Source: Candidatus Aminicenantota bacterium
GTDB lineage: Bacteria; Acidobacteriota; Aminicenantia; Aminicenantales; Saccharicenantaceae
NCBI GenBank assembly: GCA_026393975.1
Contig: JAPKZD010000001.1
Coordinates: forward strand, 1-64,000
DNA: 64,000 nt
Direction: 5' to 3'
The notes under the pieces are model-generated. The model worked only from the letters and a program-made list of their open reading frames with translations, had not been told where the DNA came from and did not search any database. Below, in pieces: positions 1-64,000 of this stretch (positions are counted from its first letter, which is position 1; the number at the start of each line of letters is the position of its first letter). The translations under genes were made by a program, and so were the position numbers.

Positions 1-3000
1 GTCAAGACGATGGTCACGTTCTGGCTGGCCATCCGGCCGCAGAATTCGTCGAGCATGGCCCGCCCGACCCGCCGGTTCTTGATCGGCGAGGAGACGACGA
101 CGGCGTCGATGAAGACGACGTTGTGGTACCTGACGTGGTAGCATAGCCCGCCGACGACCCGCTCCTCGGCGTCCTTGACGACGTAGTGGCGGTCCTGCTC
201 GCTGATGACCTTGGGGTAGTTCTCCTTGAAGAAGAGGCGGTAGATCTGCCCGATCTCGGCCGGGTCGAGCGTCTCGCTGCACGTGTAAGCGCCGCCCTGA
301 TTGTCGAGGAGCCGCGACTGGACCAGGACGCGCTTGCCGCCCTCCTCGCCGAACTTGACGATATCGAGCGAGGGGCTGCTCGGCAGGCTCGGGAAAACCA
401 TCTTGCTGAAGACGCGCCGGTCCTCGTCCTCCTTCAACACGGCCTGGAGGTCCGAGAGCTCCAGGAGCTGGACGGCCGGCTTCTGGACGTTCTCCCCCAT
501 CTTGTCGAGCAGACGGTCGAAGGCCGCGCAAACACCCCCGCCGAGCCCGGCGAAATAGGTGTGCCGGTAGAAGTAATAGCGGACGATCTCCGGGTAGCGG
601 ACGAGGCCGTAGCGCTCGAAAAGCTCGAGGATCTTCATCTCCTTGGCCTGGATCGGCGCCAGCGCCCGGGACATCTCCCAATCCTTGTACTTGTTGATGG
701 CGTTGAGGGCCGGGATGGGGATGACGAAGTTCTTGTGGAAATAATCCAGGTAGGCATCGAGCGCCTCCCGGAAGTCCTTCGCCTCCGGCCCGGTGAGGCC
801 CCCCCCGGCGAGCTCGCGCTGGAGGCCGTCGAAAAATTCCCCGGCCCTCTCGAAGCCCAGGGCCTCGTAGCAGGCGTCGAAGATCCAGGTCACGTCGAGG
901 AATTTGAGGGCCCAGGGATAGCCTGCCGCGGTCTTCCTGTAGAAGTTCACGAACATCGGCCGGACGAGCGAGAGAGGTCCGTCGTAAGGGCGCCGTCCCT
1001 CGATCGAGGCGATGACCGCCTCCTCCAAAAAGCCGGCTTCTTGGACCATGACGTTCTGCGGCGAAACGAGCCCGGGCACGATGCGGAACCCACTGTAGTC
1101 GGCCGCCCGGAAGAACGAGGCGAAGGCGTCGATGAAGAGCTTGCGCCAGGTCTGCGGCGGCGGGGCCGAGTCCTTGTCCCTCCGGCTGGAGAGCTCACGG
1201 ATCTTCTCCCACACCGTGAGGTCCCCCGCGTAGCGCCAGGTCAGGGCCCCCAGGTCCGGCCGCCAGGCGCCGGGCCGGGGCAGGATCCTCCGGCCGTAGG
1301 GGAAATTGGCCAGGACGAGGAGCCAGAGGGTCGTCTCCCGCCCTTCGGGCGAACGCCAGTCCTCGCCGAAGACGAGGCGGAAGTCGTAATGCTTTCCGGA
1401 CCGGGTGTTGACACTCACCCGATAGTGCGAGCCGCCGGAGGCCGACGGGATCCTGGAAACCCAAATGCCGCCGGACACGATCTCCGCCGGGTTGAACCGC
1501 TCCCGTTCGTAGGCAAGGAGCACGGACTGCCTGAGAAAGAGCGGCTCGGTCAGGATGCGGCGGAGCTCGGCGGCCTCGCCGGGCCCGATGCCGTCCTCGA
1601 GGTCGATCCGCCTCTCCCACTCCTTCGCTTCGAGGACGGGCGCCCCCTCGGCAACGTAGGCCTCGAAATCCCGAATGAGCTCGAGGAGCCGCTCCCGGGC
1701 TTCTTCGGCGAGGACCGGGTCCTTCTTGTGCAGGACCCAGCTCGCGAGCTCGGCCCGGACGCTGTCGTGATACTGCGGGTTGACCCGGGCGAAATCGACG
1801 AACAGCCGCAGGATCTTGACGAACTGTTCGCGGCTCTCGCCGGCCGCCGGCCATTCGAGCTTCTCCCGGTAGGCGAACATGCGCTGGCGCAGGGAATCGA
1901 AACGGCCCTGCCCCAGCTTGGACGAGACGATGCGTCCGATCGACTCTTCGTTGAGGAAGGGCAGGCCCGACTGGACGAAAGCCGGCAGGGACTCGCCGTA
2001 GCCGGGGTTAGGCTCGTCGAGAAGGAGCAGGCGGTAGGCCCAGCAGCGGATGCGCTCCTCCGGATGCCTGGCCAGCGCTTCGAGGCGGCTGCGGATGAGC
2101 GTCGACAGCCGGAGGTTCTCCGACTCGCCGAAGAGGCTCTCGACCTCTTCCAGGGAGGCCGCGGCATCCTCCGCGCCGGCGTGGAGGGCAAGCGACAGAA
2201 GGCCGTTCAGCCGCAGGAGCCCCGCGTCGCCGACCCCTCGGGGCTTGGGCAGGTCGGCCGGCGCGTAGATCGTCCGGCGCTTCCAGGGCAGGATCACCCT
2301 GTCGGAAACGGATTCCAGCGGCGAGTCCCAGCCCTCCTTGCAAGGGCAGAAGCGGATGAGAGCGGGATTCCCGGCCCAGAGGTTGGGCTGACGGGCGAAA
2401 ACGCCCATGTCGATGGCCCCGCCGCGGACCTCGTATTCCAGGTCGCCGACGAGCCAGGTCGCCCCGGCCCCACTTTTCTCCAGGGGCAGGCGGAGGCCGC
2501 GGTTGAGGTCGCGGAGGCCGTCTTCGTCGAGCGTCAGCTCGTCGTCGAGGATGCCCAGGTCACGGTAGAACCAAAGCGGCACGCGGACCCGGAGGCCCCC
2601 CCGGACGAGCTCGACGAAGTTGGTCCGGTAGAGCTCGTCGATCGGACCGGCGAAGTTGGCCTCGATCCGCTTTCTGTTGAACGATCCCTTGGGCGTCAGC
2701 TCGCCTTTCTCCGGGTCGAAGTCGCGGTCGAGGACGGCGAAGTTGATGACGCGCTCGTAGGGCGCGAGGTCCGTGTTGGCGGCGCTGACGATCCGGCGGT
2801 AGTAGCTCCGCTCGTTCTCCTTGTCGAGGGCCTTTTTGAGGACCTCGTCGCCGTAATCGGGGACGATGAAAATGACGTTGTACGGCCGGCCGTCGCCGAC
2901 GAGGAAGGTCCGCTTGATCCCCGGGACCTGGCCGAACTTGCTCTCGACCTTGCGCGGCGCGATCGTCTGGCCGCGGTTGTTCTTGTAGATGTCCTTGATC

Positions 3001-4574
3001 CGGTCGACGATCTGGTAGTAGCCGCTGGGCAGGCGTCGGAAGACGTCGCCCGTCGACAGCCAGTAATCGGTCTCGGCGCTTTCCGGATATGGGATGATGT
3101 CGCCCGGGCCCTTGTCCTCGAGGTAGCGGGCGATGTAGTCGCCGCTCACCTGGAGCTCGCCGCTTTCGGACAGGCGGACCCGCGTCCCGGGCAGGGGCAG
3201 GCCGTGGGCATTCTCCTCGTAGCGGCCCGGGACGGTCATGGTCACGCCGCCGGTCCCCTCGGTCATGCCGAAGCCGCTGCAGATGGCGATACCGTTGCGC
3301 TCGAAGAAGTGGAAGACGCGCGGGTCGAGGTATCCCGCCGCGGAGATCCCCCAGCGCAGTCTCGAGCCGACGACCGAACGGATCGCCTGGGCGTGGTCGG
3401 CGCCGGGCGGGAGGCCGTCGATCTTCTCGACGCACCTCTCGTGGAGCTGGGACCAGCGGACGGGAACGCTGACGAACCCGGTCGGGTTGAGCTTGGGGAA
3501 AAGGGCGAGCAGGGTTTCGGCCGAGGGATTGCCGGCGAAGACGTACGTTCCGCGCCAGTAGATCGCGCCGAGCATCTCGAAATAGCGGCCGAAGGTGTGG
3601 TAGAGGGGCAGGAAGCTCAAGAAGACCTCGTCCTCCCCCACCGCCGGAAGGGCGGCCGCCCGGGCAAAGCGCTTGGCCACGAGCTGGTAGCCGGAGAAGG
3701 AGACGCCCTTCGGCGACCCGGTGCTGCCCGAGGTGAACATGACCGTCGAAACTTCGTCGAGCTTGAACCTCTTCCGCCCGGCCAGGATGCGGTCGACCTC
3801 GCCGACGCTCAGCCGCTTGCAGAATTCGCCGAGGAAGAGGGCCTCCGCGTCCCCGCCGGCCTGGACGCCCGGATCGACGACGAAGATCCGGAACTTGCGC
3901 ACCGTCCGGCCGCGGAGCCCGGCCAGGAGCGCGGCCCGCTCGGCCGTGTCGGTGACGGCGATGTTGATCTTCAGCTTGTCGAAGATCGTCGTCAGATCGT
4001 CCGGATGGAAATGCGGGTTGAGCGGGGTAACCAGGATGTCGAAGAACAGGCAGGCCAGGTCGGCGCAGGCGGTCTCGAAGCGGTTCTCGGAAAAAATGGC
4101 GACCCGGGGTTCGTCCCCGTCGGCCGCGGCCGGCGCATAGAAGGCGCCGGCGATCTCCCGGACGTGGTGGGCCGCTTCTTCGTAGGTCCACTGCGTGGGG
4201 ATGGGCGTCGACATGTCCTGGAAGAGGACTCGCCGGGGCATTTCCCGGACCCGGCTCCCGAAAAGCGCGTTGAGGGAATAATCGGAGGCCCGGATGAGGC
4301 GGAATGCGGCTTCGGCCCAGCGAACGGGCAGGCCTTCCCCGAGCACCCGGAGGAACCGCGTGTCGCCGGTCGCGTCCAGGAACTCGCGGGCCGCCTCGCC
4401 GCCGCCGGCTGAACGGGCCTCGGCCGAGGCGGCGAAGCTTTCGGCCGCCGCGACCAAGTCTGCGGCGATCGTTTCCGGCGTCCGCCCGCCCGAACCCCGG
4501 CTGGCCCACTCCTCGAGGAGGGCTCTCAGCCGCGCCTGGCCAGGGCCTGTTTTCTTGGGTTCCGCGCTCGTCAT
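1..4574 (-). CDS. AMP-binding (acyl-CoA synthetase-like) / GNAT multidomain protein, C-terminus cut by window edge
   Basis: One open minus-strand frame begins at 4574 (ATG, with AGGGAG 9 bases upstream; an in-frame ATG at 4583 is the alternative) and stays open to the left edge, giving more than 1,520 visible residues. Residues roughly 100-640 form an adenylate-forming domain. It shows the phosphate-binding loop TSGSTGSPKG near 280, GFGMTEGTG near 433, STGD near 507 and RIKDIYKNNRGQTIAPRKVE just after, as in long-chain acyl-CoA synthetases. About 750 residues of unfamiliar sequence follow; one stretch (IVPGLVSPQNVMV) vaguely resembles a kinase catalytic loop, which is only a hint. The last visible part is GNAT-like, with an acetyl-CoA loop NRRVGRAML. 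The likely reaction is acyl adenylation or thioesterification, with a second acyl-transfer activity; the substrate is unknown. It is divergent from the GntR-led operon and may share its control region. Confidence 0.8.
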   Translation of the reverse strand, partial: MTSAEPKKTGPGQARLRALLEEWASRGSGGRTPETIAADLVAAAESFAASAEARSAGGGEAAREFLDATGDTRFLRVLGEGLPVRWAEAAFRLIRASDYSLNALFGSRVREMPRRVLFQDMSTPIPTQWTYEEAAHHVREIAGAFYAPAAADGDEPRVAIFSENRFETACADLACLFFDILVTPLNPHFHPDDLTTIFDKLKINIAVTDTAERAALLAGLRGRTVRKFRIFVVDPGVQAGGDAEALFLGEFCKRLSVGEVDRILAGRKRFKLDEVSTVMFTSGSTGSPKGVSFSGYQLVAKRFARAAALPAVGEDEVFLSFLPLYHTFGRYFEMLGAIYWRGTYVFAGNPSAETLLALFPKLNPTGFVSVPVRWSQLHERCVEKIDGLPPGADHAQAIRSVVGSRLRWGISAAGYLDPRVFHFFERNGIAICSGFGMTEGTGGVTMTVPGRYEENAHGLPLPGTRVRLSESGELQVSGDYIARYLEDKGPGDIIPYPESAETDYWLSTGDVFRRLPSGYYQIVDRIKDIYKNNRGQTIAPRKVESKFGQVPGIKRTFLVGDGRPYNVIFIVPDYGDEVLKKALDKENERSYYRRIVSAANTDLAPYERVINFAVLDRDFDPEKGELTPKGSFNRKRIEANFAGPIDELYRTNFVELVRGGLRVRVPLWFYRDLGILDDELTLDEDGLRDLNRGLRLPLEKSGAGATWLVGDLEYEVRGGAIDMGVFARQPNLWAGNPALIRFCPCKEGWDSPLESVSDRVILPWKRRTIYAPADLPKPRGVGDAGLLRLNGLLSLALHAGAEDAAASLEEVESLFGESENLRLSTLIRSRLEALARHPEERIRCWAYRLLLLDEPNPGYGESLPAFVQSGLPFLNEESIGRIVSSKLGQGRFDSLRQRMFAYREKLEWPAAGESREQFVKILRLFVDFARVNPQYHDSVRAELASWVLHKKDPVLAEEARERLLELIRDFEAYVAEGAPVLEAKEWERRIDLEDGIGPGEAAELRRILTEPLFLRQSVLLAYERERFNPAEIVSGGIWVSRIPSASGGSHYRVSVNTRSGKHYDFRLVFGEDWRSPEGRETTLWLLVLANFPYGRRILPRPGAWRPDLGALTWRYAGDLTVWEKIRELSSRRDKDSAPPPQTWRKLFIDAFASFFRAADYSGFRIVPGLVSPQNVMVQEAGFLEEAVIASIEGRRPYDGPLSLVRPMFVNFYRKTAAGYPWALKFLDVTWIFDACYEALGFERAGEFFDGLQRELAGGGLTGPEAKDFREALDAYLDYFHKNFVIPIPALNAINKYKDWEMSRALAPIQAKEMKILELFERYGLVRYPEIVRYYFYRHTYFAGLGGGVCAAFDRLLDKMGENVQKPAVQLLELSDLQAVLKEDEDRRVFSKMVFPSLPSSPSLDIVKFGEEGGKRVLVQSRLLDNQGGAYTCSETLDPAEIGQIYRLFFKENYPKVISEQDRHYVVKDAEERVVGGLCYHVRYHNVVFIDAVVVSSPIKNRRVGRAMLDEFCGRMASQNVTIVL

Positions 4575-4613
4575 GTCAGGCATCTCCCTGCCATAGAAAG
4601 AGGATATTATACA

Positions 4614-4676
4614 GTATTATATATACCACTTGCAATTTAGCCCTATTGGTTTATAATGGTCTATACCATAAGGAGA
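4614..4676 (+). promoter_or_regulatory. Promoter, GntR-type operator and RBS for the glutamate-fermentation operon
   Basis: TTGCAA (4630-4635), a 16-base spacer and TATAAT (4652-4657) form a good sigma-70-type promoter. The palindrome TGGTCTATACCA (4657-4668) sits directly on the downstream edge of the -10. It contains GTCTATAC, matching the GTnTAnAC core typical of GntR-family operators, so autorepression by the adjacent regulator is likely. A second AT-rich near-palindrome, GTATTATATATAC (4614-4626), lies towards the divergent gene. AAGGAGAA at 4669-4676 is the ribosome binding site for the ATG at 4685. Confidence 0.65.
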
Positions 4677-4684
4677 ATTGGACC

Positions 4685-5674
4685 ATGGCGACAAGAATCC
4701 ATCTCGACAGAAAGAGTCAGGTGCCGGCCTACCGGCAGATTATCCAGCAGGTCACGACGCTCATCCGCACCGGCGAGCTCAAGCCGGGCGACAAGCTCCC
4801 GGCGGAGCGGGACCTCGCCGCCGAGCTCAAGATCGCCCGGGGGACGATCAAGAAGGCCTACGAGGTCCTGGCCCAGGACAAGATCATCGAAGCGGCCCAG
4901 GGCCGCGGCTCGTTCGTCTCCTCCCGCCAGGACATCCTGCCCGCCGGCCGAAAGGAGCGCGCCGTGGCCCTCATCGACAAGCTCCTCGACGAGCTCAAGA
5001 ACATGAAATTCTCCTACCACGAGGTCCAGACGATCATCGACCTCAAGGTCATGGAGCGCGAGGAGCGGCTGGAGAACTTCAACGTGGCCGCGGTCGACGA
5101 CGTCCCCGAAGCCCTGGCCATCTTCGAACGACAGCTCGGCTTCCTCTCCAAGATCAAGATCACCCCCGTCCTCCTCGACGAGCTGGCCGCCGGGCGCAAG
5201 CCGGAAGCGCGCCTCAAGGAATTCGACCTCATCCTGACGACGAGCAACCACTACAGCGAGCTCCTGGGCATGTTGCCCAACCTCCACTCCAAGATCATGC
5301 AGGTGGCCGTCTCGCCGAGCCAGGAGACGATCATCGAGATGGCCGGCCTCGGCCGGGCCCAACGCATCGGCGTCGTCTGCCAGAGTGAACACTTCCTCAA
5401 GATCGTCACGACCAGGCTCCAGGAGCTCGATCTCGCCTCCGGCCCCGTCCCCCATCTCTTCATCCGCGACGAGGCGCGCCTGCCCCGCTTCCTCGAGGAC
5501 CTCGCCGTCGTCTTCGTCCCGCCGGGACACCTCCTCCAGAGGCGGCGGGAGAACGTCGCCGCCGTCCAGGACTTCACGGAGAGGGGCGGCAAGGTCATCC
5601 CCTTCGACTACCAGATCGAGCGCGGTTCGCTCCTCCACGTCGACGAGCGCATCGGCCAGCTCCTGAAGCACTGA
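4685..5674 (+). CDS. GntR-family transcriptional regulator
   Basis: A 329-residue regulator. The ATG at 4685 follows AAGGAGAA by about 8 bases; an open frame continues upstream but has no RBS. Residues 1-80 are a typical GntR winged helix: QVPAYRQIIQQV, then GDKLPAERDLAAELKIARGTIKKAYEVL and QGRGSFV. The remaining 250 residues are a sensor region that resembles a periplasmic-binding-protein fold (LacI-like or UTRA-like) more than FCD. It contains alternating beta-strand and helix segments such as QRIGVVCQSEHFLKIV. It lies 22 bases before the cobalamin-binding mutase subunit and is probably cotranscribed, so it is the likely local regulator of glutamate degradation. The effector is unknown; glutamate, an intermediate or a B12 status signal are possibilities only. 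Confidence 0.88.
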   Translation: MATRIHLDRKSQVPAYRQIIQQVTTLIRTGELKPGDKLPAERDLAAELKIARGTIKKAYEVLAQDKIIEAAQGRGSFVSSRQDILPAGRKERAVALIDKLLDELKNMKFSYHEVQTIIDLKVMEREERLENFNVAAVDDVPEALAIFERQLGFLSKIKITPVLLDELAAGRKPEARLKEFDLILTTSNHYSELLGMLPNLHSKIMQVAVSPSQETIIEMAGLGRAQRIGVVCQSEHFLKIVTTRLQELDLASGPVPHLFIRDEARLPRFLEDLAVVFVPPGHLLQRRRENVAAVQDFTERGGKVIPFDYQIERGSLLHVDERIGQLLKH

Positions 5675-5696
5675 GTCGGCAGGAAGGAGCACGCCC

Positions 5697-6125
5697 ATGT
5701 CCGCCCCGGCCATCGTCCTCGGAGTCATCGGCGCCGACTGCCATTCGGTCGGCAACAGGATCATGGAAGGCTTTTTCTCCGGTGAGGGTTTCCGCGTCGT
5801 CAACCTCGGCGTCATGGTCTCCCAGCTCGAGTTCGTCGACGCGGCCATCGAGACCGATGCAGCGGCCATCCTTGTCTCGTCGCTCTATGGGCACGGCGAG
5901 ATCGACTGCCAGGGCCTGCGCGACCTGTGCATCGAGAAAGGCCTCGACAGGATCATTCTCTACGTCGGCGGTAACCTCGTCGTCGGGAAAACGCCCGCCG
6001 CCGAGGTCGAGGAGAAGTTCAGGGCCATGGGTTTCGACCGGGTCTTCCGGCCCGACATCGACCTCAAGGAAGCGGCCGCGCTCCTGCGGAGCGACATCGA
6101 AGCCAGGAGGGCCAAGGCATCGTGA
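5697..6125 (+). CDS. glmS: Glutamate mutase (methylaspartate mutase) sigma subunit, B12-binding
   Basis: A 142-residue cobalamin-binding subunit of glutamate mutase (EC 5.4.99.1). The hallmark D-x-H-x-x-G is at residues 14-19 (DCHSVG); the histidine is the lower axial ligand to cobalt. The Rossmann-like B12 fold continues with VVNLGVMVSQLEFV, ILVSSLYGHGEID and LYVGGNLVVGK, all typical of the family, and the length is normal. With the epsilon subunit (7531-8979) it converts L-glutamate to (2S,3S)-3-methylaspartate by a radical mechanism. An RBS-like AGGAAGGAG stretch lies a few bases before the ATG. The stop overlaps the GTG start of the next gene by 4 bases, indicating translational coupling. 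Confidence 0.95.
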   Translation: MSAPAIVLGVIGADCHSVGNRIMEGFFSGEGFRVVNLGVMVSQLEFVDAAIETDAAAILVSSLYGHGEIDCQGLRDLCIEKGLDRIILYVGGNLVVGKTPAAEVEEKFRAMGFDRVFRPDIDLKEAAALLRSDIEARRAKAS

Positions 6126-7519
6126 AAAAGGTCGTCAGCATCGACATCGGGTCCACCTGGACGAAGGGGGCGCTTTTCGCCCTCGACAGCCCGGCGGTCG
6201 TCGCCAAGCGCGACACGCCGACGACCCAGGACGGCCTGGGCCGCGGTTTCCTGGCCGTCCTCACGTCCCTCCTGGGCCTGCCGCCCGGAACGCGGCTCGC
6301 CGACCTGCCGCGGGACATCCCGGTCTATTTCTCGTCCTCGGCCAAGGGCGGCCTGGCCATCGCCGCGGTCGGCCTCGTCCCCAACCTGACCCTCCAGCTG
6401 GCCAAGCTGACGGCCATGTCCGCCGGCGGCAAGGTTGTCCGGAGCTTTTCCTTTTCGTTGACCGAGGACGACATCGCCGTCCTCGAGTCCGCCCCGCCCG
6501 ACATGATCCTTCTCTCCGGCGGCACGGACGGCGGCAACACGGCCTACCTCTTCGAGAACGCGGCGCGCCTGGCCGCCTCGAAACTCGAGGTGCCCGTCAT
6601 CTTCGCCGGCAACCGGGCCGCGGCCTCACGCGTCGCCCGCATCCTTGAGAAAAAGGACGTCGTCGTCACGGAAAACATCATGCCCGAGATCGGGCAGATG
6701 AACCTCGAGCCCGCCCGCGACAAGATCCGCGGCCTCTTCCTCGACCGCATCGTCGCCGGCCGCGGCCTGGGCGAGATCGTCGAGGTCCTCGGCAGCCGGC
6801 CCAAACCGACGCCGCTCGGCGTCTTCGAGCTCGTCGCCGCCATCCCCCGCGTCCGGCCGGACTGGGACGACCTCTGCGTCATCGACATGGGCGGGGCGAC
6901 GACGGACGTCTACTCCAACACGGAATCCTATCTCGAGACGGACACGGTCGTGCTCAAGGGGCTGCACGAACCCCGCAACAAGCGCACCGTCGAGGGCGAC
7001 CTGGGCCTGCGCGTCTCGGCCCGGACGCTCTGGGATGCCGGCCGAGAAATCATCCTCGAGGGGCTCGACAAGGCCGGCCTTCCGGCCGAAGCCATGGAGG
7101 ACTTTATCGCCGCGATCGCCGCCGACGCGGGCCTCCTCCCCTCCGGCGAACCGCAGAAGACGCTCGACCGCATCCTGGCCGAAGCCTGCGTCTTCCTCGC
7201 CGTCTCCCGCCACGCCGGCGGCTGGCGCGAGGCGTTCACGCCGCAGGGCCGGGTCTTCGTCCAAACCGGCAAGGACCTGCGCCGGGTCAAGGCCATCGTC
7301 GGCAGCGGCGGCTACCTCTCGCGCTCGGCCGACGCCGCGGTCATGCGCGGCGCCCTGAACCGCCTGGCCCGCCCGGCCGAGGAGCGCAAGCTCGCCCCCG
7401 AACGGCCGGCCTTCTACGCCGACGCGGCCGGCCTTTTCCCGCTCGCCGGGAACCTGGCCGAGGATTATCCCGTAGAAGCAACGGCCCTGGCCCTGGCCAG
7501 CCTCAAACCATTGTCGTAA
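6122..7519 (+). CDS. glmL: MutL/GlmL, ASKHA-type ATPase accessory protein of glutamate mutase
   Basis: A 465-residue protein of the MutL family found between the two glutamate mutase subunit genes in clostridia. It begins with GTG at 6122, overlapping the previous stop in GTGA. The actin/Hsp70-type phosphate-1 loop is [10 protein letters not shown] near residues 8-17, and the phosphate-2 loop is [13 protein letters not shown] in the middle. The C-terminus ends with alanine-rich helices. Family members are thought to act as ATP-dependent reactivating chaperones that exchange damaged cobalamin; that role is established for related diol dehydratase factors and inferred here. Length and position match the classical mutS-mutL-mutE order. 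Confidence 0.93.
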
Positions 7520-7530
7520 AGGGAAAACAG

Positions 7531-8979
7531 ATGATCAGCAACGAAACAGTCGATCTCAAGGAATTCGAAACGATCCGCAAGGAGGTCCTCGAGACCTGGC
7601 CGACCGGAAAGGGCGTCCGGATCGAGGACGGCGTCCGCTACCAGAAGCGGATCCCCGAGGAGAAACGCTTTTCCACGGCCATGAAGACCGCCCGGGACAA
7701 GGGCCGGATCCTCCTCCAGCCGCGGGCCGGCGTCGCCCTCATCGACGAGCACATCAAACTCCTCCGCTACCTCGAAACCGAGGGCGAGGCCGACCTCCTG
7801 CCGACGACGATCGACGCCTACACCCGCCAGAACCGCTACGAAGAGGCGGAAAAGGGCATCGAGAGATCGAAGGCCGCCGGCTCGTCCCTCCTCAACGGCT
7901 TCCCGGCCGTCAACCACGGCGTCGACGGCTGCCGCCGGGTCGTGGACGCCGTCGTCAGCCCCATCCAGGTCCGGCACGGCACTCCCGACGCCCGGCTCCT
8001 GGCCGAGATCACCTTGGCCGCGGGCTTCTCGAGCTTCGAAGGAGGCGGCATTTCCTACAACATCCCCTACACCAAGAAGGTCCCGCTCGAGAAGTCGATC
8101 CGGGACTGGCAGTACGTCGACCGCCTCGTCGGAATCTACGAGGACCAGGGCGTCCGTGTCAACCGGGAGCCCTTCGGGCCGCTGACCGGGACCCTGGTGC
8201 CGCCGTTCATCAGCCACGCCATCGGCATCATCGAGGGCCTGCTCGCCTTCAAGCAAGGGGTCAAGTCCATCACCCTCGGCTACGGCCAGGCCGGCAACAT
8301 CCTCCAGGACATCGCCGCGGTCACCTCGCTCAACGAGCTGGCCGAGGAATATTTCAAGCGGGCCGGCTTCGAGGACTACGAGTTCACGACGGTCTTCCAC
8401 CAGTGGATGGGCGGGTTCCCCGAGGACGAGGCCAAGGCCTTCTCGGTCATCGCCTGGGGAGCGGTCGTGGCCGCCTTCGCCAAGCCCGAGAAGATCATCG
8501 TCAAGAGCCCCCACGAGGCCATGGGCATCCCGACTAAGGAAGCCAACGCCCAAGGCCTCCGGGCGACGCGCCAGATCGTCAGCATGCTCGCCGACCAGCG
8601 GCTGTTCGACAGCCTGACCGTCCGCCGCGAAGTCGAGATCATCAAGCGCGAGGTCCGCTGCCTCATGGACAAGGTCTACGAGCTCGGGAGCGGCGACATC
8701 GCCGCCGGCTCCGTGGCCGCGTTCCAGGCCGGCGTCCTCGACGTGCCCTTCGCCCCCTCCATCTACAACCTGGGCAAGGTCCTGCCCATGCGCGACAACG
8801 AGGGCTTCCTGCGCATCTTCCACAAGGGCAACCTGCCCCTGGACAACGACGTCATGGCCTACCACCGGGAGAAGCTCGGCGAGCGGGCCAAGGCCGAGGG
8901 CCGGGAAATCTCGTTCCAGATGGTGACCGACGACATCTACGCCGTCAGTAAGGGAAAATTGATCGGGAGACCCAGATGA
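7531..8979 (+). CDS. glmE: Glutamate mutase epsilon (catalytic) subunit
   Basis: A 482-residue TIM-barrel catalytic subunit of glutamate mutase. Diagnostic segments include [12 protein letters not shown] near 30, [14 protein letters not shown] near 70, [11 protein letters not shown] near 125, [14 protein letters not shown] near 155, [14 protein letters not shown] near 170, and [13 protein letters not shown] in mid protein. Length matches characterised clostridial enzymes (about 483 residues). The active site forms with the B12-carrying sigma subunit encoded two genes upstream. Eleven bases separate it from glmL and the RBS is weak, while its stop overlaps the start of the ammonia-lyase gene in ATGA, so stoichiometric production of mutase and lyase is expected. 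Confidence 0.96.
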
Positions 8980-10223
8980 GGATCCAAAAAGTCCTGTTCG
9001 CTCCGGGGAAATCCGCCTTCTTCTTCGACGACCAGCGGGCCATCAAGAAGAACGCCGCCCACGACGGGTTCGTCTACAAGGGCAAACCGGTGACGCCGGG
9101 GTTCCCCCGCATCCGCGTCGCCGGGGAGTGCATCTCGGTCCTGCTCCTCCTCGAGGACGGGCAGGTCGCCGTCGGCGACTGCGCCGCGGTCCAGTACTCG
9201 GGCGTCGGCGGCCGCGACCCGCTCTTCCTCCACGGCACCTACCTGCCCTTCCTGAAGAAGAACGTCGCCCCCAAGCTCGAGGGCCTCGAGGTCGGCCGCT
9301 TCCGCGACATGGCCGGGACGTTCGAGGATATGACCGTCCGCGGCAAGCGCCTGCACACGGCCATCCTCTACGGCCTGTCGCAGGCCCTGCTCGACGCCCG
9401 GGCCAAGTCCGAGCACAAGCTCAAGTGCGAGGTCGTCTGCGAGGAGTACGGCCTGCCGATCGTCCCCAAGCGGGTGCCGGTCTTCGGCCAGACGGGCGAC
9501 GACCGCTATACGAACGCCGACAAGATGATCCTCAAGGAGGCCGACGTCCTGCCCCACGCCCTCATCAACAACGTCGACGAGAAGCTCGGCCGCCGCGGCG
9601 AGAAGCTCCGGGCCTACGTCCGCTGGCTCTCCAAGCGCATTGTCCAGCTCCGCGGCCGGGCCTCCTACCGGCCCGACCTGCATATCGACGTCTACGGCAC
9701 GATCGGCCTCATCTTCAACCACGACATGGACAAGGTCGCCGAGTACATGGCCTCGCTCGAGAAGGAGGCCGGCGGCTTCGCCCTCTACATCGAGGGGCCC
9801 GTGGACATGGACGAGAAGCTCCCCCAGATCGAGGCCCTTGGCCGGATCCGGCGCCGCCTCAGGGCCCTCGGCTCTTCCGTCAAGACCGTCGCCGACGAGC
9901 ATTGCAACACCCTCGAGGACATCCGCGAGTTCACCGACGCCGCCTGCTGCGACATGGTCCAGATCAAGACCCCGGACCTCGGCGGCATCCAGAACGTCGT
10001 CGAGAGCATCCTCTACTGCAAGGACCGCGGCATGGAGGCCTACCAGGGCGGCACCTGCAACGAAACCGACGTCTCGGCCGTCGCCTGCGTCCACGTCGCC
10101 CTGGCCGCCCGGCCGATGCGCATGCTGGCCAAGCCGGGCATGGGTTTTGACGAGGGCTATATGATTGTGAATAATGAGATGGAACGGACGATCCAGGTCC
10201 TGAAAGCGAAATACCATGGCTAA
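8976..10223 (+). CDS. mal: 3-methylaspartate ammonia-lyase
   Basis: A 415-residue enolase-superfamily enzyme (EC 4.3.1.2) that removes ammonia from 3-methylaspartate to give mesaconate. All key residues of the Citrobacter amalonaticus enzyme are present at identical numbers: H194 (VLPHALI), metal ligands D238 (HIDVYG), E273 (YIEGP) and D307 (VADEHC), general base K331 ([10 protein letters not shown]) and C361 (GGTCNETD). This makes the assignment very firm. The gene starts inside the glmE stop (ATGA) and its own end overlaps the AtuA-family gene by 8 bases. Confidence 0.97.
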
Positions 10224-11592
10224 GACCCGTCGGGCGCCGCTCCCGGAGTTCCGCATCCTGTCGGCCACGGCCATCCTCGGCTACGGTTTTCCCGAGTCGT
10301 CCTTCAAGAACGGCCTCAAGCGCAAGCCCCATCTCATCGCCGCCGACGCCGGTTCGACCGACCCCGGCCCCTACTACCTCGGCGTCGGCAAGTCCTTCAC
10401 CAGCCGGGCCGGCGTCAAGCGCGACCTCCGCATCATGATCACGGAGGGTGTCAAGAGGGGCATCCCGGTCGTCGTCGGCTCGGCCGGCGGCTCGGGCGCG
10501 CGGCCGCACACGGACTGGTGCGTCGACATCGTCAAGGAGATCGCCCGCGAGGAGAAGATCCACTTCCGGCTGGGCGTCGTCTACGCCGACTTCAAGCCGG
10601 AGAAGGTCGTGGCCGCCCTGAAGGCGGGCAAGATCAAGCCCCTGCCCTTCGTCCCGGCCCTGACCCGCCGGGCCGTCCTCGAGACCGAATACATCGTCGG
10701 GCAGATGGGCGTCGAGCCGCTCATCCGCCTGCTCAAGAAAAAGTGCGACGTCATCGTCGCCGGCCGCTGTTACGACCCGGCCAACTTCGCCGCCCTGCCC
10801 ATCATGCTCGGCTACGACCCCGGCCTGGCCCTCCACCTCGGCAAGATCCTCGAGTGCGCGGCCATCGCCGCGACGCCCGGCTCCGGCGCCGACTGCGCCC
10901 TGGGGACGCTCAAGGAGGATTCGTTCGTCCTCGAAGCCCTGTCCCCGGCCCGACGCTTCACCCCCCAGTCGACCGCGGCCCACACCCTCTACGAGAAAAC
11001 CGACCCCTACCACCTGCCCGGGCCCGGCGGCACGATCGACCTGACCCGAAGCTCGTTCAAGGACATCGGCGGCGGGCGGGTCGAGGTCCGCGGCAGCCGC
11101 TTCGTCCCGACGCGCAAGTACCTCATCAAGCTCGAGGGCGCCCGGCCCGTCGGCTACCGCTCCATCACCATCGCCGGCGTCCGCGACCCGATCATGATCG
11201 CCGGGATCGACGCCATCCTGGAGGGCGTGCGGGGCCAGGTCCGGAACATGACCGGCAAGGAGCTCCGGGCCGGCCGCGTCGACTTCCACGTCTACGGCAA
11301 GGACGGCGTCATGGGCCCGCTCGAGCCCCGGCCCGCCGCCCGGGCCCACGAGCTGGGCATCCTCATCGAGGCCACGGCCCCGACGGCCGAGGCGGCCGAA
11401 ACGCTCCTCTCCGTGACCCGCTCCACCCTTCTCCACTACGGCTATCCGGGACGCATCTCCACCGCCGGCAACCTGGCCTTCCCCTTCTCGCCCTCGGACG
11501 TTTCGATGGGCCGGGTCTACGAGTTCTCCATTTACCACCTCATGGAAATCGACGACCCCGGCGGCTTCCCGTCGCGCGTCGAGGCGATCTAA
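10216..11592 (+). CDS. AtuA-family (DUF1446) acyclic terpene utilisation-like protein
   Basis: A 458-residue protein of the AtuA/DUF1446 family. Typical segments are SATAILGYGFPESSF, DAGSTDPGPYYLG, VVVGSAGGSGARPHTDW, VAGRCYDPANFAALP and PGSGADCALGTL. The founding member is required for growth of Pseudomonas on acyclic terpenes, but the chemistry of the family is not settled. In anaerobes the gene recurs beside methylaspartate genes, usually with a DUF4387 gene, as here. Its ATG lies inside the end of mal (8-base overlap) and the DUF4387 gene follows after 12 bases. A role in mesaconate or citramalate metabolism, or as a complex with the DUF4387 protein, is inferred from position only. Confidence 0.85.
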   Translation: MAKTRRAPLPEFRILSATAILGYGFPESSFKNGLKRKPHLIAADAGSTDPGPYYLGVGKSFTSRAGVKRDLRIMITEGVKRGIPVVVGSAGGSGARPHTDWCVDIVKEIAREEKIHFRLGVVYADFKPEKVVAALKAGKIKPLPFVPALTRRAVLETEYIVGQMGVEPLIRLLKKKCDVIVAGRCYDPANFAALPIMLGYDPGLALHLGKILECAAIAATPGSGADCALGTLKEDSFVLEALSPARRFTPQSTAAHTLYEKTDPYHLPGPGGTIDLTRSSFKDIGGGRVEVRGSRFVPTRKYLIKLEGARPVGYRSITIAGVRDPIMIAGIDAILEGVRGQVRNMTGKELRAGRVDFHVYGKDGVMGPLEPRPAARAHELGILIEATAPTAEAAETLLSVTRSTLLHYGYPGRISTAGNLAFPFSPSDVSMGRVYEFSIYHLMEIDDPGGFPSRVEAI

Positions 11593-11604
11593 GGAAGGGC
11601 CGCG

Positions 11605-11916
11605 ATGAAAAGAAACATCCTCCAGGCCGCCAAGGTCATCCGTTCCAAGAACTCGGGACCGTTCGAGCTGACGCTGGACATCATGTTCAAGAACCGGCGC
11701 TATTACGAGCTGTTCAAGAAGCGGGGCATCATCAGCGCCGCCCGCATCGCCCGGCTCTACCACGTGCCGCAGAAGGACATCCTCAAGGTCATCCACTTCG
11801 AGCCGAGCCACGCCATCAAGGTCACCCTGCGCCGGCGCATCCCGTCGGGCGGGCCCGGCGAGACCGATATCTACGGCGCCCAGCAGCACGCGCCGCTTCT
11901 CGACATCACCTTCTGA
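11605..11916 (+). CDS. DUF4387 family protein
   Basis: A 103-residue soluble protein recognised as DUF4387 by AAKVIRSKNSGPFELTLDIM near the start, RYYELFKKRGIISAARIARLY in the middle and SHAIKVTLRRRIPSGGPGETD near the end. The family is almost always encoded next to AtuA-family proteins and may be their small subunit; biochemical function is unknown. The start is preceded by AAGGAAGGG. It lies 12 bases after the AtuA gene and 14 bases before the P-loop gene, within the operon. Confidence 0.85.
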   Translation: MKRNILQAAKVIRSKNSGPFELTLDIMFKNRRYYELFKKRGIISAARIARLYHVPQKDILKVIHFEPSHAIKVTLRRRIPSGGPGETDIYGAQQHAPLLDITF

Positions 11917-11930
11917 CAGAGGAGGCCGCC

Positions 11931-12872
11931 ATGCTCACGCCCGGCACGGCCAGGAACGACACCCTGATCTACGCCGCCTACTACGCCCCGCGCGGCAGGC
12001 AGCGGCTCTACATGGTCGCCAGCGAGATCTCCCGGCGCTACCTGACGCCGACGGATTACCTCATCGGCATCATCGGCGCCGAGGGCTCGGGCAAGTCGAC
12101 CCTCATCCGCGGCCTGTTCCCGGGCCTCGAGCTGACCAACGACGACGAGGGCGTCAACGTCCGCCCGACGCCGCTCTACACCTTCACCCAGGACGACTTC
12201 TACTCCGGCCACACCTTCCACGTCGACATCCGCTACGAGCCCGCCTTCAAGCAGAAGTACAAGATCAAAGAGGCCATCCGCGACGCCGTCCTGGCCAACC
12301 GCCGGGTCGTCGTCGAGCACTTCGACCTTATCTACGAGGCGCTCGGCATGAACGCCCAGGTCCTGATCGGCCTGGGCGAGGAGATCATCGTCGCCCGGCC
12401 CTCGATCTTCGGGCCCTTCCCCCAGAACATCAAGTCGGTCGTCGACAAGACCATCAAGTTCCGCCTCATGGCCCACTCCGCCGAAGACATCACGACGTCC
12501 ATCCTCGAGCGCGACTACAACTACAAGAGCCGGGTCCTCCACTCCGACGTCCGCCACGGCTTTGTCATCAGCTTCCCCGAGCGGCCCGAGATCGACATCG
12601 GCGAGCTCGAGGCCAAGGTCAAGGCCGTCATCGCCCAGGACCTGCCCATCTCACCAGGCGGCGAGGACGCTATCAAGGTCGGCGACAGCCACATCTTCTG
12701 CACCGGCCCGCGGACGCACGTCCGGAGCACGCGCCAGATCGAGGCCTTCCGCCTGCTCAAGGAATATAAGTTCAACTACCTGACCAACGAGTACATGCTC
12801 GTCGGCATGGTCGGCTACCAGGAGATCGCCGGTTTCGAGGACATCAACGAATACATGGAAATCCAGGACTGA
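11931..12872 (+). CDS. P-loop protein with AlaRS second-additional-domain-like region, glutamate-fermentation cluster
   Basis: A 313-residue protein; the ATG at 11931 follows AGAGGAGG by 5 bases. A Walker A motif IGAEGSGKST is near residues 44-53, followed by LFPGLELTNDDEGVNVRP. Mid protein has RRVVVEHFDLIYEALGMNAQVLIGLGEEIIV. The C-terminal part (LHSDVRHGFVISF onward) resembles the second additional domain of alanyl-tRNA synthetase, and similar database entries often carry that name; I am recalling this, not measuring it. The role is unknown. Its place between DUF4387 and the hydratase suggests a dedicated maturation, regulatory or ATP-dependent activation role in the methylaspartate pathway. 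Confidence 0.7.
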   Translation: MLTPGTARNDTLIYAAYYAPRGRQRLYMVASEISRRYLTPTDYLIGIIGAEGSGKSTLIRGLFPGLELTNDDEGVNVRPTPLYTFTQDDFYSGHTFHVDIRYEPAFKQKYKIKEAIRDAVLANRRVVVEHFDLIYEALGMNAQVLIGLGEEIIVARPSIFGPFPQNIKSVVDKTIKFRLMAHSAEDITTSILERDYNYKSRVLHSDVRHGFVISFPERPEIDIGELEAKVKAVIAQDLPISPGGEDAIKVGDSHIFCTGPRTHVRSTRQIEAFRLLKEYKFNYLTNEYMLVGMVGYQEIAGFEDINEYMEIQD

Positions 12873-12882
12873 AGGAGGCCCC

Positions 12883-14484
12883 ATGACCCGCTTCTCATAC
12901 GCCCCACTCTTCCCGCTGAAAAGGGACACCGCAAAGTACCGGAAGCTCGCCGGCGGCCGCGTTTGGACGGTCAAGGCGGCCGGACGGACCTTCCTCCGGG
13001 TCGAGCCGGCGGCCCTGGCGCTCCTCGCCGAGGAGGCCTTCACCGAGGTCTCGTTCTTTCTCCGGACGCGCCAGCTCGAAGGCCTGGCCGCTATCCTCGA
13101 CGACCCCGAAGCCTCGAAGAACGACCGCTTCGTCACCGCTGCCCTCCTGCGTAACGCCGCCGTTTCGGCCGAGGGCGAACTGCCGCTCTGCCAGGATACG
13201 GGGACGGCCAACATCATCGCCCACAAAGGCGAAGGCGTCCTCACGGGCGCCGACGATGCCCGTTTCCTCTCGCGCGGCGTCTTCGACGCCTACAGGAAGC
13301 GAAATCTCCGCTATTCCCAGGTCGCCCCTCTCGGCATGCTCGACGAGGAGAACACCGGCACGAACCTGCCCGCCCAGATCGATATTTATGCCGAACCCGG
13401 CGCCGAATATCAATTCCTCTTCGTGGCCAAGGGCGGCGGGTCGTCGAACAAGACCGGCCTCTACCAGGAGAACAGGTCGCTCCTCCTCAGCGAACGGACG
13501 CTCCTCGATTTCCTGGCCGAGAGGATAAAGGCCATCGGCGTCGCCGCCTGCCCGCCCTACCGGCTGGTCGTCGTTATCGGCGGGACGTCGCCCGAATGGA
13601 CGCTCAAAACGGTCAAGTTGGCTTCAGCCGGGTACTTGGACAACCTGGCCCCGACGCCGACCGGAAAAGGCCAGGCCTACCGCGACCTCGAGTGGGAAAA
13701 AAAGATCCTGGACCTGGCCCGGAAGAACGGCCTGGGGGCCCAGTTCACGGGTAAGTACTTCGCCCTGGAGGCCCGGGTCGTCCGCATGCCGCGTCACGCC
13801 GGGTCGCTCCCGGTCGGGATCGGCGTCAGCTGCAATGCCGACCGGAACATCCTGGGCAAGATCACGCGCGACGGGGTCTTCCTCGAGAAGCTCGACCGCG
13901 ATCCCGGCCGGTTCCTGGCCAAGCTCGAAGGCCGGGATTTCGGCCCCGAGGTCCCGGTCGACCTCGACCGGCCCATCGACGAGGTCGTCGCGACGCTCTC
14001 CGCCTATCCCGTCGGCACCCGGCTCAGCCTCACCGGGACGCTCGTCGTGGCCCGCGACATCGCCCACGCCCGGCTCAAGAAGCTGCTCGAGGAGGACCGT
14101 CCCCTGCCGGCCTACTTCCGGGACCACCCCGTCTATTACGCCGGCCCGGCCAAGGCGCCCCGCGGCCGGCCGACCGGGAGCTTCGGCCCGACGACGGCCC
14201 AGCGCATGGACAGCTACATCGCCGAGTTCATGAGCAAGGGCGCGTCGCGCGTCACCCTGGCCAAGGGCGGCCGTGCGGCCGCCGCCCTCGACGCCTGCCG
14301 CCGCTACAACGGCTTCTACCTGGGGACGATCGGCGGTGCGGCCGCGCTCGTCGCCGACAAGTACATCACCGCCTCCGAGGTCCTGGATTTCGAGGACCTA
14401 GGCATGGAGGCTGTCCGCAAGATCCGTGTCGAGGGCCTGCCCGCGTTCATCCTCTACGACAATAAAGGGAACAGCCTCTACTAA
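12883..14484 (+). CDS. Class I fumarase-type hydratase, probable mesaconase
   Basis: A 533-residue oxygen-sensitive [4Fe-4S] hydro-lyase with fused alpha and beta parts, the size of E. coli FumA. The three cluster cysteines are C103 (PLCQDTGT), C223 (AACPPY) and C317 (GVSCNAD), almost exactly the FumA positions. KGGGSSNKTGLYQ and GTIGGAAAL are further family marks. Class I fumarases and mesaconases are close homologues and some enzymes do both. As the last gene of a glutamate mutase/methylaspartate ammonia-lyase operon, hydration of mesaconate to (S)-citramalate (EC 4.2.1.34) is the likelier job; fumarate hydratase activity cannot be excluded. The next pathway enzyme, citramalate lyase, is not in this window. 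Confidence 0.88.
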   Translation: MTRFSYAPLFPLKRDTAKYRKLAGGRVWTVKAAGRTFLRVEPAALALLAEEAFTEVSFFLRTRQLEGLAAILDDPEASKNDRFVTAALLRNAAVSAEGELPLCQDTGTANIIAHKGEGVLTGADDARFLSRGVFDAYRKRNLRYSQVAPLGMLDEENTGTNLPAQIDIYAEPGAEYQFLFVAKGGGSSNKTGLYQENRSLLLSERTLLDFLAERIKAIGVAACPPYRLVVVIGGTSPEWTLKTVKLASAGYLDNLAPTPTGKGQAYRDLEWEKKILDLARKNGLGAQFTGKYFALEARVVRMPRHAGSLPVGIGVSCNADRNILGKITRDGVFLEKLDRDPGRFLAKLEGRDFGPEVPVDLDRPIDEVVATLSAYPVGTRLSLTGTLVVARDIAHARLKKLLEEDRPLPAYFRDHPVYYAGPAKAPRGRPTGSFGPTTAQRMDSYIAEFMSKGASRVTLAKGGRAAAALDACRRYNGFYLGTIGGAAALVADKYITASEVLDFEDLGMEAVRKIRVEGLPAFILYDNKGNSLY

Positions 14485-14873
14485 ATCCTTTAAATCCTTG
14501 CTTGGCTGGGGCATATTATTGTCATTATTAAGGTTATCGTCTTAATTGGTGGCAAATTGCGGCTTAAAGTAGCCTTTTCAGGTTGAAAAAGAGGACTTTA
14601 GGCTGGCAAGGGGGCGACGACATCACCGGGAACATATGCCGAAGGTGGGTTTCCCGGTTCTTCACGTTTTGCTTACATATCTAATAAACCCCCAAAAAAA
14701 ACCGTTTTAAGCCCAAAAATACCCCCAGATTCTTGGTTATCTTTATTATTTTCTTCAGGATGCCGCAGCCAAGCAATGATTAATGAGACGACAATTCAAT
14801 CAGACGCGTCTTCTTATGCGTGTACCCGGATCATCAGGTTGCATCCCGGGGTGAATTTGGAGAGAATGCCGCA
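14485..14873. other. AT-rich intergenic region after the glutamate operon
   Basis: About 390 bases without a convincing gene. It is clearly AT-richer than its flanks. The inverted repeat ACCGGGAA (14625-14632) / TTCCCGGT (14651-14658) could form a hairpin about 140 bases beyond the hydratase stop, followed by only a short T-rich run, so a terminator is possible but weak. I recognise no riboswitch. The helicase ribosome binding site GGAGAG is at 14859-14864. Confidence 0.5.
14625..14658 (+). terminator. Possible hairpin terminator of the glutamate operon
   Basis: An 8-bp perfect stem (ACCGGGAA / TTCCCGGT) with an 18-base loop, followed by a modest TTC-rich and TTTT-containing stretch. The long loop and 140-base distance from the stop make this uncertain. 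Confidence 0.3.
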
Positions 14874-16526
14874 GTGACGAAAAAAAGCGCCGGCGCACCC
14901 AAGCCCCCCTCGCCCACGATCGAGATCAACCCCGGCTTCCGCCGCGCCCTGGACATCATGGAGGGCACGGACCGCCACGTCTTCATCACCGGTAAGGCCG
15001 GGACCGGGAAATCGACCCTCCTCGAGCTTTTCCGCTCGCAGACGCCCAAGCGCATCGCCGTCCTGGCCCCGACCGGCGTCGCCGCCCTCAACGTCCGCGG
15101 CCAGACGGTCCACTCCTTTTTCGGCTTCAAGCCCGACATCACCCCGGACGGCGTCCGCAAACTCTCCAAGGCCAAGGCCCGCGACGCGATCTACCGGAAC
15201 CTCGACGCCGTCATCATCGACGAGGTCTCCATGGTCCGGGCCGACCTCATGGATTGCGTCGAGAAATTCCTCCGTCTCAACGGCCCACGACCCAAGGACT
15301 GGTTCGGCGGCCTGCAGATGATCTTTATCGGCGACCTCTACCAGCTCCCGCCCGTCGTCACGAGCCGCGAGAAAGGGCTTTTCGCCGCCGACCCCTCCCC
15401 CTTCTTTCGCGGCGCTTCCGTCCCCGACCTCATCGCCCCCACAGCCCGCTACGATTCGCCCTACTTCTTCTCGGCCAAGATCTTCGGCGAACTGACCTTC
15501 GACATGGACTTCGTCGAGCTCGAAAAGGTCTACCGCCAGACCGACCCCGCGTTCATCGGCCTCCTCAACGCTATCCGCAACCGCTCCGTCGACGACAACC
15601 AGATCGTCCATCTCAACAGCCGCCTTCGCCCCGGCTACTCCCCGCCCGACGACGAATTCGCCATCACCCTGACGAGCACCAACGACCTGGCCGGCGCCCG
15701 GAACCGCGAGAAGCTCGCCTCCCTCCCCGGCCGCTCCCGCGCCTACGAAGGCTTCATCGACGGCGAATTCGACCGCCGCTCGCTCCCGACCGAGGAAAAG
15801 CTCGAGCTCAAGCCCGGGGCCCAGGTCATGCTCCTGACGAACGACCGCAAGGGCCGCTTCGTCAATGGCACGATCGGCCGCGTCGCCGAGATCGTCAAGG
15901 TTCCGGACGAGGACGACGTCATCGTCGTCGACCTCCCCGACGGCGGGAGCGTCGAGCTCTCGCCCAACACCTGGGAGCTCTTCCATTTCCGCTACGAGGC
16001 CGAGTCCGACCGCATCGAGTCGGAGTCCGTGGGCTCGTTCACCCAATACCCCCTGCGCCTGGCCTGGGCCGTGACCATCCATAAGAGCCAGGGCAAGACC
16101 TTCGACCGGGTCGTCATCGACATCGGCCGCGGCGCATTCGCCCACGGCCAGGTCTACGTCGCCCTCAGCCGCTGTACGAGCTTCGAGGGCATCGTCCTCA
16201 AGACGCCCATCCGCAAGAGCCACATCTGGATGGACTGGCGCATCGTCCACTTCCTGACCCGCTTCCAGTATAAGAAGGCCGAGGAGGCGCTCCCCGCCGC
16301 CGACAAACGCGCCCTCGTCCTCGAGGCCATCCGCACGGGCGGCGAGCTCGAGATCGTCTACCTCAAGCCCGACGACACCAAGTCGCGCCGCCGCATCCGG
16401 CCCGAGGCCGTCGAGATGATGGAATACCACGGCAAGACGTTCGAGGGGGTCCGCGCCTACTGCCACAAGCGCGGCGAGACGCGCACCTTCCGCCTCGACA
16501 GGATGCTCGAGGTCAGCACGGTTTAA
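14874..16526 (+). CDS. PIF1/RecD-type DNA helicase with C-terminal WYL-like domain
   Basis: A 550-residue superfamily 1B helicase. I start it at GTG 14874 because GGAGAG lies 9 bases upstream; an in-frame GTG at 14820 lacks an RBS. Walker A is GKAGTGKST at residues 40-48, the second motif LAPTGVAALNVRGQTVHSFFG, Walker B IIDEVSMV near 110, motif III FIGDLYQLPPV, and the late motif LAWAVTIHKSQGKTFDRV with YVALSRC. The last 70 residues (LEIVYLKPDD to FRLDRML) look like a WYL domain. A WYL module is documented on Thermotoga PIF1 as a single-stranded DNA binding add-on. The likely role is 5'-3' unwinding in genome maintenance. The final 48 bases recur at 17186-17233, beyond the yefM-yoeB pair. Confidence 0.9.
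   Translation: MTKKSAGAPKPPSPTIEINPGFRRALDIMEGTDRHVFITGKAGTGKSTLLELFRSQTPKRIAVLAPTGVAALNVRGQTVHSFFGFKPDITPDGVRKLSKAKARDAIYRNLDAVIIDEVSMVRADLMDCVEKFLRLNGPRPKDWFGGLQMIFIGDLYQLPPVVTSREKGLFAADPSPFFRGASVPDLIAPTARYDSPYFFSAKIFGELTFDMDFVELEKVYRQTDPAFIGLLNAIRNRSVDDNQIVHLNSRLRPGYSPPDDEFAITLTSTNDLAGARNREKLASLPGRSRAYEGFIDGEFDRRSLPTEEKLELKPGAQVMLLTNDRKGRFVNGTIGRVAEIVKVPDEDDVIVVDLPDGGSVELSPNTWELFHFRYEAESDRIESESVGSFTQYPLRLAWAVTIHKSQGKTFDRVVIDIGRGAFAHGQVYVALSRCTSFEGIVLKTPIRKSHIWMDWRIVHFLTRFQYKKAEEALPAADKRALVLEAIRTGGELEIVYLKPDDTKSRRRIRPEAVEMMEYHGKTFEGVRAYCHKRGETRTFRLDRMLEVSTV
16469..16516 (+). repeat. Direct repeat copy 1: 3' end of helicase gene
   Basis: 48 bases inside the helicase C-terminus that match 17186-17233 at 45 of 48 positions. 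All three differences are synonymous in the helicase frame (AGG/CGC for Arg, GAG/GAA for Glu). Confidence 0.9.
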
Positions 16527-16531
16527 CGGGC

Positions 16532-16801
16532 CTAATAATGATATCTGGCCTGGAGGAAATCGATGCGATCGTCCCTTACGAGATAGACGACGCGATGCTC
16601 GAGGCTGAGCCGTCTCGACCATATATTCGGTCCGAGATACTTGAGGGGTTCGGGCTTGCCGAGCCCGGTAAAGGGGTCGCGTAGAACGTCCAGGACGAGC
16701 TCGAGAACCCGGACGGCGCTTTTCCGGTCTACCCTGGTCCAGTGCTGGAGGTCTTTGAGAAAGGACGGGTCGAAGACCGCTTCACGGTTTTTCGCGGTCA
16801 C
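16532..16801 (-). CDS. yoeB: YoeB-family mRNA interferase toxin
   Basis: An 89-residue RelE-superfamily toxin that cleaves mRNA on the ribosome. The catalytic set of E. coli YoeB (E46, R65, H83, Y84) is present with a constant offset of five: E51 (KPEPLK), R70 (SLEHRVVY), H88 and the terminal Y89 (RYHY). The start overlaps the antitoxin stop by 20 bases, the usual yefM-yoeB layout. It converges on the helicase gene, whose stop is only 5 bases away. Confidence 0.94.
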   Translation of the reverse strand: MTAKNREAVFDPSFLKDLQHWTRVDRKSAVRVLELVLDVLRDPFTGLGKPEPLKYLGPNIWSRRLSLEHRVVYLVRDDRIDFLQARYHY

Positions 16802-17084
16802 CGGAAACCTCGTCGCGGAGCTTCTCGATGTCCTCGACGGTCATCCGGACGCCGCCTTCGCCCTTAAGGGCTCTGCCCAGCGCCCCGAGGAGCCGCATGG
16901 CATTCCGCGGCGAGCGCAGAAGATAAGCGGTCTCGAACAAGCTTGCGGCATCCGCTTCGGACATCATCACGACACTCGCGCCGCGCCGTCTCTTGATAAC
17001 AACCGTCTCCTTGTTTTTCGTGACCTCATCGAGAAGCTTGGACAGGTTCTGCCGTGCCTTTGAATAGGTCGTTTGAATTGCCAT
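16782..17084 (-). CDS. yefM: YefM/Phd-family antitoxin
   Basis: A 100-residue antitoxin; I choose ATG 17084 (AAAGG just upstream) over the longer frame to 17120 because the extra codons would run through the operator palindrome. The N-terminus (TTYSKARQNLSKLLDEV, then VVIKRRRGASVVMMS) is a Phd/YefM DNA-binding fold. The C-terminus is the flexible toxin-binding tail. It should neutralise YoeB and repress its own promoter at 17101-17119. At 100 residues it is slightly longer than E. coli YefM. Confidence 0.92.
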   Translation of the reverse strand: MAIQTTYSKARQNLSKLLDEVTKNKETVVIKRRRGASVVMMSEADAASLFETAYLLRSPRNAMRLLGALGRALKGEGGVRMTVEDIEKLRDEVSGDREKP

Positions 17085-17100
17085 ACGCCTTTTCCCTACT

Positions 17101-17119
17101 TGTACAATATCATTGTACA
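17101..17119 (-). promoter_or_regulatory. YefM operator palindrome
   Basis: TGTACAAT at 17101-17108 and ATTGTACA at 17112-17119 form a perfect 8-bp inverted repeat with a 3-base spacer. Each arm carries the hexamer TGTACA, which is the known core of YefM-YoeB binding sites in E. coli. It lies 16 bases upstream of the chosen yefM start. Confidence 0.85.
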
Positions 17120-17185
17120 TATTCGCGGCCTCCTGTCAATAAGAAAGACGCGCACCGGGGCTGTTGTTTCTCAGAACTGCCGTGG

Positions 17186-17233
17186 GCGCGGCGAGACGCG
17201 CACCTTCCGCCTCGACCGCATGCTCGAAGTCAG
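17186..17233 (+). repeat. Direct repeat copy 2: orphan helicase 3' end
   Basis: A 48-base near copy of 16469-16516 (3 mismatches). Read in frame it still encodes the helicase ending RGETRTFRLDRMLEV, then R-G-D and a TGA stop, so it is the severed tail of a second helicase allele. Similarity fades upstream but CTGCC and GCGCGG remain aligned. Confidence 0.88.
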
Positions 17234-17286
17234 GGGGGATTGACACGGATACGGAAAGCAGTTATGTTGTCGGCAGGGTTGACGGA

Positions 17287-20226
17287 ATGAGGGAATTCCT
17301 GAAGCTGCTATTCGTTATATTCCTATTCGGTCAAGCAACCTTCGGTTTTGCTCTGGATCCTAAGAAAGCTATCACCCAGTACACTCATAACGTCTGGCAA
17401 ACCGATGACGGCCTGCCGCAAAACTCCGTCAATGCCATAGTCCAGAGCTTGGACGGCTATCTCTGGCTGGGGACTCAGCAAGGGCTGGCCCGCTTCGATG
17501 GCATGCGCTTCACCGTCTTCCATAGCAGGAACACCAAAGAGATCAGGCATAGTTATGTGTCGGCGTTGTTCGTGGACAAAGAAGGGAGTCTGTGGATTGG
17601 CACGGGCGAAGGAGGCCTGAGTCAATTGAAGGATGGGCGATTCACCGCCATTTCGGCAGAGGAAACATTGTCGGGCTGCACTGTAAGTTCGATCTGTGGG
17701 AGCAAGGATGGCGGCCTCTGGATCGGCACGGCCGGGGGCGGGCTAAGCCGATTTAGAGCCGGACAATTCACGAACTACAGCATGAAAGAAGGGCTTCCAA
17801 GCAACAATATCATAGCTGTATATGAGGATCTGAAAGGAACGCTCTGGGTTGGCACCGAGGACGGCGGTCTGGCCCGATTCAAGGACGGGACATTCACGGT
17901 CATCACAACTGCCGAGGGGTTGTCGAGCAATGCCGTCCTTTCGCTTTATGAGGACCGGCATGAGAATCTCTGGATCGGCACGAGAGGCGGGGGGTTGGAT
18001 CGGCTTAAGAACGGACGATTGACCGTCTACACGACCAGGAACGGCCTCACGAGCAACGATGTGATGTCCGTCCGTGAGGACCGGGACGGGAACTTATGGA
18101 TAGGCACGAACGGGGGCGGCTTGAACCGATTCGCCAACGGGACGTTCACGGCCTACACAACGAGAGAGGGATTGTCGAGCGACATTGTGTCGTCGCTCTG
18201 GGGAGAGGATAACGAGGGGAGCTTGTGGATCGGCACCTTTGGCGGCGGACTGAACCGTTTGAGAGATGGGAAATTCCTCACTTATACGACTCAGGAAGGG
18301 TTGGCGAACGACCGGGTCAGGCCGATCTATCAAAGTCGTGATGGAAGCGTCTGGATCGGCACCGAGGGAGGGGGGGTGAGCCACCTCCAGAATGGACGGT
18401 TCACCAACTACACGACTCATGAAGGACTGGCAGCCGATATTGTCAGAGCCATATATGAGGGCCGGGAGGGAAGCCTCTGGTTCGGGACCAGCGAAGGGCT
18501 GAGCCGGTTGAAGGGCGGGGTTTTCACCACCTATACGACAAAAAACGGGCTGGTGAGCGATTATGTCAGGGCCCTATACGAGGACCTGGAGGGGAGCCTC
18601 TGGATCGGGACCAATGAAGGGTTGAACCGATTGAAGGACGGGGTGTTTGCCGCCTACACGACAAAAGACGGACTGGCGAACAACATCGTCAGGATCTTAG
18701 GCCAGTCCCGTGAGGGAAGCCTTTGGATAGGAACCGATGGAGGATTGAACCGATTCAAAGAAGGGAAGCTGACCACCCTGACGGAAGGCGGACTGTCGGG
18801 CCATAGCGTTCTGGCTCTTTATGAAGACAGAAGCGGGACCCTTTGGATAGGCACAGACGGTGTCGGGCTGATCCGTTTGAAAAACGGTCAAATGACAAAG
18901 TTCACGATCGACGAAGGTCTCTTCGACAATACTGTCTTCGAGATCCTTGAAGACGAATTTGGAGACCTCTGGATGGGCTCCAACAAGGGAATTTTTCGAG
19001 TCAGCAAAAAAGAGCTCGAGGATTTTGCGGCGGGCGGAATCCGTTCCATCATTTCGGTGGCCTACAGCGTTGCCGATGGCATAAAGAACAGCGAATGCAA
19101 TCATGGGTCTCCAAGCGGGTTTAGAACCAGAGACGGGAAACTGTGGATTGCGACGATCCGGGGAGTGGTGGTCATCGACCCTGCCCATATCACAGCGAAT
19201 CAAGTGGTCCCACCCGTGATCATCGAAGAATTCATCGTCGATAGAATAGCCGGAGGATTCCATGAGGGCGCTCGCTTGCCGGCAGGAAGCAGGATCTTTG
19301 AGTTTCATTATACCGGCTTAAGCCTGCTGGCGCCGGAGAAGGTCAAGTTCAAAATCAAGCTGGAAGGATTCGATAAGGACTGGGTTGATGTCGGCACACG
19401 TCGAGTTGCCTATTTCACCAACATTCCGCCGGGCAAGTATCGCTTCCGTGTGATCGCCTGCAATAACGACGGCGTGTGGAATAGGACTGGGGCTTCATTT
19501 GATTTCATTTTAAAGCCTTATTTCTACCAGACGGTCTTTTTTTACGTTCTCTGCGGCCTCAGTGTGGCGGCGATGGTTCTGGGAGGTTTTCGAATTCGTG
19601 TCAGACAGTTGAGGGCCAGGGAGAAGCTTCTGACCCTGCAAGTGGAGGAGCGCACGGAAGAATTGGAACAAGCGAATCGAGAATTGGAGCATCTGTCTCT
19701 GACGGATAAGCTGACCGATATGGCCAATCGTCGGAGTTTTGAAGCTTTTCTGGATCGGGAGTGGGGACGCTGTTCACGGGAAGGCCGCCCTCTATCTTTG
19801 ATCATGGCGGATATTGATTTTTTTAAAGCTTATAACGATACCTACGGCCACCAGGCCGGCGACGAGTGCTTGCGGAAGATCGCTCACGTATTGAAAAAGA
19901 ATGTCAGTCGGGCCGGGGATCTGGCTGCCCGTTATGGGGGGGAAGAGTTTATCATCGTTCTTTCGGAGACAGGGACGGAAGGAGCGGTCGTTGTGGCGAA
20001 GAAGATCATGTCGGCTGTCGAAGCCCTAAGAATGGCTCATGAGACGTCCAAGGTTTCAGAGTACGTGACCATCAGCCTTGGGTGTGCCTCCTGTGTCCCG
20101 AGCCGCGAAAGCGGATCTTCATCGCTTATCAAGGCGGCCGACGGGGCACTCTATCAGTCGAAGCAGAACGGCCGGAACCGTATCAGCATAGTCAACTTTT
20201 CCCCTGTCAAGCTCTCCGTCACATGA
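17287..20226 (+). CDS. Two-propeller (Reg_prop) sensor diguanylate cyclase
   Basis: A 979-residue membrane sensor. A signal peptide (MREFLKLLFVIFLFGQATFG) is followed by 14 propeller repeats of the type LWIGTxGGGLxRxxxG. Fourteen would build two seven-bladed propellers. A Y_Y_Y domain (FKIKLEGFDKDW, IPPGKYRFRVIACN) precedes one transmembrane helix, a coiled coil and a GGDEF domain. The active site reads GGEEF near 884, with an I-site RxxD (RAGD) five residues before it, so synthesis of cyclic di-GMP with product inhibition is expected. The layout is that of hybrid two-component sensors in Bacteroidetes, with the kinase replaced by a cyclase. The start at 17287 is set by the signal peptide. 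Base composition is less GC-rich than the left part of the window. Confidence 0.93.
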   Translation: MREFLKLLFVIFLFGQATFGFALDPKKAITQYTHNVWQTDDGLPQNSVNAIVQSLDGYLWLGTQQGLARFDGMRFTVFHSRNTKEIRHSYVSALFVDKEGSLWIGTGEGGLSQLKDGRFTAISAEETLSGCTVSSICGSKDGGLWIGTAGGGLSRFRAGQFTNYSMKEGLPSNNIIAVYEDLKGTLWVGTEDGGLARFKDGTFTVITTAEGLSSNAVLSLYEDRHENLWIGTRGGGLDRLKNGRLTVYTTRNGLTSNDVMSVREDRDGNLWIGTNGGGLNRFANGTFTAYTTREGLSSDIVSSLWGEDNEGSLWIGTFGGGLNRLRDGKFLTYTTQEGLANDRVRPIYQSRDGSVWIGTEGGGVSHLQNGRFTNYTTHEGLAADIVRAIYEGREGSLWFGTSEGLSRLKGGVFTTYTTKNGLVSDYVRALYEDLEGSLWIGTNEGLNRLKDGVFAAYTTKDGLANNIVRILGQSREGSLWIGTDGGLNRFKEGKLTTLTEGGLSGHSVLALYEDRSGTLWIGTDGVGLIRLKNGQMTKFTIDEGLFDNTVFEILEDEFGDLWMGSNKGIFRVSKKELEDFAAGGIRSIISVAYSVADGIKNSECNHGSPSGFRTRDGKLWIATIRGVVVIDPAHITANQVVPPVIIEEFIVDRIAGGFHEGARLPAGSRIFEFHYTGLSLLAPEKVKFKIKLEGFDKDWVDVGTRRVAYFTNIPPGKYRFRVIACNNDGVWNRTGASFDFILKPYFYQTVFFYVLCGLSVAAMVLGGFRIRVRQLRAREKLLTLQVEERTEELEQANRELEHLSLTDKLTDMANRRSFEAFLDREWGRCSREGRPLSLIMADIDFFKAYNDTYGHQAGDECLRKIAHVLKKNVSRAGDLAARYGGEEFIIVLSETGTEGAVVVAKKIMSAVEALRMAHETSKVSEYVTISLGCASCVPSRESGSSSLIKAADGALYQSKQNGRNRISIVNFSPVKLSVT

Positions 20227-20323
20227 TTTGGTATATTTATTGCTGATGGCATAGCAAATTAGTTTATCCTGAGAAAAATTACCCCTATTGGGCGTCTGCC
20301 TGATTGTCGATAAAAAAATACTC

Positions 20324-20354
20324 TTGACATTAGTATCATTATTGGTATCATTAT
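20324..20354 (+). promoter_or_regulatory. hicA promoter region with 12-bp-period direct repeat
   Basis: TTGACA at 20324-20329 is followed after 16 bases by TATCAT (20346-20351). The decamer GTATCATTAT occurs twice with a 12-base period (20333-20342 and 20345-20354), the second running into the hicA start codon. This could be a HicB operator. If the -10 is TATCAT 20346-20351, transcription would begin inside hicA, so promoter and start do not fit perfectly together. Confidence 0.45.
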
Positions 20355-20616
20355 GGCACGGAAAATTGCTAAGACTCTCCGCGGCATGAGGGAGAACCCG
20401 AGGAGAGTTCGCTTCGAGGATTTGTGCAAGGTTTGTGACCAGTATTTCGGCATGCCGAGACAGAAAGGAAGCAGTCATAGGATCTACAGGATGCCCTGGG
20501 CCGGCGATCCGAGGATTAACATCCAGGATAGCCATGGAATGGCGAAAGCCTATCAGGTCAAACAGGTGCTCGCCGCGATAGAGCGCTTGGAGAGCGAACA
20601 TGAGCCTACAAAATGA
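20353..20616 (+). CDS. hicA: HicA-family mRNA interferase toxin
   Basis: An 87-residue toxin with the double-stranded RNA-binding-like HicA fold. The catalytic histidine is H42 in QKGSSHRIY, and the motif continues with INIQDSHGMAKAYQVKQVLAAIE. The N-terminal extension (ARKIAKTLRGMRENPRRVRFEDL) is typical of a HicA subgroup, which supports the ATG at 20353 even though no Shine-Dalgarno sequence is visible. ATG 20386 is an alternative. It overlaps hicB by 17 bases, in the usual toxin-first order. Confidence 0.85.
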   Translation: MARKIAKTLRGMRENPRRVRFEDLCKVCDQYFGMPRQKGSSHRIYRMPWAGDPRINIQDSHGMAKAYQVKQVLAAIERLESEHEPTK

Positions 20617-20932
20617 CCGATATACTTACAGGATCACCTGGTCGGAAGACGACGAGGAATATGTGGGGCGCTGCCTCGAATTTCCGAGTCTTAGCTGGCT
20701 TACCAAGAGCCCCGAGAGCGCGTTACAGGGCATTCGCAAAGTCGTAGACGACGCTGTCACCGAGATGAAGAACAGCGGAGAGACTCCTCCGTCTCCGTTG
20801 TCCGGCAAGAGCTTCAGCGGGAAATTCGTTGTCAGGCTCCCACCCGAAGTGCATAGAGACCTGGCCATCAAGGCGGCCGAGCAGGGAATCAGCTTAAATC
20901 GTCTAATCAGCTCAAGATTGAGCAATATTTAG
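20600..20932 (+). CDS. hicB: HicB-family antitoxin
   Basis: A 110-residue antitoxin. The N-terminal half is the partially degraded RNase H-like HicB fold (YTYRITWSEDDEEYVGRC, PSLSWLTKSPESALQGI). The C-terminal half is a ribbon-helix-helix DNA-binding domain (GKFVVRLPPEVHRDLAIKA). The RHH end implies autoregulation of the pair. It ends in a TAG that lies in the first arm of a hairpin. Confidence 0.88.
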   Translation: MSLQNDRYTYRITWSEDDEEYVGRCLEFPSLSWLTKSPESALQGIRKVVDDAVTEMKNSGETPPSPLSGKSFSGKFVVRLPPEVHRDLAIKAAEQGISLNRLISSRLSNI

Positions 20933-20966
20933 GGACATGGTATCGCGTCCCCGAATCATGTCCCTA
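20930..20966. terminator. Hairpin between convergent hicB and GH106 gene, REP-like
   Basis: TAGGGACATG (20930-20939) and CATGTCCCTA (20957-20966) form a perfect 10-bp inverted repeat with a 17-base loop, placed between two converging stops. It can serve as a bidirectional terminator, though T-tracts are poor. Its right arm resembles 25271-25284, which suggests a dispersed repeat family. Confidence 0.55.
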
Positions 20967-23900
20967 CTCTGGCCACCGCCGTCACCCTCACCGTCACCGG
21001 CCCCAACAGCCCTGACTCGACCGGCGCCTCTCCCCTCTTCCAGAGCCGCCAGCTCGTGAACGTGAACCTGCCGGTGGGACTCGGCTTTCCTTCCTGGACC
21101 CATCGCGGCCAGGCTTTGAGCGTGCCGTCGGGATTCCGGTCGCTGTCCTCGGGCAACTCCTCGTCGCCGATCATCCGGTTGATCCAGAGGTTGGCGACGC
21201 CGATCTCGAGCGTGTTGTCGCCTGCCTTCAAAGTGCCGGTGACGTCCACGCGATAGGGCGGTTTCCAGAGAACGCCGAGGTCCTTGCCGTTGAGCTTGAC
21301 CGTCGCCATGACCTGGACCTTGCCCAGATCCAGATAGACACGCCGGTCCTTTCCGATCATTTCGCGCGGCACGGTGATCGTTTTGGTGTAGGTCCCGGTG
21401 CCCGAGAAGTACTTGACGCCGGGATCGCCGTGCTCGCTCCACGAGACGAGCTTATCCAGCGCCACCCGTTCGGGCGCGCCCCAGTTCGGCGGGAACCTCA
21501 GCTCCCACGGGCCGGTGAGCTCTTGCGGCGGCGGTAGAACCGGCGCCTCAGCTTGCAGGCTGCGGCCCGACGCCGTCTTCAACTCAAACCGCCCCGCCTG
21601 CCGCGCCTCGACGAGCAAACGGCCATTTTCACCGTAATGGACCTCGGCCATGGGCTCTATACCCGGGGTGACAGGGAAGTTTATGGTATCAGGGTCTTTG
21701 CCGCTCACTTTGAAGGTTTTCCCGCCGGCCGTGTACTCCGCCTCGAGTGTCTTCACGACACCATAGGCAGGATCATCGCCCCCGGCCAGGCGCGACACCT
21801 GAAAGCTCGTTTCGCCGCCATCCGCGATCGCCTGGAGCTTGGCCCCCACGTCGCGCGAGCGCTTCGGGTCGCCGGGCACACCATAGACGGCTTTTTCGAT
21901 GCGGACATTCCCTTCGAGCTCCGGCGCCGGCTCGATCGTCCGGTCGTCGAGCGTCACGCTCACGACCGGGTCGAACGTCCCGGCACCTTGGCGGAACACG
22001 ACGAATACCGAGCCGCTCGGTCCGAACGGGATGGGGATGCGCGTCGTGCCGCCATTCTGCTCGTAGACCGGCACGGGCTCGATCTCGCCTGTCTCCGGCC
22101 GCCAGAATTCAGGCCGGAGGCCGGTCACGCGGAACGTGCACGTCACCTCTCTCGCCTGCGGGCTGTTGCTCGCGACGAAATAGATCTCCGTTCCGCCGGT
22201 TTTGCGATGGATCCATCGGACAAACGGCGGCGCGGAAAAGTCCTGCGCCACGCCCAGCCCGGCGAGTACCTGCTCGGGCGATTTGTCCGTCACGATCTTG
22301 CCTTGACCCCAGAGCTCCCCGGCGAGCCACGTCACTTCCGTGTCACAATTCGGGTAATCGGATAGGCCGGGCGCTTTCGTCGGCTTGGTCGGGCCGATGA
22401 TCGTGGCCCCGGCCGCCGCCAACTCCTGCACCTTGCGCAGGAGTGCCGGCGTCATGCGGGTCGTGTCCGGCAGGACGAGTACCCGGTAGCTCATGCCGTC
22501 GGGCAGGACGATGCGACCGTCTTCGACCGACATCCGCGTCAGCAGCGCTTCCGGAGTGCCGTTGTCGTAGTCATAGCCGCTCCGGTCATGGCCCTGGAAT
22601 TCCTGCGGCGAGGCTTCGGGCTGGAGGTAGAAGATATCGGCCACGAACGTCCCCTGCCGCAGGAGGTATTGGCAGCGCGCGAGATACTCGTGCCACGGCC
22701 CCGCAAGCTCCCACCATGTCGATGTCCGTTCGTAATGCAGACCCCACGGCCCCATGGTCATGCCCGGACGGTAATCGAGCCACGGCTGCATCGCGTAGCG
22801 GTGGAAGACGAACCGGTTGACGCCTTCGCAGAAGGCCCGGTCGCCGAGCGCCTTGATCAACGCGGGATGCTGCTGCCACCTTTCGCGGTCGTTGGCCGTG
22901 AACGCCTCGGCCCCCAGGATGGGACGGCCGTAGATATGGGCCGACGAGGCCATCTGTTTCAGGGTCTCGAAGGCGCCGCCGCCGATCCAGAACTCGCCCA
23001 TCGGTTCGTCGGCCCGGCCGCCGTAAGTGATGTCGTCCGACGGACCGCCGTAGGCCTCGATCGACAGACGCAGGCCGTTCTGCCGAGCGAGCGTCGCCAT
23101 GTGTCCGGCATAATTCTCGAGGAGCAAGTCGTTGACGGTCTGCCGCAGGTCCCAGAGGAAACGCTCCGAGATCTCAAGAGTGTCCACGACCCGGCCCGTG
23201 ATCGCGGGGAGGTAAGTGAGCGGATCGTAGCCGCGCCGCTTCAAGAATTCCTCCCGCATCCGCGCCGTCCAGTTCTGGGCGCCGTTCTCCCAGCTGTCGA
23301 TGTGGGTTGCGACCAGCGACTTGCCGGCCGCGGGGCCGACGTCGGCGATGAGCTTGGCCATCATGCCGGCGAACTGGGCCTCGATGCCCTCCTTGCTCAG
23401 CTTGTCGCACTCGAGGCCGCGGCCGCTCGCCGGCGCGGGGGCGTTCTCGACCCCCGTTCCGGTGTGGCCGAAGCGCAGGATGGTCCACTTTCCCGGCGGG
23501 ACGTCCCACGCAAGATGCCCGTCCGGGCCCATCTTCTCTGTGAGATAGGTGATGCGGGCGGGGGCGATCGTCATTCCGGCCGGGAGCTTCGTCTCGGCCG
23601 CGGCAGCGACGTCCCGGCGTTCGTAGAGCGCTTTGGATTTAATATCCGCGATGCGGTAGTCGCCCGGCGTCGGGAAGGCCAGCACGGCGATGTCGCGGTA
23701 GAACCCACGATCGGCCTCCGGTTGAGCGAGCTGGCCGTCGAAGCGCCGCGGGCCCGCGAGGGCGGTCTCCGTCCAGACAACCTTCTGCATCGACTGCTCG
23801 GGCTTGATCCACGGACCGCCGCTCCCGTTCCAGCCGGCGTCGTCGTTCATGTTGACTTCGAGCCCGAGCCGCCCCGCCTCGGCGACGGCGTGCTTGAACA

Positions 23901-24177
23901 ATTCCCGCCACTGCGGCCCCATGAACGCCGCCGGCCCGACGGGCGCGCCTTGGTCCACTTCCATGATCAGCACCCCCCCGATGCCGACGCGTTTCATGGC
24001 CTCGAGGTCGGCCGTGATCCCCTCGCGCGTGATGTTGCTGTTCAGCCAGAACCAGTACACCCAGGGCCGGGCCGAGTCCGGCGGCCTGACGAACCCGTTG
24101 GCGAGAACGTCCTCTTCCCTCGCGGCGCAGGCCACGATACAAAGGGCCAGCATGGCGATCAGGAGTAGCTTTTTCAT
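20956..24177 (-). CDS. GH106-type alpha-L-rhamnosidase lipoprotein
   Basis: A 1,073-residue secreted glycoside hydrolase. It starts with a lipoprotein signal peptide (MKKLLLIAMLALCIVACAA, lipid cysteine near 17). The N-terminal segment WVYWFWLNSNITREGITADL with MKRVGIGGVLIMEVDQG is typical of family 106 alpha-L-rhamnosidases, and WGLHYERTSTWWE lies in the catalytic half. The C-terminal 250 residues are beta-rich carbohydrate-binding-like modules ending in a galactose-binding-type fold (GTYTKTITVPREM, LDLGKVQVMATVKLNGKDLG). It should release rhamnose from plant or microbial polysaccharide in the periplasm or outside. Its ATG overlaps the Fic gene stop (ATGA), an unusual coupling. Confidence 0.85.
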   Translation of the reverse strand: MKKLLLIAMLALCIVACAAREEDVLANGFVRPPDSARPWVYWFWLNSNITREGITADLEAMKRVGIGGVLIMEVDQGAPVGPAAFMGPQWRELFKHAVAEAGRLGLEVNMNDDAGWNGSGGPWIKPEQSMQKVVWTETALAGPRRFDGQLAQPEADRGFYRDIAVLAFPTPGDYRIADIKSKALYERRDVAAAAETKLPAGMTIAPARITYLTEKMGPDGHLAWDVPPGKWTILRFGHTGTGVENAPAPASGRGLECDKLSKEGIEAQFAGMMAKLIADVGPAAGKSLVATHIDSWENGAQNWTARMREEFLKRRGYDPLTYLPAITGRVVDTLEISERFLWDLRQTVNDLLLENYAGHMATLARQNGLRLSIEAYGGPSDDITYGGRADEPMGEFWIGGGAFETLKQMASSAHIYGRPILGAEAFTANDRERWQQHPALIKALGDRAFCEGVNRFVFHRYAMQPWLDYRPGMTMGPWGLHYERTSTWWELAGPWHEYLARCQYLLRQGTFVADIFYLQPEASPQEFQGHDRSGYDYDNGTPEALLTRMSVEDGRIVLPDGMSYRVLVLPDTTRMTPALLRKVQELAAAGATIIGPTKPTKAPGLSDYPNCDTEVTWLAGELWGQGKIVTDKSPEQVLAGLGVAQDFSAPPFVRWIHRKTGGTEIYFVASNSPQAREVTCTFRVTGLRPEFWRPETGEIEPVPVYEQNGGTTRIPIPFGPSGSVFVVFRQGAGTFDPVVSVTLDDRTIEPAPELEGNVRIEKAVYGVPGDPKRSRDVGAKLQAIADGGETSFQVSRLAGGDDPAYGVVKTLEAEYTAGGKTFKVSGKDPDTINFPVTPGIEPMAEVHYGENGRLLVEARQAGRFELKTASGRSLQAEAPVLPPPQELTGPWELRFPPNWGAPERVALDKLVSWSEHGDPGVKYFSGTGTYTKTITVPREMIGKDRRVYLDLGKVQVMATVKLNGKDLGVLWKPPYRVDVTGTLKAGDNTLEIGVANLWINRMIGDEELPEDSDRNPDGTLKAWPRWVQEGKPSPTGRFTFTSWRLWKRGEAPVESGLLGPVTVRVTAVARVGT

Positions 24178-25187
24178 GACTTGTCTCCCCCGATATATCT
24201 CCCCGTCTTCTTGCCGCCCACGCGGCGCACGAGCCCTGCTTCCATGAGCGGCTTGATAAGTTTCGCCGCTCCTTGGCGTGTCATGCCAAGCGCGTCCCAG
24301 ATTTCACGAGGCGTCATCCCCTTATTGTGCTCGATCAGCCGCAGTAGCTTCTCTTGCTTGGGCTGAAGGAAGATCGTCTTCTGGCCTGTTTGCGCCACGA
24401 TCGTCTGGACGCGCCGCCATACGTCATCCAGCGTCCGTTCGAGCCCCTCGGCCGCGTATTCCAGCCACGCGGTCAGGTTGCCGCCCGCCCTGCGCACGCC
24501 GTCCAGGGCGGCATAATACCTAGGCCTGTCGCTCCAATAAAATTCGTCCACGGAAAAAATATGATGAGAGTCGAAACCCCGGCGATAGAGCTCCCAGAGT
24601 GCGATCGCCCGACCCGTGCGGCCGTTTCCATCGGCAAACGGGTGGATCTCCTCGAACCGGTAGTGCAGGACAGCCGACGAGATAACGGGCGATAGTCCGC
24701 CCGCCCGCGTATTCCACCACGCCAAGAGCTCATGCATGAGCCCTGAGACTTCGTTCGCCGGCGGCGGTACGAAGCGGCCCACACGGACCGCGATGGCCCG
24801 GTACTGCCCGGCCCGCCCCTGGTCCATGACGCCCCCGGCGATGATCGCCTGCAGTTTGAGAATGTGTTCATGAGTGATACGCTTCAGACCAGCGTTCTTC
24901 TCGATGAACCTCAAGCCGGCAAAATAGTTCATAACCTCTCGCCTGGCCCGAGTGCTTTGAGCAGGCAGCTCTCGACCTTCCTCAAGTGACCGGACCTCGA
25001 CCAGAGTCAGAGGATTCCCCTCGATGGCGGTCGAGCTGTGGGCCGTGCGGACCCTCGCATCCCTCTGCATCTGGGGGATCCAGGCTACCCGGACGGAGGC
25101 GGAAAGGACCCTTTCGCGTAAAGCCGCGATCTCTTCCGTCAACGCAAGCAGACGCGGCGTAATCGTGAAGACCGGCTGATATCCCAT
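24174..25187 (-). CDS. Fic-domain protein with winged-helix C-terminus
   Basis: A 337-residue Fic protein; the ATG at 25187 is 6 bases after a -10 box, so a leaderless message is likely, and the longer frame to 25262 would contain the promoter. The inhibitory helix motif SSTAIEGN is at 51-58 (E56), making it a class II (N-terminal) self-inhibited Fic. The active-site loop HPFADGNGRTGR is at 182-193 with H182 catalytic, so AMP transfer from ATP is expected. The C-terminal 60 residues are a winged helix (TPREIWDALGMTRQGAAKLI). Such Fic-wHTH proteins are thought to act as DNA-binding regulators or self-AMPylating switches. Target unknown. Confidence 0.92.
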   Translation of the reverse strand: MGYQPVFTITPRLLALTEEIAALRERVLSASVRVAWIPQMQRDARVRTAHSSTAIEGNPLTLVEVRSLEEGRELPAQSTRARREVMNYFAGLRFIEKNAGLKRITHEHILKLQAIIAGGVMDQGRAGQYRAIAVRVGRFVPPPANEVSGLMHELLAWWNTRAGGLSPVISSAVLHYRFEEIHPFADGNGRTGRAIALWELYRRGFDSHHIFSVDEFYWSDRPRYYAALDGVRRAGGNLTAWLEYAAEGLERTLDDVWRRVQTIVAQTGQKTIFLQPKQEKLLRLIEHNKGMTPREIWDALGMTRQGAAKLIKPLMEAGLVRRVGGKKTGRYIGGDKS

Positions 25188-25193
25188 GGCCCG

Positions 25194-25235
25194 ATGATAC
25201 CTATATGTCAACCATATGTCAACTGATAAGTCAAC
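25194..25235 (-). promoter_or_regulatory. Fic promoter with iterated GTTGAC repeats
   Basis: On the minus strand TTGACA (25217-25222) and TATCAT (25194-25199) are separated by exactly 17 bases. GTTGAC occurs three times at about one helical turn (right ends near 25212, 25223 and 25235), overlapping the -35 region. This looks like a cooperative operator, possibly for the winged helix of the Fic protein itself. Only 6 bases separate the -10 from the ATG. Confidence 0.6.
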
Positions 25236-25270
25236 GGACCGGCAGAATTCGGGGGCTTGCACCGCAGGTA

Positions 25271-25284
25271 CGTGTCCCCACTCT
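25271..25284 (+). repeat. Dispersed REP-like repeat end
   Basis: CGTGTCCCCACTCT matches CATGTCCCTACTCT at 20957-20970 in 12 of 14 positions. A third related fragment, ATTCGGGGACACGG, lies near 57046-57060. No REP-associated transposase is visible here. Confidence 0.4.
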
Positions 25285-25338
25285 TATGTTTGGATCCGCA
25301 TGAGAATCCCATACGGTTACTGGCGTCTTATTATGTAG

Positions 25339-25389
25339 TTGACAATTTGAATAATCGGAGGTAATGTAAGAATGTAGGAATGTAAGGAG
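25339..25389 (+). promoter_or_regulatory. Promoter and tandem 8-mer operator-like repeat before abrB-type gene
   Basis: TTGACA (25339-25344), 17 bases, then TAATGT (25362-25367). Overlapping and following the -10 are three tandem octamers AATGTAAG, AATGTAGG, AATGTAAG (25363-25386). The RBS AAGGAG is at 25384-25389. Tandem sites at the start of transcription suggest autoregulation by the AbrB-like product. Confidence 0.6.
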
Positions 25390-25394
25390 TCACG

Positions 25395-25658
25395 ATGGAA
25401 ATCATTGAAATTGCGAGAATGACCTCAAAGGGACAAGTCACCGTGCCGGCTCCGATCCGGGTTATCTTTAATCTGAAAAAAGGCTCCTCCGTAGTTTTTA
25501 AGTTAACCGACAAGGGCGTTTTATTCTTGCCTTGCGAAATCACGGAAAGAGAAGTCTATACCCAGGAAGAATGGGGCAAGATTGAACGCCTGGTCGCCGA
25601 ACGCGGCAAGACTTACAAAACCGCCAAGGGAGCCAAGAGGCATCTGAAATCTTTATAA
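25395..25658 (+). CDS. AbrB/MazE/SpoVT-family DNA-binding protein, orphan antitoxin-like
   Basis: An 87-residue protein with a swapped-hairpin AbrB domain in the first 50 residues (ARMTSKGQVTVPAPIRVIFNL, VVFKLTDKGVLFL). The tail TQEEWGKIERLVAERGKTYKTAKGAKRHL resembles the toxin-binding end of MazE/VapB-type antitoxins. No toxin gene follows: the next gene is a convergent nuclease, and the 62 bases between hold nothing. It is either a stand-alone repressor or an antitoxin that has lost its partner. Confidence 0.85.
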   Translation: MEIIEIARMTSKGQVTVPAPIRVIFNLKKGSSVVFKLTDKGVLFLPCEITEREVYTQEEWGKIERLVAERGKTYKTAKGAKRHLKSL

Positions 25659-25720
25659 CCGGATCTTATTCCGCCAAGGATTTTCTGAAGAATTCCTGAG
25701 CACGCCTGGATCTTCAGGGA

Positions 25721-26929
25721 CTAGGCTTCTTCCTTCAGCGTCACCGTGTAGCGCTTCTCGGTGCTGACGTATGCCTTTATTCGCTCGAGGACATCCGGCC
25801 CCCACTTCCCTTCCGCCACGGCCTTCTCGAGGGCTGACGCATCGAGCGTGCTGACCTCGTCCCATACGCCGGCCGCCCTCAACTCCTGCTCGAGCGCCTC
25901 CCTCTCCGCGCTCCCCTTGGCCGGCCAGACGTTCCGCTCCTTCCCTGTCACGCGGAGCCTCGCCTCCGTTCCAGCTATTACCTGGACGCCCTCCTTCTCG
26001 GCGAAGGAGATGGCCGCGTCTCTGAGCTCGTCAAGTTCCCCCTCGACCCCCTTTATTTCCGTGTCGAGCTCGCGTTTCTTCCGCCACCTTTCCGCGTAAG
26101 CGTCCACGATCACGACGCCCGGCTCATCCTTCCACTTGTCCTTGGGCAACGCCTCGACCTTGACCAGGTGCTTCTTGACCGGGCACAAGTCCCAATACGG
26201 GCACCAGTCGCAGAGCGGAGACTCGTGCGGCTCATACTCCGTCGCCGCCTCGATCCTGTCGATGAGCTCCCCGATCTCTTTCTTAAGCACGTCGAGGGCC
26301 TCAGGCGTACGCATCGACCTCATCTCGACGTCGAAAGCCACCAAGTGCCATATGAGCCGGGCTTCCTTCACGTCGGGCCAGAGCTTCTGGACCCCGATCT
26401 GGTAGAGGGCGAGCTGGCGGTCCTTGTCGAGCTCGGCCTGGTCCGGGAGTTTCGAGCCCGTCTTATAGTCGTGGACTTCGAAGGCCCCGTCCGGGGCCAG
26501 CATGAGGCGGTCGATGATCCCCTTGCATTTGTATCTTCCGGAATCGTCGAGCGGGAATCGGATATACTTCTCGAGGCCCAGAACGCACCCCTCATCGAAC
26601 GGATAGTGCCTCTTGTAATAGTCCTCGATGAAACGCCGCCCCATCAGGCGGTAATCGTCTTGGGTGCGGCCCTCCTTCCTGATCTTGACCTCGGCGTGCC
26701 ACTGCTTCGCCCAATCCTTCTCGTAATACTCCAGGAGCTCCTCGAGCGGCACGACCCGGAACGCGCGCTCCTTATAGAGCCATTCCATCGCGTCGTGGAA
26801 GCGCTGGCCTAAAAAGGCTTCGACACCCTCCTCATAGCGCTTGATCTTGTCCACATAGAGGAACTTGTACTGAAGCGCGCATTCCTCGAACTTGCCGAGC
26901 TGGGAAATCGAATATTCAGGCATGGGCAA
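25721..26929 (-). CDS. PD-(D/E)XK nuclease with probable Fe-S cluster (Cas4/AddB-like)
   Basis: A 402-residue RecB-family nuclease. The catalytic core reads GIIDRLMLAPDG and FEVHDYKTG, followed by the QxxxY helix DRQLALYQIG. One cysteine near the N-terminus (FEECALQYK) and three near the core end (CDWCPYWDLC) match the four-cysteine Fe-S staple of Cas4 and AddB. The last 120 residues are a coiled-coil and helical tail not present in Cas4. Single-stranded DNA cutting in repair or defence is likely; no Cas genes or array are nearby. It stands alone, convergent with the AbrB-like gene and 46 bases downstream of the amidohydrolase gene. Confidence 0.85.
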   Translation of the reverse strand: MPMPEYSISQLGKFEECALQYKFLYVDKIKRYEEGVEAFLGQRFHDAMEWLYKERAFRVVPLEELLEYYEKDWAKQWHAEVKIRKEGRTQDDYRLMGRRFIEDYYKRHYPFDEGCVLGLEKYIRFPLDDSGRYKCKGIIDRLMLAPDGAFEVHDYKTGSKLPDQAELDKDRQLALYQIGVQKLWPDVKEARLIWHLVAFDVEMRSMRTPEALDVLKKEIGELIDRIEAATEYEPHESPLCDWCPYWDLCPVKKHLVKVEALPKDKWKDEPGVVIVDAYAERWRKKRELDTEIKGVEGELDELRDAAISFAEKEGVQVIAGTEARLRVTGKERNVWPAKGSAEREALEQELRAAGVWDEVSTLDASALEKAVAEGKWGPDVLERIKAYVSTEKRYTVTLKEEA

Positions 26930-26975
26930 TTTCTCCTCAACCTAAAGCATTATAGGAAGGTCGCTTCCTCGCGGC

Positions 26976-27761
26976 TTATTCCGCATCCTCGCTGTGGGCG
27001 ACGACGTCAATAAGCTGAGCAACTGACGATTGTACCTCCGCTAACACTTGAGCGAAGTTCGAGAGTTTAGCTCCAGTCTGCTCGTCCATATAGAGAGAGC
27101 GGTTCACTTCGACCATTATTGAATGCACGCGCCGGTCCTTTCTAAGGTACTCAGCGGGGACCAAACTCCCCCCAAAGGGCAGGTTGATCTCAACCGAATG
27201 AAAGTGGGCCCGGAAGCGCTCAACTGTGCAATCCACCAGCCACGACGGCGTGTGGAAATCATCTGTCCCGATACAGATCTCAGGCCGATCCGCCTGCTGT
27301 TCAGGTTCATAAGGGAACGGCAGGGACGGGAAACTATGGGCATCAATGATAAGGCAGCGTCCGTGAGCCGAAAGTACTTCCCTAACGGCTCTGCTGAGCT
27401 GTTCCTGATGCGGTATATAATACGCGCTGATTAGTTCTGACCGATCACCTGGCCTCATCGGGCGCCTCAGCGGCTTTCCATCAGACGTCTTAGCATAAAT
27501 AATTCCCATCCCCTTAGCCGCCATCGGCTCTTTCGAATCGTCCAAAAACCTTTCAGGATCGACAACGAGCCGGCTGACAGGGAAACGGACCGTTGTTGCG
27601 ATCTCTTGCGGCATAGTGAAAAGCTCGTCGGTGTACCAATCGGTCATCAAAAGGATCGCATGCTCGAGCTCATGCAAATCGAGCAAATATTGGCCTCTGA
27701 CGCTGACAGGAATGATAATTGAGCTATGAGGAATATGGATAACAGAAAATGGGATCTTCAT
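26976..27761 (-). CDS. N-formylglutamate amidohydrolase-family protein
   Basis: A 261-residue protein of the FGase fold (EC 3.5.1.68-like). Family marks are HIPHSS near the start, SRLVVDPERFLDD, LIIDAHSFPSLP, EINLPFGGSLVPAEYL and MVEVNRSLYMDE. I start at ATG 27761; upstream frame sequence belongs to the gap and the preceding gene. It follows the nuclease-like gene by 26 bases, so the two are probably cotranscribed. In housekeeping settings the enzyme deformylates N-formylglutamate from histidine breakdown, but no hut genes are here. In this setting a different amidase or peptidase role is possible. Confidence 0.82.
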   Translation of the reverse strand: MKIPFSVIHIPHSSIIIPVSVRGQYLLDLHELEHAILLMTDWYTDELFTMPQEIATTVRFPVSRLVVDPERFLDDSKEPMAAKGMGIIYAKTSDGKPLRRPMRPGDRSELISAYYIPHQEQLSRAVREVLSAHGRCLIIDAHSFPSLPFPYEPEQQADRPEICIGTDDFHTPSWLVDCTVERFRAHFHSVEINLPFGGSLVPAEYLRKDRRVHSIMVEVNRSLYMDEQTGAKLSNFAQVLAEVQSSVAQLIDVVAHSEDAE

Positions 27762-27787
27762 CAATCGCAAAAGGCTATTTACCAGAT

Positions 27788-28801
27788 TTATGCTTCCAGC
27801 CCGTATTTCTCGCGCAACCCATGGACAAGCCAAGCGAGCTCTTGATCCCCGGCCATAGCGGATATTACCTGCTGCCAAGTACAGGATTGAAGGAGCGATG
27901 GGTTTCTCAGTCCTTCTTTTACCTCGCGAAAGGCCCGCCAACCCTCGCAGCCTTCCTGGAATTGAGGATTCCGCTTATCATAGAGCAAAACCGCACGGCC
28001 ATCAGTTGCCACGGCCTCATCCTCGCCACCCGACTTGGGCCTCATGCAGGCGGCAAGCACGTTGCGCACTAACTGATATGTTTGGTTCAGTGGACAGGGG
28101 TCATGATCAACCAGGTAATCCCATTTGAAAAAGCTGGGTATAAATTCCCAATACTTCACGCCGATGTGCGTTAATGAACAGCGTTCCTTTCTATTCCGCT
28201 GCCGGACGTATCGACCATCACAGAATTCATCGTTATAATTCGGTGCGTCGCGGCGCAGTTTCGGCCGCGAACAGGGCCCAACCTCCGGCTCAGTCAGTTT
28301 ACATTCTACGGCAACTTGGTGTGCGCCCCTAATAAAAACGTCTATCTTGGTCTTTCTTGACGTCTCTCCCAAATATAGGATAGTTTTCTCCATTTCGAGG
28401 CTGTCGCCGGCAAGTTTGTCCGATGTGAACAGCGGATTCCCATCGTTTTCCAAAAGGCCTGATAAACAGCCCAACTTACCCAGGATTTTGAGATTCCCGA
28501 ACACGCTTTGAGCCAGGGCCTGCGAGCTCGTCATGCTCGTGAACCTTATATGCCACTCTCGTTTAGGAATAACGTTCCGGACTTGATTTATGCTCTCTAT
28601 CCCCAGTTTTTCATTGACGAGCACGTTCTCATGGCCATACTCACGCAAGAATACAGGCGGTCTTTCCGGATTATCGACATAGGTCTTTTCGAAGAGACAG
28701 TTTTTCTCGCGATAATGCGCCTTTTGAAAGGTCCAAAAGCATTGCACTAATTCCTCTTTATAGAGGCGCCATCTCTCTCTTACATCGATATTGGTTCCCA
28801 T
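27788..28801 (-). CDS. PD-(D/E)XK restriction-endonuclease-like protein (PGN_0703-type)
   Basis: A 337-residue protein with a strong RBS (AAGGAGG, 5 bases before ATG). The core TKIDVFIRGAHQVAVECKL carries the D...ExK signature of PD-(D/E)XK nucleases, and the region SSQALAQSVFGNLK before it fits a family I know as PGN_0703-type putative restriction endonucleases. Several cysteines and histidines follow. It is immediately downstream of the BREX operon in the same direction, 66 bases after the micro-ORF, so an accessory effector role in defence is plausible. The family name is from memory; the nuclease fold is better supported than the name. Confidence 0.65.
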   Translation of the reverse strand: MGTNIDVRERWRLYKEELVQCFWTFQKAHYREKNCLFEKTYVDNPERPPVFLREYGHENVLVNEKLGIESINQVRNVIPKREWHIRFTSMTSSQALAQSVFGNLKILGKLGCLSGLLENDGNPLFTSDKLAGDSLEMEKTILYLGETSRKTKIDVFIRGAHQVAVECKLTEPEVGPCSRPKLRRDAPNYNDEFCDGRYVRQRNRKERCSLTHIGVKYWEFIPSFFKWDYLVDHDPCPLNQTYQLVRNVLAACMRPKSGGEDEAVATDGRAVLLYDKRNPQFQEGCEGWRAFREVKEGLRNPSLLQSCTWQQVISAMAGDQELAWLVHGLREKYGLEA

Positions 28802-28867
28802 CTGTCCTCCTTATAATAAGGAAAATCCTTTTTGCATTAGCACTCTGTTGAGATCAAACCCATATCT

Positions 28868-28978
28868 TTAGTATCTCCATAGAATTGGGAGGCCGTAAAT
28901 CTGAAGGGGTCCAATGTTGGGAATTTTGCCTTGGGAGCGAAGCTCTCTAATATAACAATCGAGCGTCTTCATTCTCAT
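28868..28978 (-). CDS. 36-residue micro-ORF coupled to brxA
   Basis: A 36-codon frame begins at ATG 28978, overlapping the brxA stop in ATGA exactly as the other junctions of this operon do, and ends at TAA 28868. It reads MRMKTLDCYIRELRSQGKIP then PNIGPLQIYGLPILWRY and has no family that I recognise. It could be a real coupled microprotein or a remnant of a longer BrxA C-terminus. Confidence 0.35.
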   Translation of the reverse strand: MRMKTLDCYIRELRSQGKIPNIGPLQIYGLPILWRY

Positions 28979-29775
28979 TGTCGCTTGTCTTTTTCGAACA
29001 AAGCCTCCTGGGTCGCACTCCTCGCGGGTTTCCTCAGTATGGCCAGATCGTTATCCAACCCGTGACGGACAATGTCGAGTCTAGATGACCCAGCCCTAAG
29101 GCTTTCGGCGTGAATCGGTTTGATCCAGAACGGGAAGAAGTTGGGGCTATCGATCAGATCCTTCAGCGGGGCTGAGCCGTTGGCGCGGGTGTGGAGGGAT
29201 GCTTCGGCTAGCCATACGATCAGTTGGGAATCATCGAGGGCCAGTGTTTTGCCGGCGGTATAGATTCCCTTTGTGCCGGTCTCCTGGAGCACGCCCCAGT
29301 CCAGGTACGAACGCAGCACGCGGCGGGCTGCTCGGGAAACGGTCTCCCGCTCACCGTATTGCTCGCGGACCCGGCGCTGGACATGAGCCGCGGCAGCGGA
29401 ACCCTGAAGCCTCAGAAGACGGCCGGTCTGAGTGGCTACACCCGACCAGAACGGGTAGACGGCCATGACCATCCCCCAGTGGATGGCCAGATGATCGCGT
29501 CGAGGAACACGCTTGAGGAGTTCCAAGCCTTCGATTCGCAAGGACTCAAGCTCGCTCGGAACCGTCAGCCATGTCTTGAGGAGAATCGTGATGATCTTCT
29601 CGCGATTGCCGCGTTCAGCCAGGACGCCTACGGACACCTTATCCTTTAGCAGCTCCTGCAAGGCATTGTTGACCGCAGCCTTGTCATTCCCTGCCAGGAT
29701 CAGGTTGGCCGTCTGCTCAAGCCATTCCAGACGCACCCGCTGACTGAATCCGATCTGGTCGGTCCGTCTGGTCAT
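28975..29775 (-). CDS. brxA: BREX-3 BrxA (DUF1819-like)
   Basis: A 266-residue protein placed last in the canonical type 3 order, directly after pglZ (ATGA overlap at 29772-29775). BrxA proteins are NusB-like, helix-rich and bind nucleic acid; the sequence fits, with long amphipathic helices (GFSQRVRLEWLEQTANLI, LESLRIEGLELLKRVPR, VSRAARRVLRSYLDWGVL). The assignment rests on position and fold style more than on a sharp motif. In BREX, BrxA is needed for defence in E. coli type 1 systems. Confidence 0.8.
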   Translation of the reverse strand: MTRRTDQIGFSQRVRLEWLEQTANLILAGNDKAAVNNALQELLKDKVSVGVLAERGNREKIITILLKTWLTVPSELESLRIEGLELLKRVPRRDHLAIHWGMVMAVYPFWSGVATQTGRLLRLQGSAAAAHVQRRVREQYGERETVSRAARRVLRSYLDWGVLQETGTKGIYTAGKTLALDDSQLIVWLAEASLHTRANGSAPLKDLIDSPNFFPFWIKPIHAESLRAGSSRLDIVRHGLDNDLAILRKPARSATQEALFEKDKRQ

Positions 29776-31778
29776 TCCCTCCTCCTCTCGATCTGGACCA
29801 GAGGGACGATGAGTTCCTCGACTGAAATGCCGCCGTGGCTCACGGTGTGCTGCTTTTCTTGGACAAACGCCTGCCGAGCAGGAGCCAGGAGAGCGAGGTA
29901 GTCCTCCGGGAGGCCAACGGGGTCCCATTCCATCGCGGCCGGGAAGCGCTCCTTCACCTTGCCACGAAGGGCTGCGTCGGGATAGACGCGGACCCGTTCA
30001 CCGCGCAGGTCCGCCACGGCTCCTTCCGCCGGACGGCCGCAGCCTGCCGCTTCGATATTGCCGTGGTCGGAGGTGAGGTAGACGCGGAATCCCCGATCCA
30101 AGAGCAGATCGAGGAGCGTGTTCAGGTAGGGTTGCTGGGCCCACTGGCGCACCTGGTTCTGCATGCCTGCGGTGCCCAGCTCCATGCCGTGCATAATCTT
30201 GTCGACCTTATCGACAACCAGGCCGGCAACTCTCACTTTGGGATGTGAAAGCGCTTCGGAAAAGATTTCCAGGGTACCGTCGCCCAGACCCTTGGCGTAA
30301 ATGACCTCGTTAGGCGTGAACCCCTGATCCGCCCAGAATTGCGCCCATAGTGCAGGTTCCTTGTCCGTGGTCTGAATACTGTTTGGAAAAAAGATTGGAG
30401 CCTTGCCGGCGAATGTGGCCTGGCGCGAAACGGATGTGAGTGAAGGAATCCAAGCGAAGACAGCCTGCTCCCGGAATCGGAAGCCGGGCTGCCTTAAGGC
30501 GAGCGCGCTACGGACCACCAGCCACTGGTCCATGGCAAGACCATCCACCACGATTAGTGCGATCTTCGCGTCACGGTCTTCTCCCATCTGACGGGCAAGA
30601 AACCGCGGGAGGTGATGCAGCATGACCGGAGGCACTGGCGGCAGGTTGACAAGCCCGGCGTACCGCTTGAAGAGCCAGGCAGCGAAACCGGCGTCCATCT
30701 GTGCCTGCAAGCTCTTGATGCGTTCGCCCGTCTGTTCGGGAATAGCTTCGGCCTGATCGATCGCCAGCAGGATTAGCTCCGCCCATCCACGGGCAAAGCG
30801 GAACCAGTCCGTGTGCTTTGCGTCATCGGCGGGAATGAATATCTCCAGGCTGTCGATGAGCTTGCCCAAGCGACGAGACCTGTCCTCGATTGGGGCGGTT
30901 CGAACGCCAATGCCTACCCAGGTTTTAGACAGGGTGTTTGCATGATCGTGTGATACGGAATGCAGCAAACCCTCGACGAACAGGTTGTCGATATAGACCC
31001 GGATGTCATGGTGGTCGAATGGGAGATCGACGGGTCCCTCAATAGTCAGACCGTATGGTTTCCCGCCTTCCCGAACACCAGGCTCCCCTTTTGCTGCCTC
31101 ACGATCGAGGAAGATCATCCAGCGCTCCTGGAGGAATGCGAAGAAACTCTCCCGGTCCGAAATAAGCGTCTCAAGCGGCCAGTCGTCGAAGATGTTGCTT
31201 TGACGCAGGAGTTGGATGAACCGCTCGTCCAGCATAGTCGGGATGCGCTGGCTGCGGTAGTGACGGCGCAGAAGCACCCGCAACAGATCCGATGGCTGTT
31301 TAATCAGCTCCGGCGCGATTTCAAAGACGTGTCTGAGGACGAATTCCTTAGTGGCGTTGTCGCCCAACTGGCCGGGAGCGTACCGCCGCTGGGCCTCATA
31401 CAAGGCATCGAGGTCCCCGCGGTCCAGGGCGGTCACGACCGAGTAGCTGAGGTTCGGGAAGATATCTCCAAGACTGAAGGAGAGCTTGCGGCCCGCCTGA
31501 AGGAGATCATAGGGCAACCCACTGAGGTCGCTGGCTTGGGAGCGCAATACGACGACGAGGTCTGTGTGCTCGCCCCGGTCCCAGCGGGAGCGGAACTTCG
31601 ATTCGTAGGCGTAGCGAAAAGAGATGGGGTCATCGAAGGGGATTAATTCGAATCCCCGTTCATGGATGCCTTCGAGAATGCCTTCCTCAAGAAGGAGTCC
31701 ATCCGGGTCAGCGACTAGAGTAAGTCGTGCAACCTTCGGGGTGAACTCCGTCAGGATTTGATCGCGCCAAGAACTCAA
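29772..31778 (-). CDS. pglZ: BREX-3 alkaline-phosphatase-like PglZ
   Basis: A 668-residue PglZ. The alkaline-phosphatase-type core shows LIVVDGLAMDQW with TSVSRQATFAGKAP (metal/nucleophile region), TSDHGNIEA and the late HTVSHGGISVEELIVPL. PglZ is the hallmark protein of every BREX type; E. coli PglZ is a metal-dependent phosphodiesterase in vitro. Its start overlaps the glycosylase stop in ATGA and its stop overlaps brxA in the same way. Length matches type 3 PglZ. Confidence 0.93.
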   Translation of the reverse strand: MSSWRDQILTEFTPKVARLTLVADPDGLLLEEGILEGIHERGFELIPFDDPISFRYAYESKFRSRWDRGEHTDLVVVLRSQASDLSGLPYDLLQAGRKLSFSLGDIFPNLSYSVVTALDRGDLDALYEAQRRYAPGQLGDNATKEFVLRHVFEIAPELIKQPSDLLRVLLRRHYRSQRIPTMLDERFIQLLRQSNIFDDWPLETLISDRESFFAFLQERWMIFLDREAAKGEPGVREGGKPYGLTIEGPVDLPFDHHDIRVYIDNLFVEGLLHSVSHDHANTLSKTWVGIGVRTAPIEDRSRRLGKLIDSLEIFIPADDAKHTDWFRFARGWAELILLAIDQAEAIPEQTGERIKSLQAQMDAGFAAWLFKRYAGLVNLPPVPPVMLHHLPRFLARQMGEDRDAKIALIVVDGLAMDQWLVVRSALALRQPGFRFREQAVFAWIPSLTSVSRQATFAGKAPIFFPNSIQTTDKEPALWAQFWADQGFTPNEVIYAKGLGDGTLEIFSEALSHPKVRVAGLVVDKVDKIMHGMELGTAGMQNQVRQWAQQPYLNTLLDLLLDRGFRVYLTSDHGNIEAAGCGRPAEGAVADLRGERVRVYPDAALRGKVKERFPAAMEWDPVGLPEDYLALLAPARQAFVQEKQHTVSHGGISVEELIVPLVQIERRRE

Positions 31779-32557
31779 GACGCATCTCCTACATTTTTAT
31801 GGGCGCAAAGGTTCGAAAAACGACACCGAACACAGGCTGGTTGCAATGGTCTGCATACTTCGCGTCCGAGCTCCCAGAGAACAAGATCGAAGATACCAGG
31901 ATACTCCGGGTGAAGCTCTCGCGCCCGAAAGATCAAATAATCGACCGAGGCATTCTTGGGAACAAACCCCATTCGGGAAAATACTCGTGTGATTTGAACA
32001 TCCACGGATATGTCGATGGAGTATCTATCGCTGACGGCGACACGAAAATCTCTCACAAGGATGTTGGCTGCCATAGAAGCGATCTTCTGACCTACACCCC
32101 GGAACTCGAGAAAACGGCGCACGATCGTGGCGCTCGAGGGTTTGCCGGTCCAAATTGCTGCAGCGTTGCCACAAAATTCATTCCTTATACGATGCACTGC
32201 AAAGAGAATGTTCTTTGACATTTCATTCGGAAAGCGGTGTATAGGCGTCGGTTGAAGCATGGCCTCGTTAAGCTTTTCCGGCGAAATTTCTGCAAGCCTA
32301 GCCAAATTCGCGAAATCGAAAAAGCCGAGGCGCAGCCTCAATTCATAAGGTATCCGCCATGCCTTCTCAGCCCTTATCTGGCGATCCATGATGCATGCAA
32401 CAACAAATGCATGAGGATGAAGGTCGATATCGTTTAGCAGGTCGTCAGCCTCTTTCTCACCGGTGAATTTCACACGGGCACGCGGCGTGCTGAGCCTGTC
32501 ATACCCTTCTTGAACCAATTGGTCACGAAGACTGCTCACCCTCTCCAGCTTCAGCAT
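31775..32557 (-). CDS. EndoIII-like HhH-GPD DNA glycosylase with Fe-S loop, inside BREX operon
   Basis: A 260-residue helix-hairpin-helix glycosylase. The HhH and catalytic lysine are FRGVGQKIAS (K158), the catalytic aspartate is in ISVDVQITRVFSRMG (D186), equivalent to K120 and D138 of endonuclease III but about 10 residues further apart. Four cysteines at 235, 242, 245 and 251 give C-x6-C-x2-C-x5-C, identical in spacing to the EndoIII [4Fe-4S] loop. Bifunctional base removal and strand nicking is therefore likely. It is not a housekeeping Nth: the N-terminal 100 residues are different and it is coupled at both ends (7-base overlap with brxHII, ATGA with pglZ). A role in attacking modified phage DNA is inferred. 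Confidence 0.85.
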   Translation of the reverse strand: MLKLERVSSLRDQLVQEGYDRLSTPRARVKFTGEKEADDLLNDIDLHPHAFVVACIMDRQIRAEKAWRIPYELRLRLGFFDFANLARLAEISPEKLNEAMLQPTPIHRFPNEMSKNILFAVHRIRNEFCGNAAAIWTGKPSSATIVRRFLEFRGVGQKIASMAANILVRDFRVAVSDRYSIDISVDVQITRVFSRMGFVPKNASVDYLIFRARELHPEYPGIFDLVLWELGREVCRPLQPACVRCRFSNLCAHKNVGDAS

Positions 32558-35321
32558 GCGCTACCCTCTACTCGAATCACAAGCAGGGGCACCATTTCCG
32601 GATAGGCATGGGCTTTCTGGTCAAGCTGCTCCTGGAAACTCCGCTCCTCCTGCGCGAGGAGGTTCAGGCGATAGTTTCGGACTTGGGGCAGGCCGATCCG
32701 CTCGACGGTCTTGCGGCGAGCGGCAAAGGCGTAGTTGGCCTTCTCGCGCTCACGTGCGATGCGGACCCGGTGCTCTTGCACGAGCGCCTCGTAGATAGGC
32801 TTCCCATGTTCTTCCGCGGCGTTCTGCAGCTTTGCGAAGATGGATTGGGAGACCTCGGCGTCAAGAATGGACAGGATCTTTGTGCTTGCTGCGAGGAGTT
32901 GGTCCCACACGTGTCTGGCCGTCGGCATGTAGATCATGCCGTTGTCGGCCAGGAAGAGAGGCATGATCCTTCGACGGTTCCACTCCATGGTGGCAATCGA
33001 GATTCGCCACAAGGACCAGACGCCCTGGACTTCCTCGGAGAGACCTGGGATCGACACGATGGAGACCGGCTGGCCCGGCGCAAAGCGAGGAAGACGCATG
33101 GCCAGACCACGGACCTTCGGATCTTCCAGGGTCAGGTGCCGGGCGGCCGGAAGCCTCTCGGCTTCTTTGCCCGTAAAGACCACGTTCTCGTAGGTTTCGC
33201 CGTCGGGCCAAGTGAGGTTCCAGCCCTGGCTTTTCCTCTCGGCATGGCCGCCATGCGCTGTCAGGTAGCTCACGGTCATGCGCTCGACCCAATGGGGCAA
33301 GGGATGGGTTAGCAGCCGCTGGGCTTCGCCAGGCTCCAGGTCCTCGGTCGCGCCGAGCACGGATGCGGTCGCGCGCGCCTCGCGGGCCTGCTCCTGCACT
33401 CGGGCAACCACGCTCTCCACGGAGTCCTCCACCTTTTCGGGGTTGAGAATCGCTTCGACATACATTTTGTCGAACATCCGTCCGGCCTGGGCAGAGTCGA
33501 GGACGTCACCGGTCTTGTCGATGCCGAACTCCTCGAAGATGACGGCGAGCTTCTGCTCCAATACCTCCCGGACCCGGTGCTCGACCGATCCCTCAAAGAC
33601 AAAGTTGACCGCGCGAACCGCATGGGCCTGGCCGATACGATCCACCCGGCCGATCCGCTGTTCGAGACGCATCGGATTCCAGGGGATGTCGTAGTTGATC
33701 ACCACGTGGCAGAACTGGAGGTTCAAGCCCTCTCCGCCCGCTTCGGTGGAGATGAGAATGCGGGCATCCTTGGCGAATGCCTCCTGGACTCGCTTGCGCT
33801 CTTCCATGTCCATGGAGCCGTTCAGGCAGACGACCGAGAACCCCCGCTCAATCAGGAATCGCCGCAGCATCTCCTGGGTGGGCACGAACTCGGTGAACAC
33901 CAACGCCTTGAGCTCCGGGTCACTCTCTTCAGATTGGAGGCGATATAGCCAGTCGAGTAGCGCCTCGGCCTTGGCGTCCGGGCCCGCCTGCTCGCAACGG
34001 GCCGCGGCCTCCAACAGCAACTTCACCTCGGCGCGCTCGTTCTTGAGCGCCTTGAGGCGGGTGCGAAGCAGCATGTCGATCTGCTCCTGGCCATCCAGGT
34101 CTGCCCATTCCTCCTCGGAGGTGAGCGGGAAAAGAGTCAGTTGCTCTTGGGGTGCGGTGAGCGCTTCGAGCCGCCTTTCGAGCGTGGTGCGGATGGCGCT
34201 CGTGCTGGAGACTACCAAGCGCTGCATCAGGATCATCAGAAAGCCGATGTAGCTCCTCTTCTCCCGCATGGCCTGGTTGTAGCCTTCGCGCTAAGCTGCG
34301 TGCGCCGGGGTTTGAACAGCGGTTTGCCATCGGCATCGATGGCGTGGCGCTTCTCGGTGCGGATCACATGCGGCTGGACCCGCTCGCGGGTGACGCTGCC
34401 GATGTCCGGGAACGCCTGAGCGTCGATCAGGGACACCAGCCGGTAAAAGGCGTCGGTCTTGCCCTGGTGCGGGGTGGCTGAAAGCAGCAGGAAATATGGC
34501 GCGGCCTCGGAGAGTCCCTGACCCAGTTTAAAGCGAGCCACCTGGTCGGTGCTGCCGCCAAGGCGGTGCGCTTCATCGACAATGACCAGGTCCCAGCCGG
34601 CGGAGATCAGATCCTCGAACCGTTCGCGGTTGTGCTCGCCCACCTGGGCCGCGGTCCATCCACGGCGCTTGTCCAGGGGCTTGACCGAATCCATCGGCAC
34701 AACCACCTGTGAGAACATTTGCCAGGCGTTGGCGGGGAGAACCTCCGGGTCATGATTGTCCTTCTCGCCGTTTCCCGGACCCGTTGCCGGGGCGATCCGT
34801 TTCAATGTCTTGATGTCCTCGGGGAGCACGAGCTGGAAGGTCTCACCGAAGTGAAAGCGCATCTCGCTGACCCACTGGCTCACCAGTCCCTTCGGGGCGA
34901 TGACCAGTGTCCGTTTGACCAGCCCGCGGAGCTTGAGCTCCCGCATGATGAGACCGGCCTCAATGGTCTTGCCCAAGCCAACCTCGTCCGCCAGGAGATA
35001 GCGCACCCGGTCGTTGGCGATGGCGCGGGATAGAGCACGGATCTGGTGCGGCAGCGGGATGACGGAGGACTCAATGGGCGCGAACAGGACGTCCTGGGTC
35101 AGGGCGTCGGCCACCCGCACGGCAGCAGCGACGTAGGCGATATCGTCCGGCGAGCCGGTGCCCGCGCTCTCCAGGGACTTAAGCCTGGAAGCCGGGATGC
35201 GGACCACGGAGTCGCGGCCGGGCAGCCAGACGCGGCAGGTCGTCTCACCCCAGAGCGTCTGGACTTCGATAACCTTGCAGACGCTGTTATGGATGGTACT
35301 ATATCGCCAGAACGATTCCAT
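32551..35321 (-). pseudogene. brxHII: BREX-3 SNF2-type helicase BrxHII, split by frameshift/deletion
   Basis: Two overlapping frames together make one BrxHII (DrmD-like) helicase. The first (35321-34236) has lobe 1: DEVGLGKTIEAGL, DEAHRLGG and LLLSATPHQGK. The second (34269-32551) has lobe 2: LVFTEFVPTQEML, ILISTEAGGEGLNLQ and RIGRVDRIGQ. Lobe 1 runs normally to FKPRRTQL, then reads a frame-shifted tail of about 17 residues. The correct frame resumes at EGYNQAMREKRSYIGFL. The family normally has a longer linker here, so a small deletion, roughly 20-30 residues by my estimate, has probably occurred. All helicase motifs survive, and the second frame has an ATG at 34269, so a two-piece protein is conceivable. 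A sequencing or assembly error is also possible. Confidence 0.82.
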
Positions 35322-35328
35322 CTCCTAT

Positions 35329-37932
35329 TTACCCTCTACCACGATCTGTTGCTTGCTGAATCTGGATCGCAGGCGCAATGCGAATTCTAATCTCATCGTA
35401 AATAGCAATATCAACGCCTTCGCTGACTTCCAATGAAACTGCTATACCATAGGCAATCGGATTCAGAATTTTGCCAGCATCTTTACGGCAATTCACCTTG
35501 ATCTCGATGACATCCCCATCACTGAACGGTTCGGCTCTTTGGCCTTCAAAAATCTCATGTTGTACGGTACCCCGTCTTACTGCACGCCATCCATCATTTC
35601 CGCTACAACTTTCTTTTCTTTCTTTAGCTAGGGATATGCCACCAACTTCGAACCACAAACTCGCGATTCGATATTTCTGGGTAGTGGCAGCAACTGGTGA
35701 AAGCCAAGCCAAAGTGACAGTCAAACGTCTCCATTCCGGACGCGAGCCAAGTGATGGCGGCAATGGCAATCGGAAAACGTGGGCTTCACCATCCGAGAGC
35801 TGTCCAAAACCCAGCAGGGTTGCCCGTTGGTTAGTACAATCCAGGACGCGATCTACCTGCGGCATGCCATAGCCCATCCACCGACATATTAGCCCACTGA
35901 GTTGGCTGCCATTTTCTGGCGTGCGAAGCACCTCTGAAATCCGAGTGCCGATATCGCCCCAGGAGCAGCCATGCACCAGTATCGCCTTTAGTAGCGGAAC
36001 TTCATAAGTTCGCGGGTCTATTTCGGCCGCCTGCTCGTTGAAAATTTGCTGCAGCGAGTCGTAGCAAATCCCCGCAGCACGGCTGATTAACGCCGTGGCG
36101 TTGCTTGTGCCGCAACTATAGGAAGTTGCCATTAACTCACCAGCAAGACTGCCTGGCGAGGCAACCTTATTCCCAGGCGTAGTCCGAAAGATGGCTGGCT
36201 CGATGGTAATCAGCTCCGCTGGCCGCAACGGAAGCCGATACCATTGTTTGCCTCCGTTGAATACCATATCGGGTTTTACTGCACGGCGATAACCGCTTCC
36301 GAAGGCGGATACTGGGCTTGGCAGAATTTGCTCAAAGGGATCAAATCTGGTTCCTGGGTGAGCCACTTGAGATGCGTCATGATGGACGGCACCGACTGTT
36401 AGACCATTGATAGATTCCGCAGGAGAGAGCAACTTTCTATGTCGGGCGTCTCGATAGAGTGCTTTGATAGTTGCGGCCTCTAATTCGCTGGGCTGCAAGG
36501 AATCAAATTCATCGCGGGAAATACCCAATGAAACGGAGGTTGCATGATTCCCCGCGCTGACGACAAATAAAACGCCATACTTGACGCTCAGCCAGTCAAG
36601 CAACCTGGCGATAGGACTCATAGAACGAGTGAATTGCCTGCTTTGATCACCGATGGACAAATTAATGACCTTGGCTTGCGGGGCAATTGGGTCATCGCCT
36701 TGGTCGCCCTCGAATATCCTTCTAACAGCCCTATGAATAAGATCTACAGCAAGACAATCTTCTGGAACTCTTTCTGGACGAGGCATATTTGGCCAAGGAG
36801 TTGGTTTCATAATTGGCCGAACATAGATGGGTCTGGCAAGCGGAGCTGTTCCCTCATTGAGGTCGCCGTGAATAATGAGGGACGCCATGGATGTCCCATG
36901 GACACGTTCTGAGGCGGTGTAATCATCTGCTTCCCAGTTCTCGGGGTCATCGATTTGAACTCGTCCAGCCAACAATCGGTGGTTGGCCAAGGGCACTCCG
37001 TCCAGAAGCGCGATGGCCGGGTCACCGTCAGGTAAAGGCATTTCTTCAATCGCAGCGACTTCTACCTCGCCTTCCTGCGGCCTGTCGCCCACAACCATTT
37101 GGCCAACAGGCCTGAAAAACCAGACGTTTTCACACTTGGCTAGCTCGGTTGTGGGGTTCTCAACGATAGAGCGGATAGCGTTGGCCGGTAACTCGACCAA
37201 TAGGCCATGATAGGCGATGCCTTCGATAATGGATTGGCTCAGAATGCGGCCACCAAGTTGCCGCACGAGATCCGTGACTTGACCAGCGCTGGATTGCCGA
37301 CTCTCTGCACTTCCCCGGAACCAGAGTTCTGCTTCAAATGGGATGACTCTACTCTCGTCATACTCAAGATTCTCACGCCAGATCTCGATCAAGCCAGTTT
37401 CCAAAAGCCTATCTTGGACGTCCCATCGACGTATACTTTTGAGATGAAGAAACACATCTCTAAATTTGGCCAAACCATGTTCAAACTGCATGTCTTGATT
37501 GGCTTGATAACGTCGCCACAAAGATAGCATCTCATCAAGCGCCCGTTGATTGGTCATGACGAGGTATAGGCGTCCGTTCAATTCCTTCTCGGGATTTGAT
37601 TCATCGTAGAAATCTTGATCGGGAGCGATTTCGTCGCTCTCTAGCTCGCCCATCCATTCAAGACCCTCGATGAGTTTTACCGCATTGGCAAAATTCTCGA
37701 CACTGCCAACCGTCTCGATGACGAGTACTTGTTCAGGATCGCCGCCAGCCGTATTTTGCTGTATCTCGACGCGGTGGGCATTAAATGCCGCTTGAAGCTG
37801 GTTGAACATCGGCGAAAGCCGAGCGCCTTGCCTTGCAAGATCGGGCTTATGAACACGGCCGAATTGCGGCCGTTGTTTTGTTCGATCAGCCGCTACTGGA
37901 GTTGGGAAAAGCAGTAATGGGTGTTCAGGCAT
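35329..37932 (-). CDS. ietS: IetS-like S8 subtilisin protease of an AAA/subtilisin defence pair
   Basis: An 867-residue subtilase with the full catalytic set: D311 (IALLDGV), H345 (VHGTSMAS), oxyanion N462 (SAGNHAT) and S610 (CGTSNATAL). About 300 residues precede the protease domain and 200 beta-rich residues follow it. No signal peptide is present, so it acts in the cytoplasm. It overlaps the AAA ATPase gene by 8 bases. The pair matches IetAS, known as a plasmid stability toxin-antitoxin on Agrobacterium Ti plasmids and later shown to protect against phage. Here it sits between pglXI and brxHII. Confidence 0.88.
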   Translation of the reverse strand: MPEHPLLLFPTPVAADRTKQRPQFGRVHKPDLARQGARLSPMFNQLQAAFNAHRVEIQQNTAGGDPEQVLVIETVGSVENFANAVKLIEGLEWMGELESDEIAPDQDFYDESNPEKELNGRLYLVMTNQRALDEMLSLWRRYQANQDMQFEHGLAKFRDVFLHLKSIRRWDVQDRLLETGLIEIWRENLEYDESRVIPFEAELWFRGSAESRQSSAGQVTDLVRQLGGRILSQSIIEGIAYHGLLVELPANAIRSIVENPTTELAKCENVWFFRPVGQMVVGDRPQEGEVEVAAIEEMPLPDGDPAIALLDGVPLANHRLLAGRVQIDDPENWEADDYTASERVHGTSMASLIIHGDLNEGTAPLARPIYVRPIMKPTPWPNMPRPERVPEDCLAVDLIHRAVRRIFEGDQGDDPIAPQAKVINLSIGDQSRQFTRSMSPIARLLDWLSVKYGVLFVVSAGNHATSVSLGISRDEFDSLQPSELEAATIKALYRDARHRKLLSPAESINGLTVGAVHHDASQVAHPGTRFDPFEQILPSPVSAFGSGYRRAVKPDMVFNGGKQWYRLPLRPAELITIEPAIFRTTPGNKVASPGSLAGELMATSYSCGTSNATALISRAAGICYDSLQQIFNEQAAEIDPRTYEVPLLKAILVHGCSWGDIGTRISEVLRTPENGSQLSGLICRWMGYGMPQVDRVLDCTNQRATLLGFGQLSDGEAHVFRLPLPPSLGSRPEWRRLTVTLAWLSPVAATTQKYRIASLWFEVGGISLAKERKESCSGNDGWRAVRRGTVQHEIFEGQRAEPFSDGDVIEIKVNCRKDAGKILNPIAYGIAVSLEVSEGVDIAIYDEIRIRIAPAIQIQQATDRGRG

Positions 37933-38929
37933 CTTTCACCTCCGGCTCATCTTGTTGTGCTACTTTTACTGATCTGGCAGACCATTGCTGGAGGGTTTTG
38001 GATACAATATCCTTCATGTTAGCGTCCGGTTGGCCCAATACATACTGCCGAAATATTGTGGTACCGAATTCTTCGACTTCAGCAAAACTGGAGCCCAATA
38101 GCCGCTTGGCCAGATTGCCGCGAGCGTACTCCAGAGGAATGTTGATCCGGCGTTCGAATTTCTCAAACCACTCGGCTATTCGGGCACGAGTTGGGCCGGG
38201 CAGATTCATGCGGACCTGGAACCGACGCCATACTGCGCGATCTAGCAGTTCAGCGTGGTTGGTCGCACCGATCACCATGACATGGCTTGGCAGATTATCG
38301 ATCTGCATCAGCAATGAGCTGACCACTCGCTTAATCTCGCCGGTCTCGTGAAGGTCGCCACGCTCTTTACCGAGAGTTTCAAACTCATCGAAAAAGAGAA
38401 CACATTTCCTGGTAGAGGCAAACTCAAACAGCTTTTTCAGGCGCAGAGCTGTTTCTCCCAGGTAGGTGCCGACTACGCTTTCATATCGGACCACGAGAAG
38501 CGGCACCACGAGTGCCTCTGCTATCGCTTCGGCAAGGGACGTTTTGCCATTGCCGGGCGGGCCGATAAGCAGGAGACGGTTGCGGGGCTCCAGGTTATAG
38601 GCCCTGAGGAGATCCATTCGGTGGTGTTCCTGAACCAAGCTCTGGCAGATCTGCTGCACTTCCTCGGGCAGGATCAGCTGCGATAATTTTCGCTGCGGTA
38701 TGATCTCGTGAAACAGGGTACCCATACGCTGGTCGAGCATTGGCCCACCATTGGTGGCAAGACGTTCTACAGGGGCTGCGTTTAATAATTCTTCCAACTT
38801 TTCGGCCAGCACTTTGTGCTGCTTGCATCGTTCTTCGGCAATAATTGCCTCAACGACCTTTCTGAATGTGGCCTTGTCGCACCGTATTCCAGATTGGACA
38901 AGGCTAACTAATAGGTCCGCTCTTGCCAT
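37925..38929 (-). CDS. ietA: IetA-like AAA+ ATPase, partner of subtilisin
   Basis: A 334-residue AAA+ ATPase. I start at ATG 38929 because GGAGG lies 8 bases upstream inside pglXI and the start overlaps the pglXI stop (TAATG). Walker A is GPPGNGKT (123-130), Walker B VLFFDEF (177-183), sensor 1 GATNHAELLD, and arginine finger region RAVWRRFQVRMN. The domain is of the FtsH/spastin-like classic clade. In IetAS the ATPase is thought to restrain or activate the protease. The tight coupling to pglXI shows the pair is translated as part of the BREX message. Confidence 0.9.
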   Translation of the reverse strand: MARADLLVSLVQSGIRCDKATFRKVVEAIIAEERCKQHKVLAEKLEELLNAAPVERLATNGGPMLDQRMGTLFHEIIPQRKLSQLILPEEVQQICQSLVQEHHRMDLLRAYNLEPRNRLLLIGPPGNGKTSLAEAIAEALVVPLLVVRYESVVGTYLGETALRLKKLFEFASTRKCVLFFDEFETLGKERGDLHETGEIKRVVSSLLMQIDNLPSHVMVIGATNHAELLDRAVWRRFQVRMNLPGPTRARIAEWFEKFERRINIPLEYARGNLAKRLLGSSFAEVEEFGTTIFRQYVLGQPDANMKDIVSKTLQQWSARSVKVAQQDEPEVKDA

Positions 38930-41754
38930 TATTCGCCTCCTATTCGTGTTACTGCTTGATCGTACCACATGAGGAGCTTCGGGTCCTCCTGGAGGACGTT
39001 TTCGGGAATCTTATGGGCCACGGTGATGATTGTGGCGTAGTCGCGCTCCTGCCACGCCTTCTTGAACCCGGCGCGGACGGCCTCAAGACGAAACACCTTC
39101 AGGCGCTTCTGGCTGGACGTTCGGTATTCCTCGAACTCTTTGAGCAGCGACCTTTCGCGCAGCTTCTCCAGGTCGCCGGCCTTGTTCGGGTCGGGCACGT
39201 ACCAGCGATCCTTGCCCTTGGCTCGGAGGCTTTCATCGTTCTTGGGCAGGTTGCGCAATTCCTTGAAGTTGGTAGACAGGTAGCTGTGAATCTGGTTCGG
39301 CACCTCGCCCTTGCCGTCGTAACGCAGAAAGTTCTGTTCGAACAGTTCATCGAGTTCAAGTAGCTTCTCGGTTTTCTGCCATCCTCCGATTTCCTGCATG
39401 AACTGAGGCTTTAGCTCACCTGCCGTTTGGGGCTTTCTCAGTAGCTGCTGTCGAAGCCACTGGATAGCCGAGGACTCGTCGGTGACGAAAAGCTGGAGCT
39501 GCAGTACCTCGCGCACCTTCATGCGCTTCTTGTCGTACTCGGGCACCTGCTCGGGGAGGAAGTACATCCCATCCCGCTCGGAGAACCTCTGGGCAAGTCC
39601 GGCATAGAACTCAGCCGCGGACAGAGGAACGGTTACGCCGCGCTGGACATGGAAAGCCACCATGCGGTCGAAGAGCAGATAGTTCTGACGTTCGGCGATA
39701 AGCTCGGCTTGCTCGTCCTTGAAGACGAAGACAGGGAGTTGCTTCAGATGCGTGCGGCTGAAGTCCCAAACACCTTCTTCACTCCCGGCTATCAATCTGA
39801 AACGATCCTCAAGGCCACCGTTGGGTTTATAGGCAGAGATCACGAGATCTTGGTCGACTGCACCTGACCTGTTGACCGCGTTGAAGGACCGCTGTTGCTT
39901 GTCAAGGACGTGCACGTCTGCGATAACCAACCCAGATGATTCAACGGCTTGCTGTATTGCGCTCCAAACCGCATTCTGGCTGTTGTGGAACTCGATGGTT
40001 ATCCATCGCCCGGGTTTCAGTAGTCTGGCATACTCCTTGAACGCTCCAAACATCATGTGCGAGTAAAATGACAAATCTTTCTTGTGCACATAATTCAGAA
40101 CGCAATCTTTCTCAACAACGGTTCTTACTTTTAACCAAGCTTCGACAAACATGTTCAGCTCGGCATACTGGAGCGACTCTCCAAATGGTGGGTCAGTGAA
40201 GATATAGTCAACTGTCTCGCTGGGGATATTCCGCAGATTAATGATGCTTTGAGTCGAGACATAACCTGGCTCGTCTTCTTCCACTGCAAGTGACCGGAGC
40301 TTCTTGAGCTTGCGCCTCAGAACGTCGAAGACGTTTCTCTCAAGGTGAAGCGACGGCGTAAAGAGGGTACCGGTCACCCCACCACCCCCGCCGAAGTGGC
40401 CTTGCTTCCTGGATATGTAGTTGTTGATGGCACTCAAGCAGAATCTAAATAGCGAAGTGCGTTTATGTGATGAAAGCCGCTGTTGCCACAAGTAGCCGTA
40501 TGCGAATAGTGCCCTCTGCGTGTACATATGGCAAATGTGTGAGATGCCCGAGCCGTTAATGAGTTTGTTAGTTTGCCGCCCCGGAAAAAACTCGTCCGTA
40601 GGAATATGAGGCCAGGAGCGTCCCTCAAAGCGAGAAACTAAAATTTTCCTTCCTTCGTCCTTGATGATTTTCGTCTTGCGGGTCGATCCGGTTTTAGTCG
40701 TTTCCTCTACGAGAACAAGCTTCGGTACTCGTACCACCTTATTCAGAATCGGATCGAATGCTGCAGCGAATGGACGTTCGAGCTTGACGGCACCAGTTGT
40801 CTTGGAGGCAGCCTTGCCAACAGTTGTCCCACAATGTGGGCAAGGAAATGACTCTTGCATTGTTCCATCTTTGAGCGCTGCTTCCCAAAAAACAAATTCA
40901 TGGCTGCAATTTGGACATAGGAATAAGTCTGACCAAACTGCGCTCAAAACCTGACCACCAAAAACACCCTCATAAAGCCAACCAAGTTCCTTCTCAACCT
41001 TAGAAACGAGCTTCAGAGCCTCTTCTGTGAATGTCACGAGGGAAGAAAAGTCAGCATAATTGCTTGCAATAAAGGTGGCGACGGGAGACAAGTCCGATAA
41101 GATTGCCCGGCGTCCTCCGACACGCGATACGCGATTATTCTTGGAATCCAGAATCGTCCCATCGGTGCTGACCTGATAACCCATAGACGCCACGGCCTGT
41201 TTGCTCCCACATAGCCGAGCGGCCACTCCCGTCATCCCCGTCCCGCAGAACCCGTCAAAGACCACATCCCCCGGTTCGGTGTAATGGAGGATGTACCGCA
41301 TGATAGCCTTATGCGGCACCTTGGTGTGGTAGGAGTGGGCGTTGTAGATCGGATCGTTCTTGCCTTCGCTTACATCCGCGGCGAATGGCTCGCGGCTATA
41401 CGGCGTGCTCGGGTCGTAGGGCTTGCTGTAATGCCTGATGAAGTCAGCGATGAATGGGTTCGGGCAGGCGGTGTAATAAGGCGGGTCGGACAGCGCCAGA
41501 ATGTCCTCATCCGAGCCTATAGGGAATCCCTCGATCTTGCGGAACTCCGGGTCTTTTAGCTTCTCGCGCAGCATCTCCAGGAAGTGCTTCCGCCGCTCCT
41601 CGTCATTCGAGAAGGTCATGCCGAGACAGGTGACAGGACCGGAAGCGGCCTCATAGATCACATCAAACAGTCTGTCTGAGTCTGGGGCGGCGGGTACAAC
41701 TGCCTCCTTGAAGAGTCGTTCACTGCTTTCTTTGGGCTTAGTGCGTTTCTTCAT
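38929..41754 (-). CDS. pglXI: BREX-3 adenine-specific DNA methyltransferase PglXI
   Basis: A 941-residue methyltransferase. SAM-binding motif FDGFCGTGMTG begins near 166 and the catalytic motif TDPPFGES is near the middle, with another DPPY at 90-93. Two zinc-knuckle pairs (CPNC and CPHC) lie between the two halves of the domain, as in DUF1156-like enzymes. In type 3 BREX this enzyme marks host DNA at a non-palindromic site. It starts 5 bases after brxC, with GGAG upstream, and its TAA overlaps the ietA ATG by one base. The length is typical. Confidence 0.92.
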   Translation of the reverse strand: MKKRTKPKESSERLFKEAVVPAAPDSDRLFDVIYEAASGPVTCLGMTFSNDEERRKHFLEMLREKLKDPEFRKIEGFPIGSDEDILALSDPPYYTACPNPFIADFIRHYSKPYDPSTPYSREPFAADVSEGKNDPIYNAHSYHTKVPHKAIMRYILHYTEPGDVVFDGFCGTGMTGVAARLCGSKQAVASMGYQVSTDGTILDSKNNRVSRVGGRRAILSDLSPVATFIASNYADFSSLVTFTEEALKLVSKVEKELGWLYEGVFGGQVLSAVWSDLFLCPNCSHEFVFWEAALKDGTMQESFPCPHCGTTVGKAASKTTGAVKLERPFAAAFDPILNKVVRVPKLVLVEETTKTGSTRKTKIIKDEGRKILVSRFEGRSWPHIPTDEFFPGRQTNKLINGSGISHICHMYTQRALFAYGYLWQQRLSSHKRTSLFRFCLSAINNYISRKQGHFGGGGGVTGTLFTPSLHLERNVFDVLRRKLKKLRSLAVEEDEPGYVSTQSIINLRNIPSETVDYIFTDPPFGESLQYAELNMFVEAWLKVRTVVEKDCVLNYVHKKDLSFYSHMMFGAFKEYARLLKPGRWITIEFHNSQNAVWSAIQQAVESSGLVIADVHVLDKQQRSFNAVNRSGAVDQDLVISAYKPNGGLEDRFRLIAGSEEGVWDFSRTHLKQLPVFVFKDEQAELIAERQNYLLFDRMVAFHVQRGVTVPLSAAEFYAGLAQRFSERDGMYFLPEQVPEYDKKRMKVREVLQLQLFVTDESSAIQWLRQQLLRKPQTAGELKPQFMQEIGGWQKTEKLLELDELFEQNFLRYDGKGEVPNQIHSYLSTNFKELRNLPKNDESLRAKGKDRWYVPDPNKAGDLEKLRERSLLKEFEEYRTSSQKRLKVFRLEAVRAGFKKAWQERDYATIITVAHKIPENVLQEDPKLLMWYDQAVTRIGGE

Positions 41755-41759
41755 CTCAA

Positions 41760-44700
41760 TTACTCCACTACGATGCGCACCTTGCCCAGTTCCTTACCCT
41801 TAGTGAGCTGGTCCAGGTATTCCTCGAACCGCTTTCTCATCTCGGCCGAAGTGGCCGGTGAGCCGCCCGCAAGCAGGGCATCGCGCAGGTCCGCGATCTT
41901 GACCAAGACCTTGGTGAGCCCGGAGAGCACCTCCTGCAGGGCGTGGATGAAGGCCTGGTCCAGATCGTCCGGTAGGGCCCGCTTCTTGATGAACCCGTCC
42001 ACCAGCTTGCGCGGCTCGGACTTGAGCAGGCTCAGGTTACCCTTGGTGGTTGGGTCTTCGAGGTTGGCGAGCAGCGTCTGTGTCCAGTTTTCGACCAGCT
42101 TATCGAGCTCGCCGTCCAAGGCGTCGAGCATCGTCGCCGCGGGAGCCGTGGGCGGTTCCGCGCCCGGTTTGAAGTTGCAGTGCGGGCAGACCGGCGATGC
42201 TTCCAATTCCTGCTCGGTGAGCGCAAAGCAGCTCTTCAATCCCGCGAGCCGGTTCTGGAAGTCCGAGAGGTGCTGGCGCGGCATCAGGTCGATGGTGGAG
42301 AGCTTCTGCATATCCTTGAGCCGCTCGTCGCCCATGAGCTGGGCCTTGCGCTTGTCCTCGTTCACGCCAAGGCGCGCCTTGGCGTGCAGGGAGAGGTAGG
42401 CCAGCAGGTATGCCTTTTTGAGATCGCCGAGCTTGCGCTGGGTCTGCTGGCGGAAGATAGCCGCGCTCCGCTTAGCAGGGTCGCCGATCTGGGCGAGGAC
42501 CTCGTCCCGGACCGTCTTCATCTTGTCGATCCACTCGTGGCCGGTTGGCAGGACCGCCTCAGCGGTGGAGAGGTACGATGCCGTGGACCCGAGGTCGGCC
42601 ACCAGCTCCTCGAGCGACTTGATCTCGGCCAAAGAATCGAGCCCGTCCCGATGGGCGATCACTTCCGAGGCGTCGTAGCGGAAGTTCTTGAGCTTGCCGG
42701 TCGTCGTATAGGCTTGCAGGGATTCAAGGAAGGTCTTGGTCCCGTCCAGTTTGGCGCGCAGCTTCTTGACTTCTTCTTCAGCCAGCAGGCTGCGGCCCCA
42801 AAAAAACAATCCGTTCTGCAGGTTCTGCTGAATGAGCACGAGCCGCTCCACGGCGTTGGTGACGGCCTTCTGCAACTCCTGAACCGGCTCGTCCTTGCCC
42901 TGGGTGACCAGTTGGGCCATGCCCGGCGTAAGGCCGAGCAGTTCGAAGAGCGCCTTGAGCGCTGGGAGATTCCAGTCCTTGGGCCGCTCGATGTGCTTGA
43001 ACTGGGCAAGCTCGTCGATGCCGGTCCCGGCCAGTTGTGGTAGACCCGTGGCGTCGAACTTCTTGCCCGGGATGGAAAGGACCACTTCGCCGGAATAGAC
43101 CAGCGCGGCCAGCACTACCACGGCCCATTCGGGTTCGAGCCGAAGGCGGTCCTTGTCCATGTACTCGATACCTTTGTCATCCTGGACCAGCTCGGAACGG
43201 TTGACCACCTGGCCGTGGCCCTTCTTCTTGGCGACGCCAAGGATATGCTTGGCATATTTCGACCGGTATGGATCGAGCCGCTCGCCGTCGAGCAGTTCCA
43301 GGGCGTCCAGCACTGCGGTGGCCTGCTTGGTGCGGTTCTGTCCGGCGATGGCGCGCAGGGCGTCCTGCGCGGCCTGGGCCCGGTTCGCTCCGGTGATAAG
43401 CACCGAGAAGAACGGGTATTCGGGAGCCTGGTCCTGGAATTTCGTCCCAAGACAGATGCCCGCGGTGGTGTTCACCAGGTCGCGGAAGTTGATGCGCTCG
43501 TGGGAGCCAATACCCGGAAGCTCGCGGATGGACTTGCCCTTGGCCCACTCGGTTAGGGACTTGGCGCGCCCCTGGTAGGTGACCTCAAAGGCCGTGGTCA
43601 TGTTCTTCTGCAGCCATTGCACGAGGTCGCGCAGGAAGTTCGATGCCTTGGATTCGTAGGTGGACTTGGCATGGCCCGAGGCGGTGGATGCAAGGTCCAG
43701 GGCCGCCGCGTAATTTCGAAGCGCGGTGCGGAACTCCTCGTCGGTGTTCGCCAGGCGCAGGAACAGCTCGTCGGGCTTCTTCTCGTCCTTGAAGTGCGGC
43801 ACGTCGAAGGGTTGGATGAAGTAGAGGTAGAAATCCCGTGGCGGCACCGCCGTGGAGCGTTCGTTGGGTGCACCGAAAAACAGGTATCCCTGGCGTGCGG
43901 CCTTGCGCTCCAGCCATTCGAGCTCGTGCTGCCAGATCTTGTAGCCCGTCATATAGGTCTGGTCGGTGCACTCCATGACCCTCCGGAGCGCTTCGTAGTA
44001 GTAACGGTCGAGCTGCGAGGAGTCGAGGCTTTCAGCCCGCTTCTCGATCAGGGCATCGAAGTCGTCGGTCTTCTTGAGGTCCAGGTAGTATTGGTGGTTA
44101 TCCGGGTTGGACGAGATGAACTGACCGCTCACCGTCTTGTGGATTTCCCGCAGGACGGTCTCCACCTGGGAGAGCAGATCGTCGGCGGGATCGCCGCCCA
44201 GTTCCTCGATGCCGGGTTGAAAGAGGCACAAGCCGTCCCGCAGTTCCTCCGCTGTCGCGCCCAGGGAGGCGTAGATGTCGCCCGTCGTGAGCCGGTGGAC
44301 CGATAGCGCATGGATGAGCTGGGTTGCCATCGGTTTGTATGCCGGACGGGTGAAGGCCTGCTGGATGCGCGACTCGAGCACCTGGCTGCAATCGATGACC
44401 GCCTTGATGTCCGGGACAGCGCGGAAGGACGGATTCTCGCGCAGGGTCGTCCAGTAGCCGTCATAGGCGATGACCCCGGGCCGGTCGTCGGGCACGTTCT
44501 GGCCGAGGAGCTTCTTCATGGCCAGGGAAAGGGTCTTGAGCACCTCGCGCTTTTCCACTGCGGTGACCCGTTCAAAGGTGTCGATATAGTCCGGATGCAC
44601 GGGAAAGAGGCGCACGAACTCGTCCATACGCTCGTTCATGCGGCCGTAGAACTTGGCGAAGGGAGTCAGGTACTCTCGTATTTTCACTTGCTGGTCGGCG

Positions 44701-45488
44701 GTCTTCTTGAGCAGACGCTCGGCCACCACGAACTTGACATCCTTTCGGGCGATGAGGATTTGCTCGAAACGGTCCTTTACCCGGCGGATACTGTCGGCCA
44801 CGAAGGAAAAACGAGGACTATCGAAAATGGCTTCCTGGACGCCGGCAATGAAGCGGAACCGCAGGTCCTTACAGACCTCGCCGATCTCGCGCAGGAAGTT
44901 AAGATCGAGGATCAGCTCCTGATCCTTGCGCGTGCGCAGGTAGTCGAGCAGCTCGTCCACCACCAGGAGCAGGCCGTGGTCGGGAAACTCCTGGTGGAAG
45001 GCGGTCATCATCTCTTCGAAGGCGCGCTTGTTGTTGGGCACCTTGTCCGCGGGCGGAAAGGAATAAGACACACCCATTGCGGCTAGGTGCTCCTCCAGTT
45101 CGGCCACGAGGATGTCGCGCAGGGACATGGTGGTCGCGCCGATTTCGGTCCTGACCACCTTGAAGCGGCCGCCGATCTTGTCCACAGCTTTCGCCACACT
45201 CTTATCGTTCAGATGGGTCGCGAGATCGCCGTTTTCAGCCAGGGCGGAGATCACGGACATGAGGTGCGACTTACCGGTGCCGTAGTTGCCGACGACCAGC
45301 AGCCCCCTGCTATCTATGGGCTGGTCGAACTGAAGCTGAGGAACAACCAGGTTTACCAGCTTCTCGGCCATCTCCTCGGAGATGACGTAGGTCTGGACAA
45401 GTTGCCGGGCAGCAGCGGCCTCGTCGGCATCCCGCAGTTGCACTACCGATTCGATAGGCTCGAATTGAATCAGGTCTCCGTATTTCAT
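41760..45488 (-). CDS. brxC: BREX-3 large ATPase BrxC (PglY/DUF6079-like)
   Basis: A 1,242-residue P-loop ATPase, the largest BREX protein. ATG 45488 is preferred over 45530 because GGAGG lies 9 bases upstream and the longer frame would overlap the brxF end. Walker A is [12 protein letters not shown] (residues 65-76) and Walker [13 protein letters not shown] near 170. The rest is mostly helical, with a putative zinc pair CPHC near 1,090. BrxC is thought to assemble with PglX and BrxB/BrxF-type partners on DNA; it is essential for BREX immunity. Confidence 0.92.
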
Positions 45489-45522
45489 CGCTACTGCCCT
45501 CCTACACTTTCGCTCCTTGTTT

Positions 45523-46005
45523 TCATGCAACGGCCTCCGGGCTCACTACCAGGAAATCTCGTATGGGATATCGTTTGTATTCGGTATGGCCCGGCGTCGC
45601 GTAAAGCAACTGCTTGTCGTCGATCGAGCCTCCCCACGCCGCGACCACCGTCTTGTTCCGTGAGAGCCCCTGCAGGAGTCGCAGAGGATCCTGTTTTAAC
45701 GAGACATCAAACAGAATTTCGATATTGTCCAAGAGAATCACTTCGGCTGCAGATGCGGATGCGTACACGATTTCTGCAAGGAGGCGGGGCAACTGCAACG
45801 CTCGCTGGCGCTCGGTAAGGTCGAGCATGCGCCGAGTGAGCTCGAGATTGACGTTAACCAGCGGAGCCGCCGTGCGCTCATGCACATCCTGGAGCGCGGC
45901 GGTCTTGCCCGCACCGGCTGGGGCCACCAGTATGACGAGACGATGGTATAGCTCGGCCGCTTGGCCGATTCTTCGAATAACTCCGTCGGAAAGTGGCTCC
46001 GCCAT
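45523..46005 (-). CDS. brxF: BREX-3 P-loop protein BrxF
   Basis: A 160-residue small ATPase, the type-3-specific BREX component. Walker A is [12 protein letters not shown] near 29-40 and Walker [13 protein letters not shown] near 90. The RBS AGGAGG lies about 10 bases upstream of the ATG, and the gene is 34 bases before brxC. Its presence together with pglXI and brxHII is what assigns the system to type 3. Confidence 0.92.
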
Positions 46006-46036
46006 TATCGAAATCCTCCTGAACCCGGGTTGCTCA

Positions 46037-46225
46037 TCAGTTCTTCATTTTGCCCATCGCAACAAGAATTCGGCCAAGCCGCTTATGTCCGGTCTTCATA
46101 TACCACTTGGACCACCAGGTGATTATATCCCGAGCAGATAGGTTATCAATATTCTGTTCAATCTCGGCCTGGGCCTGTGATGCGGCATCGTCCATCTGAC
46201 GCATCAATCCTTCATCAGTCGGCAT
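46037..46225 (-). CDS. 62-residue small protein heading the BREX operon
   Basis: A short ORF with a strong Shine-Dalgarno (AAGGAGGAG, about 7 bases before ATG 46225) and an acidic helical N-terminal half (MRQMDDAASQAQAEIEQNID), then a basic C-terminal half (WWSKWYMKTGHKRLGRILVA). It lies 31 bases upstream of brxF in the same direction. The charge split and position suggest a small regulator or partner of BrxF, but I do not recognise a family. Confidence 0.65.
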   Translation of the reverse strand: MPTDEGLMRQMDDAASQAQAEIEQNIDNLSARDIITWWSKWYMKTGHKRLGRILVAMGKMKN

Positions 46226-46278
46226 GATTTATCTCCTCCTTGGCAGTGCGTTTCATGAATCTTCTTCGAGGCAGCGTC

Positions 46279-46368
46279 CTAGACTATCTCATCCGCAACC
46301 CAGTTCGTCGTCCCCAGGTCGATTCCGATGGCCCGGAAACTCCCATTCTCCGTCTTTTTTTGCGACAT
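46279..46368 (-). pseudogene. Hsp70/DnaK N-terminal remnant
   Basis: A 29-codon frame reads MSQKKTENGSFRAIGIDLGT and continues TNWVADEIV before TAG. GIDLGTTN is the phosphate-1 loop that opens DnaK-type proteins, so this is the severed start of an Hsp70-like gene. Nothing of the other 600 residues is present. It lies between the BREX operon and the convergently unrelated ATPase gene, and may mark an old recombination edge of the island. Confidence 0.55.
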
Positions 46369-46447
46369 TCCCATATTTATTCCCACATTAATGCGTTATT
46401 ACCCTTATTATTACCCTCTTTTAGGGGTATTGCCTCTTTTCCTCATC

Positions 46448-47755
46448 CTACTTTTCGGCCGGAGAGCCCAGAAGCCATTTCCAGACCGGTACGACTTCTA
46501 ACGTTTCGCCTTCAAAGGTCCTCTTCCCTTCCTGGTTGTAGGTCAGGATGGCGCCCTTTTTGATTCCGAGTTCCCGCTGGGCTTCGAGAAGGCCCTTCAT
46601 TTCGCGCTTTTCGGCCGACTTGTTGAGTTCCCAGCATGCCTGCCAGGCTTCGGCCGGGCGCGTCCCTTCCTGAACGACGAAATCGCATTCGCCCTTGCCT
46701 TTGAAATACATGGCCCGGCGCCGGTTTCGGAAAAGCTCGATAGCGACCGCATTTTCGAGCAGACGGCCTCGATTCTCCGTAAACGCGCCGCCGAGCAGGG
46801 AGAAACCTGTATCCGTGAGATAAACCTTTTTCGGGTTCATCATCCGCTTCCGGGGGGAAAAAGAGAACTTCTCGAGCGCGATCAAAAAAAACGCTTCCTC
46901 GAGATATCTCAGGTAATCGGCGATGCTCCTCTTGCTTCCCGCAAGCCCATGGTCCTTCAACTGTTTCTCAAAGGCCGAGATGGAGAAGACGGCGGCGTAG
47001 GATTCCAGCATGTTCTTCATGACCATATCGAGCAGCTGCCGGGCCCGGATCCCGTAGCGGTCCAGGACGTCTTTGTAGAAGATCGTGTCGCAATAGGACT
47101 GCAGGAGCCGACGCTTCGCGGCCTCCCCCGAGATCCCGGCCTGTTCGGGGAATCCGCCGTAGCGGAGATATTCGTCAAAGGCCTTGAGGATAAGCCCGAC
47201 CTCCGGCGTCGCGAGGAGCGAGGGGGTCCATTCGATCTTACGGAAGCGGAGAAATTCGCGGAACGAGAAAGGCAGGATCAGGCAGTCTTCGTACCGGCCC
47301 CTAAGTTCCGTCGCGATTTCCGAGCTCAAGAGAGTGGCGTTGCTGCCCGTCACGACGATGGAATATTTCCTTGTGTTGTGGAGCGTCCGGACGATGCGAC
47401 TCCAGAAAGGCAAGCGCTGGATCTCGTCGAAAAAGAGGTAGCGGGGCGGCTTGCCCGTCATCTGATGGAAAGCGGCCAGCAGCTTTTCCATGTCTTCAGG
47501 TCGGAAATCGCTGAGGCGATAGTCCTCGAAGTCAACGAAGAGAATATCGTCCCTTTGGGCCTTTCCGTCGGTCAGGAGATCCTCGATCAATTGATATAGA
47601 AAATAGGTTTTGCCGGCCCGGCGGGGGCCGACGACGGCAAGGACCGGACGGGGGGCGGCGAGATCCGGGCGGGGCCGCTCGCGAGGAGTCAGGGCCGGGA
47701 GTTCGGCCCCGCGGACCCACTCGGCGATAACCCTCGGGAGAATGTCTCCATTCAT
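46448..47755 (-). CDS. AAA_14/DUF4143 ATP-binding protein
   Basis: A 435-residue protein of the archaeal/bacterial AAA_14-DUF4143 family. Walker A is VVGPRRAGKTYFLYQ, Walker B RYLFFDEIQRLPFW, followed by VVTGSNATLLSSEIATELRGR and the DUF4143 part RYGGFPEQ with a C-terminal restriction-like segment (YFKGKGECDFVVQEGTRP). The ATG at 47755 has GAGG 9 bases upstream; 47761 is also in frame. These genes are common, often several per genome, with no established role; some behave like mobile or defence-linked modules. Confidence 0.88.
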   Translation of the reverse strand: MNGDILPRVIAEWVRGAELPALTPRERPRPDLAAPRPVLAVVGPRRAGKTYFLYQLIEDLLTDGKAQRDDILFVDFEDYRLSDFRPEDMEKLLAAFHQMTGKPPRYLFFDEIQRLPFWSRIVRTLHNTRKYSIVVTGSNATLLSSEIATELRGRYEDCLILPFSFREFLRFRKIEWTPSLLATPEVGLILKAFDEYLRYGGFPEQAGISGEAAKRRLLQSYCDTIFYKDVLDRYGIRARQLLDMVMKNMLESYAAVFSISAFEKQLKDHGLAGSKRSIADYLRYLEEAFFLIALEKFSFSPRKRMMNPKKVYLTDTGFSLLGGAFTENRGRLLENAVAIELFRNRRRAMYFKGKGECDFVVQEGTRPAEAWQACWELNKSAEKREMKGLLEAQRELGIKKGAILTYNQEGKRTFEGETLEVVPVWKWLLGSPAEK

Positions 47756-47769
47756 AAGCATTTACCTCG

Positions 47770-47797
47770 GTAAACAATTTACGTCATAATTGTTTAC
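47770..47797 (-). promoter_or_regulatory. Palindrome before the AAA_14 gene
   Basis: GTAAACAAT (47770-47778) and ATTGTTTAC (47789-47797) form a perfect 9-bp inverted repeat with a 10-base spacer, 15 bases upstream of the start codon. A TTGACT box (47800-47805, minus strand) lies just upstream. It is probably an operator; the binding protein is unknown. Confidence 0.5.
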
Positions 47798-47983
47798 TAA
47801 GTCAAGAGAAAATAAACATTACGGGCCTTTTTGAGACGCGCAGGAATGAAGTTTCCCATTTTCCCCCAGCCCCGTTGAAAGCTTCGAGAAGGGACTATAA
47901 CGCCGGGTCAAGAGGACGTCAAGAATAATTTGATTGCCTGGCCAAAGGTTAAGCTACAGAGGAGCAACACACAAAAAAAGCTC

Positions 47984-48044
47984 TTGACAAGTGTTCATTC
48001 TTATATTATGTTCATATTTGTTGAACATAAGACATTAATGAACA
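47984..48044 (+). promoter_or_regulatory. AbiE promoter with nested palindromic operator
   Basis: TTGACA (47984-47989), 17 bases, TATGTT (48007-48012). The inner palindrome TTATGTTCA (48006-48014) / TGAACATAA (48022-48030) covers the -10. An outer pair TGTTCATT (47993-47999 region) / AATGAACA (48037-48044) flanks it. The four GTTCA half-sites fit known autorepression of abiE operons by the AbiEi antitoxin through inverted repeats. Confidence 0.75.
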
Positions 48045-48050
48045 ATCGCC

Positions 48051-49100
48051 ATGAAAAAGCGTTCTAAAGAGACAGAAACCGACCTCTTGAGGAAAGCCAT
48101 ATCGGCCTTCAACGAGCTTTTCTCCGGCCAGGGGGAACTCGAGATCTCCACACCTGATCCGCCTCCTCTGCCAGGAAGGCTGGCGCCTGACGTCCTAGTA
48201 CGGCTCAGAGCAGGAAAACGAGAGATTCTGTATCACGCGGAGCTGAAGCCGGTTTTTTCTCATTCCGTCAGGTTATATCTTTTGACGAAAAAAGCGTCCA
48301 CGAATCGTCCTTTCCTTGTGATCACTCAATACATGAACCCGGAGATGGCCGATCAAATGCGACGTGACGGTCTCGAATTCATCGATACGGCAGGCAACGC
48401 GTTCATTCGGCAGGGACAGTTGCATATCTTCGCCAAGGGGAATAGACCGCCGAAGAGGTTTCACCTTCCTCCGCCCCGTCTTTTCGCGTCCGCGGGCCTC
48501 AGAACGATCTTTTCTTTCTTGACCCGGCCCGACCTTGTCAAAGGGACTTACCGGGAAATCGCGGCGGCCAGCGGCGTGGCCCTCGGCACTGTCGCCGGGA
48601 AAATGGAGGAGCTGAAGGACCGTCTCTTCCTGACCGAAGATCGCAAGGGTACTCGCCGGCTTATTCGGAAGAAAGATCTTTTCGACGGCTGGGTCGCCGC
48701 CTACCCCGAACAGCTGCGACCACGGATACTTATGGGAAGATATCAGGGCGACCATGACTGGTGGCATGACAAAGTCCTTCAGCCGGCTTGGGCCCAATGG
48801 GGAGGCGAGGTCGCGGCATCCCGTATCACTAGCTATTTGTATCCCCAGGCAATAACCGTTTATTTGGCGGGTTCACGGCTCAATGAATTCCTCTTGGAGA
48901 ATAGACTCCGTATGGAAAAGAACAGCAATATCGAAATTCTGGAAAGATTTTGGACCGTAGACCCTCGCCTGGATGAGATCGAGACCGTCCATCCCCTCCT
49001 GATCTATGCCGACCTAGTCGCTTCGGGAAGTGATCGGAATATCGAAACGGCTAAAATCATCTATGAACAACACATCTCTCGATATCTCAGGGAAGATTGA
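48051..49100 (+). CDS. abiEi: AbiEi-family type IV antitoxin
   Basis: A 349-residue antitoxin. A region with DVLVRLRAGKREILYHAELK and FLVITQYMNPEMADQMRRDG leads to the mid-protein winged helix (TYREIAAASGVALGTVAGKM) and a C-terminal domain typical of AbiEi (LMGRYQGDHDWW, ITVYLAGSRLNEFL, VHPLLIYADLVAS). AbiEi represses the operon and counters AbiEii without stable contact, hence type IV. It overlaps the toxin gene by 38 bases and is preceded by the nested palindrome. Confidence 0.85.
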   Translation: MKKRSKETETDLLRKAISAFNELFSGQGELEISTPDPPPLPGRLAPDVLVRLRAGKREILYHAELKPVFSHSVRLYLLTKKASTNRPFLVITQYMNPEMADQMRRDGLEFIDTAGNAFIRQGQLHIFAKGNRPPKRFHLPPPRLFASAGLRTIFSFLTRPDLVKGTYREIAAASGVALGTVAGKMEELKDRLFLTEDRKGTRRLIRKKDLFDGWVAAYPEQLRPRILMGRYQGDHDWWHDKVLQPAWAQWGGEVAASRITSYLYPQAITVYLAGSRLNEFLLENRLRMEKNSNIEILERFWTVDPRLDEIETVHPLLIYADLVASGSDRNIETAKIIYEQHISRYLRED

Positions 49101-49953
49101 CGGCCAAACCGCCGGCGCTCTGGCCCACGTTAAGGCGGCCGCGGATTCCATGGGCATATCGTTCTTCATCATTGGGGCCTTGGCCCGAGACATCTTGCTC
49201 AAGCTTCACTATGGTCTCCCGCCGCACCGGGCCACTCTAGACGTGGACCTAGGCGTTTCCGTTGCGACTTGGGAACATTTTTCCAACCTGAAAAACGGAC
49301 TCATCGAGAATCATCGCTTTGAAGCCACGAATCAAGTGCAGAGACTCCAATACGAGAGAATCCTGGTCGACATCGTGCCGTTCGGGCCGATTGCCGGACC
49401 CGAGCGCAACATCCGCTGGCCCCCGGATGAATCCTTCCAAATGAGCACGGCGGGATTCGAAGAAGCTTTCAGGTTCTCTCATCAGGCCAAGGTAAGTTCC
49501 TCGCCGGACGTGATAATCAGCGTCTGCTCATTGCCGGGCCTGGTCATCATGAAGCTGATATCCTGGCATGAACGATATCCGGAACGCCGGAAGGACGCCG
49601 GGGACATTTTCGAGATCATGGAAAAATACGAGCTCGCCGGCAACTTCGACCGGCTCTATTCCGAAGAAGCCAAACTGTTGGAAGAAGAAGGATTCGAAAC
49701 TAAGAAGGCTGCTATTCGGCTCCTGGGGCGCGATATGGCGAAGATTGCGAGCCAAAGTTCCGGGCTCCTGCTTTCGGAGATCCTCGTTGAGGAAACAAAC
49801 GAAGACTCGAAGTTAAGATTGGCCTTGGATCTTGCTCGAGAAACTCATCAAATTGGACAAGACCCTCAGGAAATCCTGGCGATGGTATCCAAGCTCAGGC
49901 AAGGATTCGAAGAAGAATTCATGAAGGCGCAGGGCCAACCGGCCATTAGTTAG
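49063..49953 (+). CDS. abiEii: AbiEii-family nucleotidyltransferase toxin
   Basis: A 296-residue protein with the DNA polymerase beta-type nucleotidyltransferase signature IIGALARDILL...LDVDLGVSV near residues 25-60, then DIVPFGP with a third acidic residue, and the helical part PGLVIMKLISWHERYPERRKD. AbiEii toxins transfer nucleotides, in some members to tRNA ends, and halt growth on phage attack. ATG 49063 is the likelier start; GTG 49030 is in frame. Its stop overlaps the stop of the convergent ADP-ribosylglycohydrolase gene. Confidence 0.85.
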   Translation: MNNTSLDISGKIDGQTAGALAHVKAAADSMGISFFIIGALARDILLKLHYGLPPHRATLDVDLGVSVATWEHFSNLKNGLIENHRFEATNQVQRLQYERILVDIVPFGPIAGPERNIRWPPDESFQMSTAGFEEAFRFSHQAKVSSSPDVIISVCSLPGLVIMKLISWHERYPERRKDAGDIFEIMEKYELAGNFDRLYSEEAKLLEEEGFETKKAAIRLLGRDMAKIASQSSGLLLSEILVEETNEDSKLRLALDLARETHQIGQDPQEILAMVSKLRQGFEEEFMKAQGQPAIS

Positions 49954-50720
49954 AGCCCGAATTTGGCGCAGAACGCTTCGGTAATCTTCCAAAGCTCGGG
50001 GGGGAGGATTTCCTCGACTTTCTGTCTAATGGACGGCGAAACTGGACCATAGAAAGCCTCAGCAATCCCGCCCGTGATGCAGGCGAGGGTATCGCTGTCA
50101 CCGCCAAGGGAGATCGCGTTACGGACGGCATCCTCGTACGAGGTGGACTCCAGGAAGGAGATGATGGCCTCGGGGACTGTCCTTTGGCAGGATTCATCGA
50201 AGGAGTAGGACGGTCGGATCTCATCTACGGTGCGGTTTAGGTCGTATTTGAATCTAGCCGCGATCTCGTCTCGGATAACCTCTTTGTCACTTGCGGTCCT
50301 GGCCAAGAAAATAGCCAGCGCCGTGGCCTGGGCACCCTTGATGCCTTCGGGGTGATTGTGCGTGAATTCCGCCGTCCGGGAGGCCTCGCAGAGAACGTCA
50401 TCGACCGAATTGAACGCGAAACCGATAGAGCTGACGCGCATGGCAGAGCCATTGCCCCAGCTGTTATAGGGTTTCGGGTCCGACGAGCGGAGCCATGAAT
50501 TGAAAAACCCGCCATAACCGGCATCCGGATAGCGCCGGCCGAAATCCAGAACGGCTTTTCGATAATCCCTGTCCGTTAGGATGGCCTGGGCGATTGCGAC
50601 CGTCATGACCGTGTCGTCGGTAAAACAGCTGTCCGGCCCAAAGAGCGGGAACTCCTTACTCTTGATCCGCCCGAACTCATAGACCGAGCCGATGATATCG
50701 CCCGCGATGGCTCCGATCAA
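49950..50720 (-). CDS. ADP-ribosylglycohydrolase-family protein
   Basis: A 256-residue ARH/DraG-fold hydrolase that removes ADP-ribose from proteins or nucleic acid. Dinuclear magnesium ligands are in TDDTVMT (34-40) and GGDSDTLACITGG near 205. Other family marks are AIAGDIIGSVYE at the start, GNGSAMRVSSIG and THNHPEGIKGAQA. It is convergent with AbiEii. No ADP-ribosyltransferase gene is visible nearby, so a partner would be elsewhere or of phage origin. Confidence 0.92.
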   Translation of the reverse strand: MIGAIAGDIIGSVYEFGRIKSKEFPLFGPDSCFTDDTVMTVAIAQAILTDRDYRKAVLDFGRRYPDAGYGGFFNSWLRSSDPKPYNSWGNGSAMRVSSIGFAFNSVDDVLCEASRTAEFTHNHPEGIKGAQATALAIFLARTASDKEVIRDEIAARFKYDLNRTVDEIRPSYSFDESCQRTVPEAIISFLESTSYEDAVRNAISLGGDSDTLACITGGIAEAFYGPVSPSIRQKVEEILPPELWKITEAFCAKFGL

Positions 50721-50931
50721 GGTTCTCCCCCTTTACCAGGGTTGTGACTCCCCCATATTTAGCCTCGGTTGGAAGCGAAGTCAAGCCGTCGTTCCCTCTT
50801 TGCCTGTCGCTTCATCCACGCACGCTCGAAATACCCCCCCTGTAATCACCCCCTGCGGCTATAGAAGGCTAGTCCGTCCACCCCTAGCATGGTGGCGGTA
50901 TCGAGCGGGAGCATGTGAAAGAAGGTGCAGA

Positions 50932-51183
50932 ATGATGAACACGCATTGTGAGCAAGGGCACGGGAACGGGCATGCGCATGGGCACAGACCCGCGAAGGGG
51001 AACGGGAAAAGAAATGTCGAGGTCTGCCCCTATTGCCTTGAAAAGGACGAAGTCATCCCGATCGTCTACGGCTTCCCATCGCACGAAGGCTTCAGGAGGG
51101 CAGAGCGCGGCGAAGTCTATCTCGGCGGCTGCGAGATAACCTCGGCCACCTACTACTGCAAACGCGACGACAGGGAGTTCTGA
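50932..51183 (+). CDS. Small zinc-ribbon-like protein
   Basis: An 83-residue protein starting at ATG 50932 (GAAGGTG upstream). The first 25 residues are rich in His and Gly (HGNGHAHGHRP), which suggests metal binding. The remainder, VEVCPYCLEKDEVIPIVYG then YLGGCEITSATYYCK, is a compact cysteine-containing domain found widely as a stand-alone hypothetical. The fourth cysteine of the usual knuckle appears replaced by RDD. Function unknown. Confidence 0.7.
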   Translation: MMNTHCEQGHGNGHAHGHRPAKGNGKRNVEVCPYCLEKDEVIPIVYGFPSHEGFRRAERGEVYLGGCEITSATYYCKRDDREF

Positions 51184-51646
51184 AGCGGATACTTACCACA
51201 GGCGTGAGAAAGAAGATGAATTAAAGCACCAGTAATATCTGAGAGCGTTGGACGGGGAAGGCAATCAGCCTCAGCTCAATAGTGCTACCTACACACGGTC
51301 AAGGGACGAGCCTTCGGTTCGCCACTCGCCCGTGCCCTCCTATATCCACGGGCGAGTACTGCGGAAGTGGACCCCCGGTCCTGGCAAGACCGGGGCCCCG
51401 GCCGCTGTAGAAGTCAGAGGTTCAAGTCCTCTATCGCCCACCACTCAGCTTCATAAAAGCGCTTATCCTCAGGTCTCGCCCATGAGCCCTCAACGGGATA
51501 ATCAAGGACAGCTACCTTCGGAATTATCCGTATGTTCACAAACGTAACAGCGAACAGAAACTTTATCTAATGCTTTATTTTTAAATTCACGCCGTGTTAA
51601 TATATGAATACGGGGAAATTCTATTGGCAAGGGAGGCCCGAATAAA
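51184..51646. other. Gene-poor region with hairpins and a tRNA-like element
   Basis: 460 bases without a credible protein gene. It has an 11-bp perfect inverted repeat ACTCGCCCGTG (51324-51334) / CACGGGCGAGT (51347-51357), the tRNA-like segment 51350-51443, and an AT-rich end (from 51540) that must hold the promoter and RBS (AGGGAGG near 51629) of the next gene. Confidence 0.6.
51350..51443 (+). other. tRNA-like element with encoded CCA, possible tRNA-derived att remnant
   Basis: The 3' end (AGAGG-TTCAAGT-CCTCT then ATCGCCC-A-CCA) is a textbook T-arm, acceptor strand and CCA. GGGCGA at 51350-51355 pairs with TCGCCC. An 8-bp hairpin CCCCGGTC / GACCGGGG carries the 7-base loop CTGGCAA, which would give anticodon GGC. 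However no D-stem forms, G7-A66 is mismatched, and the variable region would be about 23 bases. It is either a degenerate or unusual tRNA, a tRNA mimic, or the 3' remnant of a normal tRNA used as an integration site. The GGGCGA sequence also pairs with the upstream hairpin. Confidence 0.45.
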
Positions 51647-51952
51647 ATGAATATTTCGTTCGCGCAAGGAACAACAGAGGCGAAACCTCTGGATGCGATC
51701 CTTCACCAGATTCTCACGTTCATTTATTTTCTTGCTCACCAGATTGGTTTATGGATCATCAAAGCCGTTCAGTCGCTATTTCCACGTAGTATTTTCCCAG
51801 ATAGTATTATCGACCCCCTGGGATTCCTGATCATACTAACCTTATTTATGTTTCTTGTTGGCATCGCCAAAAAAATCGCCTGGATCATTGTTTGTGTCGG
51901 CTGGATCCTGTTATTCATTAGAATTCTTATAATCATTTTTAAGCTCGGATGA
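51647..51952 (+). CDS. Small membrane protein
   Basis: A 101-residue very hydrophobic protein with about three membrane helices (ILHQILTFIYFLAHQIGLWI, then FLIILTLFMFLVGIAKKIAW and WIIVCVGWILLFIRILIIIF, with loops between). AGGGAGG lies about 11 bases upstream. No family is recognised. It stands alone in a low-GC stretch. Confidence 0.6.
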   Translation: MNISFAQGTTEAKPLDAILHQILTFIYFLAHQIGLWIIKAVQSLFPRSIFPDSIIDPLGFLIILTLFMFLVGIAKKIAWIIVCVGWILLFIRILIIIFKLG

Positions 51953-52103
51953 GGGAGCTTCACCCGAAAACTGGTCCAGCCAATAATGGAGTTTCTGGGC
52001 CTTCCTCAGCCATAATGATCCTGCCCTTATCCTGGATTGATTTGATGAACGCACCGACGCCGGTGTGACACGGGGTGCGGGTCAGATCCCAGCAGAATCT
52101 TAC

Positions 52104-52124
52104 CACAGGGGCTGGATCCCTGTG
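52104..52124. terminator. Short GC hairpin between small membrane protein and GH9 gene
   Basis: CACAGGG (52104-52110) and CCCTGTG (52118-52124) form a 7-bp stem with a 7-base loop. There is no T-tract, so termination is uncertain. The rest of 51953-52233 holds no gene that I can support. Confidence 0.3.
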
Positions 52125-52246
52125 AGGGGGTCAGGTCACGAACGGCCACGCCAAGAGCATGAAAACCCAGGCCCATTGCATAATTAGATTATCCCATGCT
52201 GTTTATTCAACTGAGTTCGGCGCTTTCTCTTCGAAGGAGACATGGC

Positions 52247-54717
52247 ATGAGAGAATTGAAGGTGATTGCTCTGATCATTCTCTGCAGCTCGTCTTTTCTA
52301 TTTCCCCAGGTGGATGAGAAGCTGAAAAACGATATCCGCAGCACGGGATACATTCACAGTCCGTTGCCGCTTGACTACAGCAAGTCATTGGAGACTTTTG
52401 GGCTCACGAAAACAGTGCTGATCTCCGATGTGCTTTGTGACATGGAAGACATGAGCCAATGGTCGCATAGCGGCATCGGGAGTATGTCTCAGACCGCCGA
52501 AAGAAGTATCTCCGGGAAGCACAGTCTGAGATTAGTTGCACCCAGTTATGTCGATGAAATACCCAAATGGGGCCTTGGCCGGGGGACGTCCATGGCCAGC
52601 TTCGACGTGGGCGGCAAGAACTGGGAGAAATACAACCGCATTCATCTCTACGTTTATCCGGACTGCGAAGGCGCCCGCGCCGTTTATCTGAACCTCTATG
52701 TGGAGAATGACGGAAAGATCAAGGTGCCGGACAGATACGGCCGGGAAGGATATCATGAAATGAACCTGATCAACGGCCAATGGAATGAATGCCTTGTCGA
52801 GATATCGGAACTGCCGCGCGACAAGGTCACCAAGATATCCTTTGCCATCGAAGTATTTGGAAAGGAACGTACGATGGGGGATCTTCTGCAATTCGACGTT
52901 TCCAATGTGACATTGCAGGTCGTCGACAAGCCGGAGGCCGTAAGCGGGTGGAAGCCGGCTGAAAACAGGATAATTTTCTCGACCTCGGGGTACCGCCCCG
53001 ATAGCACGAAATCGGCAATCGTCAATGTCGCCAAGCACAATAGGAAGTTCCAGATCGTGGATTATGCAACCTCTCAGGTTGTCTATGAAGGGGAAATCCA
53101 GCCGGTCAAGACGAGTATCGGAAGCTTCGAGACAGTTGATTTCACCTCATATCGACGCGAGGGACAATATCGGATCAGAGTCGGGGACATAACAACGGCG
53201 CCGTTCTACATTGACGCGAATTTATGGGACGACTCAGCCTGGCGCGTGCTCAATTTCATGTTCTGCGAGCGATGCGGCTATCCGGTGCCCGGCAAACACG
53301 GGGTTTGCCATACCGAGGTGCATGGTGAATACAAAGGGCACATCTATCCCGTGAACGGCGGCTGGCATGATGCGGCCGATATGTCTCAGGGATTCGTGCA
53401 AACCGGCGAAATTGCTTTTTCCATGCTTGAAATGGCGAACAGGGCCAAGGAAAAGGGCAACACAGATCTCTACCTGCGTTTGATGGAAGAGGCCCTCTGG
53501 GGACTGGATCTGGTCATGAAGACGAGGCTGGAGAACGGGGACCGCTTCCAGGGATGGGGGACAAATCTGTGGACGGATGGTTATATCGGGTCCACAGATG
53601 ATGAGGGCCGGCACCAGGTGAGGGCGGCGAACAGCGCATTTGCGAATTTCCTGTTGTCAGGCATTGAGGCCTATGCCTCGATGTCGATCGCGAACGATCC
53701 GATGCTCAGGGAGAATCTCCGCAAGATCGCGAAGGAAGATTTTGGATTTGCTTCAAAGCGTTTCGATGAGCTTGGATTCAAGGAGATGGGTTCGAGAAGT
53801 AGTGGACACACCGGCATGACGTCCCACAGCCAGTACATGGCGACAATGTCCTGGGCGGCGAGCATGCTCTACAAACTGACGAATGAGAAACATTACGCCG
53901 ATAAGGCGGCACAGAGCATCAAGTATGCGCTTCAGTGTCAGCGAACGGAGCCGCTCAACGATGCAAACAAGACCGCGGGATTCTTCTACCGGGACCTTGA
54001 CCGGAAATCGATCGTGCACTTCAACCACCAGTCAAGAGATCAGGTCTATATGCAGGCATTGACGGCCCTTTGTGAGGCACAACGTTGACGGCCCTTTGTG
54101 AGGCACAACCCCATCACCCCGATTATGCGACGTGGGAGAAAGCTATCAGGTTGTTTGGCGGATATTTGAAGAATATCTATCGATACGTCCAGCCTTATGG
54201 CTTGATACCCAGCGGTGTGTATCAGAAAGATGAGGTCAAGGACAAGGAAAATTTCCTCGCGGTCCAGCCGATGATTAGCGAGGGCACGGATCTTGCCGCC
54301 GATTTCAAGGAACAACTTGAAAACGGTGTCAGGCTGGATGAAGAGCATTATCTTCGTCATTTCCCGGTCTGGTTTTCGTTCAAGGGAAATGCGGCCGTAC
54401 AGCTCGCAACCGGCAAGGCTGCCGTTCTGTGCGGGAAGTTCCTCAATGACAAAGAACTGATAAATATTGCCGAACAGCAACTCTTCTGGATTGTCGGCCG
54501 AAATCCCTTTGGGCAGTCATTGATATGGGGAGAAGGCAGTAATTATCCACAGCTCTACAATGCCCTGCCGGGAGAAATGGTTGGAGCGATTCCTGTCGGC
54601 ATGGAGTCACGAGGCAATGAGGATACGCCCTATTGGCCTCAGTTCAATACCGCCACTTATAAGGAAGTGTGGGGATCATCCGCGGGAAGATGGTTTTCCC
54701 TGATCTCGGAATTCTGA
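52247..54717 (+). pseudogene. GH9 endoglucanase-like glycosidase, split by tandem duplication
   Basis: The start at ATG 52247 has AAGGAG 7 bases upstream and gives a signal peptide (MRELKVIALIILCSSSFLF). A beta-rich binding module and an Ig-like CelD_N domain precede the GH9 barrel, whose catalytic aspartates lie in GGWHDAADMSQ. The first frame stops at 54088 just after QALTALCEAQ. The second frame (54085-54717) repeats that peptide and carries the end of the barrel (IVGRNPFGQSLIWGEG, then TYKEVWGSSAGRWFS with the likely acid Glu). A 25-base sequence is present twice with a 26-base period (54059-54083, 54085-54109). Removing one unit restores an intact gene of about 814 residues. The gene is thus off as read, possibly reversibly. 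Confidence 0.88.
54059..54109 (+). repeat. 26-bp-period perfect tandem duplication inside GH9 gene
   Basis: Two identical 25-base copies (54059-54083 and 54085-54109) separated by a single G. The period of 26 is not a multiple of three, so it shifts the reading frame of the GH9 gene. Confidence 0.95.
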
Positions 54718-54812
54718 CATTTAGGCGGCAACCTTACGCGCGACATCGATTTCCACCGCTTCTCTTTCCTCGAGCCTATCGATCCGACAGCCTGAACCGG
54801 CTAAACGCTCGC

Positions 54813-56987
54813 CTATTTCTTGACCTCGAGGCCGCGGTTGCGGAGGAGGCCGTCGATCTTGGGCTCGGCGCCGCGGAAGCGCACGTACTGGGCCATGGGC
54901 TCCTCGGTGCCGAACGGCTCGAGGACGTTCTTGCGGAACGATTCCGCCGTGGCCCGGTCGAAGATGCCCTTCTCCTTGAAGGCCTCGTAGGCGTCGCAGT
55001 CGAGGACCTCGGACCAGATGTAGGCGTAGTATCCGGCCGAATAGCCCCCGCTGAAGATGTGGCTGAAATAGGTCGACCGGTAGCGGGGCACGATCTCCGG
55101 GATGAGCCCGATGCGGCCCATGACCTCGTTCTCGAACTGCCGCGTGTCGACTGCGGCCGGATTCGCGGCCGTGTGCCAGGCCATGTCGAGGATCGAGGCG
55201 GCCAGGTATTCGGTAGTGATGAAGCCCTGGTTGAAGAGGCTGCTCTTCTCGAGCTTGTCGACGAGCGCCGCGGGGATCATCTCGCCGGTCTTATAGTGCT
55301 TGGCGTAGACGGAAAGGAGTTCCGGCTCGAAGGCCCAGTGCTCCATGATCTGGGACGGCAGCTCGACCGAGTCTCGGGCCACGCTCCGGCCGCGGTAGCG
55401 GCCCTGCGAGAAGAGCGTCGCCAGGGAGTGGCCAAACTCGTGGAAGAAGGTCTCGACCTCGGTCGTCGAGAGGAGGGCCGGGGCGTCGGCCGTGGGCTTG
55501 GTGAAGTTGCAGGTGATCGTGGATATGGGGGGGATGCGCTCGCCCTTCTCGTAATAGGCGCGCCGGAAGCTGCCCGACCAGGCGCCGCTCCGCTTGCTCG
55601 GCCGCGGATGGAAATCCATGTAGAGGATGCCCGTGTGCCGGCCGTCGGCCTCCTGGACCTCGAAGACCTGGACCTCGGGATGGTAGCGCGGCAGATCGGG
55701 CTTCTCGACGAACTTCAGGCCGTAGAGCTTGCCGCACAGGGCGAAAATGCCGTCCCGGACGTTGTCGAGCTTGAAATAGGGGCGGAGGGCGGAGTCGTCG
55801 AGGGCATACTTCTCCTGGCGGAGTTTCTCGGTGTAATACCACCAATCCCAGGAGGCCAGCTTGAACTTGCCGCCCTGGCGGTCGATGAGGGCCTGGAGCG
55901 CGGCCGCCTCCTCGCGGGCCTTGACCAGGGTCGGCTGCCAAAGCTCGTTGAGGAAGGCGTTGACCTTCTCGGGCGTCTTGGCCATGTTGTTCTCGAGGAC
56001 AAAGGCGGCGTGGCTCGGGTAACCCAGCAGCGCGGCCCGCTGGCGGCGCAGGTCGGCGATCTTCCGGGCGTTCTCTTTATTGTCGAACTCGTTATCATTG
56101 TCGCCCTTCATGAAATAGGCCCGGTGGATCTTCTCGCGCAGGGGCCGGCGATCCGAATAGGTCAGAAAGGGGGTCATGCTCGGCATCTGGATGGTGAAGA
56201 GCCATTTCCCCTCGAGCCCGGCCTGGCGGGCCGATTCGGCGGCCATGTCGACGACGGAAGGTGGCAGGCCGGCCAGGTCGGACTTGGCGTCGATGACGAG
56301 CTGGAAGGCGTTGGTCTCGGCCAGGACGTTCTCGCCGAACTTGACGCTGAGCAGGGAGAGCTCCTGGTTGAGCTCGCGGAAGCGGACCTTCTGCGTCTCG
56401 TCGAGAAGGGCGCCGCCGCGGACGAAGTCCTTGTACGCGTTTTCGAGCAGGAAGAGCCCCTCCCGGTCGAGCTTGAGCGTCGCGCGCTCGTCGTAGACCG
56501 CCTTGACCCGCTGGAAGAGCTTCTCGTTGAGCCCGATGTTGTCGCGGTGCGCGGCCAGCATGGGCGCGGTCTTACGGGCCAGGGCCTGGAGTTCCTTATT
56601 GGTGAGTGCGCCCTGGTAGGCGCCGAAGACGCCGTTAACCTCCGAGAGGAAGATCCCGGTGTGGTCGAGCGCGGCGATGGTATTCTCGAAGGACGGCCGC
56701 TTGGGATTGTTGACGATGGCGTCCACCTCGGCCTGCTCGCGGCGGATGCCCTCCTCGATGGCCGGCAGGAAGTGCTCCGTTTTGATACGGTCGAAAGGCG
56801 GGACGTTGTAAGGCGTCCCGTAGGGCTTGAAAAAGGGGTTGTCCGTCGCGGCGGATGCCGCGATCGTATCGGACGCGCCTGCCGGTCCGGCCGGCGGCTG
56901 GGACGATTGGGGCGCATCGCTCTTACAGGATGCCTGGACAATGAAAAGAAGACCGAGGACGAGAATGAATGCGGTATTTCTGGTCAT
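54813..56987 (-). CDS. dcp: M3-family metallopeptidase (Dcp-like peptidyl-dipeptidase), lipoprotein
   Basis: A 724-residue oligopeptidase. ATG 56987 follows AGGAGG by 11 bases; the longer frame to 57044 has no RBS. A lipoprotein signal peptide ends at VQASC (Cys near 20). The zinc motif HEFGH is at about 515-519 in TTEVETFFHEFGHSLATLF, and the distal part GGYSAGYYAYIWSEVLDCDAY is typical of dipeptidyl carboxypeptidase. It should cut dipeptides from peptide C-termini in the periplasm. It is convergent with the GH9 gene and divergent from the Phd-VapC pair. Confidence 0.92.
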   Translation of the reverse strand: MTRNTAFILVLGLLFIVQASCKSDAPQSSQPPAGPAGASDTIAASAATDNPFFKPYGTPYNVPPFDRIKTEHFLPAIEEGIRREQAEVDAIVNNPKRPSFENTIAALDHTGIFLSEVNGVFGAYQGALTNKELQALARKTAPMLAAHRDNIGLNEKLFQRVKAVYDERATLKLDREGLFLLENAYKDFVRGGALLDETQKVRFRELNQELSLLSVKFGENVLAETNAFQLVIDAKSDLAGLPPSVVDMAAESARQAGLEGKWLFTIQMPSMTPFLTYSDRRPLREKIHRAYFMKGDNDNEFDNKENARKIADLRRQRAALLGYPSHAAFVLENNMAKTPEKVNAFLNELWQPTLVKAREEAAALQALIDRQGGKFKLASWDWWYYTEKLRQEKYALDDSALRPYFKLDNVRDGIFALCGKLYGLKFVEKPDLPRYHPEVQVFEVQEADGRHTGILYMDFHPRPSKRSGAWSGSFRRAYYEKGERIPPISTITCNFTKPTADAPALLSTTEVETFFHEFGHSLATLFSQGRYRGRSVARDSVELPSQIMEHWAFEPELLSVYAKHYKTGEMIPAALVDKLEKSSLFNQGFITTEYLAASILDMAWHTAANPAAVDTRQFENEVMGRIGLIPEIVPRYRSTYFSHIFSGGYSAGYYAYIWSEVLDCDAYEAFKEKGIFDRATAESFRKNVLEPFGTEEPMAQYVRFRGAEPKIDGLLRNRGLEVKK

Positions 56988-57069
56988 GGTTCTTCGTACC
57001 TCCTGACGGGCTATAAAGCAGGCCCTATTATACACATAGAGCAATTCGGGGACACGGCAATATTACTTA

Positions 57070-57098
57070 TTGACATAACTGGTCATTTTGACCATATT
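57070..57098 (+). promoter_or_regulatory. Promoter and palindromic operator of the Phd-VapC pair
   Basis: TTGACA (57070-57075), 17 bases, CATATT (57093-57098). The perfect inverted repeat TGGTCA-TTT-TGACCA (57080-57094) fills the spacer, an ideal site for steric repression by the antitoxin. GGGGAGG at 57118-57124 is the likely RBS. Confidence 0.7.
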
Positions 57099-57132
57099 AA
57101 TCAAGTAAGGATATCCCGGGGAGGCCACGAAT

Positions 57133-57408
57133 ATGAAAACAATCCCCCTGACCAAAGCAAAAGCGAGATTCTCGGGCCTCATCGACCGTCTTATCCATCT
57201 GAAGGAACAAATCGTGATCACCAAGCGCGGGAAGCCGGTCGCGGCCCTTGTCCCCTATGAGGATTGGGAAAGGCGCGCCTCCGTTGGGGCCGGCGGCCTG
57301 GCCGCCGTCGCCCCGCCTGCGGAAGACTACGACGCTGAAATTGACGCCATGATCGAGGAGATCTACGCGGCGCGGGCTAAATCCCGGGCCCGAAAGCCGG
57401 CCTTCTGA
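57133..57408 (+). CDS. Phd/YefM-family antitoxin
   Basis: A 91-residue antitoxin with the Phd/YefM fold (IPLTKAKARFSGLIDRLI, IVITKRGKPVAALVPYEDW) and a C-terminal helix that binds the toxin. The ATG at 57133 follows GGGGAGG by 8 bases. Its stop overlaps the toxin ATG in TGATG. The palindrome at 57080-57094 indicates autoregulation. Confidence 0.9.
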   Translation: MKTIPLTKAKARFSGLIDRLIHLKEQIVITKRGKPVAALVPYEDWERRASVGAGGLAAVAPPAEDYDAEIDAMIEEIYAARAKSRARKPAF

Positions 57409-57827
57409 TGTACCTCTTCGACACGGATGTCCTCAGCCAACTGGCCAAGAAACGGCGCTCGGAAAAGCTGATGTCGCGGCTCGCTCAGACACCGTTGGCC
57501 TCGCAATTCACGAGCGCCGTCAACGTCGCCGAGATCTATTACGGGATTTTCGGGATGAAAGGTCAAGAAAGCCAGCAGGAGCGGCTTCTCGAGTTCTTCG
57601 GGGGCCAGGTCTTCCCGCGTCTCACGATCCTGCCCTTCGACGAAGAAGACGCCCTGACCTACGGTCGGCTCAAGGCTTCGCTCGAGCGCAAAGGCCGGCC
57701 GCGGTTCGAGCCCGATCTGCAGATCGCCGCGATCGCCCTAAGAAACAGCCTGACCGTCGTCACGGGAAACGTCCGGCATTTTGCTGGGATCCCGAGGCTG
57801 AAGGTCGAGAACTGGCTGGCCCTTTAG
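57408..57827 (+). CDS. vapC: PIN-domain (VapC-family) RNase toxin
   Basis: A 139-residue PIN nuclease. Conserved acidic residues are D5/D7 (LFDTDVLS), E in NVAEIYYG near 43, D in EPDLQIAAIA and the TGNVRHF segment near the end. VapC toxins cut tRNA or rRNA with magnesium. The toxin is coupled to the antitoxin by a one-base overlap of stop and start. Its end overlaps the decayed remnant on the other strand. Confidence 0.92.
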   Translation: MYLFDTDVLSQLAKKRRSEKLMSRLAQTPLASQFTSAVNVAEIYYGIFGMKGQESQQERLLEFFGGQVFPRLTILPFDEEDALTYGRLKASLERKGRPRFEPDLQIAAIALRNSLTVVTGNVRHFAGIPRLKVENWLAL

Positions 57828-58005
57828 CCAATCCAGTCGATCTCCACGGCCTGGCCCAACTTCTTGAATTCCGGGTCTCCAGTGACAAGAGGCGCCTGAT
57901 ATTTTTCCATCCAGCTTGAGCGCCTTGACGACCTCTTCAAAAGCCAATCGTTTTTCGCCGGATCGTTTCTCGAAGGCTTCGAGGTCCGCGGCGTCCTCAG
58001 CCGCG
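57824..58005 (-). pseudogene. Decayed toxin-antitoxin remnant (antitoxin tail fused to PIN tail)
   Basis: On the minus strand one frame reads DAADLEAFEKRSGEKRLAFE then EVVKALKLDGKI, the usual C-terminus of a RelB/VapB-type antitoxin. In a second frame, entering at ATG 57910, it reads MEKYQAPLVTGDPEFKKLGQ then AVEIDWIG and TAA, the usual end of a PIN toxin. The toxin body between them has been deleted. The remnant lies next to the intact Phd-VapC pair in the opposite direction. Confidence 0.75.
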
Positions 58006-58320
58006 CCCGTCGGGACGGCGGACGATGATCTCGGGGTCGTCGAGCAGCAGCTCACCGCCGTCGACGGCGCAGAAGGCGTAGGGATAGTACCCTGGCTCTG
58101 CGCCTGCCCGCACCCTACCGACGATCGTCCTGTTTCTTTTATGCAACACGGCTGAGCCCCAGTCGAGCGGCGACTTGAGCGCCTTGACGACGATGGCAAA
58201 GGGGCGCACTTTATCGAGCTTCCACGTGATCGTGTCGCCCGCGCAAACGTGGACGCAGTGCTTGTCGTACTCGATTTTTTTCCTCTCGCTGATTTTGACG
58301 TTGACCGTGTGTTTCACCAT
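57997..58320 (-). CDS. Small cupredoxin-like beta protein
   Basis: A 107-residue soluble protein starting 6 bases after GGAGG. The segments CVHVCAGDTITWKLDKVRPF and GRVRAGAEPGYYPYAFCAVD resemble a cupredoxin or EMAP beta-sandwich, but no clear copper ligand set (His-Cys-His-Met) is present. No signal peptide, no known family. It lies 11 bases downstream of the kinase gene and may be cotranscribed with it. Confidence 0.6.
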   Translation of the reverse strand: MVKHTVNVKISERKKIEYDKHCVHVCAGDTITWKLDKVRPFAIVVKALKSPLDWGSAVLHKRNRTIVGRVRAGAEPGYYPYAFCAVDGGELLLDDPEIIVRRPDGRG

Positions 58321-58331
58321 GATGCCCTCCT

Positions 58332-61070
58332 CTAAATGTTCGTTTTATCGGGTTTCGCGCCGGCCCCGCCGGCCGATTTACCTTCGATGGCATCCGCGTA
58401 CGCCCGGTCCTGTCTCAGCCCGGCCAGGAACGGGTCCTTGGCGATCTCGTCCATCGGCCCCTTGAGCCGGGCGTAATCGCGGAGGGCCTCGATGGCCTTC
58501 TGCCGCTCGCCGCTGAGTTCGAAAACCACGACCGACTTCATGACGACCGAGATGTCGCCGGGAGTCAGTCGCAGAGCCTCGGCGATCTCGGTTCGGGCCC
58601 GGTCGGGGAAGCCCGCCTTGGCCAGGAAGCCGGCCAGGCTGGAATGCAAGTGGGAGTCGCCGGGGGTGGCGGAGAGCTCCTTCTCGGCGAGCTCGATCGC
58701 CTTGCCGTAGGCCTCGGCCGCCTTGGCCTCGTTGCCCGGCGTGAAGTGATAGGCGTCGGCCAGGTTGCCCCAATGGACATAATACACCCCCAGCCCGAAC
58801 CCGATCGCGGCCTCGTTCATGGTCACGGCGTCCGCATACCGGCCCCGGAAATAGTAGAGGACGGCCAGGTTCGAGCAGGCGTCGGGGTTCCGCTTGATCG
58901 CGTTCGACCGTTCGAACGCGGCCTCGGCCAAGGCGTTCTCGCCGAGCTTGAAATGGGCCGCGCCTAGGTCGTTCAGGCCGTTGATGTTGCCGGGACAGAG
59001 CCTCGTCACCGTCTCGTATTGGTCGCGGGCCTTGTCGTAGGCGCCCTGGAAAAAGTAGAAGTAGCCGAGATAGCTTGCCGCGGCCCAGTACCCCGGCCGC
59101 ATCCGCAGGGCGGACCGGTAGGCCGCCTCGGCCTTATCCGGTTGGAGCGCGTCTTCGTAGACCAGGCCGAGCTTGATCTGGGTGTCGTAGGAAAGCGGGT
59201 CGAGAGCGAGCGCTTGCTCACACTCGCGGACCGCCTCATCCATCCGGCCGAGCCCGCAGACGATACCGCCGAGGACGAGGTGGCCGTAGGCCAGCTTGTC
59301 GTTCGCTTTCAGGACGGCGCGGGCCTGGGATTCGGCCTTGAGGGCCAGCGATCGATCCTTGCCGAGCGTGTATCTGCTCCAATAGGCTTCGGCCAAGCCG
59401 ATGCCGGCCGCGGCGAATGAGGGGTCGCGTCCGACGGACTCTTCGAAGGCCGCTATCGCCGCGTCGGCGTTCTCGGGCGTCTCGGAACCCGCCATGTAGC
59501 CGAGGCCCCGGATGTAGGACTCGAACGCTCCGGGCACGGTCGTTCCGGCGGCGGTAAGGGCCGCCTTGTCGCCCGGCGCGGGAGCTAGACCCATGGCGGA
59601 GGCGGCTTCGACGACAAGCTCCGCTTGCCATGTGGCGATGTTGGCGATGTTGTCCGACTTCGGGAGGGAGGTCAGGCGGCGGTAGCGGGCCGGGTCGACG
59701 ACGTCGAGCGTCAGGGTCAGGTTGTCGCCGGCGCGCTTGAGCGTCCCTGAGACGACGATGTTGGACCCGAGGATCCGCTGGGCATCGGCCGCTTCGCGGA
59801 CCCCGTATGTCTCGAGATGATCGACCGGAGTGACCCAGGAGCGGGTGCGGCGGGCGATCGCGTCGAGGTTGCGCCGCAGGTATTCCGCCAACCCGCCGGC
59901 GAGGGCCCGGTCCGCCCCGCTGCCGCCGAGGACGCTCGGGGCGAAGATGGTGATGTGGCGCCCGCCGGGACGCCCGCCCAAGCCGAGGAACGCGGCGATT
60001 TTCCCGGGGACGCCGAGGGCGAGGACAGCGTAGATGGCGGCTGCGCCGAGAACGGCCGGGAGGGCGATCCTCGTGAAGGCGGGACGAGGCCGGGAACAAA
60101 ACCCGGCGCCCGCCATCACGGAAGCCAGCGCCTCGGACATCTCCCTGGCCGAAGCGAACCTGCCGGAAGGGTCCTTGGCTAGGGCCTTGGCGATGATCGG
60201 GCCGCAGCCCTCCGGAATGCCGGGCGGAAGGTTCCCGAGGGGTTTCGGGTCGCCGTGGACGATGGCGTAGGCGAAGGAGTGCTCGTTCTCCCCGTGGAAG
60301 GGCAGGCTGCCGGTGAGCATCTCGTAGAGGACGACCCCCAGCGACCAGACGTCGGTCCGGGCGTCGACGTCCTCGCCGCGGATCTGTTCGGGCGACATGT
60401 AGGCCACGGTGCCAATCGAAGTGCCGGGCCGCGTCAGGCGCGCCTCGCCGGCGATCTTGGCCAGTCCGAAGTCAGCCACCCTGGCCGTCCCATCCTTCGA
60501 GACAAGGATGTTGCCGGGCTTGACGTCCCGGTGGACGATGCCGTTCTCGTGGGCGGCGGCCAGGCCGTCGGCGACCTGGGCGGCGATGGCCAGGGCTTCG
60601 GGGGGAGCGAGCGGGCCGCGCTTGACCTTGGCCCTCAGGCTTTCGCCGTGGCAGAGGGCCATGGCGATGAACATCTGATCGGAGCCGCTCTCCCCGATCT
60701 CGTAGATGGTGCAGATGTGCGGGTTGTCGAGGACCGAGGCCGCCCGGGCTTCGTGGACGAATCTCTCCCGGGCCTCGGCGTCGTTGGTCAGTTCGCCGGG
60801 GAGGAACTTGAGGGCGACGGTGCGCCGGAGCTTGAGGTCGTCCGCCTCGTAGACGACGCCCATGCCGCCCCGGCCGATCTCCCCGACGATACGGTACTTG
60901 CCGGCAACTACCGTCCCGGCAGCGAGGCCGCGCAGGTGATGCTCGACGGTCCTGGTAAGCGAAGGAGCGTCGGGGGCGGGACCAGGCGGTTCAGCTGGGA
61001 GCGGGGACGCGCAAGCGCCGCAGAACCGGGAGGTGTCCGGGTTTACGGCGCGGCATTTGGGGCAGTCCAA
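58332..61070 (-). CDS. Zinc-ribbon Ser/Thr protein kinase with TPR sensor
   Basis: A 912-residue membrane kinase. A zinc ribbon (C3, C6, C17, C20) precedes a Hanks-type kinase domain: GRGGMG at 66-71, lysine 88 in ALKF, HRDVKPGN at 180-187, DFG at 200-202 and SPEQIRGEDVDARTDVWSLG. A single membrane helix is near 332-352. Outside it is a FlgO-like region (SNIVVSGTLKRAGDNLTLTL) and about eight TPR repeats ending near 880. This architecture is very common in Acidobacteriota and Aminicenantes. The target is unknown; the TPR part probably senses or docks proteins in the periplasm. No ligand can be named. Confidence 0.93.
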   Translation of the reverse strand: MDCPKCRAVNPDTSRFCGACASPLPAEPPGPAPDAPSLTRTVEHHLRGLAAGTVVAGKYRIVGEIGRGGMGVVYEADDLKLRRTVALKFLPGELTNDAEARERFVHEARAASVLDNPHICTIYEIGESGSDQMFIAMALCHGESLRAKVKRGPLAPPEALAIAAQVADGLAAAHENGIVHRDVKPGNILVSKDGTARVADFGLAKIAGEARLTRPGTSIGTVAYMSPEQIRGEDVDARTDVWSLGVVLYEMLTGSLPFHGENEHSFAYAIVHGDPKPLGNLPPGIPEGCGPIIAKALAKDPSGRFASAREMSEALASVMAGAGFCSRPRPAFTRIALPAVLGAAAIYAVLALGVPGKIAAFLGLGGRPGGRHITIFAPSVLGGSGADRALAGGLAEYLRRNLDAIARRTRSWVTPVDHLETYGVREAADAQRILGSNIVVSGTLKRAGDNLTLTLDVVDPARYRRLTSLPKSDNIANIATWQAELVVEAASAMGLAPAPGDKAALTAAGTTVPGAFESYIRGLGYMAGSETPENADAAIAAFEESVGRDPSFAAAGIGLAEAYWSRYTLGKDRSLALKAESQARAVLKANDKLAYGHLVLGGIVCGLGRMDEAVRECEQALALDPLSYDTQIKLGLVYEDALQPDKAEAAYRSALRMRPGYWAAASYLGYFYFFQGAYDKARDQYETVTRLCPGNINGLNDLGAAHFKLGENALAEAAFERSNAIKRNPDACSNLAVLYYFRGRYADAVTMNEAAIGFGLGVYYVHWGNLADAYHFTPGNEAKAAEAYGKAIELAEKELSATPGDSHLHSSLAGFLAKAGFPDRARTEIAEALRLTPGDISVVMKSVVVFELSGERQKAIEALRDYARLKGPMDEIAKDPFLAGLRQDRAYADAIEGKSAGGAGAKPDKTNI

Positions 61071-61132
61071 ATCTCGTTCCCCTTCTCGACTGCCCTAACA
61101 ATAAGCTTAAACGCGGGTTCGAGTCAACTGGC

Positions 61133-63949
61133 CTAATTCAGGGCGTTCCAGTTGAGGATCGCGTTCCAAAGAAGCCGGAAATCCGAGCGGTTGAGGTCCC
61201 GGTAGATCGGATTGAAGTTGTAAGCGATGACGCGGCCCTTGCCGGCCGGCAGGTCGAGGATCGCCGGCCGTCCCTCGAGCTCGTCCTCGCCCTTGATGGC
61301 GCCGCTGACGAGCATCTTGACCTCGTCTTTCTTTGCCTGGTCTTTAGGATCTTTCGGCTTCGAGCCTTCCGCTCCCTCCTCGTCACGATCCTCCGTCCTG
61401 AGCTTCGTGCCCCACTGCAGGACGACGCCGCGCCGGCCCGACATGGCGATATCGTAGACGGGAAGCCCCGTGCGGAAGACCGAAGTCACTTCCGGCGAGC
61501 CGTAAGCCAGCGGGTGGTCGGGCCTGACGAACTTGACCTTGAGCTCCGAGCCCGGCGTGAAGAAAGCGCCCGATTTCCGGTAGACATCCCGGACAAGACC
61601 GCCGTCGATGGCGAGCGTCGAGCCGTTGCCGAGCGTGATGAGCATCCCTCCGGCGTCGAGATACCTTTCGAGGTTGGCCATGCCCGACCAGCCGATACCT
61701 CCCGTAATGTCTTCGGATGCGTCGGGGACGCCGAGGCTGGGGAAATCCTTGGTCTTGGTGTAGGCCATCGGCCCGAACTTCTTGTCGATGCCCTGGATCT
61801 GGTCCTGGAGGTCGAGATAGTTGTGGCCGAAGAGGATGATGTCGAACCGTTCCAATAAGCGCCCGGCGCGGACATCGTCGTCGCGGATATACGTATAAGG
61901 GATTTTTTCCCGATCGAGCACGTAGCGGATCCAGCCGACCGCCTCGGTGTCGGCCCAGGTGTGCCAGACGGCCAGACGCGGCATCTTGGACTCGTGCCGC
62001 GGCACGTCTGGTGCGGAAGGCACGCTCTCGAAATCCACGGCCAGCTCGGCGGCGGCCCGCTTCAGCGCGTCCGTCAGCCCTTTTTGATCGGATAGGATCC
62101 AGGAGCCGGCAGGATAATCCGCTTCGCCCGACTTGAACGCCTTCTCGGCGATCTCGACGCGGAAGGCGGCCAGGCGGTTGCGGAGCGCCAGCAGCGCCTC
62201 CTGGCCCGTGTCTTTGAGCAGGAAAACGGGCCCCGTCCCTCTCACGTCGCCCCGGGTTTCGAAGCCGGCCTGGACCGGCACGAGCGGCACGTCCATGACC
62301 TTGGCATCGTCGATGCGCTTGGCTTCGATGCCGTAGTGGACGGGCAGGGACCAGGAAACGTCGTCGTACGGCTCGTAGGCGGCGTCGGGCGGAAACATCT
62401 GCGGAAGAAGCAGGTCCACTGCGTAGTTGCGGTAGGGCTGGTCGAGCCGCACGACGTAGGTCCCGGCCGCGAACTCCCCTTCTCCGACCTTGAAGGACGC
62501 GGGCGCCCGCGAAACCTCGATGCGGTGGGCGAGAAGGAGGTTGACCATCTCGGCCACGCGGCGGCGGTCGCCTTGGTCCTCAGCTATGGCGAACGCATAG
62601 GGCCCGCCCTTGACGCCTTTCTGCCAGGAGTTGTAGCTCTTGCGGTAGAAATCGCGGAGCATCTCCTTGGCGTTCTTGGCCGTGTAATCGAGAGCGGCCA
62701 GGCAGCCGCTCTCCATATAGTTCGTGTTGTCGCGGAGGGACCAGCGGAACTTGCGCGGCGGCGGCATGGGCCGGTACCATTCCCGGCTCGTCACCGGGCG
62801 GCCCACGTAGCGCTCTTCGTTCGGCCGCAGGACCCGCTCGACGGTCTCGGCCGTGCCGTTGCCGAACGTCTCGTAGCCACGCCCGATGCTGTTGTGGTTG
62901 ACGCCGATCGAGTCGAGAAAGACGTGCTCCCAGCCGTCGCTGAAGCCCCACGTCCAGACTCCGGGCATGCCCGCCGACGTCAGGGCCCCGAGCTCGGCCA
63001 GGGACATGGCGAACCATTCATTGAGGAGGATCGGGTCGAGGTTGGTGTTGAACGGCCCGGTGCCGTTCCAGGTCTGGAGAAGCGGGATGGACTCGTGGAG
63101 GTCGTGGACGACCATCGGATGGTATTCGAAGAACATCCGGCTGACCGCCTTGGACAGCTGGAGGGCCTCCTGGTGCGAGTCCCGGTTGTTGTCGTGGAAG
63201 ACGTAGAATCCCCAGTAGGGCGGCGAAACCGGCGGCAGGTTGTCGAAATCCGTTTTGCCCTTGAGGTAGCGGTAGAACCAGTCGACCTGCTTGTCGCGGC
63301 CATCGGGCTCGCAGACGGGGTTGATGAGGACGACGACCTCGCTCCGGATCTTGCGGATCATCGGCTGTTCGGACACGGCCAGGCGGTAGGCCAGCTCCAT
63401 GACCATTTCCGGACTTCCGGTCTCGGTCGAGTGGATTCCGGCGTTGAAATAGTAGATCGGCCGGGCCGAAGCGATAAGGGCCTCGGCGGCGTCGGGCGAC
63501 GTTTTCCTCGGGTCGGCGAGGGCCGCGGTCGCCTCTTTATGTTTCGCGAGATCGCGGATACCCGCCTCGTCGGAGACGATCACGAGAAGGATGTCCCTCC
63601 CCTCTTCGCTCCGGCCGATCGTCTCGACGCGGACGCGCGGCGATGTTTCGGCGAGCTTGCGGAAGTAGCCGTAGATCTTGGCCGTCGACGACAGCTCGCC
63701 TTCGGCCCCGACGATGTGGCCGAGATATTTGGTCGGCGAGAGCACGGTGTCCGACGCCGGCACGTAGGCCACCCAGGGATTACCGAAGCGGGCCTCGGTC
63801 GTGAACTTGGCGATGGCCTCGACCGAACCCGGTTCGGGGGTATCGGGGGCGTAGGGGCTCTTGACTTGAGCTTGAGAAGCCGCGGCGGCGATAACCGCGA
63901 CGCAGAGAACCGGCAGGAACATCCAGGCGAGATGACGGGCTTTTTTCAT
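61133..63949 (-). CDS. Secreted M14-family zinc carboxypeptidase
   Basis: A 938-residue exported peptidase. A signal peptide (MKKARHLAWMFLPVLCVAVI, then AAAASQAQ) precedes the M14 domain. The first zinc pair is H173/E176 in IHSTETGSPE and the third ligand is in VHDLHES (H282 or H285). VVLINPVCEPDGRD is the usual substrate-binding segment. The C-terminal 300 residues hold a class I glutamine amidotransferase-like fold (IILFGHNYLDL, GGMLITLGNGSTLAIDGG) seen in long M14 proteins of this lineage. It should trim C-terminal residues of peptides in the periplasm, consistent with an amino-acid fermenting life style. It lies 62 bases upstream of the kinase gene. Confidence 0.93.
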   Translation of the reverse strand: MKKARHLAWMFLPVLCVAVIAAAASQAQVKSPYAPDTPEPGSVEAIAKFTTEARFGNPWVAYVPASDTVLSPTKYLGHIVGAEGELSSTAKIYGYFRKLAETSPRVRVETIGRSEEGRDILLVIVSDEAGIRDLAKHKEATAALADPRKTSPDAAEALIASARPIYYFNAGIHSTETGSPEMVMELAYRLAVSEQPMIRKIRSEVVVLINPVCEPDGRDKQVDWFYRYLKGKTDFDNLPPVSPPYWGFYVFHDNNRDSHQEALQLSKAVSRMFFEYHPMVVHDLHESIPLLQTWNGTGPFNTNLDPILLNEWFAMSLAELGALTSAGMPGVWTWGFSDGWEHVFLDSIGVNHNSIGRGYETFGNGTAETVERVLRPNEERYVGRPVTSREWYRPMPPPRKFRWSLRDNTNYMESGCLAALDYTAKNAKEMLRDFYRKSYNSWQKGVKGGPYAFAIAEDQGDRRRVAEMVNLLLAHRIEVSRAPASFKVGEGEFAAGTYVVRLDQPYRNYAVDLLLPQMFPPDAAYEPYDDVSWSLPVHYGIEAKRIDDAKVMDVPLVPVQAGFETRGDVRGTGPVFLLKDTGQEALLALRNRLAAFRVEIAEKAFKSGEADYPAGSWILSDQKGLTDALKRAAAELAVDFESVPSAPDVPRHESKMPRLAVWHTWADTEAVGWIRYVLDREKIPYTYIRDDDVRAGRLLERFDIILFGHNYLDLQDQIQGIDKKFGPMAYTKTKDFPSLGVPDASEDITGGIGWSGMANLERYLDAGGMLITLGNGSTLAIDGGLVRDVYRKSGAFFTPGSELKVKFVRPDHPLAYGSPEVTSVFRTGLPVYDIAMSGRRGVVLQWGTKLRTEDRDEEGAEGSKPKDPKDQAKKDEVKMLVSGAIKGEDELEGRPAILDLPAGKGRVIAYNFNPIYRDLNRSDFRLLWNAILNWNALN

Positions 63950-64000
63950 GTGTTCAACTCCTGTCCATAAACGGCAGGATAATTGCGGCCGGGGGCCTAA

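Follow-up and report, generated by a model that had tools for sequence, protein, structure and literature searches.

Type 3 BREX operons have an internal slot with many alternative cargos, among them an IetAS protease–ATPase pair

When genes foreign to the canonical gene order lie inside a type 3 BREX operon, are they parts of the defence system, exchangeable passengers or chance insertions? The question is raised by a contig of a Candidatus Aminicenantota bacterium (JAPKZD010000001.1), of which the window, the whole stretch of 64,000 nt that we analysed, carries on its minus strand, from 46005 to 28975, brxF, brxC, pglXI, ietA, ietS, brxHII, an HhH gene, pglZ and brxA (Table 1). PADLOC models matched BrxF, BrxC, PglXI, IetA, IetS, PglZ and BrxA over their full length or nearly so. 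The type 3 core (brxF, brxC, pglXI, pglZ and brxA) is all present, on one strand and in canonical order, and brxHII is at its canonical place by homology, both of its halves matching one model in order. By homology, the operon thus has the six core genes of BREX type 3 (brxF-brxC-pglXI-brxHII-pglZ-brxA) in canonical order, but it differs in having ietAS between pglXI and brxHII, a glycosylase gene between brxHII and pglZ, and a broken brxHII. Open reading frames and PADLOC confirmed the gene order and identities called in an earlier note on this DNA, which had missed the lesion in brxHII.

Table 1. Features of the BREX-3 region, with coordinates in the window
Feature	Coordinates	Strand	Basis
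brxF	45523..46005	-	PADLOC BrxF 252 bits
brxC/pglY (DUF6079)	41760..45530	-	PADLOC BrxC 2095 bits; Pfam DUF6079
pglXI methyltransferase	38929..41754	-	PADLOC PglXI 1289 bits
ietA, AAA ATPase	37925..38929	-	PADLOC IetA 498 bits; ATG at 38929; start conserved in related loci
ietS, subtilisin-like protease	35329..37932	-	PADLOC IetS 1124 bits; Pfam Peptidase_S8
brxHII 5' part (broken gene)	34236..35321	-	PADLOC model positions 5-333
brxHII 3' part (broken gene)	32551..34269	-	PADLOC model positions 362-930
HhH-GPD Fe-S DNA glycosylase-like gene (insertion)	31775..32557	-	Pfam HhH-GPD 25.8 bits, gathering cut-off 26.2
pglZ, TTG start	29772..31778	-	PADLOC PglZ 1013 bits
brxA, ATG overlapping pglZ stop	28975..29775	-	PADLOC BrxA 335 bits from residue 52 of longest ORF
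promoter-like site 5' of brxF	46122..46149	-	consensus match only, 11/12 positions

As judged from ORF ends and the DNA itself, brxF and brxC overlap by 8 nt, brxC and pglXI are separated by 5 nt, pglXI and ietA have 1 nt in common (TAATG), ietA and ietS overlap by 8 nt, a 7-nt gap lies between ietS and brxHII, and brxHII overlaps the HhH gene by 7 nt; pglZ and brxA overlap by 4 nt (ATGA). The overlaps and short gaps previously described for the operon therefore stand, except that the HhH/pglZ junction is TTGA, with pglZ starting at TTG, instead of ATGA. The GC content is 0.51–0.53 in ietAS, 0.50 in the HhH gene and 0.53 in pglXI, compared with 0.59–0.64 in brxC, brxHII and pglZ. Promoter-like sites in the region numbered 10, against 7.6 expected by chance.

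The place of ietAS in the operon is conserved. In nine further BREX-3 loci from four named phyla, ietA lies directly 3' of pglXI, and ietS followed by brxHII is readable in seven of the nine, the contigs of L069 and L088 ending inside ietA. The junctions recur as well. The 1-nt overlap of pglXI and ietA is found in the window and in all six further loci compared (with a GTG start in L069), and the TAATG junction recurs in L154, L155 and L156; ietA and ietS overlap by 8 nt in all five loci measured, and ietS is followed after 7 nt by brxHII in four of five, the window being included in both counts and L066 deviating in the second. A second sample consisted of 345 genomes from the phylum of L086, with L086 at its centre. 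Six of these genomes carry an IetA 85–88% identical to the window's, which lies inside BREX-3 in five (two of them, L086 and L089, already known from the first sample) and between remnants of pglXI and brxHII in one. The same sample yielded five other IetA proteins at E 1e-100 or better, at most 69% identical to the window's, around which no brx genes were matched in the 3.7 to 19.4 kb of DNA searched. In L157, the locus with these remnants, ietAS is intact and is flanked by the decayed ends of the two BREX genes.

We compared BREX-linked with free-standing pairs in trees with 34 rows for IetA and 25 for IetS, the latter leaving out loci in which ietS could not be read. BREX-linked IetA forms a single clade (96/88), as does BREX-linked IetS (100/97), and both are apart from the free-standing IetAS sampled. 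The free-standing pairs came only from plasmids, viral contigs and two phyla, a sampling so narrow that a free copy inside the BREX-linked clade may be missed. The BREX-linked clade spans at least three BREX backbones: IetA proteins 85–90% identical to the window's occur in backbones that differ in their BrxHII (61% or 81% identity to the window's), and the IetS of L089 and L156, which belong to different backbones, pair at 100/100. Because IetA and IetS each form one clade and yet are spread over several backbones, we conclude that the pair moves as a cassette. The idea that the pglXI end marks a tract of recombination found only in loci with IetAS was rejected. Of 15 loci compared, some with IetAS and some with other cargo, 13 share 75–86% of the last 100 PglXI residues with the window; in the near backbones L019 and L020 the figure is 88–91%. 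As pglXI ends are alike whether IetAS or another cargo follows, they are only possible homology arms.

These observations bear directly on whether ietAS and BREX are chance neighbours, the pair having been dropped into the operon without a functional link. IetAS does occur apart from BREX, on plasmids, in viral contigs and in genomes, and the GC content of ietAS is below that of brxC and brxHII. Nonetheless, nine further loci with the pair at the same place and with the same junctions, in a single clade, on several backbones and in four named phyla, make chance extremely improbable, and we rejected it on the strength of the conserved junctions, the 345-genome sample and the single clades. The earlier note had proposed looking for pglXI-ietA-ietS in unrelated contigs with the same overlaps, and this expectation was borne out.

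This BREX-3 slot takes many different cargos, of which IetAS is one. PglXI gave at least 584 matches, and we examined 79 BREX-3 loci from the 80 best of these, which is not a random sample; 62 were complete, and 17 were dropped because the available sequence stops short of the next core gene or because that gene is absent on that strand. Among the complete loci, the next core gene after pglXI is brxHII in 45, pglZ in 16 and brxC in 1. The interval after pglXI measures at least 300 bp in 51 of the 62, and in 39 of the 45 where brxHII comes next; we call such a slot filled, a class that includes a few intervals without an ORF of 70 codons (L060) or with ORFs on both strands (L092, L097). Slot ORFs of at least 150 aa run in the operon direction in 100 cases and in the opposite direction in 5. 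IetAS is a minority cargo, present in 4 of the 62 complete loci and in two cut loci, and absent from all four plasmid BREX-3 loci. Other slots hold OLD/AAA modules, Gabija (L058), SIR2-HerA (L085) and further genes, and the two nearest readable backbones, L019 and L020, carry cargo other than IetAS. The 350-aa partner of the commonest cargo had no PADLOC or Pfam match, and the 319-aa cargo of L020 had no Pfam match; further slot cargo proteins likewise lack a PADLOC or a Pfam match.

The second extra gene behaves differently. Its protein falls just below the Pfam cut-off (Table 1), and its residues K158, D186 and C235/C242/C245/C251, which by analogy with EndoIII we take to be the HhH hairpin Lys, the catalytic Asp and the CX6CX2CX5C cluster, are invariant in all five aligned rows. 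The best Foldseek match of its structure model (mean pLDDT 69.5, with the C-terminal part mostly below 50) is Deinococcus EndoIII-3 (E 3.7e-4, TM 0.42), and HhH-GPD enzymes predominate among its PDB matches, whether found by sequence or by fold; the matches also include DUF2419 queuine salvage enzymes. The protein may perhaps act on modified phage bases. As a putative DNA glycosylase in a defence setting it resembles the antiphage enzymes Brig1 and Brig3 (PMC11078745, PMC13160076), but these are assigned to the uracil-DNA-glycosylase superfamily, whereas the best PDB matches of the window protein are HhH-GPD enzymes.

The earlier note suggested a new type of BREX in which IetAS and the glycosylase may both act as built-in conditional layers. 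The way in which the glycosylase gene closely overlaps its neighbours brxHII and pglZ, and its intact motif residues, are in keeping with such a role, as are its relatives, which were found elsewhere in genomes away from BREX or in phage contigs, scattered as for a mobile defence gene. However, tblastn found no match to the glycosylase in the 79 BREX-3 loci, of which 50 (in 49 genomes) were covered by a genome-wide search. Furthermore, the brxHII/pglZ junction is at most 31 nt long in 31 of 33 readable loci; in the remaining two it is occupied by different genes, with weak metallo-beta-lactamase-fold matches in L090 and of about 127 aa in L027. When viral contigs were scanned with the single sequences of the glycosylase and of PglXI, no relatives came up. 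The predicted conservation of the glycosylase between brxHII and pglZ was thus contradicted while that of IetAS was upheld, and therefore no conserved multilayer type with both was found; we rejected a new type that includes the glycosylase as very unlikely. The gene looks like a separate insertion, so far unique to the window operon among the loci searched.

What might IetAS do in a BREX-3 operon? In the alignments, IetA has intact GPPGNGKT and VLFFDE motifs, which we take to be Walker A and Walker B, and D311, H345 and S610 of IetS, presumably the Asp/His/Ser catalytic triad, are invariant in all eight aligned rows. The dN/dS of ietA and ietS is 0.03–0.10 where dS was computable, although most dS values exceed 0.8 and the other pairs are saturated. 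The structure model of IetS (mean pLDDT 42) was too poor for use, and a sequence search of the PDB with IetS gave no matches. PADLOC lists IetAS among defence systems. Like IetAS of pTiC58 and SgiAT of SGI1, the window pair consists of an AAA ATPase followed by a subtilisin-like protease, and the PADLOC IetA and IetS models match it nearly full length; it differs in lying inside BREX-3 and in having its own clade among the compared rows, which do not include the pTiC58 and SGI1 proteins. The homologous pair of SGI1 is a toxin (the protease) with its antitoxin (the ATPase), and it stabilises the island (PMC5006074). By analogy, IetS and IetA are likely a protease–ATPase toxin–antitoxin pair.

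On balance, we think it probable that the operon is a type 3 BREX whose cargo slot holds a toxin–antitoxin-like IetAS cassette, serving both as a suicidal back-up to BREX and as a penalty on operon loss. IetA would restrain the IetS protease while the operon is expressed, infection or BREX failure would upset this control, and the freed IetS would cleave cell proteins, so that growth stops. One phage inhibitor that is reported to suppress BREX is Ocr (PMC12839542). The minority status of IetAS among slot cargos was counted against the back-up explanation.

Two further readings draw in part on the broken brxHII, whose two ORFs do not form an intact frame. Relative to the intact brxHII of L020, with aligned flanks 84 and 86% identical, the gene has lost 68 bp and gained one base near 34292, a net 67-bp deletion that accounts for the loss of the frame. 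A genome search of the assembly (25 contigs, 95% complete) found the two halves only, and no second or intact copy; an assembly error is possible. BREX itself may therefore be impaired in this genome, with IetAS still intact. It is conceivable, though we find it doubtful, that the operon is a decaying remnant, in which, with brxHII dead and BREX out of action, selection maintains nothing but IetAS and perhaps the glycosylase. The deletion, the lack of a second copy in the genome search and the precedent of L157 favour such decay, whereas the remaining reading frames of the operon are open, the break could be artefactual, and according to PMC12839542 77% of type-3 taxa have BrxHII, so that its absence may be tolerated. 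The intact ietAS without BREX in L157 and beside the broken brxHII in the window also indicates that the pair persists without intact BREX, which fits addiction as well as defence. If addiction were its only role, IetAS would keep cells from losing the BREX-3 operon and would have no phage defence of its own. The survival of ietAS beyond its BREX neighbours agrees with this, as does island stabilisation by the SGI1 pair, but PADLOC counts IetAS as a defence system, and the known or listed defence modules in the same slot of L058 and L085 suggest selection for defence. We thus consider addiction alone rather unlikely, and prefer the combined reading of IetAS as back-up and penalty.

Extra effectors inside BREX have already been published (PMC10799925, PMC12839542), and the protease pair as an exchangeable BREX-3 cargo is the new element. 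BxaP of type 3 BREX is likewise a cargo between PglXI and BrxHII and defends alone, probably by abortive infection (PMC10799925), although, compared by description, it is a single DUF4145-domain protein and not a protease pair. The auxiliary or backup effectors catalogued in PMC12839542 are similarly embedded as a second layer, but they are nucleases, and the terms subtilisin, IetS, glycosylase, HhH and SIR2 do not occur in the main text of that article. A more speculative and tentative extension treats BREX-3 as a chassis in which the place after pglXI would be a standard cargo bay. Interchangeable suicide modules, coupled to the operon in translation and based on a nuclease, NADase, kinase, ligase or protease, would be swapped there among backbones. 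IetAS would be the protease arm, its ATPase sensing the state of the BREX complex and freeing the protease when BREX is blocked.

In summary, our work adds a protease pair, likely a toxin–antitoxin system, to the back-up effectors of BREX, for which the 2026 catalogue (PMC12839542) covers nucleases. The phylogeny shows that such cargo passes as a cassette from one BREX backbone to another while its slot in the operon stays fixed, and the slot after pglXI, where several cargos have no PADLOC or no Pfam match, is a place to seek further defence genes. Nature has also provided chimeras, with one backbone carrying different cargos, one cargo in different backbones, and cargo left behind after the loss of BREX, which allow one to ask whether a back-up effector senses BREX or works on its own.

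The earlier note read the operon in the window as a possible new composite type of BREX, in which a BREX-3 operon has built in IetAS (the AAA ATPase IetA and the subtilisin-like protease IetS) and a DNA glycosylase. Our comparison supports the IetAS part of this reading beyond what the window alone could reveal, because the pair recurs at the same place with the same junctions; a new composite type is not supported. Scanning a PglXI alignment against a genome collection of 84,980 species gave 79 BREX-3 loci (the best 80 of at least 584), and in 62 of these both pglXI and the next core gene were readable, the other 17 being left out of the census of the slot after pglXI. The interval to the next core gene was shorter than 300 bp in 11/62 loci and longer in 51/62, and where that gene was brxHII it exceeded 300 bp in 39 of 45. 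Of the open reading frames of at least 150 aa in the slot, 100 shared the direction of the operon and 5 had the opposite one. Another interval, brxC–pglXI, was longer than 300 bp in 43/67 loci; brxHII–pglZ measured at most 31 nt in 31/33. Cargo names (see table) come from representatives, with the remaining members assigned by clustering. The 350-aa partner in the commonest cargo, whose AAA_15/DUF3696 protein is ~640 aa long, matched nothing in Pfam or PADLOC. In the Klebsiella plasmid locus L018 (AP022422.1), pglXI is matched as far as query residue 171, beyond which lies an arsenic resistance operon; an ORF of 3.7 kb preceding the match is of brxC size.

Cargo of the slot after pglXI in the 62 census loci, and positions of individual features
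Feature	Position	Census loci	Remarks
AAA_15-type protein + 350-aa protein	L061:12799-15772 (and 12 further loci)	13/62	
HEC-03-like trio with RNA ligase	L064:12771-15384 (and 5 further loci)	6	HEC-03-like pair, then 229-aa RNA ligase (PF09414)
IetAS		4	
Gabija		2	
PDC-S68		2	
AAA/Schlafen pair		2	
Trio with PD-T4-6-like kinase		2	
PtuA-like		2	
Two unnamed sets		2 each	
SIR2-HerA		1	
Others		13	some without clear gene
Altered BREX-3 order	L037:3052-12892		brxF-pglXI-brxC-pglZ-brxA; no brxHII match
Intact ietA and ietS of remnant	L157:4259-7847		
381-aa protein	L090:18634-19776		at brxHII/pglZ junction
Nine genes named in earlier note	window 46005 down to 28975		all minus strand
brxHII frame break	window near 34292		
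REase-ARP gene (PF22558)	window 27788-28801		just downstream of brxA, same strand
PDDEXK_1 nuclease	window 25721-26929		beyond REase-ARP gene
AbiEi/AbiEii-like type IV toxin-antitoxin pair	window 48051-49953		upstream of operon, opposite strand
ADP-ribosylglycohydrolase gene	window 49950-50720		after AbiEi/AbiEii-like pair; then tRNA-Ala

ietA directly follows pglXI in 6/79 loci, of which four are readable through ietS; the other two, L069 and L088, are among the 17 outside the census. In all six, pglXI and ietA overlap by 1 nt (with a GTG start in L069), and an 8-nt ietA/ietS overlap is shared by the window and all four readable loci. The 7-nt gap between ietS and brxHII is common to the window, L075, L086 and L089, and differs in L066. 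The pair was absent from all four plasmid BREX-3 loci (L013–L016). In a second sample, an IetA profile was run against 345 genomes from the phylum of L086 (E 1e-100 or better) and matched 11, two of which were the already known L086 and L089. Three more loci (L154, L155 and L156) carry ietAS between pglXI and brxHII, again with a TAATG junction. In a fourth, L157, the intact pair (IetA identity 86%) has a decayed end of pglXI on one side and one of brxHII on the other, as read by eye from translation and DNA, with no further brx match on the 13.8-kb contig; this locus is a fossil in which BREX was lost and its IetAS cargo outlived it. In the remaining five genomes (IetA at most 69%), the 3.7 to 19.4 kb examined contained no BREX. 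In the window's own phylum, 12/396 genomes matched IetA at E 1e-60 or better. Of the 11 genomes other than the window's, 10 (all but G436) were examined around their best match, in some cases on short contigs, and none of these showed a BREX gene, except for a 26% helicase match in L129.

Phylogenetic trees, rooted at the midpoint, combined BREX-linked sequences with a limited sample of IetAS found free of BREX in viral contigs, plasmids and genomes. The 11 BREX-linked or remnant IetA proteins form one clade (support 96/88; a single change in 96% of bootstrap trees), as do the nine corresponding IetS proteins (100/97), and host labels in the clade besides the window's include Pseudomonadota, Thermodesulfobacteriota, Actinomycetota and Armatimonadota. 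Judged from these sequences, the cassette has been exchanged between BREX backbones, because backbone identities disagree with those of IetA and with the pairing of L089 and L156 IetS (support 100/100). BrxHII of the window is 81% identical to that of L156, 64% to L066 and 61% to L075 (L066–L075, 58%), IetA is 85–90% identical to the window's, with lower values only for L066 (80%) and the truncated L088 (76%), and the L089 backbone is that of L075 (95–97% in BrxC, BrxHII and PglZ). One genome, G189, holds two BREX-3 operons that are 81–87% alike in pglXI, brxHII and pglZ, L156 with IetAS and L094 with AIPR/AbiU-like cargo. PglXI has a conserved stretch of 100 residues at its C terminus irrespective of cargo, and this end could provide homology for cargo exchange. 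IetA of L086 and L154 are identical in the tree and their IetS strongly different; IetS identity is 71% between L154 and L075 and 98% between L075 and L086. It seems that IetS either varies faster or is exchanged on its own.

The window's operon was probably acquired. Among 142 genomes of the class, only the window's own had pglXI at E 1e-60 or better, and IetA matches in 39 other relatives, at no more than 41% identity, are probably other AAA proteins. The closest backbones found belong to MAGs of other taxon labels (pglXI 87% in L019, 84% in L020 and 76% in L021). At the place of ietAS, L019 has a protein of 1250 aa, grouped by clustering with PDC-S68 of L035, and L020 a 319-aa protein with no Pfam match; the L021 DNA stops before it. 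Profile searches back the gene names first given for the operon, with the glycosylase just under the Pfam cut-off. The close junctions are real, but one of them is TTGA rather than ATGA, and brxHII, taken for a single gene, is split into two reading frames. Relative to the intact brxHII of L020 (from a Synergistaceae MAG; DNA identity of the flanks 84 and 86%), 68 bases are missing and one is extra, which may be a genuine mutation or an artefact of assembly; a search of the window's genome found no second copy. The REase-ARP and PDDEXK_1 genes after brxA possibly continue the defence island.

The glycosylase has the HhH-GPD signature residues and four-cysteine cluster, and its place as a conserved part of BREX-3 is not supported, as it occurs in no BREX-3 locus besides the window (79 loci and a census of the brxHII/pglZ junction). 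Among 49 BREX-3-bearing genomes, two have clear relatives (G143, 50%; G158, partial, 49%), with no brx matches on their short stretches, and one more has a weak relative. In the window's phylum, 4/297 genomes matched at E 1e-30 or better, its own among them; in the three others, the 3.3 to 19.5 kb examined gave no match to brx genes, and two contain a stop codon inside the matched stretch. Four viral contigs carry relatives of 40–50%. In the IMG/VR contigs L163, L164 and L165, the genes beside them resemble, by eye, those for phage heads and portals; in L165, the translations read as terminase-like on one side of the relative and as portal-like on the other. Because relatives lie off BREX or in viral contigs and no other BREX-3 locus examined has the gene, it looks like a mobile gene that landed by chance in the operon, with tight overlaps. 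In L090, the junction it occupies in the window holds a protein with weak metallo-beta-lactamase-fold matches, below cut-off.

The idea of a slot is partly published already, since BxaP, which lies between PglXI and BrxHII, defends alone (PMC10799925), and nuclease back-up effectors inside BREX, including Gabija/PARIS-like and Schlafen, have been catalogued (PMC12839542). In the parts of the literature searched, these two papers included, we found no published account of a protease cassette with its own clade and exchange, and the main text of PMC12839542 names no subtilisin, IetS, glycosylase, HhH or SIR2. The homologous pair on SGI1 consists of a toxic protease and an ATPase that relieves the toxicity, and the same behaviour is cited there for pTiC58 (PMC5006074). 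In the window, D311, H345 and S610 of IetS and the Walker motifs of IetA are intact, and dN/dS of ietA and ietS is low wherever computable. IetAS would be independent of an intact BREX system, because it persists in the L157 remnant and beside the broken brxHII of the window. Most likely, we infer from the published homologues, IetAS would serve the BREX-3 operon as a suicidal back-up and as its addiction module.
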